A stretch of DNA of 64,000 bases from Heterotrichella gracilis (taxonomy: Eukaryota; Sar; Xanthophyceae; Tribonematales; Xanthonemataceae), in the NCBI GenBank assembly GCA_032358255.1, contig JAULBX010005553.1, forward strand, positions 248,001 to 312,000. The letters are read 5' to 3'. Made by a program: the position numbers and the translations under genes. Positions within the stretch are counted from its first letter, which is position 1. Each line of letters opens with the position of its first letter. This document shows, in pieces, positions 1 to 64,000 of the stretch. Under the pieces are notes generated by a model. The model saw nothing but the letters and a program-made list of their open reading frames with translations. It had not been told where the DNA came from and did no database searches.

Positions 1-477
1 CAACTGGGTCTTTGCTGCGCGTATTCCAAGAGTTCACGGTTTGGGTTTTGACGACAGACTCCTGCTTGAACCGCATTGTATGTGGGTGGCGCCCTTCTTG
101 AACAAGCTTTGCTGAAAACTGTGAACTCTCTACCCAACCCAACCAGCACGCCTTCCTTGGGAAAACAGGCCACAGTTTTAGGTGTATGTAAAAGGCGCGG
201 GAACGCCACCCAACTCGCCATTGCCCACCCGTTAAGACTAGTCACCTGTCCCTCTAGACAAGTCACTCGTCAGTAGCCGCTACTGCAGCATATCCTCAGT
301 GGGTTTTCAACCCCTCGTTAGCCTATCAATCCCCGGCTCATCACGTTTACTTCTTTTCCTACAGCCTGGCCTGCCAACTAACTGTGCCCACTCTGCCCCA
401 CACAGGGTTGTATCACTGCCACCTCACTTCAAGGCAGCCAAGTCACAGCTACTGGACTTCGGTGGGAGCTGGTTCCA
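1..477. other. Upstream region without a gene
   Basis: No convincing exon is visible here on either strand. The short open frames lack splice support or recognisable domains. The right part probably holds the 5' leader and promoter of the LRR gene that starts at 478. Confidence 0.5.
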
Positions 478-3400
478 ATGCAGGCCTCAAAACTGCTGCT
501 TATACTTGCAGTGCTACCCACACTAGCCTGGGGACAATATGACGAATGTAAGTCGGGCAGCAAACCCTTGCCATTGTGGCTTGGTGCAGGGCTGCAAAGC
601 TTTCTGGTATTGCTACTCCGCTGGTTGACACTCTGCGCTGGTATGCTGGTGGCGTATTTTGAAGCGCAATGCCGCATGCACCCCCACCTCGCATTGCCGT
701 TTGTGGACCCGCACCTCCCCACAGAGCACCACCCTCGCCAAGATTGGGCCTCACACCCACCTGCACACGCCACAAGCCCTGCATGTGGCGGGGGTGGGTG
801 CTGCCTGCGTCTCAATGCACCCTGAGGTTTAGGTGGTGCACCTTGCACCCCTAACATTCACTCACTATGTGGCGAGACCCATAGGCACCACTGGTGCCCG
901 CACACACACCTGGAATACAGCCTGCTGTCCCCTCAAGCCTCGGCTTGTCCCCACACTTTCCTGCCCAGTCCCCGCCTGCATGTCTCCAACCCCAGTCCTC
1001 CTCCCTCTGCAGACGGTTTCCTGTACACCATGCGCGAGGGCATCAGCAACTGGATGGACTTTTCCGCAGCCAACGGCTACGACTGGTCCGACAGCATCCC
1101 ATTCTGCCGCTGGACGGGCATCACATGCGACAGCGCGGGCCACGTCACCTCACTGTACGGCCCCACGCACACCCGCGCACACACCAGGCATATGCACCCT
1201 GCACCTACCACGCCACAGGGCTGGCGCTAGGCAGCGGCTTGTGCAGGGCAGGAGTGTGTGGCGCGTGGCCGCTGTTGGTGCATATTTTTCAACTGAGGCC
1301 ATGCCTGCAGCCATACTTGTGCACACGACCCTGCACCTCGCACACCTGCTGTGGGTGTGGATACCCTTCCCAGCGGTGCATCCCTGGCGGGGCAGGCCTG
1401 GGCACGCGGGCTGCGGCTGAGCACCCACCTTGCCCATGACCACTTCCACCACCACCCACTCTCCCCTCCCCTTGCAGGATCATCAACGTGACCTCCGAGG
1501 TGCCTGCCACAGGCCCCCTGCCCCCCCGCCTGTTTGAGCTGGAGTACCTAGAAACATGGTGCGTCCGTGGTACTGCAAAACCCTAAACCCTGCCGCTTGG
1601 TTGAGCTGGAGTATGGTGCATGGTGCATGCACTCTACCGCAACACCCTCCAATTTGGTGTAGGCTGCTTAGTGGCGAAAGTGTGGGGGTTGGGCAGGTGC
1701 ATCGGGACCCAGCGCATGGCGGTGAACAATTGCTTGTCTAAATCATTAAAGGAAAGGAAATATGAATGGGAAATGGGAAGTCCACGCCATGCAGACATGT
1801 GTTGTGTGTGAAGATGCGCTTCAGCAGGGCTTGAAGCGTAGCAACCATGCTTACACATGTTGCGCCACCCGCGCTCGCCTGTACTTTCGATCTCCTGCCC
1901 GCATGGACCTGTCCAACCAGGCCTTCACCCAGCAACAAAATAAACCATAAACCTTTTAATAAAACCTAACGTATTGCCTCTCCCCTTCCCGCAGTGACCT
2001 CTCCAACCAGGCCTTCACAGGGTCAATACCCAACGAATGGGGCGTGGACGGGTTCCTGCTCTACCTCACATCGCTGTAAGCAACCTGGACCCTACACCTT
2101 GAAGGAACCCTAGGTGTCGGGGGAGGGAAACACCTGTACGGTTGGGTGGGTGAAGGGTAGCATGTGGGACAGCTGCCATGACTCACGCATGGGATGCAGC
2201 CACCCCCACCCCAGGGGGCTGCCAAGCAGGCTGTATGTGGGGTCCCTGCCATGCATATACGGGTGGCATGTGGGGTTGTGGCGTTCCAGCCATGCATGTA
2301 GGGCAGCATGTGAGGTACTTCCCTGCTGTCCATTCTTGTCTCCTAGTGCAACCCAGACGCGTAGCCAGTTGGACGTCCACACTTTGCAGCACAGTAGCTG
2401 TCCAACAGCGGTTCCATGCGCAGGCTTTATACTGTGCATGCCCTGCCTGGGGCTGCCTACACACTGCTGCGTGGGCATCTCCGGGGACGGATTTTTCTCC
2501 TCCTTTGGGACTCGTAAAGAAACTGGCATTTCATCCCCCACAGCTCATCTCCTCCCCTCCCACCGTGCAACCCTGCCAGGCGGCTGCCAGGCGGCGCACC
2601 CCACCAACCCTCACCCCCCCACCCTTCTCTCGCAGGTTGATGAAGAACAACACCCTGAATGGCCCCCTGCCCGTCAACTGGGGATCGATCGGCGCCTTCC
2701 CATCCCTGGACAAGCTGGACCTGTCTGTAAACTCCCTTACCAACTACATACCCGCCTCATGGGGACAGGCAGGCTCCTTCCCCGCCCTCTCATACCTGTG
2801 AGTCACCACCCCTGGCATGCACTGATAGCGCCATGCTGACCGGACTGTCACTGTTGTCAATGTCATGCAATGTCACATGTGTTGGGCATGGTGCATGTAT
2901 TGCATGCGCCGGCGGCGCCAGGTTCCATCACTGCATATAACATTTCCTTATGTTGCACAATTTGAAATTGTGCTGGGGGTGTTGTGCACGTAATGGCGCG
3001 AACCTTCCATGGTGCATTATGTTGTTACTGAGTTGCCTTGTACACACGGCGGCGGGCACTTTGTCCTGACGCTATGTTTACCATGTATGAACCTTACATG
3101 GCGCATCCTGCTGATGCAAACCCTGCTGTTGTGCAGGGACATCTCTTACAACACCCTGAGCCAGGCCTTCCCCACCACCTGGGAGCTAGGCGAGGCCTTC
3201 CCAGCACTGGAGATACTGTGAGTGGTCGAGAATTGAGAATTGGAAGATGTAAAATGGGACAACAAATTACACTAAGAACCTGGCTACGGAGTCTGCACCT
3301 GAGTCTGTCGTCATTTCCCTCCAGGACTGGGTTCCACACATATGCCATGGGGTGTTTGGCAAGGGAACCACTTCCAGCTGCGTCACAACAGCGCAACACC

Positions 3401-5180
3401 CCCCCACCTACCGCCAGCAGCGCCCCTTGCCAACCCCCCCTCTCCCCCCCCTCCTGCAGGCTGCTGAGCCACAACAACCTAGACCTGAAGCTGCTGCCAG
3501 GGTTTGGGTCGGGCGTCAGCTTCAGGAACCTCACGCTCATGTAAGCCACGCTAGGGTGCAGGGTTTAAGATTTAGGGTGTGGGTCGGGGTATCAGCTTCA
3601 GGAGCCTCACGCTCATGTAAGCCACGCTAGGGTGTAAGGTGTAGGGTTTGGTCGGGCAACAGATTCCGGAATCTCTATGTAAGCCACGCTAGGGTTGAGG
3701 GTGTAGAGTTTGGATTGGGCGCCAGCTTTAGGAACCTCACGCTCATGGTATCCATGCGCGGGTGTAAAGTATAGGGTGTGGGTCGAGCGTCAGCTATAGG
3801 AATTCCATGCTCATACTCATGCCGTGTGACTCCATCCAAATGCTCGTAGCCCCTGACCGGCCCTCTGCACTCCCTTCTTCAACTTGCTTTGTTGTGCCCT
3901 GCGCATGCTCTCACCTCCCTCCCCAGCCCACCTTCTGCAATCCCCTCTCCAGCCAGTTGTGGGTGTCATTCCCCCATTGCCACCCCCTGATATGTATCCT
4001 CCCCTTGTGCAGGGACATGAGCCAAAACCTGATCAGGGACTTTTTGCCCGAGGCGTGGGGCGAGCCAGGGCGCTTCCCCAACCTGAAGTACATGTAAGTA
4101 CCCTGGTTTCACCCTTGGTCGTCCTGATCATTTTTGGCCCTGTTTCCACTTCCTGCACTGGCAGCCTGCTGGTTGTTTGTTCTCTCACGCCCCCACGTGT
4201 ACGCCCCCTGGCTTGAGACTGCGATCACTGTCCCCTGATACATAACATTGTTGGAAATTGTGCCGCAGCTACATGCTAACCTGGACTCGTAATTCAACCC
4301 TTGGTTTGGACTGCTGTCTCTGTACCTTGACACATGCATTGTTGGAAAGTGTACCTTTAATATACTGCACCACAAATACTAGGGTGCTTGCCTCCCTTGT
4401 GACTGTAAATGACATTCTGGTCGACGCCAAAACCGCCATTACCACCACCACCACCACTACCATTGGCTGCACTTGAACTCAATTCCTACCCTTGACCCAA
4501 ACCCCGTCCACCTGCAGCCTGCTGTTTGGCAACCAGCTGCGCGGCTATGTGCCCAACTCGTGGGCGCGCCTGCCCTCGCTGCAGTACGTGTACCTGCGCC
4601 CAGGGAATGACGAGATGTGCAATGCCATCCCCTCGCGCCTGGTGGGCAAGGTGTGCGAGGTGAACACCGCCTTCCCCAACCAGTGCATTCCGGTGGCGGC
4701 CCTGGGAGACACCTGCCCATGTGAGTACAGGGAGACCCTAACACCCTAAACTCTAGCCCAACTTAACTCTAGGCCACCAACCCTGACACCCTTCCCCAAC
4801 CAGTGCATCCTGGTGGCGGCTCTGGGAGACACCTGCCCATGTGAGTGCACGGAAACCCTAAACCTCAGGCCTTGAGCCCTGCCACCAGGTTCCTGATTGA
4901 CGTGGCCAAAACATATTTTGGGGGGAAGGCATGGGAGGGGTATGCGCCACAATTCGCGCCACAAAAGCATTTTGGAGTGGAATTGATGGGATTTGGGTGT
5001 GCCATGAGGGTGCAGATGGTGTAAATGTGGGTGGTATCCCTTGGTACAAGCCACCATGTCCCCTCCTTGCTACGTGCCTGACAAACCCTTGTGCCCCCCG
5101 CAGTCACTCCAGGGTACCCGCCCCAGATACCGGCGAGGCGCCTGCTGCACGCCGCGCCCTCCCTCGACACAATACCCTAA
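478..5180 (+). CDS. Secreted leucine-rich-repeat protein built from 81-nt exons
   Basis: Ten exons can be joined in phase: 478-547, 1013-1154, 1478-1558, 1995-2075, 2636-2797, 3137-3217, 3460-3540, 4013-4093, 4518-4720 and 5104-5180, giving about 352 residues. The protein opens with a signal peptide (residues 1-19, LLLILAVLPTLAWG core). A plant-type LRR N-cap follows, with W and paired Cys (FCRWTGITCDSAG). Then come about eight LRR units with LxxNxL-type cores such as DLSNQAFTGSIP, LDLSVNSLTNYIP and LLFGNQLRGYVP, and a Cys-rich C-cap (DEMCNAIP, KVCEV, QCIPV, DTCP). There is no membrane segment or kinase domain, so it resembles the extracellular part of plant LRR receptors or LRR-extensin/PGIP-like proteins. 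It is probably secreted or in the cell wall and binds an unknown ligand. Exons 3, 4, 6, 7 and 8 are each exactly 81 nt and exon 5 is 162 nt, all phase 2. The final exon is short and its stop is the least certain part. Confidence 0.85.
1532..1630 (+). repeat. Intronic echo of LRR exon 3 end
   Basis: The end of exon 3 with its donor (GAGCTGGAGTA... near 1532-1570) is imperfectly repeated at about 1599-1630 inside the following intron. The word AAACCCTAAACCCT lies between the two copies. Confidence 0.55.
1904..2025 (+). repeat. Intronic echo of LRR exon 4 start
   Basis: The intron just before exon 4 contains a near copy (about 1906-1934, GACCTGTCCAACCAGGCCTT) of the exon start at 1996-2024 (GACCTCTCCAACCAGGCCTT). 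The copy has no good acceptor directly before it. Confidence 0.75.
3505..3825 (+). repeat. Five-copy tandem array of LRR exon 7 end plus donor
   Basis: The real exon end (about 3507-3556, CTTCAGGAACCTCACGCTCA then GTAAGCC) is followed by four diverging copies starting near 3581, 3651, 3714 and 3781, with a period of roughly 65-75 bp. Copies 2 and 3 keep the GTAAGC donor and copy 4 has lost it. Spacers contain telomere-like words such as GATTTAGGGTGT and TGTAGGGTTTG. The array may offer cryptic donors. Confidence 0.85.
4671..4860 (+). repeat. Echo of LRR exon 9 end, 120-bp period
   Basis: Positions 4671-4740 (exon end, donor GTGAGT and first intron bases) recur at 4791-4860 with a few substitutions and an intact GTGAG donor. 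The 50-bp spacer is rich in CCCTAA words. Use of the second donor would need read-through of the spacer. Confidence 0.9.
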
Positions 5181-6521
5181 TGGAGGGTATGGAGCAACTT
5201 GTGACGGCGCCCACTGCCAGGGCAGCTTCTGTGCAGGGGCGGCACAGCCCGCTCGGGCACAACCTTTTGGAAAACCCTGGCCGGGGAGACTAATACCGGA
5301 GTGAGCAGCGTTGGAACACACGCGCAGCACGGGGTTCTCACCTGGGAGCAGGGTTTGTGGTTGGACCGGAGCGTGTGCAAGCACCTGTGGAAGGTGCACC
5401 ACATGGAGCCTGCACAGCTGCTGCAACTCTTTCTACTATGCTGTGTCCAAGTTGGCTTATTTTCACCTTAGTCCCTTGCTTGCCGCGTACATATGCATTG
5501 CATGCGATGCCTCACATCGCACATCCCGCATTCTTTATTGAACGATAGGCCTTGGAGACACGTGTTGTGTCTCAATACAAGCTGCCTTGCTCTGATACCC
5601 CCCTCACGTTGAACGGGGACGGGGTCAGCCCACTTCCACCTAAACTCAATCCGTATTTGTTTTTGGGAGCCGCTGCAGCAGGGGGCAGGGGGGTCCACAC
5701 AGCCATTGCATATTTTACGGTATATCATTTCCAGCATGGTGGTTTGTGTGCGACCTGAATGCTTGAACGCCACACCATGCTGGGTTCACAAGGGGTGCGT
5801 GTGACTCACAAGTGCACCCGTGAAGTAGGTTGTAACTGGCTGTTGCACCCTATCCCGATGGCATGCAAAGTAGCACAAACTTGGCAACACGTTTGGCACA
5901 ATCTGCTGATCATCAGGCTCTGCAGCAAGAAAGACATCGTGCAACGAGAACTGATGTGACAATCAAGGTTGACACTGCTTTGCTAGGGTTTGTTTTAGGG
6001 TTCAGCTCTTGGTCAAGGGCTTGGGCGCCAATATTGGTTTTTCATGCCATTGGGTACGTGTCATACTCTTAAAAGCATCTGCTAGCGACAAGGTGACGTT
6101 GTCCGGCTGCTTTGTGGCGCATATGCCGCGAAGAGGTTTCTCAAATACCAGCACATGCGCACACACACCGCTGCCACCGGGCACCTTTCTTTCTGTTGAG
6201 CCGTTCTTTGAGATAGGCGTTGCACCGATCTGAGGTTCTGCGAGTTCTAGCTCGATGAGCTAACGGTGAGTGCCATTTTGCAGCTGGATGGGCTGGTTGT
6301 ACATGGCAGACGAGCAAAATGCATGCATGCATATGCAATTCGAGACATGCAGTTGGTATGATTGTATGATCCTGTTGACACAACGCTATCAGCCCTAACG
6401 TGGAATTCTCAGTCTGTCTGCTCACTGCAACGCTGCAGGGGTGCCATACGGTGCTCTCAGCCCATCAACCCCTCAAGGGTTTCTGCTCTGTCACAGCACC
6501 AGTGGCGCGCCTCGGGCCAGC
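5181..6521. other. Intergenic region, LRR gene to molybdopterin synthase gene
   Basis: No supported exon, RNA gene or known repeat was found in this 1.3 kb. It should contain the 3' end of the LRR gene and the promoter of the next gene. Its left edge carries the palindrome ATACCCTAATGGAGGGTAT at 5172-5190, which overlaps the LRR stop codon. Confidence 0.5.
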
Positions 6522-7023
6522 ATGCGCGTCAAGGTGCTCTTCTTCGCAGCTGCCCGGGAGTGTTGTGGAACCGGCGAGCAAGAGGTGGAGCTGCGGGAGG
6601 GTGCCAGCTCAGCAGACTTGGAGCAGGTGGGCACCCACACCCAGAGGGTGGCTAAGACCCTACTCTGAACCCTACTCATGCTCTGTAGCGAGGGTTGGGC
6701 GCCTCTGGCCAATGGTGATCACCTAGCCCGGGCCCATACTCACACCACTATTCGCGTACCACCCATATGCTCTCGCACAAGCTTTGCAATACCGCATCTT
6801 GACGCACTCCCTACCTGCCTGCGCCGCGTCACGAGGGTCTCAATTTCACCAGCTGTTTCACCCCCTCCTGCGTCAGGTGCTCCTACAGCGCTTCCCTGGG
6901 CTGGCGGGCCTGTGGGGGAGCATAGTACTTGCGGTGAACCAGGAGTATGTGGAGGCTGGCACTGCTGTGGGGCTGAGGGACAGGGACGAGGTGGCGATCA
7001 TACCGCCAATAAGCGGCGGGTGA
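6522..7023 (+). CDS. MOCS2A: Molybdopterin synthase sulfur carrier subunit (MoaD/MOCS2A)
   Basis: Two exons, 6522-6626 and 6877-7023, join in phase 0 to give 83 residues, the usual MoaD size. The small subunit carries a C-terminal thiocarboxylate that donates sulfur to precursor Z (cPMP) during molybdenum cofactor synthesis, working with MoaE in the cytosol. The fold is ubiquitin-like. Diagnostic are the opening MRVKVLFFAAAREC, the core LAVNQEYV, and the ending DRDEVAIIPPISGG, whose Gly-Gly must be exposed at the C terminus, as it is here directly before TGA. In animals MOCS2A and MOCS2B share one bicistronic mRNA. No MoaE-like frame follows within the next 1.7 kb, so this alga appears to encode the large subunit elsewhere. 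The first ATG fits the family start. Confidence 0.93.
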
Positions 7024-8797
7024 GGCCATGCAATGATGCTGTCACTCTTTGCCGTGGTGTGTGGATGTAGCTGCACTCCCATGGCTACGATTATTTACCA
7101 GACTGGCTTTATACGGCTTCCACGAGAGCTATGCATAGGTGGTATGCCGCTTTATACACGCTTATAGGTTAGGGTCATGAGTATTTAATTTTGTAACTAT
7201 TTTCAATCTATTTTCACAGTGCAACAGGGCGGTTTGTGCGCGGTTCTGTGTGGGTGATGCAGTGAGACATCTGCGTGCGCTGCCCCAGGAGCTGAACTGT
7301 GTGGAAATGTACCAAGACCTGGAAGGTCATGGGTGTACCCATTATGAGTATTTTTCTTCATTGTAACGGATGACGTGAAATTTCTCCAAGGCCTTGCTCT
7401 TGCTCTTGTTTATAGGGTGGCGATGGGTAAATCGTGGGGTAAACCTTGCAATGTCTTGAGGGTGTTTGGAAATTTATTATCAAGATATGTCTTTACCTCC
7501 AAACTTAGCACTTGGAAATTCACTTTTTAAGTGAACTGAATTCTGAAGTCCAGAAATCAGGCACAGTGTCGACCACTTGCTTCACCCACCCACCAAAGTT
7601 TGGCCTCCAATTTTGGACATTGACCCTAAATAAGGGTTTTATCCAGTTGCCCCGGGCAATGATCACGTTGAGCCCATCAAGTGGATGTGCGTCACAGGTG
7701 TTGTACACTTCCAGGGAACCCTGGAGGTCTTCGCTCCTATTTCTTGTGTGTGACCACAAGTTGACTAGTGAGTTGTCAAGAAGATCTCGGGGACGGAAGC
7801 TTCCATTTGCACACGCAAGCCGGCGTACCTAACTTTTGTGTGTGGGCCAATCACAGCACAGCACAGCACTGTTTGCAAAAAGCAGCAGGTCTTACACTCA
7901 CTGGTACGTTCTACATTTGTCGTGCAGCCAGTCACTAGCCGCCGTATCGGCGTCGTGCGTACGACAACGCTCCGACTGTGCAAGGGCATGAACCTGCTGC
8001 CACCCAACCGAATGGGGCTTACTTAAGCTTGCCTACTGAAACAACTGACCGGCCGTATTCTTTTAACCTCTTCGCCCTTAAATCTTCTTTTTGTGTCGTA
8101 GACCACTTGCTGCTGCTATACACCTTAGATCTCCGGTTGGCACTATGAATTCTGGAGTTACACCAGATCACTCTATCTGCATAGTGGTTCACCGAACTCT
8201 GGGGTCGTTGAAAATGTCGTTCTTCGTCTTACTGTCTCACTGTATTCAGGGAGTAGAAGCCAGCTACTGACAAATATTGTTGTCCTGATTGTATGTACCT
8301 AGATGGTGGTTGGTCACCTTCACTTCCCCATTTCCAGCAAGTTGTGCACACCTATTCAGGCAAAGTGCATTACCTTTCTTCCTCAGTGTCCTCGGTGTTT
8401 GATCCTATTTGCCTTGCAGGAACTACCAAAAACTCCAGGTGCCCCAGATAGGTACTGGTGTAGGCAGAACTGCAAGCTGCAACACAGCCACCACATGGCA
8501 ACGGGCCGGCTGGGCCTTCACTGACAGGTATGGTCATTTATTGGGCCTTGTACATTCCTTTAAAATGGAGTTGCTTGTTTGCCACTGCACAACAAATTAC
8601 CTGGGCTCTCATGGATACCACGCATTGTGCATTGGTGCGTGCCAGTGTGGCCAACAGGAGGTTTGCCCAAGCTTTGACAGCAACATCTCCTTTCAACCCA
8701 GGTTATTTGCTAGTCTGTCAAACTAAGAGCTGGCTGTGTGCTCCTGCCATCACAGATCACTCGCAGACCCTTACCTAGGGTTTGGGACCTGACCACC
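7024..8797. other. Intergenic region, MOCS2A to methyltransferase gene
   Basis: No convincing coding exon was found on either strand. TGTAA at about 7191-7195 and 7363-7367 could be polyadenylation signals for MOCS2A. Two ACCCT-N5-AGGGT palindromes lie at 7623-7637 and 8767-8781; the second is in the presumed 5' leader of the next gene, 17 bp before its ATG. Confidence 0.5.
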
Positions 8798-11655
8798 ATG
8801 GCGTCTGGTCGCAGCCCCTTGTGCCTTGCCCTGCTGGGTGTGGTGTGCTTGCTGCTGGCAACACAAGCTGAGTCACGAGAAGGAGGGAAAGGTGGGGGCA
8901 GGCGAGGTAGGTCTCAGCATACCCCAGATCCTATTGGGCCGGTGCACCATCCAGACCATCGGCTTAGTGCTGGGAAATGGATAAGCGAGTGTAGAGTGTA
9001 AACCATGTGGACACAAGTACCTGGGGTAATGGTTGCCGCTGACACAGCTGATCCACAACCCATGGCACTTAGCATGAGCATGCGGCACCGCCAACATGTC
9101 ACTGGCCCCTCATGCACCTGCACCGCGGCCACCCCCGCCCATCGCACTACACAACATAGGCCATGCCAAATACGGCACCCATCGCACATGGTGCTGTGCC
9201 TAGCCCACTCACTGCCCACACGCGGCAACCTACCCTGCAAGTGGCCCACCCACCTGGGCATGCCTGCACGTCCCTCTGCATGGGTCACCGCCCCCCGCCC
9301 TTGATTGCACTAATTGCCGTGGTCATCATTGATCAGCATGATGATCACTATCTAGGGCGCTGCCTCACATCAATTGCACTGCATGCCATGAACAAGATCA
9401 TCCATGATCATTAATCACCACTGATCCCCGCCACCCCCTGCAGGCCGCAGCAAGTGCCCGCGCCGAGTGGAGGACCCCTGGCCCCAGCAGCCCGACGGTC
9501 AGGATGAGCACTACCAGCGGTGCTTGCCCAAGGAGTTCACCCGCCGCACCCTGCCCAACGACCAGCCGCTGTACCTGCCCGGCCTGGTTGCGCTGTACGA
9601 GGACATGCACACCTTCATCGCCAAGACGGGAGGCTGGGAGCGCGGCTCATCCAGGCCCTTCTCAATCGCGCACTATGCGGAGCAGGTGTGCGGTTGGATG
9701 GTATGCTCATGGATGTATTCTGAGGCATGCTGTTTAGTCCGGGAGCACTGGGGATCCAATGATCTGCCTGCAGCAGCCTTCCTGACCTGCGCCCATGGCT
9801 GGTTGTTCCCAGAGCAAACCTCAGGTATCATGGCAATTCCCACACGCGCCATGGAGTGGGACCATGATGGATGGGAGCATGTCTAATGTCAGGTTACAGC
9901 ACATGAAGCAGAATTTTCCTGATCGTATGGAATGGGGCGGAATAATGTATTCATTGTCCAAACGCCAAAAATCATTCGCCATAGTTTTCAACTCTCCCCA
10001 CATTCACAAACCCCATGTTTAGGTTGACTACTACTCCCGCATTGCGCTGAGCCCCGCCATCAAGACGGTGTGCGAGGTGGGGTTCAACACCGGCTACTCC
10101 ACCGGCGTGTGGCTGGAGTCCAACCCCACCCTCAAGGTCATCTCCTTTGACACCCTCGACCAGAAGTTCAAGGAGCAGTGCGTAGAGTTCATGCAGGAGC
10201 GGCACCCGGGCAGGCTGGAGGTCATCAAGGTGGGTGGGTTGGGACTCCCTGGGAGGTCCTTGGGTTGGCTGGAGATCATTGTGGGGATGAGGATGGGGGT
10301 GGGGGTGGTGGGGATCCGTGGGCGACGTGGCGCCATGCTGTAGGGTTGCACATAGCACACACCAGGAGGGGCGTGGTGAGAGGAGGTGCAAAGGCTGGTC
10401 CATGTGGCCCGCATACTCTAGGGCTGCTTACCATAAGCGCAGGCAATTAGGCGGTGTCATGCCTTCAGTCAGGCCATTGGCATTGGGACCTCCGTCAAGC
10501 ATTGGCACACGCCTTGGGCACACTGCTCTTTCACGTGCCCAGTACACCACCCCTCACCTAACCCTGAGTCCCACACCAGACATAAAGCACCACATCAACC
10601 GTTCACTCAAAACCCCCACACAGGGCGACTCCACGGTTGAGGTGCTCGAGTACATCAAGCGCCACTCCACCGACGGGCGCTACAGCGGCCCGCTGTGCGA
10701 CCTTGTGCACATAGACGGTGACCACTCCTACTGGGGCGCGCGCAAGGACTTTGTCAACCTGCTGCCCATGACGCACTGCTCAACCCTGGTGCTCATGGAC
10801 GACATGTGCCAGCCGGGCAACTGCCACCTGTACACCGCCGCGCCCCCGCAGGTAGATACCTGCATCCATACCATGCTACACATTGCTACGTGGCATGCAC
10901 CATTCAAGCAGGACGCACTGCTAGCTCAATCCTCCTTCAGAATTTCATCAGAACACAAACGTATAGGGATCAGGTTGCAAGCTTGGTTGGCCTTTCACCC
11001 ACAATGTGTGAATCATATGTTATGCATTGGCTGATGTTGCCATCTTGCTGTGATGTATCTACCTCCACCTCCCTCGCTACCATCCCATATTTACCCCTTG
11101 CGCCCTCCCCGCCCCGCAGGACCCTGTGCACTTCCTAGGCCCCACTGGTGCCTGGGAGGAGGCTGTGTACCACAAGGTGATAGACCACCTGGATGGATTC
11201 TACTCCTGGGACAAGAAGGACAAGGGCTGGTCGCTGGGGCGGATTAGGTGGGTTGGGGATGCGGTGGGGAGGGGTATGAGATTTTCAGATATGACAACAA
11301 CCCATATCACGTGTCCCTCTGCAAATGTGATTGTCCCCCCCACCACCCCCCATCCCTTCACATGAGATGATTCATGTTCCTATTTTCGAACCTCCCACGG
11401 TGAAAAAGTGCGTGAGACCCCATGCCACGGGAGGTTTATATTTTTAAAGTGCCGCCTGCTGTATACACCAGACTGCAATGCTGGCTTCTGATTGCCCCCT
11501 GATTTTCCCCTTCCAGGTGTGAGAAGGGTGAGCTGCCCTCCTTCCCCTCGCGCCCACTGTTTGAGGACTGGGACGCGTTCTCAAACAAGATGAAGAAGTG
11601 CTTTGATGACAAGGGGTGCAAGGACTTCAACGTGGGCGCCTTTGACAAGCAGTGA
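8798..11655 (+). CDS. Secretory-pathway class I SAM methyltransferase (Methyltransf_24-like)
   Basis: Six exons, 8798-8906, 9444-9685, 10023-10229, 10624-10851, 11120-11247 and 11517-11655, join in phase to 350 residues. An N-terminal hydrophobic segment (LCLALLGVVCLLLATQAES) is a signal peptide or anchor. The catalytic fold follows: motif I VCEVGFNTGYSTGVWL binds SAM, the acidic end of strand 2 is KVISFDT, and CDLVHIDGDHSYWGA plus TLVLMDDM are the later strands. The IDGDHSY motif is typical of Methyltransf_24, a family found in enzymes that methylate sugars, phenolics or other small substrates. The substrate here is unknown. Paired Cys (CQPGNC, CEKGE, KKCFDDKGC) suit a lumenal or extracellular location. 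The start is supported by ACC before ATGG and by the signal peptide. Confidence 0.88.
9318..9424. repeat. GATCA-rich imperfect palindromes in an intron
   Basis: The first intron of the methyltransferase gene carries clustered TGATCA/GATGATCA words near 9329-9350 and 9399-9424. They could fold into short hairpins. No function is evident. Confidence 0.4.
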
Positions 11656-12190
11656 GGGCGGGAAGGCGTTTGATGGCGGAATGCATGCTTGTGCTGAGGG
11701 CTGCAATGCTGTGGCCTTGCAGAGGGCAGCTCCAAATGGACTGAATCTTGCTCTGCGGCCATGTGCTGAGAGTCTGACTCATCCGAGTGCTTTTCAATTG
11801 TGACGCACAACGTGACACTGTCCGACTCGGCAAGGTGTGCAAGGAAGTCCTATGAAGTATTTGCAATTGCTTGCCGACAGTGTCAGACTTCGTGAAGCTG
11901 TTTGACCTACCAAGACGTCTTGCTAGCGCTTGAATTTCGTTGCAATAGTAAGTTTTTGATAAATTTTGATAACTTACAACTTGATGATTCAATTTACTTG
12001 AATCATTTTGCTACAATGGATTGTTACACTAACTTATTTGTAAAAGTGGGCACTGCATCGTGCTGGTAATAGTAATAGTATGTGTGATTGCCGGCCAGTG
12101 ACTGTCAGGGCCCTGGCCAGGTGGCCGGTCTGCCTGTCCCTCAATTTGAAAGCCCCAACACATCATGCTGCGAGGGGCGCCGCGCGGTGA
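11656..12190. other. Convergent 3' region, methyltransferase and tRNA-IPT genes
   Basis: Two genes end toward each other across this 535-bp spacer. TTTGTAA at about 12039-12045 could end the + gene, and GTTACA near 12023-12028 (TGTAA on the minus strand) could end the - gene. A long inverted repeat lies at 11813-11885. Confidence 0.55.
11813..11885. repeat. Inverted repeat in 3' region
   Basis: TGACACTGTC plus GGCAAG (11813-11834, with six extra bases between them) pairs with CTTGCCGACAGTGTCA at 11870-11885. The stem is 16 bp with a 6-nt bulge and a 35-nt loop. It could be a hairpin in the 3' UTR or the relic of a small inverted-repeat element. Confidence 0.7.
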
Positions 12191-15100
12191 TCAATGTCCC
12201 TTCCCCAGCAGCTCCTCCACCTGGCGCACCACCCCCTGTGCCACACCCTCGTCGCTCAGCAGCTGCATCTGCGTGATGTAGCTCTTCTGTGCACGCTCCT
12301 CCTCCTTGGTCAGGCGCCCGCTGTCACCGCAACCACCTGCATGCGTGCGGGGCAATGGGTCAGGGAGTGGGGTGCTGCAATCTCCGGCATTCAGGGCCAC
12401 TGCTTGCGTGTCATGTCCGCCGCCACCACGCCCACGTATGTGTATAGTTTAAACCCTAAACGAGGGTTCAAAATGCAGTGTGAAGGATGGGGTAGGTAGT
12501 GGGTGGTGTATGATGTGTTAGATGTTGCCCAATGGTGGGGACCCCGAATGCCCTGATGCGGCCTCCCGGGTTTTCACCATTGTTGTACTTTATACGGCAT
12601 GGTTGACACCAGTGAATCAGAACCCTAGCTAAGAGTTTTGCATAGTGAGTACCATTGTCAACACATTCACTTTGCATGTGGCGAGCAAGGAATTTGCAAG
12701 TGTCCATGGCCCCTACCTATGTGCTCCTGCGCATGGAACAGCTCCATGACCTCCCCTGCCACCACCGCCACCTCCCGCCCCCCTTGCACTGCTGCCACCC
12801 ATCGGAACATGTTGTCATCCCTAAACCACGTCATCTGGCGCTTGCACAGCTGGCGGGAGGCGGCCTGGATACCCTTCACTAGGGTTACCTGCCGGGGTGG
12901 TGGTAGGCGCTGAGTTGGGGATTGGGACAACACAGTCACCAGGACCTAAATCCTAGATGCCAAGCATTTCTGTCAGGTTTGTTTTGGTCACAGTTGACAT
13001 GAACAACACATACCAAAGCGCTTGCACTCTGCGTGCAACAAATCGCGCCAAAACAGGTTTCCATTCCCAACTAACAACAGCATGATGCGCCCAGTAGCCT
13101 GCACCAACCCAAATCACCACAGCCCTACAAGTTCCTCCTCAACAGGTTCCCTTTTTAAACATAAATTTCTTTTGTCGCTTTTGCCCTCACCAGATTCTCA
13201 GCAGTGGGCCGCTCCCCCCGGTCCTTCAGCCCTACCAGGTACTCCATTGCCTGCCGGTACCCTATAGCGCGAGCCGCGCAGCGCTGGTTGGGCAACAGTC
13301 CCAGGGACAGGAGCATCTGGGACTCCTGGAGAGCAAGAATTTAGGGTTGACACAAAAAATGACATGGATGGTGGGGTGAGTGCATGTCCTTGGCATACTT
13401 GATATCCTCGTGACCAATTTAAAGGAATTAGGGTTTTCAAGTACACCGTTTGGGGTTACTTGTCACCTGGAGCAGCCCCTGCACCGCCATCTGCTCCACG
13501 CGCTCGTCAATTCGCCGGAACAGCTCAAGGCGGGGACGGGTCAGGAAGTAGCACCTGCAGCAGGGGCGGCGGCGGCGGTGGTGGTGGTGGTGGTGGTGGT
13601 GGTGGTGGTGGTGGTGGTGGTGGTGGTGGTGGTAATGCCGATGGTGGTGGCTGTGATGGGAGGCCATGATGGGATGGTAGCCGCAATGGGATGGTAGCCA
13701 TGATAGGATGGGATGGTGGCCACTATGGTGGCGGTGGTAGAACCCGTACCAGCAATACATATACATATGTGCCGCTTCCACAGCAAAGAACGATATATAA
13801 CAGATTTGGATATGGTGGTGGCGGTGTGGCGGTGCTCAGGCCAGTGAACCAGCAAATGCCACAACCTGCTTTCCCTCGTATTGAAGTTTTGCAGCATGCC
13901 CTTTGCAAGTTACAAAGGATCCAAATTCCCCAAACAACCAAGAGTTTGAGCAGATGTTTGCTTTCTCAGAACGTAATACAGCTTGCGTCCCCACCTGAAA
14001 TCATAGTCCAGCGGTGCATCCATTGCGATGTCCATGTCGCTCATTGGCCTGCCTGTCTGGGCCACAACCTCCAGCACGCGGCGCAGTCGGTACCAGTTGT
14101 TGGGGATGGCACGCAGCCTACACCAAAGGATGGGTTTGGCAACGATAAGCAATGGTTACTTCAATTGCAATGATTCAATTTTGATATGCTGATAATCTAC
14201 TGTTTTTGTGACCACAAAATTGGTGTATTCTTTGCCATTTAAGGAACCTACAAGTGTGTGTACTGTATATAACTGTAGTGACTGTACTGTAAAAGCAAGC
14301 AACGACGCTATAGCAATAAATTTAGGGGAGTAAACGCACTTTTCAGCGGATGCGGGGTCCCCCTTTTGTTCAATGAGGCGCACCCCCTCCTCCCATTTAT
14401 CCTCCCCTGTCAGCTCCTCTTCCCTCTCCCCCCTGGCTAGAGCAAACGCCTGCAGCAACATGCGCGCACTTGTCAGGCGATGCCGTGTATGGCTTTGGTC
14501 AAGCACAACCCTAAACGCTGAACACTAACTGAACATGCCTGCAGTGCAGGCAGATCAGAAGAGGTGTTATGTCCTCGCCAAATTTGCATGTGGGTATCAA
14601 TCCCTATCCTATGGGCTGCAGCATGTCCGTGAGGAGTCCCAGGTTGCCCATAATTTCATCCTAATATTATTCCTTGCATGTTTTCTTTATTCAGTGCAGC
14701 GTCCCCACCTCCTGCAGCATGGCTTCCACTTGGGACTCCGTCTGGGCATCGGCTCGGGGAGTGTTGGGCTTGCCAAAAATGAACCAGCGCAGGTACATGC
14801 CCGTCCCTCCCACCACGATGGGTGTCTTGCCACGCTGCACAAACAAACGTGGTCCTTAGAAAGATATTGTTACGTAGCCTTTTAGAAAACAAGGTTCAAA
14901 AAGCTATACATAGACAGCTACTGAGGGTGGTGCAGGCCAAACGAGTAGCATAGCCCTGACCATAATTTGTCCTCAAAGGGAACAACGAAAAGGCTTGAAA
15001 AATCCACCACAGGGCTGGCAATGCGTTTTGTGCACAGGTCTGGTGGAGGCTTCCATGGGTGGTATTGTACTTTATGCACCATGTTTTACCCGTAGGATGT

Positions 15101-16068
15101 CTTGCGTGGCCTGGCGAGCAGCCGCATAGAAGTCCCCGGCACTGAATTCGGACGTGGGGTCCAGGATGTCGATCAAATGGTGCGGGATGCCGCGCCGCTC
15201 CTCCACAGGGATCTGCACCGCATCACCACAGCCCAGGGTCATGCGCCATGCAGGGCATCACAGTGCGTGGTGATGTGTACCGTGGGTCTCCCATGGGTCA
15301 TGCGCCATGCAGCAAGTGGCAGTGCGGGGTGCACAGTCGCAAGGAACACGCACATTTGAGGGTTTTTAGATGTGTGAATTCTCCTACTAAAACCTCTGGT
15401 AATACAAGACGTTTTCTTCTGTCGCGAATTCAATCTTTAAAACGCCGTGCACATTCTAGCATCATTTATGGGAACCCAAAGCACCCTGCGCCCCTGCCAT
15501 TTGAGGGTGTAGGGGCTGGCATATGCCCCCCTATGAATGCAATCATTTGAAGACCACCCACCTTGTCTGACCCCACATCCAGCCCCCGATACACCTGTAC
15601 TGAGTCAGCGCTGATGATCTCCCCATCCAGCGCCTCAGCCAGGTGTAGGGATAGCTGGGTCTTGCCCACCGCAGTGGGACCGGTGAGGATGATCACCTTG
15701 GGAAGACCCTGGCTAGGGTTTTGGCTGGGACCCGTCAGGGTTGCAGCGGCGGCCATGGAAGCCCTAAACGCCGAGCTGGGCTGGTGCGCGCGTGTCGATG
15801 GGGGGTAAGCCAAGTGGCAAGGTGGGTTGGATAAGTAGGCGGAGATGGGAGGGAAGCGGGCGCCGGATGGCCCAAGGAGGGTGTGGAAAGCGCTTGGTCT
15901 GGAGCTAGGCCCATGGTAGAGGCATGCGGTAATGTGTGGCATGGCGGGGCATGGCGGCTCCTGCCGCCCCAGTCGGTGGTGGAAGGCGCCAAAGAACGGC
16001 TGGGCCCTATGGCAGCGGCGGGCAGCAGTGCGCAAGAGGTGGGCTGAGGCTGGCTGGCCGCACTGCAT
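12191..16068 (-). CDS. IPT: tRNA dimethylallyltransferase (MiaA-type), organelle-targeted
   Basis: Nine exons on the minus strand join in phase: 16068-15562, 15212-15090, 14834-14709, 14449-14340, 14117-13995, 13554-13467, 13325-13191, 12888-12717 and 12336-12191. The enzyme transfers a dimethylallyl group from DMAPP to N6 of A37 in tRNAs reading UNN codons; in plants this is also a route to cis-zeatin. Visible motifs are the P-loop [18 protein letters not shown], the substrate region [42 protein letters not shown], and [11 protein letters not shown] near the end. From the upstream ATG it has 509 residues. The first ~104 are Arg/Ser/Pro-rich and could be a transit peptide. A second ATG at 15756 (MAAAATLTG, good context) would give 405 residues, so both starts may be used. 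The C-terminal zinc finger of cytosolic eukaryotic IPTs is absent, fitting a bacterial-type organellar enzyme. Confidence 0.93.
13566..13633. repeat. (GGC)n(GGT)n triplet microsatellite beside a splice acceptor
   Basis: About four GGC and eighteen GGT units lie in the tRNA-IPT intron, next to the acceptor of the exon at 13554-13467. On the transcribed strand this reads (ACC)n(GCC)n, so it takes the place of the usual polypyrimidine tract. Confidence 0.9.
13640..13740. repeat. GGGATGGTAGCC-type short tandem repeat
   Basis: Imperfect repeats of GATGGGATGGTAGCC continue from the triplet tract into the same intron. They look like ordinary minisatellite drift. Confidence 0.6.
15236..15335. repeat. 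Intronic duplicated GGGTCATGCGCCATGCAG
   Basis: The word at about 15237-15254 recurs near 15297-15314 within the tRNA-IPT intron next to exon 2. Flanking bases are similar but diverged. Confidence 0.65.
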
Positions 16069-17724
16069 GCGGCTGGCAAAAGTTATATTTCCCTAAAACC
16101 CCTATTTGGGAGGAAACCTTCCTTGGCTGGGACACAAAGGTTGCACCCCTAGGAATGGAAACAAGCGTGGTGCGTTGTGGTTGGAGTACCCTTCAGTGGG
16201 TGCCCTAACACGACCTGGCTGTCCACACACGGCCTCCAGCACAAGTTAAAACCACAAACTAGATCACTGATATGCGTCTGGGGTCAACAGCGCAGCTGAT
16301 TGAACTCGCTAAAGTCTCTACATGCCAGAAAACCATGCACATGTTCGACGGCCCGCAAAAGCTTGTGGCTGGGTGAGCAAACCACTCCAGCATAGGTTCC
16401 TCAAACACGGTTTCCACGCAAAAGGGGAACTATCCACTGGGCGTGCACGTGTTGGGAGTCCAGTTTGAGTGTGCGGTCGTATATTTGTGCGTGAACATGC
16501 ATGCATGCGTAGTTGAATGCATGCATGTGCATATCAACGAGTTAAAGCAGGCAACTAGAGGTAGTAAAGCTCGACAGCTGGGCGCTGGGCAGGTTAAAAG
16601 CGCGTAAATGCACAGCAGCAACCACAAGCTTTAAGCACATTATATGGCAGGCAAATGGGCAGGCCAGAATGGCGCCAAGATATCAGGTGGGCCACCCTCC
16701 TTGGTTGAGCTTCGGCTGCAGTTCACAGAAGGGTTTGCAGATCGAACATCAGTCGTTATTTGAAGCACGTGCAGAATACTATTCTGAGCAGATGGAGAGG
16801 AATGATGGGGTGGTAAGGTCCTTCAACGATTCCAGACCCAACAACAGTGGTTACCCCAGTGCAACCCAGTGCACTACATGTAGCGCTTGGAGCGGGTAAC
16901 ACCTCGGGTTATTATGTTGATATCAAGTACCTGCAGTTTGTTACAACCCTAACACAGACCTGTCAACAGGACTGCGGGACAGGAGGGTGAACTGCACTGG
17001 AAAATATTATTCTTGGCTACTGTATAACCCTCCTGGCATTGCAAAGCAAGCAAGGTGGCCCTGCACAGACCCGACGGTACCTGCAGCACTGCAGCGGCAA
17101 GCAGTCTCACTTCACAAAATCTTGCCTACTAGAGCGCCACTGCTGATGAAACACCATGTTCAGTGGTGTGGTGCCAAAACTGCGGTACAACAACCAAACC
17201 AACCAAACAAATGCCACGACCATGTAAAAATGTGTCACGGTAGTTACCGGGGCCACGGTGCACCTAAGGCCCCAGATCCTACAAAAAATCGCTAATCAAA
17301 ATTGCCACAGGGTAAGAATCAATGCTGCACTGCAAGTTCACAGTTCCAAAACCTTACTACCCCCCAATCTCCCTGCTCTGCTGCCCACTGGCCACAGTGG
17401 GGACCCCCAGCCACCCACAACCCCCCTTCTCTTACTCAGCCAACCTTGCCCAGTTGCCACCCCATCAACCAGCAAACCGCCCCAATACGGGGTCGCCTCT
17501 CCCACACTCCATCTTGGTGCCAAACAGGGGACTGTATGCAACCCAAATTATAGTCTCCCTTGGCACCAGGTAGCACTCGCCCTTAAAGACTAGACTGGTA
17601 TCATGCTCCCATCTCGCCACCAGGGGTAGTAGCGGGGCCCCTTCAAAATTTCAAACACCCGAACTTCCCATCTTGTCGCCCGGCAGTATCACCCCCTGTG
17701 ACAGAGCGCCAACTAACCCCCCTC
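16069..17724. other. Upstream of tRNA-IPT and downstream of thioredoxin
   Basis: Both flanking genes are on the minus strand, so this 1.66 kb holds the tRNA-IPT promoter on the left and the 3' end of the thioredoxin gene on the right. No exon with splice or domain support was seen. ATGCATGC-type words are frequent near 16497-16526. Confidence 0.5.
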
Positions 17725-19542
17725 TCATTGCATCCTGCCCAGCTTTGCCCCCGCCAAGTAGTACCTCACTCGCTGGGCGAGCTGCGCCTCCGGCATGTAG
17801 CCCTCGATGCGGTCAATGGGCTGGCCGTCCCTGAAGGCAGTAGGGCAGAGGCTAGGTTTCAGGATTCGGGGTTGGGCTAAGGATCAGGGTTGAGGTTAGG
17901 GTTGAATGTCAAATGCTCACAGTGACAGCAGTGTAGGCCATATGGGTGGAAACTGCACTTTGGGTGGAACTTGGCGTGCAGTCCCACCCCTTGCGCATCA
18001 TCCACGCACTGGAAGAACGCCACTCACCACCAGTAGCATACAATAGAGTGCACTCCTGACGTTCCAACCCCTATTCCCCGCACCCCTCACCCCCCACCTG
18101 AACAACACCAGCGTGGGCAGTCCCGACACCCTGTGCTTGCTGGCAATTGCCGGGTACTTGTCGGTGTCTATCTTCACCACCTTGCACGACCCGTCCAGCT
18201 GCTTGGACAGCTCCTGTACCGAGGAGGGGAGGCAGGGGAACACGCATGAGAAGAAGAGGGTAAAAGGCGGGGGAAGTGCACATTTTGCAAACAGCATTTG
18301 GCAGGTTTGCTGGCAGTTGAGCATACAGGAATTGAATTGGGTTGAGGGGGGTGCCTGTGTCAGCCATGGCCAGCACCTTTGTGTCAACAAGTCCAGCACT
18401 GGAGGTGTCACAACACTGACAAGTGTGCAACGCTGCAGCTGACACTGAGCAGGAGGTGTCAGCTGCAGCCGACAACATGCACCCTACTCCCTGGAAGAGC
18501 CCTAAACCCTTATCCCAAAGAAGCCCTACGCCACCAAGCCTACCCCTGGCAAGCTTACCTCCAGGCCCTTGGACATCATCTGGCAGGGGCCGCACCAGGT
18601 GGCGTAAAAGTCGACCAACACGGGCACGCTGCTCTGTGCGATCATGTCATCGAAGCTGGCAAACTGCTCCTTCTTGGCAGCCCGGCAGACCAAACCCCTG
18701 GAGCGGGATATCCGGGCCACTTGCCTCGTCCTGTGGACAGCAGGGGGTTGGGGAGTTGGGCCGGGGATGCGTGCGGTGGGATGTGCACCGCTATTGTTGA
18801 TGCTGGCAATCGTATGCACGGTGGTCCGCAAGGACACTTCGAGCACTGGTGGTACCCAACCTACTGGGTACTGGGGACTGTACGCCATGCCAGCAAGACT
18901 ACGGCAAGCTTCCAAACCCAGTTACAAGCTAAACTCCAAACAATTTCGAGTTCTAAAATTATTCTGTTGCCACAGAAGCCTACAGTTGGATACGATAGTG
19001 CGCCAAGGGTGTGGTTGCCCCAGCACAGATATGGCATGCATATGCCACATGCCAATGCTGATGCGGCGACAAGAGGACAAAAGTGATGCTATGGGGGTAG
19101 TAATCAGTACAACTATAGTACATATTTGATATTGTTTTCTGAAAAACGCTGCCAGAACGACCAGAATCCTGCCAAGCAGCCTCACTTGACCCGAGACCAC
19201 ACACTTTAATAGTGTCCAAAGTCACCCTACCTGAAGGTTTCCACTATTCAAAACACAAATTTTGACTGCTTGAACAAGATAATATGGCTTTGTTGTGGCT
19301 GAGAAACAATAACCAAGTGCAGTTTTCAGTGTGTACCTCGTGTGTGTCGTCAAGGCTTCCTTTCTTTGCACGGCCAGTCCAGTCCTAGATGGCGCCCCAC
19401 TAAGTTGCATTGAAGCCCGAGAGGTACTGCTGGGTGCAGGGGATACTCGACAGGGTTGGGCACTGCACTGCAGTGCAGAGGTGGTAGCTGGAATCATTGG
19501 GGTCAAGCTGCGCAAAACCACCCGCTCAACGCTCGGCACCAC
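17725..19542 (-). CDS. TRXy: Thioredoxin y, plastid type
   Basis: Four minus-strand exons join in phase: up to 19337 from an ATG at 19542 or 19410, then 18730-18559, 18213-18098 and 17830-17725. The active site is VDFYATWCGPCQMM, a redox CGPC pair, and the fold continues with VVKIDTDKYPAIASK, the cis-Pro GLPTLVLF and DGQPIDRIEGY. The KIDTDKYP and GxPxDRxEG pattern matches the y group of chloroplast thioredoxins, which reduce targets such as peroxiredoxin Q. Before the domain is a Ser/Arg/Thr-rich stretch without acidic clusters (APSRTGLAVQRK), as expected of a plastid transit peptide. The 19542 start gives about 198 residues and the 19410 start about 154, nearer the family norm. The first intron (19336-18731) is long, and an uninterrupted minus-strand frame runs through its end, so a shorter N terminus cannot be excluded. 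Confidence 0.92.
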
Positions 19543-19988
19543 AGAGCAGTGGGAGGGTCAGCAGGTGGCTGGCAGCAGCAAACTGCAATATGAAATTACT
19601 TGAATTAGTGGTCATACAAGTGTTCAGCGAGTGTTTGGGCCTGGTTTATATCAGGGTAACTGGGCAATGCATGGCTGCCCTTCCTGGCTGTATAATATCT
19701 TCCACCCCAACAAACGGGGAGGCAAAATGCCTGCATGAATCATCAATCAGTGCTTTTTTGCTACCTGTAACAACGGTTCTGTCCCTCCATGGCTAAAGCA
19801 CTACATGGTTCAAGAATTTTCAAAGGACGTCCTATAATTGCCCTCCGCAGTGCTGCCCTTGAACGCATGTACCCTGCATTGACGCAGGCATGACACAAAC
19901 CGTTTAATAGCAGCCCCAGTTGTTGCTAGCTGTGCTATACATTAAAAGCAGGGTAGCAGTCCGTGGCGAGTGACACCAAACCCGGCCA
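19543..19988. promoter_or_regulatory. Divergent promoter between TRXy and the PTB-like gene
   Basis: The two genes point away from each other across 446 bp (578 bp if TRXy starts at 19410). No clear TATA box or named element can be assigned. The arrangement makes shared regulation possible but does not prove it. Confidence 0.5.
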
Positions 19989-22900
19989 ATGGCGGACTTT
20001 CGTGGGTCGCAGACGCCCTCAAAGGCAGGTTTGCACACCGAACAGTATCAAGCCAAAGTGGCTCACTTTACTGTACCTCAAGCATGCTCCACCCACCCAT
20101 CTGCTTTACAGGCAGCTGTTTTTCTCCTGTTGCAGGTTCTGCACCTTCGAAACCTTCCCTACGAGGCCAGTGACGAGGAGGTTCGTGAGCTGTGCGCCCC
20201 ATGGGGAACTATCCTGCAGCTCAGGCTCAATGTGGGGCCCAGCCGGAACCAGGCCTTTGTAGAGTTCGCCGAGGTGAAGTCTGCAATGGAGATGATGCAG
20301 TTCTACGTCAGCAACTCTGACCCAGCACAGGTGAGAGCAGCTCCAACCTGACCACCAATTGCATGCATCTGGTGCTGGGCTGCCAGTGGTACCCTCAGCG
20401 TGCAGGTCACGGTGTGTGCTCCAGACGCAATGAGCTGCATTGTTCTTCATATATATTTTATGCACCAGCTGTGCACAAAGCTTTATTCAGCGGGCATTGT
20501 TCCTATATGCCCATCACATCCACAGTGTGCGTCTACTAGCTAAGCACTCATCAATTGCCAACGGGTGTGTTTCAAGGCTGGTGTGAACCCACACGCTTCC
20601 TATAATTGCCCACAGGTGCGAGGCAAACCCATCCACATGCAGTACAGCACGCGCTCAGAGATCACCAGTACCGGCAAGTTTGGCGATGCCACCAGCAACG
20701 TGCTCCTGGTCACGTTAGAGGGACTGACGGTAAGCACAGCTCACTTGCTCCCTCCCCTTGCCCACCACTTGACTCCCAACTCCCACTCCTCTCCCCTGCC
20801 CCTCTTCCCTAACCCCTTCCCTAACCCTTGCCCTCCCCGCCCCCCCTTCCCTCCCCCCTCCGCGCAGCCCGACATGCGTATCACCATCGACATGCTGCAC
20901 CTCGTGTTTTCGGCCTTTGGCAATGTGCTCAAGATCGCAACCTTTGAGAAGGCTGCGGGGTTCCAGGCCCTGATCCAGTATGAGAACGCTGCCATTGCGG
21001 AGCAAGTGCGTGCCTCCCTAGAGGGGCACCAGGTCCCCAAACACCTGCTCAATGACACGCCCTTCCCTCCCACTATCCGAATCTCCTTCTCCCAGCACAC
21101 AGATCTCAATGTCAAGTTCCAGAGCTACCGAAGCAGGTAACCACGCGCCCGCAACTGCACAGCCAGCAAGCAGCGCCGCACCGCACCAGCCATCCTCACA
21201 TGCCCGCCACCTTGACCCACCTTGCCCTACCATCAACCCCCCACCCTGCTTCTGGACCCACACCCACCCAACCACCTTGTCTCCCACAAACGACACTCGT
21301 TCCCCCATCCCATGCCCGCCCGGCGCCTTTCTTACCCCCCACCCCCCTGCAGGGACTACGTCAACCTGTACCTGCCAGTGGCACCCTCCGCCCTGGACTC
21401 CTCTGTGGCGGCCCAGGGGGTGCCCTTCCACATGCCCAGTGGGGGCGGCGGCAACCCCAACCAGCCCACCAGCGGCAACGTGCTGCTGTGCACGGTGCGT
21501 GTGTATTGTATTGTGACAGCGGTGATGTAGGCCAGGGGCGCATGCACGCAAGTGGTATCCAGTTACCATGCAGACTGCCCCCTGTGGCGCAATTGCTACG
21601 AACCATCGCCTGTAGCCCACGCAGTCTCTTGCCACTGCATTAGCCGTGGCATCGCCTCGCCAGCCACTGTACTCTCCGCCTCCCCGTCCCCTGCATGCCA
21701 TCAACTAACCCCCCCTCTTCCCCAACCCCCCAGGTTGAGGAGAAGGCCTACCCCATCACTGTGGAGGCCATCAAGACGGTGTTCTCGCCCTATGGCTGGG
21801 TGCAGAAGCTGTCCATCTTTGAGAAGAACAACCTGCCACAGGTGCTGGTGCAGTACCCGGATGACCAGAGCGCGGCCAACGCCAAGGCGGCGCTGGAGGG
21901 GCACGCGATCTACGATGGGGGGTTCAACAAGGTGGGTGGCGCATGGCGGTGGGGGGGGGGGGGGAGCGGGGGAAGCATCTACATTTTGTCGTTATATGTG
22001 TGTGGAGGGCGGTATGCTGGTGGTGCGGTGGTGGCAGCGACATTGTCACATGCTGTGCTGCTGAATGGAGGCCTGCTCTCTCTTGTGCATCAGCCAACCC
22101 GTTATTTCCCTCGTGCCCCAGCTGCGCCTGTCCTACTCGCGCCATCGGGAGCTCAACGTGCGCCTGAACAACGAGCGGGGGTGGGACTACGGCCCGCCGC
22201 CACCTGGCACCGTACCGCCGCAGCCCCTGGTGCAGGCTGCGCCGGCTGTGGATGCCTACGCGCCCGCCGTGGATGCCTACGCACCCGTTACCCCCGCGGC
22301 AGCCTACGACCCCGCCATGCAGGCCCAGCAGCAGCAACAGCAGATGCAGCAGCATTTCCAGCAGCAGCCGATGCAGCAGCAAATGCAGCAGCAGCAGCCG
22401 GCTGGGTATGGGCCCCAAGGGGGGTACATGCAGGGGACGCCGCCACCCGGGCCTGGCCAGGACGCGGGGCACATGTACAACGGCGGGCAGCAGATGCACA
22501 TGCAAATGCAGATGCATGCGCCGCAGCCGTCGCCCACGTTTGTTGACGAACGCTGGGGGCATGGACATGGGGGCCATGGGCACGGTGGCCATGGGGGGCA
22601 GTGGGGCGCGGGACATCCACACATGACCCACATGGGGGGCCAGGGTGGGCCTGGTGGGCCTGATGATGAGGAGGGGAATGTCATTATAACAGGTGAGGGG
22701 AGGGGAGAGGGTGGCTGTGCTGCGAAATGGCAGGGCTTGACACCTAGCAGGAGATAATTTGGCCACATCTGTGCATTGTTGGTGCATTATCATTCGTGCT
22801 GATTCTATACAGCCGCCCTGCACATGCATGTCCACAGGGCAGGCCTGACAAGCATTGCGCATATGTGCAGCCACACATGTGTGCATCCACGTGCTTTCTG

Positions 22901-23564
22901 CGTGTGGATGTGCTAAGCCCGCCCATCACACGGGCCACTGAATTTCATCCCCGGTCGCTGTAGGCCAGGATTATGAGGAGGCGCATGAGGCAGTGGTGAA
23001 GATGGCGGAGGCAGCGGCGCGGGGCGGGTCACCGGCGGCACCCTTGCAAGCGGCCATGGGGGCCATGATGCCGGCTGGAGGCATGATGCAGGGGGGCATG
23101 GGTCAGCGAGGTACGCTGCTGGGACTCTTGGGGCATGGAATGGAGGACTGTGTGCATGACAATGGCCAGTACCGCAAAATGGTGCAGGCTACTACTGCTG
23201 TGCAATCATGCGTGCAGCTGGTCACCACATGGCTGTCTAGACCTGGCAGGAGGAAGCAAGTCTGCAGGGCAAATTTTTTAAACCCGTGTGCGCCGCAGGT
23301 CCGCCACCAGGGCAGATGCAGATGATGGGCGGCATGCAGGGGCCCCCACCCGGCCAGCAGCAATTTGGCTTCCCGCCACCGGGCATGCAAGGGGGCGGCA
23401 TGCCGCGGCCGCCTCCTGGGCCGCCGCCCATGCACATGATGCAGCAGGGCGGGATGTTCCCGAGGCCGCCGCCAGGCCCGCCGCCGCGCGGGATGATGGG
23501 AGGTGGCGGGCCCCGCCCCCCGCCTGGCCCACCGCCGCCACACATGCAGTGGCGACCCTACTGA
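19989..23564 (+). CDS. PTB: PTB-like RNA-binding protein, three RRMs plus Gln/Pro/Gly-rich tail
   Basis: Nine exons, 19989-20024, 20136-20330, 20616-20729, 20868-21136, 21353-21494, 21734-21931, 22122-22692, 22964-23110 and 23299-23564, give about 645 residues. The first RRM starts SQTPSKVLHLRNLPYEAS and contains NQAFVEF. The second contains NVLLVTLEGL, FSAFGNVLKIATFEK and FQALIQYE. The third contains NVLLCTVEEKAYPIT, FSPYGWVQKLSIFEK and QVLVQYPD, followed by LRLSYSRHRELNVRLNNE. This is the order of plant polypyrimidine-tract-binding proteins, which bind CU-rich RNA and control splicing and translation. The tail is unusual: a poly-Gln/Met tract (about 22325-22400), a His-Gly run (22555-22620) and Pro/Gly/Met repeats to the end, a phase-separation-prone low-complexity region. 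The family sequence SQTPSK-VLHLRNLP requires a GC-AG first intron (AAG|GCAGGT at 20025), because the nearby GT donor is out of frame. Confidence 0.93.
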
Positions 23565-24421
23565 AGCCGCTGGTGGCGCTGATGGTGTGATGCCGCAGCT
23601 GGTGCACAAGTGGATGATGTGGGTATGGAGCTGTTTTTCTTGGCAAGGGCTGGTGGCGCAATGGCACTGGCACTGGTGGTGCCATGTGTGGGGTGCTTGG
23701 ACTGGTTGGTGGAGCATGCTGGGGCTGACAGCACATTGGCTGGGGATGAATGGGCATATCATGGTTCCAGTGATGCTGTGTGGGTGGTTGGACATGGTGG
23801 GATAGTGTTGAGACGCCTGATGGCAAAACCAGGCCCTGATGGGTATTTGGTCTTATTCATCTGCAGCAGGCAAGGTACAAGGCGGCCCAATGCCTGCTTG
23901 CAAGTGGGAGTGTGAGATCTAAACTTTTTGGGGAGGGTGCTTTGGTTTTGGTGTGCAGCCACTGCTGCAGAAGTTTTATGGTGTGACGACCGTCAATGTG
24001 TGGTATTGGGCATCCAACTTGGCTGTTTTCAGTTGGCAGTTTCCCAGTGGCAACTGCAACAGTAAATGGCTCTGGGGTGTTGGAAAGGAATTTTGTACGC
24101 CTGTGAATAACAACAGCACCAGTACGTGTTGGAGGTGACATGCAGCAAAGAGACTGTGAGCTGCAAACACAGAATTCTCTGGATTTTCCTCAAAAAAGCA
24201 AAAACAAATTAAATTCCATTTTAATACCCACGTGGCCCTGAAAGTTTGGCGGCGATTCTAGCCACACTTTGCCTTTCCTTTGCGATACCGTGGAAAGTTT
24301 AGCCAGAGTTAGCGATAATCTGCCTGTTCTCTGTGTAGCTTGTTGCGTGGCCCGACTCTAAACTGCTGGACCTGCGTGTGTGGGTTGCACCTTGTCCCTA
24401 GTGCAAGCAGCTGCGGCCACC
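23565..24421. other. Intergenic region, PTB-like gene to plastid L11
   Basis: No supported exon. This stretch contains the 3' UTR of the PTB-like gene and the promoter of the L11 gene, both on the plus strand. Open frames that continue the PTB exon in other frames look like shadows. Confidence 0.5.
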
Positions 24422-26394
24422 ATGGAGTCAATGACAATGACCTCGGGGAGGGTGGCAGTGCCATTCCAGAGCAGGCGGGTGTCCGCCGCTCGCAGCCAGC
24501 AGGCGTCTGGCCGCTCCGTGCAGCTGCGCACCGCATTCACAGGCAGCAGCCAGGGATTGAGCTCCTGCTCGACCGTCAGCTCGGCCTTCATGGGCACACA
24601 CGCACCAGCCCACAACAGCTCGCGCAAAGTGACAGCCATGGCAGCCAAAGGTTCGTGTTGGGGGTGGAAACCCTTACTAACCAGCTGTAGGATATCCCAA
24701 AAGCAGGCACTGGGTGGGCCAGGTGCACTTTCCTATCATTGAGTGCTGTCATGCAGTACTTCCAGTGCAAGTTCCCCAAACCAGTGCTGCCAACTTGCAC
24801 GGGCAGTAGTGCAAGTGAAAGGTGAAATCTTGCTGGAATTTGACGTCTATCATTGTGCACTGCAGTTACTGGCATGATTAAGCTGGCGCTGTCTGCGGGC
24901 AAGGCCAACCCAGCACCACCAGTTGGACCTGCCCTGGGTTCCAAGGTGAGCTGCCAAGTACCATAACCATAACATAGCTAGTACTAAGCAGCACCTAGCT
25001 ACCTGCATAAAGCTTCCAGGCACAGGAAATTCAGTGCCTGGAAATGCAATTGTGCATTCTTCGTGCAACACAGACTTGCGGGGGTGCATCGACTCTGCGT
25101 GTTGCAGTGCAAACGGTGGATGCCATCCCCACCCATCCCCACCCATGCTGGTTGGCACATATCACCGGGCAAGTATGCACCACTTGCACGCTGTCACACA
25201 CAGCCCAACACTCTGTGCCTAGCACTGCCGACTCCCAGCTGTTGCGCTGCGCAGGGTGTGAACATCATGCAGTTTTGCAAGGAGTACAACGCGGCCACAC
25301 AGGACAAGGTCGGCACAGTCATCCCAGTGGAGATCACGGTGTACGAGGTGCGCTCAACAACACATCACCCCCCACCTCCGCATGCCATGAGGCACCCACA
25401 CACCTGACTGCACACACGCGTTTGAGTGTGCAGTGCATCCACCATGCCTGCCTGCACTGCTCCAAACATCCACACCACCAGGTGCGGTTTGGAGTTGGCC
25501 TGCAGCCGCCCACTCACATACTTTTGCACCACCACCCATCATCCCCACACCCCACTCCTCCCCACCACCCACCATCCCCACCACCCACTCCTCCCAGGAC
25601 CGGTCCTTCACCTTCATCCTGAAGACACCCCCAGCATCCGTGCTCCTGAAGAAGGCAGCGGGTGTGGAGACTGGGTCAGGCGAGCCCAACAAGACCTTTG
25701 TGGGCACAGTCACGCGGGCGCAGGTCCAGGTGGGTGGGGATGAGGGATAAATTGGGTGGGGTTTGCGAGCCCAACAAGGCCTCTATGGGTACAGTCACGC
25801 GGGCGCAGGTCCAGGTGGGTGCCCTATGAAACCCTAAACCCTAAACAAGGGTTATATGGGCTCAGGTCGAGGTGGGGCCCCATGGGAGATGAGGGACAAA
25901 TTGGGTGGCGTTTGCGGGATCGGCGGGGTTCGCTCGCAGTGGAAGGGGGCAGGGACAGTTTGCGGGAGGGGTGTGCGCTGCCGGCGATCATCCCTTTGGA
26001 GGGCAGAAAGCGTTGAAGGGGGTTGCATGTTTGGGGTGGAAGGACACTGAGGGTGGTTGGGGATTGTGCATCCACACACACTATTGGGCGAAGCTGGCGC
26101 ACCGCTGCATGTTTAGAAGTCTCCTGCACCACACACGGCAAAAGGCATGTGACTGAGCAGGGGGCATGTCCTCCATTGGTCTGGCAGTGGGTGCAGCCAC
26201 AGCACCCCAAACACACACGCGCACGCAGAGCCAGTGGTGCTGCCCTATGGCCTTACGACCCCTCCCCTGCTTTTCCATCGCAGGAAATTGCCCAGATCAA
26301 GCTCCCCGATCTCAACTGCAGCACCCTCGCCTCAGCTGAGCGCACCATTGAGGGCACCGCTCGCAACATGGGCATCAAGGTGGTGGAGGCATGA
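24422..26394 (+). CDS. PRPL11: Plastid ribosomal protein L11 (uL11c)
   Basis: Five exons, 24422-24650, 24866-24945, 25255-25347, 25598-25729 and 26284-26394, join in phase to 214 residues. Residues 1 to about 74 form a Ser/Arg/Thr-rich plastid transit peptide with few acids. The L11 N-terminal domain follows with [20 protein letters not shown], the Pro-rich helix that contacts the GTPase-associated centre and L10/L12 stalk base, then [15 protein letters not shown] and [16 protein letters not shown]. The C-terminal RNA-binding domain, which binds the 23S rRNA L11 region, ends [18 protein letters not shown]. The product works on the plastid 70S ribosome. It looks intact and typical. The exon 4 end and the region around the stop codon both have imperfect downstream echoes. 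Confidence 0.95.
25680..25920 (+). repeat. Echoes of L11 exon 4 end in the next intron
   Basis: The exon end with donor at 25680-25737 (GCGAGCCCAACAAGACCTTT to CAG|GTGGGTG) recurs at 25764-25821 with an intact GTGGGT donor. A third, partial copy lies at about 25858-25917. The last two are separated by CCCTAAACCCTAAAC. Confidence 0.9.
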
Positions 26395-26455
26395 GCAATG
26401 CCAGCATAGGGACATGGGCATCGCTGTGGAGGAGGCATGAGCGATGCTAGCCAGG
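26368..26455 (+). repeat. Echo of L11 stop-codon region
   Basis: The last codons and stop (26368-26411, GGGCATCAAGGTGGTGGAGG then CATGAGC) are imperfectly repeated at 26413-26455, in the 3' UTR. The duplicate keeps the GAGGCATGAG stop context. Confidence 0.8.
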
Positions 26456-28018
26456 AAACGCCAATGCTGGCGCTGAGTGGACAGCTCTACTGGTGGTGGT
26501 CAACCTGTGCCGAGCAGCAGCCCTACTAGTGCTGGGTACAGCGGGGGGATATGGCGCATGGCAGGCTTGCTTGGGGGTGTGGAGCGGGTATTGGCGCCAG
26601 CGGCCTGATGCGCCATGCGCTGTCAGCAGTACTGGTGCCAGCGAGTCTGGAGCGTGACATGTGGCGTACGTTCTTCAGGGCCATTTTGCGCAAGTGCTGC
26701 AAGGTCCTTGACACTACTGTCACATGCTGTGGGACTGTGCTGCCATCCTTGGATGGCCCTGTTTACCCCGAGGCCCAGGTGGGTCTAGAACTTCACCGTC
26801 ATGGTGGAACACTGTCGGACACGAGGGTCGGTCTGCCACATCACAGGCTGTTACAGATCGCATTGGCTGTCTAATTAAGTGCTTCTAATTTAACTGCTGG
26901 TCCAGTATGATGTATGACATTGTGGCATCGGGCGTTAATGTGCTTCCTTTGACAAGGTCAAAATACCAACATGCCAGTTTATGTCAGAATCTGATACTAG
27001 ATCCTATTGGCTGGGAACGCATTGCCAAGGAACCAGACTTGTGTAACATAACCACAAATATTACCGAACAACGTGCTGCTGCAGCAGCGCTCAGCGCTAT
27101 GCATTAAATTTATTTCAAAGGATTTTCCCGGGACTGACAGCCGTCGCTAGCACGGTGCGACACAGCTATTAACCACGCCTGCAAGGGCGTCTAAGACTGT
27201 CTCCTGACACTGTTAGTCTAAAAATCGTCTAATTGAATGAGTTGCACTATGATCAAACGAGCTGCTTCAAGCTACTTGAAGTCTGCATCATGCGCCGCGC
27301 AACGGCATAATGCTTGTGATAATCTGCAGGTTATATTGAAGTTATTTTGCTGCGGCAGGGCCTGGCCTGCATTTGAACTCGGTTTCAAGCACGTGCATTG
27401 AATAAAAGAAAAATAAAGCTTCCCTTAAGCTAGTCTGTTCTAGAAATCTAAAAGAATTAAAAACTTTTCTAGGCTAAGAGAGAAACAGAGCGCACAGATT
27501 CTGAGGCGCACGGGCAGAGATAGTCACGTGCGTAATACGGACTACAGACTGATTCCTGTGCAGTGGTATTGTAATTGTACAGGCAATTGCACAGGCTAAG
27601 CCTCAATCATCGTACATGTAGTCTGCTTGACGGTCAGGCTTCGCCAGTGAGCACTGAGTCACACATGCAGGGCTCAAAATCAGTGCCCACTCGTGCGTTT
27701 AAAAGGCCCAAACCCTTACTGAATTGTAAACTAATATCCTGCTATTATTGTGCAACACATTGTAGGATAAATGGGATTGAAGTGCATATTTGTCTTAGTA
27801 GTACTGACCACTTGCTGCGCGACGCGGCAGTCCTGCACTACTTAGGTCCTGACCTAAGTAGTGAAAAGAAAAGTAATTGCCAACAAAACCCCTTCAAAAT
27901 ATTCCTGCTAGACCCAGTGTCATGTTAAAAACCGAATCACCACAGCTGCTTGAAGCACATGAAGCACATGCCCCCTCACCGTGGCCCTGCCCCAGCTCAG
28001 CGCCAGCTCAGCGCCAGC
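26395..28018. other. Convergent intergenic region, L11 and membrane/coiled-coil gene
   Basis: No supported gene. The middle (about 26870-27960) is more AT-rich than its surroundings and carries no recognisable exon, element or RNA gene. TGTAACATAA at about 27041-27050 might be a distal polyadenylation signal. An 11-bp unit CAGCTCAGCGC is repeated three times at about 27992-28026, reaching the stop codon of the minus-strand gene. Confidence 0.5.
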
Positions 28019-30880
28019 TCAGCGCCAGGCGGGTGGGCCCGGGCGCTGCGGCTTGGCGGCCTGGGCCACCGCCCTCGCCACCTCCGCCGCCGCCCTATAC
28101 CCCGCCAACCTCTCCGCCCGCGCCCTCTTTGCCTCAGCATGGGTGGGCACCACCCGCACCTGCGCACGCGCAGCGCCCGCTGAACCATGCTGGCCCGCCT
28201 TGGCTGAAGAGGGCTGGGGCTTCTTCCCACCTCCGCTCTTTGCCTTCTGTACCTTCTGCGCCTGAATCAGATCCCTCTCCCGGCCGATGATCTCCCATTC
28301 CCGCTGGTCCTCCTCCTCAGATGGGCTCAGAATGGCGCACCAGTCCAACGCCCCCACATGTGGTGCAGGTGCACTGCTCCCAACCACCGGCGGTGTGCAC
28401 AGGGTGGGGGCGCAGGGCACGCTGGGTGTGGGGGTGATGGGGCTCAGCAGTAGGGACGCAGGTGGCGATGGGTGCTGGGTGTCTGTAGCCAGTGGGTGCT
28501 GATTCCCGTCCTCCAGCTGTACCAAAATGTCCTCCCGGGTCTGAGTGGAGGCGTCCTGTGGGTGGAGGGTTGGGGGTGATGAGGAGGGTACACCAATATA
28601 GTGAGCGCATATGCATGGCCATTGTGGAGCAACCCAACAGCAACCAATTGGATTTGGGGGATGAAGGTTGAGGGTTTAAGGGGTTTGGTGCAAGGCATCG
28701 TCCCGTAGACCCTGCAGTTGGACGAGTATAGAGTACTGGGTGTGGTGAGAAAGCGCAGCTTTTATACACTGTTGAATTAGCATGCTAACAACAGCTTTCC
28801 ATGGCGCAAGCATCTGTCACCACACACCTGCATTGGCACTGCCAGGCACTCCGCCACTGCCTCTGCCTCCCCCCGAGCCTCCACCATGTCGCCCACACCC
28901 TCCTTCCCCACCACCAGCACCATCAGCACCACCGGCATCTCCGCCTGCACGCCCGCCTCCGCCACATCGCGCTGCATCCGGTCCACATGGGTGCGCAGGG
29001 AGGCTGCATCCTGTTCCGCACCATGTGCGCGCGCCAAGAGGGCCGCCACCTCGCCTGCATGCGCCTGCTCCACTGCCTGCTGCACGGCGCCGAAACGTGC
29101 CTCGGCTGCCACCAGGTGCGCAACCGCATGGCGCGCCGTCTCACGGGCCTCAGCCAGTTGATACGTCAGCAGAGCAACCTGCAGCAGGATAACCAGGGTC
29201 AAGGGTGAGGACAGGGATCAGGGGACATTTCTTGCAAGTACTTCAAAATTTGAAGTATATTTAATGCAATGCTCCTCTGTGCATGCACATAATCATATGA
29301 TATGCCATTCTACCTACCCAGATAATTCGTCAGTTTTCCTGACAAGTACAGGGGGGGGCTAGGCAAGGAGCATGTCATGTGTGCAGACTCCCTCACCTGC
29401 TGCTGAGACGCGTCCAGCTCCATCTGCAGATCCACCGCAGCCATGTGCTGGCCATCAGTGTTCGCCTGCGTTGCAGTTGCCTGCCCGTCTGGCTCCATTT
29501 GGGCAGCATCAGCCTCACCCTCTGCCACCACCACGTCAGCAGCATCAGCCTCCTCCGCCACCCCCACCACCACCTCCTCCTCCGCCACCACCACATCATC
29601 AGCCGCCTCCGCCACCCCCACATTGGTGCACGCAGCCACCTCAGCCAATGGCAAGCGCGGCTGAGCCACGCCCGCAGCATTGATGCCACCTGGCGCCTGC
29701 GTTGCTGCTGCTATGCTGCTGAGGCTGAGGCTGGTCATGGCCTGGGCAACCCCCTCAGGGCCTGGCTCCTCCAAGACCATGGCTGTGCTAGGGGAGGGGC
29801 TAGAGGAGGTGGGTTCCGGTGGTGGTTGGGGCACAACCAGGCAAAACAGGATGAGCGCAGGCGGGGGCCCAAATTCGGCGCCTGTGGACTGCATGGGCAT
29901 CCCCGGGATGGCAGCCCACTCAGCGGCGGGGGCTGCGATGGGCATCCCCGGGATGGCATTCCACTCAGTGGTGGGCTGTGTGATGGGGTTTTGGACACTC
30001 CTGCTTGGCTTGCACAATGAAGGCAAGCAGAAGCGCAGCACCTGCAGGGGGTAAAAGGTTATAGGATTAAGGTTTCAGGAATTAGGGATTAGGGCTTTAG
30101 GAATCAGGGATTTCAGAGTTTTAGGGTTGTAGGGTTCAGGTGGGCCTGGGGCCGCTCTGGGCACACCCAGAGCAAAGGTAATGTCAGTACCCATGAAACG
30201 TTTTCCAGAAAACATCGTAATGGATGGCAAGCAAGAACCGCACAGTGCTGGACCAGGTCTTACCTTGCGCATCAGCGAAAGCAGTGCCCACAGCCCTGTG
30301 AAGCCAAGGAGCGCCACCACCCACCACTCCACCCACCACACCACCCTGAGCAGCCAGCTGGCCTTGCTGCGCAGCGCTGCACCACTCACTGGCGCCACCA
30401 CCGGCAGCTGCTGCATGCTGGCTGCCACCCCAGCCTCCTGCTGTGGACCTGAAGCAGGGCTGCTGGACTCGAGAAGGGCTGTGCCACAGGCGACAATGTG
30501 AATGTGCTGGGTACTGGGGCGCTTCTTGTGGATTTCCTGCTTGTGCGCGTTCCTGTTTGTGTGCTGGTACACCCTGTAGCCACCCAGGCGCTCTTGGGCT
30601 GTGTAGCGCGGGTGAAGGGTGTTCCTCCGGCTGGCGTGCGCCAGCGTGGGGATGCTGATGGTGACAACCACATGGCTGGGGTTGTGGGGAGCCGCGACCT
30701 GAATCCAGGCTGTGTGTGACGTGAAGTAGAGCTTGGAATTTCTTTGTAGAGGGTCGAGGGGTGGCAGCTCGAGAGGGGCTGCCACTGCCACCAGTTGGCC
30801 CCTGGTGTTCCTCCTGCGCTTGTAGGTCTGGTGGATGTGGGCTTGGGTCTCGCTGAGGACCACCGGGAAGGTTTGGGGCC
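28019..30880 (-). CDS. Unknown one-pass membrane protein with Ala/Glu-rich helical region
   Basis: I do not recognise this protein. Four exons join in phase: 30880-30264, 30041-29397, 29178-28828 and 28555-28019, about 716 residues, with a missing first exon (the first one needs one base from upstream). In order there is a basic soluble region (YKRRRNTRGQ), one strong membrane segment (VVWWVEWWVVALLGFTGLWALL, about 30300-30360), a Pro-rich linker with a duplicated AIPGMP unit, a long acidic Ala/Val/Glu tract, an Ala/Glu/Arg helical region likely to form a coiled coil (LAEARETARHAVAHLVAAEA), and a basic tail (IIGRERDLIQAQKVQKAKSGGGKK). The uninterrupted phases and acidic repeats support real coding. 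A scaffold or tether on an inner membrane would fit, but that is inference. Confidence 0.6.
29882..29975 (-). repeat. Coding tandem repeat, AIPGMP unit
   Basis: Two copies of about 45 bp encode EWNAIPGMPIAAP and EWAAIPGMPMQS. They stay in frame within the exon at 30041-29397. Confidence 0.85.
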
Positions 30881-32537
30881 CTGTGCGACAATATAAAGAT
30901 AACAGGAGGGGTTAGTGTCGAGGAGTGTGGAAGGCAGCACTTTGCGATGCCTACAGCTGTTCACTCAGGTGTAATTGGTGGTACCAAGGACCTCTGCATA
31001 CACAACCTCGAGAGCGATGCAAAACTGCCCAGCCGTGCACATTGGCGTTTATAAGCTGGTGGGTTCTTACAGAAGACACACAGCCATAACAGATCGGCAC
31101 CACGCAGTGCACCGCCGATCGCCTGGCGTTCACCCCTGTGGCAATAGTGATCTAGGCAGGGCTGCAGCCCACCAAGCCTTGCTTACACAACTAGAAAGTG
31201 TACCCAAGCACGGAGAACCCACAGACAAGATTCTAAAAGCGTAGTGCGTCTCTGATCACCTCCCAATGGGTGGCGCCACATGCACCAAGCTGCCACGCAC
31301 TCGAGCTCCCAGTTGGAACGCAATGTAAGTGCATAAGCATGAGGCCATTGATTGCAGCTGCAAGGGCAGTGGCGGTGCCCACTGTTGCAAACTGCTTGTA
31401 GCTGCTCATACACGTGTACAGGGCTGGCTATGTCCTTTAGAGTGTCATGGCAATGTGCAAACGTGCAACTGGTGTACAATGTGAAGGGCTTCCAGCGTAC
31501 CTCCTTGGAGCTCGATTCCAAGTGCGCATCGGACTTGGACGGTACGTGTGTCCAACGTAATGACACTCGTCATGGTTCTTGAGAAAGCTTGCGGGCTTCG
31601 AAGCGTTGATACTCCCAGAGTTTGTCGTGTTGCGATGGCTATAGGCCACGCGAAGGCACTTTGATTGGCAACGTAGTGGCAGACCACCTACAGGTGGTTT
31701 CAACAGCAGCAATTGCAAAAAAGATGGTTGGTTATTGCTCACCAAAGTAGCGCTGGTTTGTAGTTCTCAAAGCACAACTGTTGTTTACTCCCCGCGCTGG
31801 GTGGCAGCTGCAGCTTTCACCGAAGCGCGTCGTGCCACACGGTTCTAGCCCAAGGGGCACAGCCTCTTGAGTACATGCAAGCATATGGCTAGCTATGAAA
31901 TCGTCGACAGTATCACCCACCATGCCCCTGTCGTGGGATTAAAAATCAAATGTTGGCTGGGTTTTGCGTTCCGGAAGAACGTATCTGGTGGAAATTGACA
32001 GGCACGCGATGTGGGTTCCAAGCGGGTGGCATCTGTACATGTGGGTGGCCATCGATATCACCCACAACGCTCCTGGCTTTGCACTTTGACTCACTTTAAC
32101 GCAAAAGCATGCCTCGTGTCTCTTGCATCGTTCGTTCAACGCAATGCAACAGTTTACGATGCATGCATGCATGTGTTCGGGCATAGCATGCTCCAGGGGT
32201 ATGTACGATGCCGCATACACGCAGTGTAGTTCCCACATACACGCAGTGCAGTTCCCAGAGTAGCCATTCTGTACGCTGGCAAGTTGATTACAGTATCCTG
32301 CAATGCGTTCCTCATAATTTCTGTTGGGTGGGGCGCATGGGTGGTCAAGTCAGGACGGTTTACAATTGCTGCATCCCAAAGGCACATAATGCACACAATG
32401 TTGCTCACAGGACTGAATGTTAGCTGGATGTTCAACAAGGATTTCGAGATGGTGCACCATGGTGTCCATTCTTTACTTGGAGTGTACAGCAACTGTTCTC
32501 GAGATACCTGGTTTGTGTGCACACTGAGGTGTGTGGG
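30881..32537. other. Intergenic region with the missing first exon of the membrane/coiled-coil gene
   Basis: The promoter and first coding exon of the gene ending at 28019 must lie here or be absent, but no start with a clear phase-1 donor stands out. A 22-bp tandem duplication is at 32214-32257. No other feature is supported. Confidence 0.45.
32214..32257. repeat. 22-bp tandem duplication
   Basis: CATACACGCAGTGTAGTTCC and its neighbour differ at one base (32214-32235 and 32236-32257). This is a recent local duplication in non-coding DNA. Confidence 0.9.
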
Positions 32538-35500
32538 TCAACCACCTGAAGCTGTGCTGACAGACGCCACGTCCCCATCAGGCGAGCTCTCTCCCCGTGT
32601 GGTGCTGACTGGTGCGGAGTCAAAGTCAGTGGAGTATCTATCACCCTCCTCCTCCTCCTCATTGGCCCTGTCCTCACCCATCCCCTGGGAGGGCGGTGCC
32701 ACTGCCACATAATCAGCATCTTCAGAGTACGGCGTGTCACTGGCATGGTCATCAAGGTGGTCAACATCATCGCCACCAGGGTCACCATGCACCCGTTCTG
32801 GGCTGCCGCCAGGTGATGCCTCATGCGCTGCCTTGCCCTCAACTTCTGATGGCGCATCTGATGACGCATACGCACCACCATCTTGATCACCAGGATACGA
32901 GCTATATGAGCCACCGCCTGCATTGGTGTCTGCAATGGAGCTGTCTGAGCTGTGAAGTGGGTCTGCAGGCTGCTGTAGCTGCTCTAAGCCAGCCTGGTGC
33001 TGCCCTGTATACTCCTGCCAGCTGGCAAACGTGAGCAGCGGTGTGGCGGAGGCGTCTGATGCATGCTCCGACCCTGCCGTCCCATGAGATATTGCATCTG
33101 AATCAGGCTCAGTTCCAGAGCCTGCGCTGCCTGGTGCTGTCTGCAGGCCCTGGGCACCGCCATCAACCTGGAACCCAGTATCACCAAACCCTTCCTCCCC
33201 TTGCTCCCCGTATGGACCGCCTATAGGCTCCACATGCGCATCAACCAGTGGGAGGACTGCTGTCACCAGGCCGCTGCCCGCATGCTGCTCCACATCAAAA
33301 GCACCACCCACTTTCCCAGCATTGCCAGCGTCCAAAGGTGCATTCTGCTCCACGTCGCTCGGTGCAAAATCCGGGTCGTCTGAGTACCCGGATTGGCTGT
33401 CAGCCTCGCCCTCGGCAAGCATCCCATCCCCATCAGACACTGCGTCAGGGCCCAAAGCCATGCGCTCTGCAAATTCTGCGTGCTGTACCTCCTCATGCAG
33501 ATGGACAGATGTGATTGGGCGCTCTGCTTCAGTGGCCAAGCTATCATCTGCCGCTACACATGCTTGTGAAGCATCTGTCTGATGGCGATAGTCCCTGGTG
33601 GCAAGCTCAGCTGCAACCGCAGCCCCACCATTGAGCAGTTCACCATCCCCACATGGTGCTGCATCCCCCTCCTCCTTCTGCTGCTCCACTACACCACACC
33701 ACTGCGCATCCCTGCCCCCCATGGCCACCCCATCCCCAACCACTGCGCTGCGCACCCCCTGCGCCACCGGATACGCCCGCTGGAGTGCCTCCACAGGCGC
33801 AGCGGCTGCCAAGGTGGATGCACGTGCGTGATACACTGGCGGAAGACCATGCGCACTGGTTGTGCCTGTCCATCTCAGTGCTTGGAGCACCCTCTGCCTC
33901 CCCTGCACCCGCTCCTCCTCCCCTTGGCGCTGATCATATTCCAGGGAGGAGCGGGTGCCCAGGTGGATGCACACAGGGGGGGGGTTAAAGCTGCGGCGGG
34001 GGGGTGCGCCTCGTCGTGTGGTGGACTCTGAGGGCTGAACAGGTGGGGCGGTCTCGGGCTCTGAAACCACGTCATAATGATGATGGTCATGGTGCGCGTG
34101 ATGTGTCTTCGGGTGGGTGTCAGATGGGTGGGTCCCAAGGTGGATGGCGGTTTGGTGACCCTGCGGCTCCGGTGGTGTTCCCTCATGTGTAGGTGGGTGT
34201 GCATCGTTGTCAGCTACCCGTGCAGCATGCTGATGCTGCCCATGTGGCCACAGCCCTTTGGGAAGGCCTATGCCCTCGTCTGCTGATGCACCTCCACCAG
34301 CTAGCGCCTCACTGCCCTCTGACATCCCCTCATACGCCTCACTTTCCTCCTCCCCTTGCGCCCCATCCGCTCCCCTGCAGGTAGGCTGGATGCGTGGTGT
34401 GTGCGCGGCGGTGCTGGTGCCTGTGGATGTGCCTGACAGCGATGACTGCAGCAGCGGGTCCATGAGGTGTGCGCTGCGCACAAGCTGGCGACGCCGGGCA
34501 GCCAGGGCGGCCAAACGTGACACACGCCTGCACACCAGGTACATACATGCATTTACATGAGAATTCAAATAAAACGTACAATTTTCACAATATTCACAAC
34601 ATTTATTTACCGGCATGACTACGTGGGCAAATAATTGTTCTGTCACAAGGGTATGGGCATCAACACCAAGCAATAGCCAGCACACAAACCCTTTCATACA
34701 CCACCCATGACGGGTGGAGAACAATAAGAGCCCAGCATGGCATGTGGGAGCGTCACACGGGGATCAACACAACCCCTGTCAGGCACAGTCATAGGGTATG
34801 CACTCATTCCATGGCATGCATGTGCACCATGTCCCCACCTTGATGTGCTGTTGGCGCCAGTGGTACCGGTGCCTGTCGAGCCAGTGGCGGGGCTGCCGTC
34901 TGAGCTCGCCCCTGGAAACATGCCTGTCACTCCAGGGGTGTGGAAGCCATGCCCCATGTGACCCATGCCATGTGGCCACCCCGTGCCGACCCCTGGCTGC
35001 CGCCTGGCGCCCCCCAGCGGTGTGGCGCCAATGTCCCTGGAGCTGTCACCATTGCTGGTGGTTGTCCCGGCGTCATCCCGTGGTGTGGGAGTGTCAACCG
35101 TGTGGGCTGTGGTGTCATCGGTGTGCGCAGCCAGGCTAGAAGGTGTGTCCAGCAGCATGGGGGGAGGGGGTGCGTGTGACGGGGGATCCACATGCCCCAC
35201 CGCTGGTCCATGTGGCGCCTGCGGGGCCCGCCACAGCCTGCGGAAGGGCGGTGCTTGGGGCGCGCCAGCCTGGCTTTGTGCAGCCATGGTGCTGGCCTGG
35301 TGTCCCATGCTGCGCTCGTGGGCGGCACCAGTTGCCTGCCGATGTCCGTCCTGGACCAGCCCCTCAGGAGGCGGTGCGTGGGTGGTCATGTGCACTGGCT
35401 GGTGGGGGTGTGGAGGTGCAACATTTGGCATGCGCGCCACACTGCCAGGCTGCTCTGGAGGACCCTGCTGCTGCGCCTGGGGGTGGGTGGGTAGGTGGGT

Positions 35501-38400
35501 GGGTGCGGGAGCCACAGGAGCCACCCCACCCTCCGCCTGCCCCATCATCAGCTGCTGCACAGTGGCCAGGAACTCCTCTGCCTGCGCCACAAACTGCTGC
35601 TGCTGCTGCACCCCCCGTTGCATTGTTGCTGCATGGGGATCCCTCACAGGGAGCGCATGTGGGGTGGCTCCAAGGGGTTTGAGCCGCGCCTGGCGGTTGC
35701 GTTCTACGCTGGCCCAGTCAATGGCTGACACCTGGACGCCTGCGCTGCGCAGCTGGGTCACGGCGCTGTGGGGGGTGGCGGCGCTGCTGGCGGAGGGTGG
35801 GGGCTGGGGGCCGGGGCTGGGGAGGGAGTGCGGGTTGGGCTGGGTGGGCTCAGGGGCGCTGGGGAGGGATGCTGCCTCTGTGGGAGGTGGGGCACTGCCA
35901 AGAGCTTCTTGTGGCTGAGAATTAATGTCTGTTGTGGCCAGCATTGTTGCAACGGGCTGCGCCTGAGCAAGTAAGGTGTTTTGGCTGCATCTGGGCTGAT
36001 CTGCAGCAGGAGTGGTGGAGGGCGCAATGCCCATGCCAGTTTTGGTGTTGACCTCCAGTGCTTGGAGTCGCGTGGAGACTGCCTGGACCTCAGCCAGTAG
36101 CCTTGCACCCATGCCAGCACCTTCGCTATGCAGGATGGGATGATCTGATTGAGCCCCTTCCTGCACGTGGCCCTTTGCCTCCCTTGCTAGCTGCTGATCC
36201 GCCCCCCTGGCACCACCAATGCCCTGCTCGTTGCCTGGGTGCCATTGGCTGGTGCTGGACTGCTGCGGAGAAGCAGGCGAGGCTGCAGCGGGCAGTGGGG
36301 ATTGGCCCAGGGGGGTGGTGGCGCCGTCCAGGCTGCCCTGAAGCTGACTCAGCGACAGCTCAGCAAGCGCCTGCAAGGGAACAATGGGTCATGACACTTA
36401 TTGTATGAACCCAAAGTGTTTAATTTTGTTTACGTCAGGAATTGCCAACTTGAAGGTCGGTTTGGTATAGTGTATATGTGCTGACCACATCGATTATATC
36501 CCTTATGGCTAAAACGATGCCAAATGGATGCCAATATACATGATTCAATTCTCCATAATGAGAACATGCAGGCCCGTGGAATATGGCAAAAACGGGAACA
36601 TGCGGGTCCGTGGAATACCATTAGTGCCGTCCACTGGATACTGCGTGGCGCCGCATGTGCAAGACTAATTGCTAATCTAGCTCAGTCGGTATTGCTGAAA
36701 TGCATGTAACTAAGTAACTAACTGGATAGATGATAGACAATTGCACATCCATGGCACCATAGCATGAGACCCCATGCCACAATGACTGCCACCAGTCACA
36801 CCTACCCGGAGCGTAATCTCTTGCACCAGGTGATCCACCAGGACCTCTGAGTCACCGCTGCTGCGCAACACATCCCTGGGATTGGCTGCCCGGCTCACAG
36901 CCTGCCTCAAGTCCATTTGCAACCCCTGTATCTCAAGAGTATTGGTACGGGGAACAGCCATTTGGGTCCTGAGAGAAGGCTGGACTCCATGTGAGGCTCG
37001 ATTGAGGTGGCTGTGCTGTGCAGCGCTGGAACTCCTCGGCCTGGGGATCATTGAGACAGGGTGTGGGGGCATTGCTGCGGAATGGCGAGGGTCGTACAAA
37101 TAGCCATTGGGATTGTGTACATCTGTTGGATCAGCTACTGGCTGGTGTTGGCTGGTATGCTGATGCTGCAGCTGTTGGATTGACAACCTCATCTCACTGG
37201 ACCTCCTGGCATTGGAAGCCAGCCGATCAACCCAATGTGGTGGGGCCTCCTGCAGGTGAAGGGTACTCTCTGGGCACCGCCTCCAATGGTAAGCCATGTC
37301 AATTCACGTCGCTGACTGCTAATCTGGCTAATTGTTGGGAAATGCGTGCACGTATATAATAATGATGGCAATATGAATTATGGTATATACTTTTTAAGAA
37401 ACAAACGTGATAGCAGAATGAAATGTGCAATTTAATACCGGTAAATGACATAATAAATAAATGCAAATGACTTGCGCACTGCAAGTACCTCTTCAGCTGG
37501 TGCCTTGCCATGGATTGGCCTTGCTTGTGCAGCAGTGGCGGCTGGCTCAACCCGGTGGCCAAAGGCAATGTGTGGCTTGTTTGCGTGCGCAGAGGGCTTC
37601 TGGCTTGCAAGGCCTGTGCTGGGGGCCAGCGATTTGATGAGGCGCCCAGCAGCGCTTTTCGGGAAAACCTGCTTGGTGGTTTTCTTGGGGGCTGTGGGGA
37701 TGTTGCTAGTGCTGTTTCGAGGTGCCAAAGGTGGACGCGAAATCTGCAAACCCAAAGAACCCACAAGTTTTAGAGGGTTTAAGAGTATTGTAGGGTGTTT
37801 ATTGATAGTGCTCTTGCGTGGCTGCCAAGGGGTGAGATGGAAGAGCGAGATGCTTTTGAAATATGCAGGTTTTACCTGCTGGGCAGAAAAGGTGTTTGCG
37901 TAGTCGATAAGGACAGGAAGTGGGCGAACAGGCGCCATGTTGACCCTCCAGTCTACCTCGGTTGCAACAGCCTCTTTGTATGAACCAAGGTCCATGCTGT
38001 CTGGCAAGCTGAGGAAGTTTGCAAAGGTTGCAGAGCAAAGAGGGACCTCCTCCTCGCCGCCTTTCTTCCGCAAAGAGTTGAGTTTCTCTGCTGTTGTTGA
38101 GGAGCTTTGCCCAGTGGGGCAAGTTGACCGAACCACTGCCTCGTCTGTTTGTATCTGACTCAGCAACCGCCGGCAGCTTTTGTAGTCAAATCCATTTCCA
38201 AGGATGTCTTTCACAACTTGCTCGATTCTGCAACAGGCACAACACTTGGAGTGGGTGCAAATACATACAGCTGGCTGTTGTGGGGACCAGAAAAAGCAGT
38301 CCAGCTCAACCCTGCAAACATTGGTCGTGTACACTTACGGCAACGTGGGTTTTTTCTGAATGGTGTTCCAGAAAAACTGCTCTGTGGGTGGCTGCTCCAT
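32538..38400 (-). CDS. Very long disordered protein of unknown function
   Basis: I do not recognise this 1544-residue protein. Seven minus-strand exons would join in phase: 38400-38339, 38227-37876, 37743-37489, 37249-36806, 36370-34839 and 34527-32538; that list is six exons, and no further one is needed. The start is MEQPPTEQFFWNTIQKKPTL. The N terminus has a compact helical stretch (IEQVVKDILGNGFDYKSCRR) that may be a small folded domain. Next come basic Ser/Pro segments (KKTTKQVFPKSAAGRLIK) and helical patches (SEMRLSIQQLQHQH, LVDHLVQEITLR, LLAEVQAVSTRLQALEV, FVAQAEEFLATVQQLM). The last two exons are mostly disordered, rich in Pro, His, Ser and Thr, then strongly acidic (Asp/Glu/Ser). There are no membrane segments or catalytic motifs. 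The consistent phases over 4.6 kb of coding sequence support a real gene. A scaffold or chromatin/cytoskeleton adaptor is possible. Confidence 0.65.
36562..36620. repeat. 34-bp intronic direct repeat
   Basis: GAACATGCAGGCCCGTGGAA (36562) recurs as GAACATGCGGGTCCGTGGAA (36596) inside the intron between two exons of the long disordered-protein gene. Confidence 0.8.
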
Positions 38401-39190
38401 CAAGCTGACACCACCTCCGTCAGCCACTGGCAGGGGGTGTGCCACTTTGGGTTGTAGTTTAGTGGACCGGACTGATGTAGTTGCCTGCCCTGCTGAGCTC
38501 GCAATGTCCAACCGGTGAACGCCTTATAATGCAGAATGAAGTTCAAAGGTTTTAGGCGTGGGCTTGAGCCACGCATTGCAACTTTAAAGACTGATCCTAG
38601 CAGCTGCTTAAAATAATGCCATTTTGACATGCCGTAGGCAGTCCGATTGCAACCGGATAAATCCAATAAAACCCCGTCCTGAATCACATCCTGTACTTGT
38701 TTTATAATATTCCTGAGGCTGGGTGTTTAAAAAGGCGTTGCCTGCAGGTTTTGAATTGGACATGCCGGGGTGAGTGTGCCCGCCACCACCCTTGCCCACC
38801 AACCGCCTTGACGAAGCTGAGCACACAAAGCACGTATATGCATGCATTGCACACACCAGAGCGCTGTTTATCTACGCCAGGAGTGTTGCGTTGGCTACTG
38901 TGCGAGCCGAATTGCAACCATCTGCTTCCTGTTCGGTTTTTGTCAGGAGACCAGTGCATGCTGTGAATGTCTAGCAACCTTTGAACGTTTGCTAGAAACT
39001 TTGCTACACTCCAGAATCGACGTGTTTTCTGTCACTACTCTTAATATGCTTTGCCTGTTTTCCCCAAAGCAACAACCGTCACCCTCAGTTTCCCTTTGAT
39101 ATGGTTTGCACAATGCATATAGTTTGAGACATGCTCTCTAGTGGAGTATTGTGAAAACTTTTCCCCTGGTTGCCGGAGGCCAGCTCATAC
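38401..39190. promoter_or_regulatory. Divergent promoter region, disordered-protein gene and FAN1
   Basis: The two genes start 790 bp apart and point away from each other. No named element can be supported. No coding exon was found in between. Confidence 0.45.
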
Positions 39191-42100
39191 ATGTTTCGAG
39201 GCCATGGTACACTCCAACAAATCCTGGGAAAGACCCTTTCGGGCAAGCGCAAGGCAAAGAGTGGCCCCAAGCTAGCCAAGGAGGCTGCGGGTGCCAATGG
39301 CAGCACTCCTGACCAGGCCACCAAGGCCAAGACGCCTGTGAGCCATGCACCCACCTCTGATGGAAGTCCCGAACCCAATGGAAACGGCACCAGCGGTACC
39401 GACCACCAGGATGACTCTTGCGCAGCACTGGAACCTTCACAAGGGCAACGGAGCCCTAAGAGGTTTCGGCTCGCAGCAAGGAAGAGCAGCGCTAAGGATG
39501 AGCAGCCCGGGCAGCTTGGATCCAGTGAGCAGCTTCCGGCCAACCACGTTGCTTGCCCAGTGTGCGGCAAGGCGGTCAGGAGTGACGACGGCGGCATCAC
39601 CATCAACACCCATCTTGGTATGTAGGCATGGCACTCTGCTTGAAGCGCGGCCGATGCTTGAAGCGCCAAGGCACTTGTCGCTGCCAGAGTATTATGCACT
39701 TGTACTCTGATAACACCGTGACCAACCTGTGGGCGTTTGCAAAGCACGTGCACCAACCCTGCAGAAACCTTTTGAAACCTACCCCAGCGTCAGGCCTTGC
39801 TGTGTCTGCGGTGCGAGCCTCAGCTAGGCATCCACTGGTAAGCACAACCAACGATCCCAACGGTGCCCCTGCAGACACCTGTATCGCCCGCAGCCGCGCC
39901 ACCCGCCCACGCGCCCAGAGCACCCTCAAGCAGTTCACCTCCTTCCAGCCCCAGCCAACCCCCCAGCCGGCCCATAACCCCCCTGCACCTCACCCCACCA
40001 ACACCTTCTCAGCCCTAGCCAGGCCCCAGCCCCCACAAAAGGGTTCTCCCACCCCCCACCAGCTCCACCCCACACCACAAGCACAGCTCACCCCCCGGCG
40101 GTCAGCCAGGCTGGCGGCGACTCCAGACCCAGCCTTGCATTCAAATTCAAAACCAGTGACCAGTGTTGATTCAGACATGCCACAAGCACACCGTGGTTCC
40201 CTCACAACACAAGACTCAGCTGCTTCTCTGAATGGGGATCTCCACCGCCTGCACCCCCAACCCCGGTCAGAACCCCCGACCGCCAGCCCCAAACCCTACC
40301 ACACACGGGCAGCAGACCGCCTCTTTGCTATCCCCGCCACAGCCCAGCAACCGCTCCTAAGTGCGCCTGGATCACACAAGAGCCCTGGAACGCGGCGCAC
40401 TGGGCCGTCCACACAAGGCCGCAGCCTCGACCCTCAAGACAGCGCCCTATTGGACGATCAGGCAGCCCAGGCCCTGGACCCTAAAGTAGGGTCAAGTGGG
40501 TCCCAGCCTCGGCCAGTGGGTCACGCCAGTGGTGGGGTGGCAGCGGGTCAAGGGGTGTGGCTGGTGGTCAACGCCAGCATTGTGGGCCGCCGGTTCCATG
40601 CGGACGTGCGGTGCGCAGCTGGGGATTCAGTGGAGCTGCGTCTGGAACCCGAGAATCCCAGGGACGGCAATGCCATTCAGGTGCGTTTTGAAAGTCTTAA
40701 CCCATGTACAGTTCACACCTATGCACCAAGCAAGTGCCTCTTTACATATGCATCACGGCCTTGCCAGTGGCGGCAGCGATAATCATACCCGATCCTTGCT
40801 CCACAGGTGATTCTCAGCCACTCAGGCGCCCCCCTGGGCCACCTGCCCGCAGTTGTGTCGCGCCACCTTGCGCCCCTCGTGCGCACACAGGCGGTGCACG
40901 TGGCCATCCAGCTGGCAGGCGCACCGCCACCTGGCACCGCCGCAGTGCCCCTGCTGCTACAGGTACAACAGGGTGCTTGTGCTTTGATGGTCGGGTACTT
41001 GCACTGTATTTTGACTGCCACTGGGTGGCTGATTTGAGATGTTTGTAATCTGGTCACTGTGAGTTGCTGCATCTGCATTATGCCTCAGGTCGGGAGCATC
41101 CCTGTATATTGCCGCTCCTGTTTGCTCCTGCACATGTGACAGTTTCCTTTGGGGTTAATGTATGGCATTCTTGCTATATGGACCGGCTTGGCCTGTCTGC
41201 CTGTGATGGGTGGGGACAAAGTGGGTGCTTGTCATACCAGTACCCTTACATGCAAACTCTCAACCAGTCGTCGCCCGCGCAGATACACCCCCCTCCCGCC
41301 GCCCACCCATCCCCCACCTCCCACCCCCCGCCACCACCCCCCACAGCCGTAGCCACCGCCCTGTGCGCCCTGCAGTCCGCTGCCTGCCGCCATACCAGCG
41401 CCTCAGCCCACCTGCGCACCAACTTCCTCATGCTGGCGGCCACAGTGAGGGAGACAGATGGCCATTTACTGGATGATGGGGAGCACCAGCTGGTGGCGCG
41501 GCTGGCGGTGGGTGAAACACACAACCCCACAGCTGCTCCCTCCTTGTCTCTGCCCTGCCCCTGCCGTCAAGATCTCGTCCCTCTATCCTCCCACCCTGTC
41601 TATACCAGTCCTAGTTATTGCCTTTGACAGGTGTATACCAGCCAGATGGCCTAATTACACCATGTTCATATGCCCCATGTACTCCTGTCCTAAAGACCTC
41701 CCGCTGATAGAGCCCGCTGGAAAACCCTATGCAGGGTTTGCCACCCCCCGCCCTCAGCCTGCTGGTCCGCCTGGTCCAGCGGCGGGGCCCATGGTTCCGC
41801 CTGGGGGCGCTGCAATATGGGGAGGTTGAGGATGTGGAAGGGGCTGCGCGCGCGCTGGAAGCCGAAGGGCTGGCACGTGGCTGTGGCGGCGGCGGTGGTG
41901 GTGGTGGTGGGGTGGAGGAGTGGCTGGAGGTGGCCGGTAGCGCTTTTGGGCTGCGGGAGCTGCAGGCCGCTGCCAAGGTGGGTAGCTGGGGACGGGGACC
42001 CTGAGCCAGGGTGTGGTCAGGGTTTGTTTGATGGCTGCATGTGTGATTGTGGTTAGGAACATGCAAACTTTTATAACATATGGGCAATACCAGATAATAT

Positions 42101-45100
42101 ATAACAAATACTTGACTATTTTAAGCATGTCTCTAAACATTTGCTGGGCACTTTGATTGAGGAAGGTCTGGGTTTGCATGGCAGATGTGGCATGGTGCGA
42201 AACCTGCTCAATATCATGCACAGCAGGTGCATTGGGTAATGCAGGGTCTCTCCAACCCCTTAGAAATTCTTCCGCTCTTTTGCAGGCTGCGCAGGCAAGC
42301 AACGCCAGGCGTGTGTCAGTCCCCACCCGTGCAGCTGCTCTCGCCCATTTGCGGACGGCAGTGGCAACAGTGGGGGGTGTGGCGGTGGTCGCAGCGCTGT
42401 ATGAAGCGGGGGGAGGCTGCATTATGCTGATGCCGGTAGGTGGTGATGGCCTAAACCTCTAGGGCCTTAAACTACTCAATAGACATGAAGCATTCAGGCC
42501 CTCAACCTCAGATTGTTAAGCTCTGAACCCATATTTGAAACTGCACCCCAGGGTTTTATACCATACTCTTTTTCACATCTAACACAATCACACTGCTCCA
42601 ACAAGCATGCAACTGTAGCCGACACCCAGCCCAAGGCTACAATAGATTCCTCCATAAGAACATAAAAATAACCTATGGGAGCAAGACATGCAGGCAGGAT
42701 GCAGGGTGAATGTACCAGAAGGAAAGAAAAGAAAAGAAAAGAAAATAAACGCCCAAGGCGTGCATAAGGCGGCATAGCCCCCACCAAAAATGAGTCAGGC
42801 AGGAAAGCCACCATACTAGTCACATTGGCAGTGCCATGCTTTTCCTACAAGGAATGCGTTCAACCACCGCCAGGAACCTGCCCCATATAACCCTCTGGCA
42901 CAGCCTCCTTGTTCCCTTTTTTGCAGGAGGTTGTCTCCCTGGTGTCCCGCCTCTCCCGCCTCTTTTTCCTGAATGAGGGCCAGGACGTGTCCAGCTTCCT
43001 GGCAGCAGACCTAGGGTTGATGAAGTACCCTAGCTACGCCGTTCAGCGCACCGCCTCGCCCTTTGCCAACCGCGAAACCCTGTTAGGGTATGAGCTGGCG
43101 CTGCAGCAGGCAGCGGAGCTGGATGCAGCACTGGAGGTGGGTGGGGTTGAGCTGCCCTACTGTATGATGCTCGTATCAGATGATACTCATTCGCGTCGCC
43201 GTCTTTGTATAGACCATGCATGGCACAGCAGAAACGCCTTTGGTGCTGTAAGGCTGCAAATGTGTGTAAAATTAGCAAATTAAATTCAGCAAATTAAAAA
43301 CCTAATCCACCCAAGGCAACTCAGACCCTGGATAATTTATTTCCATTCTTCTACCGTATGTAACATCCGTAAGCGCGCCCTTATTGCATTGTTTCAACCA
43401 AGCCGTCCCCTCCTTCCCTTGCCTCCCCTCCCTGCACCTCGATTGCAATGCAGGATGGGGATTTGGCAGCCGCACAGGTCGCGTTGGTCCCCGCATGGGC
43501 CGCAATCGATGCCGGGGCCCACAAGCAGCCCCACGTGGGACCCAACGGGACGCGCCTGCCGCCCTGCTTCCGGCGCTTCTCGGCCACATATCTGTACACC
43601 ACCATGGCAACGGCAGGGGTGTCGGTACTGGAGAAGCAGCGGGAGTGGCGCGCCGCAGTGGACAGGCTGCAGCAGCTGCTGGGTGCGTACAAACCCTAAT
43701 GAAACCCCTGTACTTGTGTTGAAACCAACCAACCGACTATGATTTGGTACACTTGTGAACCGCATGATGGTCCAAGACCCAGTGCCTATAGGCATGGGTT
43801 GTCATCAGGTCACATGCTGTTTCACTGGGGAATCCTCCATTGGGTAATGTCAGGGGTATACTAAATATACTAACATTGTTGCATGCATTGTTGGTATAAT
43901 TAGTGTACCCTTGTTAAATTGAGCCTACCACTGAGTAACCCAGTCCTGGTGCGGTGGTTTATCTTGTGCAGGCAGTGTGTGTTGGGGGTGCTCTGTGTGC
44001 CTGTGTGTTTGTCAGTAATGGCGAATGGCGGACCTAAGTGGGTGTGCTGCTGTGCAGGCGGTGTGTGGTGTGTGGGGCGGCGTGGCGAGTGGTGGCTGCG
44101 CCTCAGCACCAACCTGGAGCACCTGGGGCGGGTGGGGGAGGCGCTGGAGGTGGCGGAGGCGGCACTGGCGGACGAGGGGGTGCGCACAGGGGACAGGTAG
44201 GGGTGGGGCAGGGAAATGGCTAGGGTTTGGGATAGCATATGGTATAGGCTCATATAGGGTATCGGCTGAGGCTGGGTTGGCGTACATGGGGATGTGGGCA
44301 AAGGTCTACTTGGGTTTTGGTTAAGTCCAGGGTTTTGAGGGATCCCATAATCCTAGCCCATGTACATGAGGGTGCTAGTTGAGAAACATATACCGTATGC
44401 AAATGCCTGCAGCTTCACCTCAGTCCTCCATCCCCATGCCCAGGCTTGGTCTCAATTTCGGGGTACATGCCGGGCATGTAATTGCAATCCCCAAAATGGT
44501 CCTGACATAAAGACCTCGAACAAACAACCTCCATTCGAAATCCCCCATCCCCATTCGCATCCCCAGGTTGGCCCTCCAACGTCGGGTGCTGCGCCTGGGC
44601 CGCCCCCCCCGCCGATGGAAGCGCCCCCCCTGGGCCCCAGCCGCCACCTGGGAGCCGCCTGAGACCCGAATCAGTGCGCAGCCCCTGCCGCCGGTTAATG
44701 GGGGGGCGGGGCTGGGGGTTAAGTCGCGCTTCATTGGGCAGGGGGGGGAGGTGGTGGGTGTGGAGGAGCTGGCACTGGAGTACTACGGGAGTGTGGAGGG
44801 GGGAGGGTGGAAAGGTGCGTGCTGCAGAGGTGTTCAGGGGTCTGTGCCTATGATGGATTTGTACGCCCCATGGCTGTGCAAGCTATTTTGTGCTTTGCTG
44901 GCTGCCAAGCTTTGCTGCACACACGTGCCCCATCTGCGCCACACACCCTTCTCCCCATGCCCCAGCAACCCTAAACACAGCGTCCTGAACCCTGCGCACC
45001 GATGACCTCCACTCAGCCAACCACCGGAGTACTCATCTGCAGCACATCCGTAGCAAGCTTTCACACCCCGTTGGCCCTGCTCCTGCAGGCATGCACTGCG

Positions 45101-46361
45101 AGGGCGGCATCTGGGCCACCCTGTTTGGCCTGCTCATGTGGGACGTGCTGTTCTGCCCCCAGCCCGACGTCTTCCGCACACCCTTTCAGACCGCGCCGCT
45201 GGACCTGCGCACGCTGGACTTCTACCCCGCACGCAAGGTGGGGACTGGGGATTCTACTATTGGGAGTCCTAGCAATTGGAACTCTTCATGGGGAAGCCTG
45301 TCGTTTGCGCACTGACTTGTACCCTGCATATAACTTGACATGGACATGGACCCTGACAGGAAGTGTGTTGGACCCTGATGATACCCTGGCTTGTATGGAC
45401 TATATGGGGAATTGATCAAACCTCAGAAGCCTGATATGGAGCCCTAGGGGCCCTGTGACGCGGTTTGTCCATACCCGTTTGTCATGACTTGTACGACCAT
45501 TTCCAGTCATTTTCTGTCATCTCCGCTGTTGACCGAGACGACAATTTGACCCACCTTTCTCAGGATGCTATTGTATCCCGCCTGGCCGCCATCCGCTCCG
45601 GCGCCTTCCCCTCGCTGCTGGCCCAGGTGTGGGGGGAGCACCAGGGGGTGATGTGCGCGGGTTTGAACTGGGAGAGGAACAGCCTGGATGAGCTGCAGGA
45701 GGTGGCGGCGTGCGTGGGGGGGCAGGTGCTGGCGGAGGTGTGCGGCATGATGGCCAGGGACCACGCGGCATGGTCAGGTGGGGGGTGGGACGAGGGACGT
45801 GTGTATGGCGTGGGGGGTGGTGGTGGGTGGCATGATGGCACGGGTGGATGGGGCGTGCGCACAATTTGGGAGGCCTGGTCAGGCGGGATGTGGGGCTGTG
45901 GGTGGTAGGTTGGCGCCCTTGCATCATGGGGTTCAAACATGGCCTTGGCACCGCGCACATTCCCGGAGGTGCAAATGAACCCTTCTCTGCTCACACTCCG
46001 CGGTGGTCCACACAGCTTGCCCGCGATATCAGTCCTCGCACCCCATAGCTTGTCTGTGATTGACCAAGGAATACAAATCCAATCCCCGAGGCGTGCGGCC
46101 CTGCACCTCAATGATGCTTTTGTTCCAATGTCTGACAAACAAATTGAGCCTCTTTCCCACCTCTGCGCAGGCGGCATGCCCGACCTGCTTCTGTGGCGGC
46201 CCGGGCCATGTGATTCCCTCCTATCCGAGGTGAAGGGCCCGCGCGACCGGCTGTCGGACCAGCAGCGTGCGTGGCTGGCGGCGCTGGCAGGGGCGGGCAT
46301 GCGAGTAGAGGTGCTCAAGGTGGTGGAGCCAAAGGGGGGGAAAGGGGGGGTGCTGGCCTGA
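39191..46361 (+). CDS. FAN1: Fanconi-associated nuclease 1 (UBZ4 + HIRAN + VRR-NUC)
   Basis: Thirteen exons join in phase to 1097 residues: 39191-39617, 39875-40680, 40807-40962, 41376-41507, 41735-41977, 42286-42435, 42927-43136, 43454-43682, 44058-44196, 44567-44814, 45089-45237, 45564-45777 and 46171-46361. FAN1 is a structure-specific 5' flap endo/exonuclease for interstrand crosslink repair in the nucleus. A UBZ4-type finger spans exons 1-2 (CPVCGKAV...INTHL|DTC). A HIRAN-like region is at the exon 2/3 junction (NASIVGRRFHADVRC, LEPENPRDGNAIQ). Family helices follow: LLVRLVQRRGPWFRLGAL, YPSYAVQRTASPFANRETLL, FRRFSATYLYTTMATAGVSV, PPRRWKRPP, GMHCEGGIWATLFGLLMWD. The C-terminal VRR-NUC has GGMPDLLLW and SEVKGPRDRLSDQQRAWL, with the catalytic D, E and K present. 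The enzyme looks active. Least certain are the acceptors of exons 4 and 5 and the loosely conserved exon 6. Confidence 0.95.
42720..42746. repeat. (GAAAA)n short tandem repeat
   Basis: A short run of AAAGA/GAAAA units lies in a FAN1 intron. It is a simple repeat. Confidence 0.8.
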
Positions 46362-47749
46362 GGCTGTTGCAAACAGTGTGCAGCGCTAATTCAGAACTTT
46401 TTAAATCTTGTCAGGTGGAGTGGCGCTTGCTTTCCTGCTAGGGGTGGGCAGCGGAGGAGGTGCCGGGGGTGCAACGACGGTGTGCGGGGGGGCGGGGATT
46501 GGGCCCTGGCTGTGGTGTGAGTGAAGTAGGCAGGGGTGACGGGTGGGTCGATATTGGCAGGCAAGGCGTTAGCAACCAATCAGCGCACTGCAGTGCACAG
46601 TGTGCTTGCAGTAAGGTGTTGACATTCAAGATACTTTCATCGTCAAAAGGTGTCAATCTAATTATTACAACCTGTAACTTGTAGTACAGATTGTCAGCCT
46701 ATTAAGTCTAATATACAGCTTTTGACTGTCAACTGCAATGACACTGGCAGTGACAACCATGATGGTAACAATATCATGGTTTGCCAACATTGTTACAAAC
46801 TGCATGTGTTTCATCCACATGATTGCAAAAGTGGATCCGTTAATCATGAAGGACTGGTGATGCTTCTGAATGTAGCATCCCTGATGATTGCAAAATTGCA
46901 ATGTTTATTGCACTTTTCACCCAGTGAATGAGCATGAATCATCAGAAGCATGCAATTTGGGGGGAAATGGGTAACCCATGATGGTAAATCGCACAGGGTT
47001 GCTTAACTTTCATACTTTTGTTGTACTACTGATGACTATCGTGACCAGATGAGACTCCAAGGAACAACGCAATCAAATCTGATTTATTCATTTTTAAGAC
47101 GCATGCCAGTGTCTTCACCTCGCCCTTAGTAAGGTGAACATTTGAAATAATTAGTAATTATTTCAAACCGTTGTGACACTGTCCCTGAAAAATAAAATCT
47201 CGCATTTGTTTAAACACTCCCCCTCTACTAGAGGTCTAAGACCTGCGCTCCTGACAACCTGGCTGAATACTATAATACTATTGTAGCACAAAGTGAAACT
47301 CTGGGAAAGAGCTGCATGCAACAGACAGAGCTGCTGAGCGTAGTGTAACGTTGCAGCTGTTATTCCTCAACAGTGTGCCACGCTGGGTGACAAATGTAAG
47401 GATAACTGTTCTGGAAAAATGATTGTGTCAATGGCATACATCATTGCATGCCAATAGAGCGGTAGTTCGGAGCATGGTGCTGCGCATTGTCACTGCGTCT
47501 GGGCAGAACCCAGTAGAAAAGGGGTACTCCCATATATGCACTTCAGCTGCCTAAAGGAGGACCCAGCAGAAAAATGCCCCATTAACATCAATAGCAACTT
47601 GTCATCAACTTTATCCAACAGCAATAGAAACCCCATCCCAGGCGCTACCACTCTGTGTACGGCTAAGCCAGTGCCCCACTGCAGTACCCATAAATTGGCA
47701 TTCAATGGACTCGGAGTCCGGGCCGGAACTCCTATTCAAAAAGAGTACA
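46362..47749. other. Convergent intergenic region after FAN1
   Basis: FAN1 and the kinase-like gene end toward each other. CCTGTAACTTGTAG near 46671-46684 may include the FAN1 polyadenylation signal. The remainder is relatively AT-rich and shows no supported exon or RNA gene. Confidence 0.5.
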
Positions 47750-48705
47750 AGGCTCGGCTTGCCAGCAGGGCTTCACAGCCCCTGCCAGATGGGCACCGCC
47801 TCACCCGCCAGCTGGCTCCCCTCCACCTCCTCCACCTGGCGCACCACCTCCCCGCACTGGGCCGCTGGCTGGGGTCAGGGTGGCAGCACTCCCGCACCAG
47901 CCGCGCCCACCGCCGCGTCCACCGCGCCGGCAGGTGCCCCATGCACCCCTTGTTGATCGACCCTGGCGTCATCGCACCCAGCGCCTCGGTGCACCCCTGA
48001 CCCTCGGGGTCCACCACCATGTGGGGGGTCCAGGTGTCGCCGTGCCGTGCACCGCCATCTCCAGATACCGCAGCAGCGCCCCGTCATCCGCCACGTGGCA
48101 GTAGGGCATGCGCCCGCAGCACAGCCAGTGCACCACGCACCCCAGCGCCCACACGTCAGAGGCGGGCGAGAGGGGGTAGTCGCCGCCCGCGCCGTGCACC
48201 CGCGCGCGCAGCAGCTCTGGTGATGCGGTGCGCACGCTCCAGCCCCCCACCGCTGCCCCGCCGTGGGCTGGGTGGATGTAGGTGGCCCCGCCAGACCCGC
48301 CAGCAGCACCTGGGAAGCCGCCACAGCAACAATAAATGAACATACAAAAGCAAACAAGTAATAATACTATAACATACTTTTCTAACAAATAATACTGCAC
48401 ATCCTATGACAATGACAACGTCCCAGGATCGGCCAGCAGCAACCAGGAACCCCCATTGGAATCACTCACAGGACATTCTATGATAAATCCATGCAATTAA
48501 AGAAGCAACACTTCCCACAGCCCCGGCAGATCTGTACCTGGAAGCGCCCCCCCTGCGCCTCCCGCAGCATGATGTTCCCTGTGCTGATGCCGCCGTGCAC
48601 CACCCCCCTTGCGTGCATGTGACTCAGCGCGCGCAACTGCCAGCGTCATGTTGACGATGAACTCTGGTGATGGTTCGTAGAACTTTATTGCATCCTCCTC
48701 GCTCA

Positions 48706-48895
48706 AGGTGAATGTTGAGCCCAGTGTGTTGGCCAAGGCGGACTTGGTGGACCTGTGGGGGGAGGCGGGCAGATGAGTTTATGTAGAGAGGCTATGTAGG
48801 GTATAGGGTATAGGGTTTAGGGTTTGTCCTCGGTGAAGGTGAATGTTGAGCCCAGTGTGTTGGTCAGGGCGGACTTGATAGACCTGTGGGGGAAG
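48706..48895 (-). repeat. Echo of a kinase-like exon start with acceptor
   Basis: The exon start and acceptor at 48706-48763 recur at 48829-48895 in the upstream intron. Both keep CAGGT at the acceptor and encode KSAL-NTLGSTFT. The spacer is telomere-like (GGGTATAGGGTTTAGGGTTT, about 48800-48825). Confidence 0.9.
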
Positions 48896-49636
48896 GGGGG
48901 TAAAGAATTTGGTGACAGGGCTGTTTAATGGTTAGGGTTCGAACCTGAAACCCTAGACCCTGATCAGGGTTCAAGGTTTAGGGTTGGGTTTAGCAAGAGG
49001 GCGGTTAGCCTGGTTCTGTCGAGGGTACCACATGTGCACATGCTATCGGCAATTCCAAGAGTTGCAACAGGCAAGCGTAGGCAATTCAGTGCATGCACGT
49101 AGGTAATGCAGTGCACAATGTTACCGCTGGCAGTGCATGCACATGGCATCGTGGCCGCTGGAGCCACACGTGTCCACGCATGCACCACAGGGGCAGTAAC
49201 TTCAGCAGCAGACACACACGCATGCACACAGAGGCAGCGCAGCACACACACACATAGCCACACAAGCACAGGCACACACGGGCAGCCTCACGCACCGTAT
49301 CCACCCCGCCAAGCTCATGTCTGTGCTCTCCATCACCACCTCCAAGATGCCCCCATGCCCCGCCTCCACCACCGCCTTGCAGGGCAGGATGTGGTGCTCC
49401 ACGCCCCCCACATCACCCGCCACCATGGCCTCGTGCGCTGCCAGGCTGGTGGTTAGAAACCCTACTAGGGTGAGCGGCAGCTCCAGGAGACTCTGGTAGA
49501 GCTGTGCCAGTGCCCTGCTGTGGGGCCGGATGATGCGCGGGGCTGAGGCCCACACCCGCATGGCGACCAGGGCGCTGTGCGCAGGGTTTTGCCTGTCTGC
49601 CAGTACTGCCAGGTCTGCTTGGGAGATGCGCAGAGG

Positions 49637-50044
49637 GGCGGTGGGTGGCTCCTGGGGTGCGGCACTGCAGACAGTGGGGAGGACAGGTCTGAAGTTTCAG
49701 GGCTTGGGGTTTAGGGTTCAGGGTTCAGGGTTGAGTGGGTTGAGTGGGTTGGGTGGCTTCTGCATTGGGCCGCTGCAGGTGGGGGGGAGCACACGTGTGA
49801 GGGTTCAGGGCTTGGGGAGTAGGGTTTAGGGTTGCGGTGGGTGGCTCCTGGAGTGGGGCACTGTAGGTAGTGAGGGGCACACGTGTGAGGCTTTATGACC
49901 TGTGAATTGGGGTTTAGGGTTTAGGGGCGGTGTTTAGGCTTCAGGGGTTAGGGCTTTAGGGCTCGGGGTTTAGGGTCAGGGTTTAGAGGCGGTGGGTGGC
50001 TCCTGGAGTTGGCCGCTGCAGGCAGTGGGGTGCACAAGTGTCAG
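49637..50044 (-). repeat. Four-copy echo array of a kinase-like exon start
   Basis: GGTGGGTGGCTCCTGGGGTG with the following acceptor (49637-49680, real exon) recurs at about 49745-49800, 49833-49890 and 49987-50044. Spacers are almost entirely TTTAGGG, TTCAGGG and related words. Confidence 0.88.
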
Positions 50045-50165
50045 AGGGTGGTTGGTGAGCGGGGTGTGGTACACTAGTAAAGCGGGGTGAGGTGTTAGGG
50101 TTTAGGGTTAGGTGCTAGTGGCATATTGGAACCGAGGTCTTAGGGTTTGGGTTTAGGGTCTGGTG
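49895..50165. repeat. Degenerate telomere-like TTTAGGG tract within an intron
   Basis: Repeated GGGTTTAGGG, GTTTAGGC and GGGCTTTAGGG words occur over about 270 bp between and after the echo copies. The tract is too degenerate and too short for a chromosome end. Confidence 0.75.
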
Positions 50166-51634
50166 AAATATTGGAGCTGGGCGAGGTGTTTAGAAGCGAT
50201 GGAGTTGCACACTGGTCAACAGTATTTATCACTCCAGTCACTGCATATATTCTAGAGCGTTTTCTTCTTTCAGGGGCGTTTTCTTTCTTTCTTGCTTCTA
50301 CTACGCTAAGTGATGCTCAGGCGGTCTGTACCGTGCGTCACGCAGTTTTTGCTCACCTTGTGTTGTCAGCTTGGCAGCTCGTCTCCTCGCTGACTGGGCC
50401 AAAGCCCTGTGCCACCTCCACTGGCACGGCAACCTCCCCTTGATAACTGCACAGCAAGGGGGGAAACAGAGTTAGCGCCTAGTGCCACACGCTCTCACAA
50501 CTTGCGAATAACACCGCTTACACCGCAGCACCAGGTGTCTAGCCTCCTTCCCCAGGGAGCGTCAACGCAAAAGTTGGGATTTGTTAAAGCGACACTGGCA
50601 GATGTGAAAACAAGAGAGTTCCGCGTCCCCAGTCCCCACACCCCACGTGCTTCAAAGTGGTGGTCACGGGTGTAAGTACCCTAAAACCCTAAACACCCTA
50701 CCTTGTTTCTGATGCTTCGATGGAGGCGGTGCCCTCTGGTGCCACTGCAGGCAGGGCTGTAGCACCCGCCTGCACGCAGCTGGGGCGCAGGGCACTCTCC
50801 TCGTGGTGGTGTGGTGGGGCACCAGGCGGCAGCCACTGGGGCACATACTGGCTCAACTAGTGTGGGCTGGGATCCGGTTTTGGCAGGGCAGGCCTCCGCC
50901 ACACGACTATCCTCTTCTTCTTGCTTGGCTTCCTCTTGTACGGCGTCCGCTGGAAGCTCTTCCTCGAGAGGGGTTGCGGCAAGGGTGGCCGCGTCACACC
51001 GTGCCTGCAGGTGAACTACCCTACCCACAGTGGGCAGGGTCCCGGGGGGGCAGGCAGCAACCATGGCGACGCAGCCCTCGTCCTTCTTCAGCTCTGGCTT
51101 TTCCTCATCTGCTACGGCGTCTGCTGGGGCCTCTGCCTCGAGGGAGGTCGGCGGCTCGGCAGCTGCAGGGGTTGGGATGGATGCCCTGGTGGGCCCAAAC
51201 CAGGTTGCTTGGGCCAGCTCGCCGATGTCAGTGACGGTGTCGTGGAGGGGATGCTTCTTGAATAGTGTGTCCTGTGGGGATATCAAACGTGGTGAGTGGG
51301 TGAGTGGGCGTGGATTGTAAGATTGGAGCATTTGAAACCGCGCCTGGGCAGCATTGGGGCAGCAATGATCTGGGTGGTTCTGCGCGCCGGTGCAGCGGAA
51401 CAAGCACCCAATCACCGCAGAGTGTTGCAAAAGGTATTAATGGATGCGATACATCGAGGGTTGCTAGTCAGGAGTGTGCAGACAGCCAGCATTTGTTCCG
51501 TAGCAGTCATGACGCGTCACTGGCCATGGCCTCACCTGGTTGGAGCTTGACAGCACGCCAGTCACGACGGGCAGATACCCAAGAACAGCAAAGTGCTCCT
51601 TGTGGGTACAAAACGCTCTCAGGCAGCCTTCCAT

Positions 51635-53500
51635 GCTGCTGGTCGTTCAAAGGACCTCGGGATCGAGTTTCTTCGCGACGAACTTCCGCAATGCCCCTTT
51701 CCTCGTGGAGAGCAGGTTGCAACAAACTTGGCTGTTGAGCACGAGCGAAGGCGTGTACTGTGGACTGCTTCGAAAAGTTTGGAGATCAACGCAACAGAAG
51801 GTGGCGACAACAGCCTGCTACGGACATATATAGTGTTGCAGAGTCGTCTCGGTGTGCAGAAAGGTCTCGTGGAGGTGATAATATTACTACCCTATGTGTG
51901 TCCCATTGGTGCCAGACACACAACCAAGTATACCTACAGTGGTGCTTTAAGGACTTTTCCAGTAGTGGGTGGCGGCGTGATACAGGCCTGACAACCCCCC
52001 GATGGATGCCTTGCACCAGTTCTGGGGGGGTCGGATGCATGCATGAGTGATGCCTTTCAAGAAACCTGCTAGGCCAAAGGTACCCAGGGTGCGTGCTGTT
52101 CTTGGCAACAGTTCCTTGGCAGAAGTATAACACAGCGTCGGGCAGCGCATGGAGCACGTCAAGCAGCCAGCTGGGACTGGCCAGCTGTGCCCTCTGAGAT
52201 CCCTTTGCAAGTAGCAGGCTCAGTGCAGGTTACTCCTTATGAACAACGTTTTGACAGTTGTTCAGTTGCTTGCTTGCTTCAGGGTTTGTTCAGCTATGTC
52301 CTTTCGTTGTGGTTCACATGGTCGCAACTGGTGAGCCACAGGACTGCGGTTATACAACTTTGTTTGTTTACAAACCCATAGAAGCATCCCCTTGACAGTG
52401 GGATCCCAATGGATTAAATGTGCGCGCACTGACGGCCGCCCAGTGGTTGCAATTTTGCATTAAAGGATACCGTAATCACCGTGAGTTATGGTCACCAACC
52501 GCTGGGGACACAGTCGTTGCAACCAGCGCCCAACGGCGGCCGGCATGTCATGACCCTGTGTCACCTTGTGCTGGCACTCAGCCTGTGGCAAGTAGTGACT
52601 AGCATATGCATGCATCATCTAAAGCATCGATGATATCACTCAGCTCACAGCTGGACTACCAGTGAAAATCACAAGTCATTACAAGTTATTACTGCTGCGC
52701 GTGGCGAAGTCACTCCTCAACCCACAGGCAATAAAGCTCAAGAATCATGGCACAAAGCACACCAAAGTCAGTAACCTGGCAGCTGCAAAATTGCGCGCAC
52801 TGCCAGGTAGTACACACTCTTTCAACGTGATCGTCACTCGGCACTGGTGAGGTACCTCAGGTGGAACCCATAGTAGGAACCCTAACGGCAACCCTGGCTA
52901 GCACTACAGACGCTCAAAAGCGCACTACCAGCAGCAGGTGTCTACATCCACGCCCAGCCTTAGCCTTAGAGTGGATTCCCTGGCCAGCTTGACCAACAGC
53001 GTCGTTGCAATACGCCCTCCACTGGGGCTGCTCCATCAGTCCAATACGCCCACCACCCCCTTTGCTGCTGCCACGGTACCATCCCCATCAGCCAGGTCGA
53101 GGCCTCTGCATGCGCTGCCAGTAGCACGTGCACCCTTGCGGGGCTGAGAGCACCACTTGATCATCATGGCTAGGTTTGAATCATTCTGCAACACACCAAT
53201 GGTGTCCATTGTGGCATGGCCTGGTGCCTCTGCTGGGGTGTCTCTGCTGGAGCTGGTGACTCTGCTGGTGTTCTGGCCTGGCGCCTCTGCTGGTGCTGCT
53301 GATCCCAGGGGCGGCCCTTGAGGTTGAACCCCCCGAGTTCTGGTGCTGATCCCAGGATTGGGCTGGGGCCTCTGCTGCTGCTGATCCCACGGTTGGCCCT
53401 GTGGGGTGGCCTCCCTAAATTCTGGTGCTGATCCCAGGGATGGCCTGGAGCATCCAGCTAGTGCTGCTGATCCCAGGGATGGCGCTGGCGGGTGGCCTAC
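51635..53500. other. Intergenic region with uncertain 3' end of the type II membrane-protein gene
   Basis: No strongly supported exon. The last exon(s) of the gene starting at 55532 may lie near 53000-53150, where several minus-strand acceptor choices give different short C termini. A degenerate minisatellite occupies 53218-53480. Confidence 0.45.
53218..53480. repeat. Degenerate GCTGCTGATCCCAGGGATGGC minisatellite
   Basis: About five copies of CTGCTGATCCCAGG with GATGGC/GCGGCCC/TTGGCCC followers occur with irregular spacing of 40-80 bp. Confidence 0.75.
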
Positions 53501-55532
53501 CTGAGCTCTGCCCCAGCCTGGTGCATGTGTTTGCCGTGCGTGGTGCGGGGCTTGACCTCCCCTTCCTCGTCCTCGTCGTGCTCACCCCCTGCGCAACCAG
53601 GGCGAGCGCGGTTGGCCAGGAGGGAAGGGTGAGCACTGGAAATGCCCCGGGGGGAGGTAATACCACCAGGAGGACAGAGGTCACGCCGGGCTGCCCGCCA
53701 TCATCCACAGGTCACAGCTCCTTGCCCAGCATTGCCCCAAACCTACCCTCTCTCTCCGCATACTTCTCCTCCTCAATGTCCTCCCGCTCCCGCTCGTGCG
53801 CCCCGCCGTGGTGCGCACCCCCATGCTTCCCCCCCGCTTCCCCGCCATGGTGGCCCCCATCCCCCCCTTGCGCCTTCTCCCCGCCATGCGCCGCAACCTC
53901 CTTGTGCTCCCCTTGGTGCGCGGCTGCGTGGGGGTCGTCATGGGGGTCGGTGGCGTGGCGCACCACCGCCTCATGGCCCTTGTCATCCTCGGCATGGGCG
54001 CCGTGGGTGTCTGCATGGTGGCTGTCTGCCAGATTGGCATGGTCGTCGTGGATGTCCACGGTCTTCTGGCTGCTGTTCTTGGCAACGTCGGCGTGACCTG
54101 TGGCAAGGGCACCGACGGTGGGCCTTTTGTGTGCAAGCAAGGGGCTGAAAGGACATGGCATCATGCAATGTCAACATATAGTTGTGCATGATGCCATGTG
54201 TGATCAAGGCAACTGAATGTAGCATCAAGGCAATTGTCACACACCGCTGCCCAAACACTTTTAACCATAAAACGCAACTTAGAGAAACACAATCTTAGTC
54301 GCATATTTCAGTCATTTTCCCTAAATTTTCCGTCATAATCCAGCACGCACCATGCTCCACCACCTTGGCCTGCTCAGCCGCATGCTTCTCCTCCTCCAGC
54401 TGAAGCTTCAGCTGCACCAGCTCCTTGTCCAGCACTGCCAGCTTGTCCTGGCACTGCTGCAGGCTCTGGCTGGCCACCGCGTGCTGCGCAGCCTTGTCCT
54501 TGGCGGTCGCCAGCTCAGCAAGAGAGCGCTCGTGCTCCTCCTGGATCTTGGTCAGGGTCTCAGTGATCTCGTCCTTTTGTTTCTTCAGCTGTGCGGGGGC
54601 GAGGGGGACAGCGTGAGTGTGGTGGAAGGAGGGCTCGCAAAGGGTGTGCAAGGGTATGCGCTGCATGGTCTGAGGGGAGAAAAGTATTATATGCAGCCGG
54701 TACAAACAATAAGGTAAACTGAGTCGCTTTAGATTTGTCCACCCGCCTTCCCAGGGCAGTCTGACCAACAAATGGTTGCAGATGCCCTCCCACCACCAAA
54801 GCCCTGGTCATTTTTGCGCCAGAGTGCCAGGCAGGCAAATGGCTCACCTTGTCGCTCTCTGCTGCCTTGCTCTGCACCAGCTCCTCCACCTCCTTCTCCT
54901 TGTCCTTCAGTTTACCCTCTAGGGACTCGCTGTCCTTGCCAACCTTGTCCAACTGCAGGGGGGCGACCAGCAAAAACCAGTTGGAAAACGGCAGCAACGT
55001 CATATGAGGCAGCCAAGGCAGCAGCAGCATGTTATAGTGCAACCACCCATGGGCGGAATCTGTGCAAACCCAACGGAATTGGATGACACTTGGAGCAAAC
55101 TGAGGTGTAGGTGCAGGCACTGTACCTTTCTGTTGGTCTCTTCCAGCATCTTGTACCGCCCGTTCAGATCAACTTTCAGCGCAGACTTGTCAGCTTCTGC
55201 AACACAGCCACCAGGTGCTCAATTACAGCCAGGTGGGTTCCGAACGCGGAAGCTATGCACCCACAAGCCATATGGTACCTATCAGGTATTGATGTAGCGG
55301 GTACGCAATGTATTCTTGTAGGTAATGAAACATGCCTCACACTGGTGAGCACAGAACGCGTACCTAGTTGTTCCACTGACTTCTGAAGCTGGGCGATGCG
55401 GTTGTTGGCTTGCCGAGCATACAGCAGTGTGGCAGCTAGGCCGCCTCCCAACAGCAGGAGGGCAATCAAGACCAGCGTGTTGCCCCCTGCTCCCCTGGTC
55501 TTCCTGTGGGGGCCAGTGTGCTGCGGCAACAT
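53501..55532 (-). CDS. Type II membrane coiled-coil protein with His/Asp-rich tail
   Basis: Six exons join in phase: 55532-55364, 55196-55126, 54952-54848, 54588-54351, 54097-53747 and 53588-53501, at least 340 residues. A short basic N terminus (GPHRKTRG) precedes one membrane span (NTLVLIALLLLGGGLAATLLYA, about residues 18-39), which predicts a cytosolic N terminus. A long coiled coil follows (QANNRIAQLQKSVEQL, VEELVQSKAAESDK, LQQCQDKLAVLDKELVQL). The tail is dominated by His, Asp, Glu, Gly and Ala (HDDHANLADSHHADTHGAH, EREREDIEEEKYAERE), as might bind metal ions or be pH-sensitive. The layout resembles Golgi-type tethers, but no family is recognised. In exon 5 the donor G|GTAGGT at 53746 is in phase with the acceptor at 53588. 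Without splicing there, the frame would stop at 53712. The final exon is unresolved. Confidence 0.7.
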
Positions 55533-57750
55533 GGTGCTGGACCTTGAACAAGGTTGCAACCAAGTCTCCTCAAGTCCTGGGTACCTTCACTGACATCAGA
55601 CGGGGGCTCCACAGGAACCAACAGCCTTGATCAAAGCCAGATGGGCAGTACGCTTGGGCCGCTGCATCAAATGGGCAACACATCCATTATAGTGAGGCAT
55701 GAGCTTGGGCTTCAGTACAACAACCCCTCTCAGCGAGATATGGGCATATGGTGGAGATTACAGAAGTGGCAAGCCCGGTATGTTGCAGGGAGGTTGCCTT
55801 GTGCAATGCAGTACGTTTTAATGGGCCTGGCTTGAGAGTAGCAACGCACATCGCAAACAAATGCGGTAGGACAAGCAGTTGTTTACACTAAAGGCGATGG
55901 GCACATCCTGTTATTGCCCAAGTGCAACAAGGTTTCGTTGTGCACATCCTGTACATGCATGCATATATGATGCAGACTGTTGGCACTAGACGGTTGCCCA
56001 CGACGATCTGTGCCGCTCAAGAACCACATACGTACATGGAATGCCTGCTGCAACCCTCCACTCCCTTTATGTGCTGTGCTTTTGCCTGACTGGACAACAA
56101 ATAGCAGCGATACAGTGAAGTGTCACACAGTGGTGATTTAGCGCATGAAAGGACAGAGCGAGGCAGGAAGTTCACAAGGTACATGCTGTGGCCCAAGGTT
56201 TGACGAAATCCCAGTGTTCACGTTACACAACTGGTTGTCCGTTGCTGTACTGGGCAGTGCGCGCCTCAACGTCGTATATACGGTGCACGCTGCGTGTCGT
56301 ATCAAGGGTAGTCAAAAGGGTTGCATGCATGCACGTGGGGATTTAAGTTAATTGCTAGTATCGAGGATACGGTTTTTGAAGGGTTGCTTCGGTCTTCCGC
56401 CTATCTGCTTCCCCTTCTGCATACAGGGATCACCGGTTTTACATGCATGTGGGCTGAAGGCTGCCCTGTAACTTATCACTTTTGATACTAGTATTTTGTT
56501 TGAGGACCAAAAAGCACTACTGTTTGTGATCCCTCAACGTCCATCTGTTACTAGGATTTTGTGGAGAAAATTGAACAGGTGCTCAAGCAAAATAATTGCT
56601 GCCAGTACATTTGATCACCGCAAGCAGGGCTAGTACAACATCCGCCCACTAACAATGGGCCAGTAACCATTGGTTGGCAACCAAGGGGACCATCCGCGGA
56701 AAATAGCAGTGAGGGGGGTGCAGTTCAGGAAAGGAACAGATTTCAGTGTTTGACAAACTACACTACATCTCGCGTGCACTGGAAAACTTCCTATATGGTA
56801 CATATGGCATCAGGAAGGGCAGTAAGCAATATCCCCAGCCCCAGCACGTGCCAATACCAAACCCAACGGGTTCAGTAAACTCCTGCAGAAGCTTCAACAG
56901 CAAGTGCAACCATTCGTAACAGGTATGCGAAGGTCACGCCAACCCCTCGTAAAATTCGTTCATCGGGTCACAGGGTAATACATGGGCTCAGATCCACCCA
57001 CCCACAGGAAAATTCATTATCAGGTGCGTGCTCAATGTGGCTAAATAAAAGTGCATCTTGAACACATAGCAAAAAACCTTTGGTGTGGCTGCAGCGCCAC
57101 TCCGTCTGTCACCAGACGAGCAGGTCAGACTAACAGCAAGGTGCACCAAGTAGCACCCGTGCATTACAAAAGTAAAAAAACGGTTGCGCTGCCCCTTCGA
57201 TATACAAAAACTCGACCATCTGGACAGAGGAGTGCGACAAAATCAACACACAAACTGCAGGGGCGCACTGCAGGCCCTGGCCGGATCATTCACCCTAGGG
57301 ACCTCATTGCGAGGCTGTGCTCGCCATGCTCTGCAGCCGGCCCACTGCGTGCGCCGCGTCAGGGGAGGAGTTTGAGCGCGAGGTGAAGGAGCCCCAGGAG
57401 GAAAACACGCTGCGGCGCGGCAGGCCTGCGGGGTAGGAAGTGACATGTTCAGCCAGGCTGAGCTCACAGTGGTTTGCCCTCTGGGATGTGCGCGCATGAA
57501 CAACGCAGCTGGTTTGGACACAGGCCCACTGCTGGGGCAGGGAATCTGGAGAAATTCACAGTCTCCAGGCCGTCGTGCTGACCACTGAATAACCACTGAC
57601 TAACAGTGTGTAGGGTTGTGGCGCCACACTACTTTATGCACTGGTGCAAAAGGCCAGGAGGCATGCACCATGACGGTTGTGCTGAAGAAGAGCGCTTGCA
57701 CATCATGAAATGCACATAGGTGATACGGGGCACTTCCCGGCATTTCCCCC
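55533..57750. other. Intergenic region, 2.2 kb
   Basis: It holds the promoter of the type II membrane-protein gene on the left and the 3' side of the next minus-strand gene on the right. No exon, RNA gene or known element is supported. Open frames here lack domain or splice support. Confidence 0.5.
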
Positions 57751-59568
57751 TCACACATCCTGTGGTGCACCTTGCACACACACCCCCACAACCTTCTGCA
57801 ACCAACCCCTTTTGCCCGCCCCCATCAGCGCACCTTCCAACTCCCCTTCTTTGGGGGACCCAGGCCCCGACGAGCCCCCGCCAAACCCAAAGGAGAAGCC
57901 CGAGGGCTGCGCGGCACGCTGCGCACGCTTGGCCTCCGCCTTGGCGACAGCCGCGGCCTCGATTTGCTCCTGCAGGAGGGCGATATGTGCGTCCTGGGCA
58001 GCCACCTCCTCCCGCATGGCGGCGTTGCGCTCCCGCATGCGCCTCGTGTGCTGCTGGCTCTCACTGCGCAGGGGAGGTGGATAACTAGGGTGAGGGCGAA
58101 GCCTGAGCCCGGGTGTGGCGCCGCATGGCTAGAGTACACGTGCAGGGTGGCCAGGCATGGGATCAGTGTGGCTAAGGTGCGGAGCTGCGTGAGCAAGAAC
58201 AGGCCATGGGTTGTGGTGAGTGAAGCCAGTGCTACATGGCCGTGAGTCGTGTGAGCGTGCTACTGAGGGGGGTGGGAAGTAGGGAAGGGACGGCTGTTCC
58301 CAGAATGTGGAGCCATCTCCCTTGGCCCCTGGCAACTTGGGCCACCATGCTTCCCACCAGACATACAAACATTGATATTTGTTATTATTTTTCAACACCA
58401 TGGTATACTAACCCCTCACCTGAGCGTGAGGTCCTTCTCCATGAGCTGCAGCAGCAGGCTGTCCAGCTGGCGGTGCAGCACGTCGGCCTGCTCGTCAAGC
58501 GCAAAGCTCTGGTTCAGCTGGGTGCACAGCTCCTGCTCAAGGGCTGACAGCAGGTCCTGGACAAGCAGCATAGGGTGAGCGGTTGTGACAGAATGTCGTA
58601 TGCAACTTGTCAGTGCCAATATGGTAATATCCTGCTGATAGGCGAGAGTGCATAAAAACGCCGGGAACCCCAAAGCTGTTGCAAAAACACTTGCTAGTGT
58701 GTGAGTAGGTGGTGGCCGTTGAAACAAGTGAGGGGCATTGGTGCTTATTGCTGGGTGGCATGGAGACGTCTGGTGCAGCGCAAGGTAGCCATAACGACGC
58801 TAAAATAACCTGACAGCAATATGAATAGTGGGATGCAACACCACATTGATATGGCTGTATGCTTTGACAGCACAAGCCCCTCAGGAGAACTGTTGCCGGC
58901 GTTCCCTTGCAAGGTAAAAGTTTTTAATACCTGCAGGTGGCGGGTACAACACCTGCAAGTTATGCTGCCGTCAATGCAGAACTACCCACCTTTGCTTTTG
59001 CCATTGGTGCTTGGGCTGCCTCTCGCCGCTGCTCTGCTGCCTCAATGTCCCGCTGCACTTGCTGAATCTGATCCCAGAGCTCAGGGTATGGGTGGTGGCC
59101 CTTAGGGTTTTGCGAGGTGCTGGGCTGGCACTCGGGCGATGAGGAGGCGGAAGAGGGTAATTGGGCCTTTGTGGGTGACTCAGGCTTGGGGTCTGTGGCA
59201 AGGGTTGAAGCAGGGTTCTGGCAAGGGTGGGACGGTGACGTGCAGGGACTTGGTAGTTGGTGTGACTGTTCTGCAGGGGGGTTGCCAGCAAGGCAGGGGA
59301 ATATCCAGCGCATGCTTTTCAGTGCCAATGAGAAAAATCTCTGGCTAGTGCAGGCAAGTAGTGACAAAAGGGGTCTCTTTCTCAAACAGCCCGGCATGGC
59401 ATGGTCTCCGTTCAAGCCATGGCAACCAAAACGCGTTGTCAGGTCAGCAAACGCTTCCTCACCTGGTCGGGACGTCAGCACGGAGCGTGGAGAGGTTGAT
59501 TTGAGGATTTTCAAGCTTGCGGTGCCCTCGTTCGAGCTCCCACAGATGACCACGTCTGCTTGTGCCAT
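57751..59568 (-). CDS. Soluble coiled-coil protein of unknown function
   Basis: Four exons join in phase: 59568-59463, 59270-58990, 58556-58420 and 58063-57751, giving 278 residues. The protein begins MAQADVVICGSSNEGTASLK. A Ser/Pro/Thr-rich low-complexity stretch follows, then two heptad-rich coiled-coil blocks: LWDQIQQVQRDIEAAEQRRE with LEQELCTQLNQSFALDEQAD and LHRQLDSLLLQLMEKDLTL, and then RRMRERNAAMREEVAAQDAH and IALLQEQIEAAAVAKAEAKR. The end has a Gly/Phe-rich patch (PSGFSFGFGGGSSGPGSP). I recognise no family. The Phe-Gly patch is of the kind seen in disordered or nucleoporin-like tails, but that is weak. A possible donor (GAAG|GTGCGC, about 57832) just before the end means the real C terminus may lie on another exon. 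Confidence 0.58.
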
Positions 59569-60186
59569 CTTTTGTTCGAACGCGGTCGGGCACCCACTGG
59601 GCTAGAGCACCGGTTGGACAACGGGAGTGAAACCTATCCGCTGGCGGGGCGTAAGGTTCTGACAAAGCCTGCACACTTGCGAAAGGCAGCAGCTGCCTGG
59701 CTAAATCCAAAAACAGCTTTTGTGTTGCCACACCACGCGCCAAATGGCTGACTGCCCGTATGTCAGTCTGGACTTGCAACGCGGTAAGTATGTAAGATGC
59801 ACGGGAGGCGGCAGAAAGTTGATCCGAGCCAAGAAAGATGTTGTTCAACACCAGAATGGTGAGCACTTCGAAGTGAACGAGCGACTGCTGACACAAGCTA
59901 GACGGTCGTGACAGGGAAGTTGGTATCCTGTGCGGAGGCAACTGCTAACAACTCACGCGCTTTGAACGATGATGGGTCACAGCAACACGCAGGGAGAAGG
60001 GGGTGAGAAGGGAACCTAGTACAGTTCAGACTGAGAGGGGTGGAGAGCAAGGGGTTGACGAAAGCAAGCTGGTTTGCAACTATCGATAGAAGGTCCTTCT
60101 CTTTCAAGCCCGCTGAAGATCAACCGCTCACCCCGGCTAAGGTCGTCAGGGAGTCATGTCATGCAGTGGATGACGGGCAGGTCAGA

Positions 60187-60233
60187 CTCTGTGCTCAGTG
60201 CTTCACGATTTTCTTGAGGCACTGAGCACAGAG
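60187..60233. repeat. Perfect 15-bp inverted repeat, 17-nt loop
   Basis: CTCTGTGCTCAGTGC (60187-60201) pairs completely with GCACTGAGCACAGAG (60219-60233). It is outside any coding exon. It could be an RNA hairpin in a 3' region or the end of a small inverted-repeat element. Confidence 0.85.
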
Positions 60234-60303
60234 CACTGAGTGAGCTTCTACTAGAAGTTTTAGTTGGAAAACCCACTTCCTCACCCAGACAATGGAAGGC
60301 TTT

Positions 60304-60383
60304 AATTGGAGGCTGCCTGGGACCGAGCACTTCATTGCGCCATGCAGTGAATTGGAGGCTGCCCACAAGCACTTGGGTGCGCC
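60304..60383. repeat. 46-bp imperfect tandem duplication
   Basis: AATTGGAGGCTGCC at 60304 recurs at 60350. Later parts of the units also match (GCACTTCATTGCGCC and GCACTTGGGTGCGCC). Confidence 0.75.
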
Positions 60384-60750
60384 AAAGTTGGACAGCGTTT
60401 GGCGCATGCTACACCTCATGCCGTGCAACAATCACATGCGGGTACCCAATTGCTGCCCCCCAAATCCCAGCCTGCAAACTGCATCACCAGACCTGAGGAA
60501 AGCAAGACAAAACCACGATTGCCAGAAATGGGATCCAAGAGAGAGAGGGCACGATTGTTTGTGGAGTCGGAAAAAAAACAAAGGCTTTGACATTGAAGGT
60601 CACAGGCTGGGCTGGGCTACTCTAGGTTATTGAATCGATTGCAGCGGTTGGTGGCAAAGCATACCAAGCAGGCTGTGCCTCATCAGTGCAGACAGGGTTG
60701 ATTCACTGAACAGGGTCGCTGCATATCTGGGCGCATCGGTGACTTGCCCC

Positions 60751-63707
60751 TCAATCCGACCCCGAATCTGAGTCTGAGCCACTAGCAGAGCGGGATGTCT
60801 TCTTGTCCTTCTTGTGTTTGTGGGATTTTGACTTCTTGGTCTTCTTGTCTTTGCCTTTGTCCTTCTTGTCCTTCTTTTCTTTCTTCTCCTTCTTGTCCCT
60901 TTTGTGCTTGTGCTTCCCCTCCTGCCAGGCACACAGGACCACCTCATCAGCTATGCTTTACCAAATAATGGATGGCAACAACAAACTTGATGTACTTGAA
61001 GGCTGTGTCACATGCACCCGGATCACATGCAATTTGTCGAAATTTTTTTTCAAGCGCTAGCGCACCACGTGACTAATTAAGGAACAATGGGAGAGTGACC
61101 GATCGATCGTGGCAATTGATAAGACCCAACAGCAACTAGTTCACTGCGAGGCAAGAGAACATAAATGGCACAAGCTCGCACCCACCTTGCTGTGTTTCTT
61201 CAAGATGGCGAGTGCCTCCTCTATACTGCTGATGCCCTGTGGCAGGTTTCCCACCCCTGCACCCATTGGCTGCATCCCCTGCCCACCATCCTCGGTCATC
61301 CAAGCAGGCTTGACCATGTCCCTGCCCCTGCCCCTGCACATGCCAACAGCCAATGTTGATACTCAAAACACTAGGGTTGCACCTGCATGAACTGATTTGC
61401 CTCTCCAGATCAATTGCCAGTGGGTGAGATCCCAGTGCCTCCAACCGAATGCACATGGTAATGAGACATGACACACGAGAACTCACTGATAAGTACTTAA
61501 GCTTGTGATGGGCAAGGTGCAGTGTTTCATGGGCATGGACACAGCCTGTGGTACACAGCATCGCACTTTTGGCCGCTTGTGAGATACCATTTTGGTATGC
61601 ACTCACATGTTGACGGGTGGGCGCGGTGGTGGCGGCGGCAAAGCCCTTCCTTGGGGTTCCTGGTCAGGATCATCTGCCACATAGTCGTATGTGGCAGATG
61701 GGTCCCCGTATTTTGCGTCCCCGGCTTTCAAATGCCCCCAATCGATTTTGCCGCTGTCTGCAATGGCGGCTGCACCGGCACCAATCCGCTCCGCTACCTG
61801 AAGGGTGCAAATTCATTTTGAAGTTGCTACCATTGCGAGTGACACCATTGTATTCTGGTGCTCCCCAGTGCATGATGCAAGATGCAGGGCTCTGGGATGA
61901 TGGCAGCAACGGGATGCCAAAAGTGGCTCAATGCATGCAAAGGTGATGGAAGGCAAAGAGCGCGCAGAGATTAAAGTGCATGCTTGTAAATTCTGGTAAA
62001 AGAATAGCAGCACAATGTGCCGGGCAGATCAAGCCATTTATCCCACCTCTGTTGCTTCAATCAGGACGATAGGACACCGCTCAATGACATGATGTGCAAG
62101 TGGTATAAATAATCCTCTTTTAAACACCCCTGCAGTGTGGCAAGCTGACCTACCCGTGGGCCTGCGTTCCCTTCACCCCTTGGTTGGTATTTTGTCCCAG
62201 CTGGGTCCAAGTCCTGCCCATCCTTTTGAGACACCAGCTTGATGGAGCAGCTGACTTTTGCACCCCTTTCATCGTGCTTGACTTCCACCACCTTGACCCA
62301 CACCGCCTCCCCGATGCTCAGCACACTGGCCAGCTCCTTGATCTTGTCCTCATCGGTGTCCTCCCGACTGAAATGGATATGATCGCTCACCTGCAATGAC
62401 AATGACATGCAATGATGTCAATTACCTGATTATAGTTTAGATAATAGGCATTCTAGCAATACAGCAATACATGCATTCTAGCAATACAGCCAAGTAAGCA
62501 GTCAGTCTTGCATGTGGCGCCAAGCATTTGAATCTTGGCAATACTTGACTAAACTTGTTCCAATTGGATTGTACATTGTAAGACTGCCATGCAAGCATGC
62601 GATTGCTACAGGGCGCTGGATCCGAGTCAACATGCTAGATGGCCGAATCTCACCTGAGAGGTGTGCACCAGTCCAAACTTGCGGAAGCCCCCCAGCTTGA
62701 CAAAGATCCCGTAGGGCTGTATCCGCTGCACCACCGCCTGGTGCACGCTGTCAACCTCTGGGGTCTCGTCACTGTCGCGGCCGCCATCCCTGGTCCCTAC
62801 AGGTGAATGCAGGGTAAAATTTACTGGTTTTTGTTAAGATTCCCCCTTTTCTACAAGAACCCGGGTTGGCTCCCTGAATGTTACTGTCAGATGTGATTAT
62901 GCAGCGGGTTTTAGTTTTAACCAATCCTATTTGGTTCTACGGAGGCGCATTCACGCGCAAATTCACAAGCGCCGCTGCAGTGTGCTTGGCGAGGGGTATG
63001 GATCATTGCTGATCCAATCTATGCCTCAGTATTAATCCTTACCTTGGCCAAGGCGGTTGTCAGGGTCCAAATCCTCCCCTGTCTCCTGGTTCACCGCCTT
63101 CATGCTGCACCCGATCTTCACTCCCCGCTCATCCTCCTTCACCTCCGCCACCTTGACCCACACTTGGGACCCTTGGGGTGCAAACCACTCCATGGCCTTC
63201 ACCTTGATGTCGTCCTCGTCATCGCGGTTGGTGGTCAGCTCTTCGGAGATCTGGTGCAAAGGCCAGGCATGTCAATCGCAAAATTGCAGCTGTGATACTG
63301 AATACGCAACACAACATGACCGTGCAGTGTGAAACGCCATGCGAGTTCTTTTACCAGATTGCCAGACCATGTCGCAACAGCAACAAATTTCGACCAGGCC
63401 GAAGCCATGCAAGTTGGACAGAATAGGCCCCTGCAGCATTCTCCAAATGCAAAAACCATGCTTCCTCATTCGGTGCAGGTGCAGGCCAGTTCCAGGTGAG
63501 TCTGATCCAGTATTTGGCATCATTGGTCCCTACAAAGCACAACACAAACACCATTTAATTGGCAGGTGGCGCCTACCTGCGTACAGTGCACCAAGCCCTG
63601 CTTGCGGAAACCCTCCAGCTGCACGAAAACCCCAAAGGGCCGGATGGACACCACGCTAGCCCGGTGGACGCTGCCCAGGGGAGGGGGGTCATTGGACTGC
63701 GGAGGAC
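60751..63707 (-). CDS. ZCCHC17/pNO40-like protein with two S1 domains (5' partial)
   Basis: Seven in-phase exons are visible: 63707-63577, 63250-63043, 62796-62654, 62390-62154, 61797-61607, 61333-61186 and 60921-60751. The 5' end lies further right or outside the window. The first S1 domain reads SVHRASVVSIRPFGVFVQLE, FRKQGLVHCTQ, then VWVKVAEVKEDERGVKIGCS and MKAVNQETGEDLDPDN. The second repeats this plan: VHQAVVQRIQPYGIFVKLGG, FRKFGLVHTSQ, VWVKVVEVKHDERGAKVSCS, IKLVSQKDGQDLDPAG. The FRKxGLVH, DRGxKxSxSxK and GxDLDP pattern matches the S1 domain of ZCCHC17 (pNO40), a nucleolar/ribosome-associated RNA-binding protein. The C-terminal tail is nearly all Lys/His/Asp (KHKRDKKEKKEKKDKKDK) and ends SGSDSDSGSD, also like ZCCHC17. 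The CCHC zinc knuckle of the animal protein is not seen. RNA binding in ribosome biogenesis is inferred from the family. Confidence 0.87.
62448..62494. repeat. 25-bp tandem duplication in an intron
   Basis: GCATTCTAGCAATACAGC occurs at 62448 and again at 62473 in the intron between the halves of the second S1 domain. Confidence 0.9.
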
Positions 63708-64000
63708 CTGGGCAGGAATAAAGGGGATTTTGTACAATTTTGCCTGATTCTTGGCGCTGTGTTGGCAGCGCTGTGTCCACCACTTTGCAAGTGAAGAAGG
63801 GCGCAGGAGCTGTCCCCATATGCCCTATATTCAAGGATATTTGAATAGGAACTCTGAGCTACACAGGTGACCTGGGATCTCTAGAGGTCCATGGACAAGC
63901 AGGCGGGGCTTGGTGCAATTACTCTCCTGTTGCTTGCTGGCATGGCATATCGCCTAGCGCAATCTATGCTGGCCAAGGGAATAGGGTTGGGTTAGGGTTT
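63708..64000. other. Right edge, upstream of the last visible S1-gene exon
   Basis: This should be intron or the 5' part of the minus-strand S1-domain gene. A start codon with a phase-1 donor was not identified with confidence. The last 25 bases are telomere-like (GGGTTGGGTTAGGGTTT), but similar words occur throughout the window. Confidence 0.45.

What the first reader, a model, noticed from the sequence alone, without database searches (positions are those of the whole stretch)
1532..50044. Recurring intronic 'echoes' of exon ends with splice sites, spaced by telomere-like words
In at least three unrelated genes (LRR, plastid L11, kinase-like), the end of an exon with its splice site is copied one to four times into the adjacent intron: 1599-1630, 1906-1934, 3581-3825, 4791-4860, 25764-25821, 48829-48895 and 49745-50044, plus the L11 stop region at 26413-26455. 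In most cases CCCTAAA/TTTAGGG-like words lie between parent and copy. Both donor and acceptor sides are affected, so simple slippage in one motif does not explain it. Seen: the copies and spacers. Inferred: one mutational process, such as repair of breaks near exon boundaries with telomere-like filler, or selection for spare splice sites. If genome-wide, it would be an undescribed way of growing introns and creating alternative splice sites.
Basis: partly seen in the sequence, partly recalled or inferred. Interest (0 to 1): 0.82.

Follow-up and report, generated by a model that had tools for sequence, protein, structure and literature searches.

The report
Telomere-patched duplications echo exon ends
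In this alga, short stretches of DNA next to and inside introns have often been copied side by side, frequently with telomere-like letters patched in, which fits sloppy repair of broken DNA; copies that include an exon end are probably just the ones that stay recognisable longest.

Summary
In 314 kb, duplicate pairs number 207 at offsets 25-400, against 8, 0, 18 and 0 in four more distant ranges. Telomere-phase words cover 10.9% of noncoding bases in exon-to-noncoding duplications and 2.4% outside events. Of 178 noncoding telomere runs, 40 (22%) are flanked by a duplication, against 3.9% of random points and 5.1% of control-word runs; outside the window, 31 of 138.

Exon ends look strongly preferred (39 against 13.4 expected), but the excess is small and not significant (9 against 7.4; 7 against 4.1) once exons are masked when finding copies and the test stays inside introns of at most 1 kb. 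The exon copy is frozen by selection, so those echoes stay visible longer. Echo splice sites show no significant sign of being kept.

Best explanation: fill-in repair of staggered breaks, often with telomeric patches, then further tandem duplication. This is known from mammals at low frequency. The density here and the bias to short introns and exon flanks look unusual; the bias is unexplained.

The parts
1521..1626 (+). LRR gene: exon end 1521-1562 and intronic echo 1588-1626 (82%), CCCTAAA words at the junction
1891..2018 (+). LRR gene: intronic echo 1891-1928 of acceptor plus exon start 1981-2018 (87%), TAAACC words between
3505..3802 (+). LRR gene: exon end plus donor plus telomere-like words (3505-3573), followed by several intronic copies
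4664..4864 (+). LRR gene: exon end plus donor 4664-4745, echo 4786-4864 (92%), CCCTAAA words
25680..25821 (+). plastid-type L11 gene: exon end plus donor 25680-25736, echo 25765-25821 (93%); nearby further fragments and a CCCTAAACCCTAAA patch at about 25822-25880
   Evidence: Pfam L11
26366..26451 (+). L11 stop-codon region 26366-26405 copied at 26412-26451 (85%), no splice site involved
45669..45887 (+).
48696..48927 (-). kinase-like gene: acceptor plus exon start 48696-48798, echo 48827-48927 (82%), CCCTAAA patch (sense) at the junction
49630..50065 (-). kinase-like gene: acceptor plus exon start with several intronic copies and many telomere words

Best explanation
The echoes are ordinary local direct duplications made during repair of DNA breaks in gene DNA. 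A staggered break, or one with long 3' overhangs, is filled in and rejoined, so the stretch between the nicks (tens of bp to about 150 bp) is present twice. Telomeric repeats are often added at the break (the genome encodes a telomerase domain) or are already there, and patched sites are then duplicated again, giving arrays. Duplications inside exons mostly break genes and are lost. Those covering an exon end leave one working splice site and are tolerated, so the other copy sits in the intron as an echo. The exon copy is frozen by selection while the intron copy drifts, so these echoes stay recognisable longer than intron-only duplications, which creates the appearance that exon ends are targeted. 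Shown: the duplications, their direct orientation, the telomere association, neutral-looking decay of the echoes, and the visibility effect. Inferred: staggered breaks, fill-in, telomerase as source of the patches.
For: Local offsets. Direct, not inverted: 28 direct events against 1 inverted in the five sequences checked of nine. Telomere necklace TTTAGGG: 193 runs, 58 inside events; the other 19 necklaces of the same composition have at most 13 inside events each. Telomere runs flanked by duplications: 40 of 178 against 138 of 3560 matched random points; without the window 31 of 138 against 128 of 2760; the 19 control necklaces pooled 54 of 1054. Clean cases of a telomeric patch between two copies of 27 bp (C2 42622-42700, 93%) and about 35 bp (C24 31989-32081, 88%), 161 and 175 bp from the nearest predicted exon. 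Mismatch between exon and echo is alike at the three codon positions, 15.2, 16.1 and 17.5%: the echo drifts as noncoding DNA. Exonic columns 85.6% identical against 78.2% for intronic columns in 26 paired events: the visibility effect. With exons masked and both seeds in one intron of at most 1 kb: EI 16 against 12.7, 9 against 7.4, 7 against 4.1, 5 against 3.3 at four thresholds. Telomerase RNA-binding domain present (E 4.8e-13). Literature (passages read): duplication at 6 of 130 rodent and 4 of 25 primate telomeric insertions (PMC2246262), staggered breaks inferred (PMC7215372), small tandem duplications from CST-Pol alpha fill-in (PMC8355091).
Against: Looser fair tests that also used long introns and intergenic DNA kept a 2-3 fold exon-end excess (13 against 5.6, P 0.001); in the strictest test the point estimates are 1.2-1.7 fold and larger values are not excluded at these numbers. 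Telomere runs themselves are about twice as dense within 60 bp of exon edges, which the neutral account does not explain. In 20 of 35 telomere-bearing events the words are in both copies, so they preceded the duplication. Only 3 of the 22 EI and II events with identity of 0.90 or more carry a telomere run, so the patch is not needed. Single control words were flanked at 4 of 49 and 5 of 48, somewhat above random points. No empty site was seen: no relative is held. CTC1 and Ten1 Pfam searches found nothing, but the controls were silent too.
Confidence: 0.7

Rival explanations
1. Exon ends are a true hotspot: breaks or telomerase priming concentrate at splice junctions (for example through transcription-linked breaks or G-rich donors), so echoes are made there more often.
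For: Telomere runs 70 in 45.0 kb within 60 bp of exon edges against 59 in 74.9 kb deeper (P 8e-5); outside duplication events 43 in 40.8 kb against 35 in 67.4 kb (P 0.001). Naive excess 39 against 13.4 for offsets of 60 bp or more; 31 against 10.8 without the window. Intron-only duplications 29 in 119.9 kb of short introns against 7 in 100.4 kb of long introns plus intergenic DNA (P 0.001).
Against: Equal-visibility test inside single introns is not significant. Flank duplication per telomere run is nearly the same near and far from exons. Short-offset duplications (under 60 bp) show no excess, 2 against 3.1. Runs in arrays are not independent.
Confidence: 0.2
2. Echoes are kept because they provide spare or regulatory splice sites.
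For: 10 of 25 echo donors still score 5.5 or more, where real parents average 6.7; GT is kept slightly more often than expected (21 of 25 against 17.4, not significant); the gene finder placed a spurious 6-bp exon, 25809-25814, in the L11 echo.
Against: P 0.13 for the donors, acceptor AG 8 of 14 against 9.6; 24 of 25 would shift frame or meet a stop; the L11 stop echo has no splice site.
Confidence: 0.05
3. Introner-like mobile elements, or intron birth by duplication of AG-GT exon segments.
For: 85 pairs of different introns match at E 1e-4 or better, in both orientations (25 of 85 listed), so some dispersed repeats exist. Some events have exon sequence in both copies (23 EE of 104, 11 of them not wholly exonic).
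Against: Only 5 of 45 echo copies match anything more than 3 kb away (E 1e-3): three lie in two neighbouring similar C46 stretches, the other two are short matches of 19-35 bp. Echoes sit at existing introns with one copy wholly noncoding; in the 11 printed mixed cases donor and acceptor do not sit at matching points (by eye).
Confidence: 0.03

Closest known systems
Short interstitial telomeric sequences inserted at double-strand breaks in mammals (Nergadze 2007 PMC2246262; Sola 2020 PMC7215372; passages read)
   Same: Telomere-phase repeats at internal sites, sometimes with direct duplication of the flanks attributed to staggered breaks.
   Different: Mammalian cases are dated by empty sites; duplications are 4.6% (rodent), 16% (primate) and 4.5% (horse, duplication alone); the share of human ones in introns is as expected at random. 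Here 22% of runs are flanked by duplication (3.9% at random points) and runs concentrate in short introns and near exon edges.
Small tandem duplications by fill-in at break ends (Schimmel 2021 PMC8355091; passages read)
   Same: Direct, adjacent, short; fill-in of 3' overhangs by CST-Pol alpha, a telomere-maintenance complex.
   Different: No telomeric patches in the passages I read; here the enzymes are unknown.
Repair-mediated duplications in vertebrates (Pace 2009 PMC2671141; abstract and passages)
   Same: Local copies, filler at junctions, occasional partial exon or splice site copied.
   Different: Average distance about 1.2 kb (detection used transposons as markers); partial exon/intron donors 4, of 824 duplications; here copies are within 400 bp and direct.
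Direct repeats near splice sites (Rogers and Bendich 2025 PMC11782384; abstract and passages)
   Same: Repeats around intron borders.
   Different: 4-30 bp repeats that pair the two ends of one intron, read as insertion marks; here longer copies of one exon end inside its own intron.

Membership tests
Telomeric insertion at break sites (short ITS) | telomere-phase repeats inside chromosomes above chance | tested here: met
   193 runs; the other 19 same-composition necklaces have 23-136, median 62
Telomeric insertion at break sites (short ITS) | flank duplication or other end processing at the insertion | tested here: met
   40 of 178 against 3.9% at random points and 5.1% of control-necklace runs
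Telomeric insertion at break sites (short ITS) | empty site in a relative or allele, one-step insertion | not testable with these tools
   The genome search states that no relatives are held
Telomeric insertion at break sites (short ITS) | random placement with respect to genes (as reported for human) | tested here: not met
   denser in short introns and near exon edges; a feature of the mammalian cases rather than of the mechanism
Tandem duplication by fill-in of staggered breaks | direct orientation, short range | tested here: met
Tandem duplication by fill-in of staggered breaks | enzymes (CST, Pol alpha, NHEJ) involved | tested here: inconclusive
   CTC1, Ten1 models found nothing, silent also in the control genomes; Pol alpha and NHEJ not searched
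Introner elements | same sequence at many introns | tested here: not met
   5 of 45 echo copies match elsewhere in the sample; 85 intron pairs match, not the echo units
Intron gain by exon-segment duplication | donor and acceptor at homologous points of the two copies | tested here: not met
   in the EI events one copy is noncoding (under 10 exonic bases); by eye not the pattern of the 11 mixed EE cases printed

The most novel reading that the evidence does not exclude
In this lineage, breaks in transcribed introns are routinely processed like chromosome ends (telomeric addition, overhang fill-in, rejoining), concentrated beside exons, so that telomere-style repair is a main source of intron growth and of decoy splice sites.
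Probability: 0.2. Interest if true: 0.75.

Novelty: new variant of a known kind. Interest (0 to 1): 0.5.

Why it matters
About 9% of introns in the sample (36 of 420) carry a readable copy of their own exon end, and local duplication with telomeric patches is common enough to shape introns. It gives a countable record of break repair in one genome, warns that gene finders can mistake echoes for exons, and shows how selection on exons alone can make neutral duplications look targeted. If the concentration near exons is real, it would make transcription-linked breaks and telomerase at internal breaks testable in a simple organism.

Tried and rejected
Exon-end preference: strong in naive tests, weaker after masking exons, not significant inside single introns of at most 1 kb. 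Selection for spare sites: not supported. Echoes as alternative coding exons: rejected, no codon-position pattern. Introners: 5 of 45 echo copies match elsewhere, none as a widespread unit. Inverted copies: 1 found in five of nine sequences. CST components by Pfam: silent, also in controls. Literature: ten searches used; among the titles and abstract starts they listed I saw no paper on telomere-patched echoes of exon ends, but subscription journals are mostly missing from the library. The passages of the Auxenochlorella paper PMC12636532 on 'interstitial' and telomeric repeats concern loss of heterozygosity, chromosome ends and one internal new telomere. Rows dropped before counts: low-complexity segments (37 at threshold 20 in the masked scan; number not printed), predicted exons under 18 bp and genes under 300 coding bases relabelled. 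EI means up to 9 exonic bases in one copy and at least 5 in one; 43 of the 45 have 10 or more, and the stricter rule keeps 41. The organism was not identified.

Full report
Material. The window is C57:248001-312000 of a 68.5 Mb, 903-contig genome with no relatives held. I analysed 314 kb: the window plus 250 kb in 25 stretches from eight contigs. The stretches were not placed on telomere words, but the contig numbers came from the pattern listing. Gene models came from an HMM gene finder trained on these same data: 47 genes, 421 introns, clear donor (AG|GTRNGT) and acceptor (TGCAG|G) signals. It merges neighbouring genes and was checked only by Pfam matches of four window proteins, so exon edges look good but intergenic DNA is under-labelled.

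Observation. Scanning offsets 25-400 for 24-base windows with at least 20 matches gave 207 pairs in 104 events; 8 pairs at 401-776, none at 3000-3375 or 9000-9375, 18 at 6000-6375. All eight places in the finding are among them, plus 45669-45887. With gapped alignment, 45 events pair an exon part with noncoding DNA (EI), 36 are noncoding (II), 23 have exon in both copies (EE); in 43 of the 45 EI alignments the parent stretch reaches past the exon edge. The EE group includes echoes that the gene finder took for exons, such as a 101-bp tandem copy, 94% identical, at C2 35568-35767.

Telomere words. Coverage by telomere-phase 6-mers is 10.9% of noncoding bases in EI events, 8.4% in II events, 2.4% outside; reversed and scrambled words stay near 2-3%. 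Among the 20 necklaces of the same composition only TTTAGGG stands out inside events, 58 runs against at most 13. Events with a run: EI 21 of 45 against 4.2 in random spans, II 10 of 36 against 2.3, EE 4 of 23 against 1.2; without the window 15 of 36 against 3.0, 10 of 30 against 2.1, 4 of 18 against 1.0. Centred on the words instead: 40 of 178 runs are flanked by a duplication against 3.9% of 3560 matched points; near exons 22 of 84, far 18 of 94; two single control words gave 4 of 49 and 5 of 48. Without the window it is 31 of 138 against 4.6% of 2760 points, and the 19 control necklaces pooled give 54 of 1054. The words are at the junction only in 10 events, in both copies in 20, at the junction and one copy in 5. 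So some duplications were made with the patch, others copied a patch already there. Events with identity of 0.90 or more (22 EI and II) carry a run in only 3 cases, against 8 of 17, 12 of 25 and 8 of 17 in the lower bands, so the patch is not a general requirement.

Is the exon end special? Random placement of the same geometries, keeping only placements that leave one intact gene copy, expects 13.4 EI among 50 allowed events with offset 60 or more; 39 are seen; below 60 bp, 2 are seen and 3.1 expected. Without the window, 31 against 10.8. But exon columns of echoes are 85.6% identical and intron columns 78.2% (26 paired events): an intron-only copy of the same age is harder to see. Seeding with exons masked reduces the excess to 13 against 5.6 (threshold 19) or 8 against 2.7 (threshold 20) when all noncoding DNA is the reference (P 0.001 and 0.004). 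Requiring both seeds in one intron of at most 1 kb leaves 16 against 12.7, 9 against 7.4, 7 against 4.1 and 5 against 3.3 at thresholds 18-21, P 0.07-0.28; without the window 12 against 10.4, 7 against 6.2, 5 against 3.0 and 3 against 2.4. I take this last test as the fairest: it removes the lower density of noncoding duplications in long introns and intergenic DNA (0.10 and 0.03 per kb against 0.24 in short introns). Its power is low.

What remains unexplained. Telomere runs are about twice as dense within 60 bp of exon edges as deeper in introns, in each of the three intron size classes from 200 to 1000 bp, while control words are flat; 70 in 45.0 kb against 59 in 74.9 kb, P 8e-5; without the window 52 in 35.3 kb against 45 in 60.1 kb. 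Noncoding duplications and telomere runs are both denser in short introns than in intergenic DNA. Outside events, CCCTAAA exceeds TTTAGGG about 2-4 fold at 20-60 bp before the acceptor, which may reflect selection against AG near the acceptor or branch-point likeness of CTAAA (recalled, not tested).

Function. Echo splice sites decay about as expected without selection, and using an echo donor would nearly always shift the frame or meet a stop (24 of 25). Mismatches are spread evenly over codon positions.

Known counterparts. Telomeric repeats inserted at breaks, with duplicated flanks at a minority of sites, are described in rodents and primates (6 of 130 and 4 of 25 loci) and horse (PMC2246262, PMC7215372; passages read). 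Human ones lie in introns at the random rate and none in exons (PMC7215372). In Arabidopsis and rice the telomere motif is enriched in 5' UTRs and not in introns as a whole, though more frequent in the first two Arabidopsis introns (PMC3022908; passages). Small tandem duplications arise from CST-Pol alpha fill-in at breaks with 3' overhangs (PMC8355091; passages), and repair duplications of nearby DNA shaped vertebrate genomes (PMC2671141; abstract and passages). The pattern here works like these; membership cannot be closed without empty sites. The genome does hold a telomerase RNA-binding domain.

Verdict.

Noticed in passing
window 39191-46361 (+): Encodes a FAN1-like nuclease (VRR_NUC, FAN1_TPR, FAN1_HTH, HIRAN), a DNA repair protein; its exon end at 45669-45782 is itself echoed.
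   Followed up: partly
introns of the 314 kb sample: Telomere runs about 2-fold denser within 60 bp of exon edges, in the three intron size classes from 200 to 1000 bp; cause unknown.
   Followed up: partly
window 25809-25814: The gene finder placed a spurious 6-bp exon in the L11 echo: echoes can mislead annotation.
   Followed up: no
window 12191-18888 (-): Model reads as thioredoxin-like followed by a tRNA isopentenyltransferase-like protein, probably two genes merged (by eye; not searched).
   Followed up: no
window 13577-13633: Perfect (GGT)19 microsatellite.
   Followed up: no
fetched C13 stretch, positions 4476-5255: Multi-copy exon array with up to 99-100% identical pieces and a run of N; possibly an assembly artefact.
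   Followed up: no
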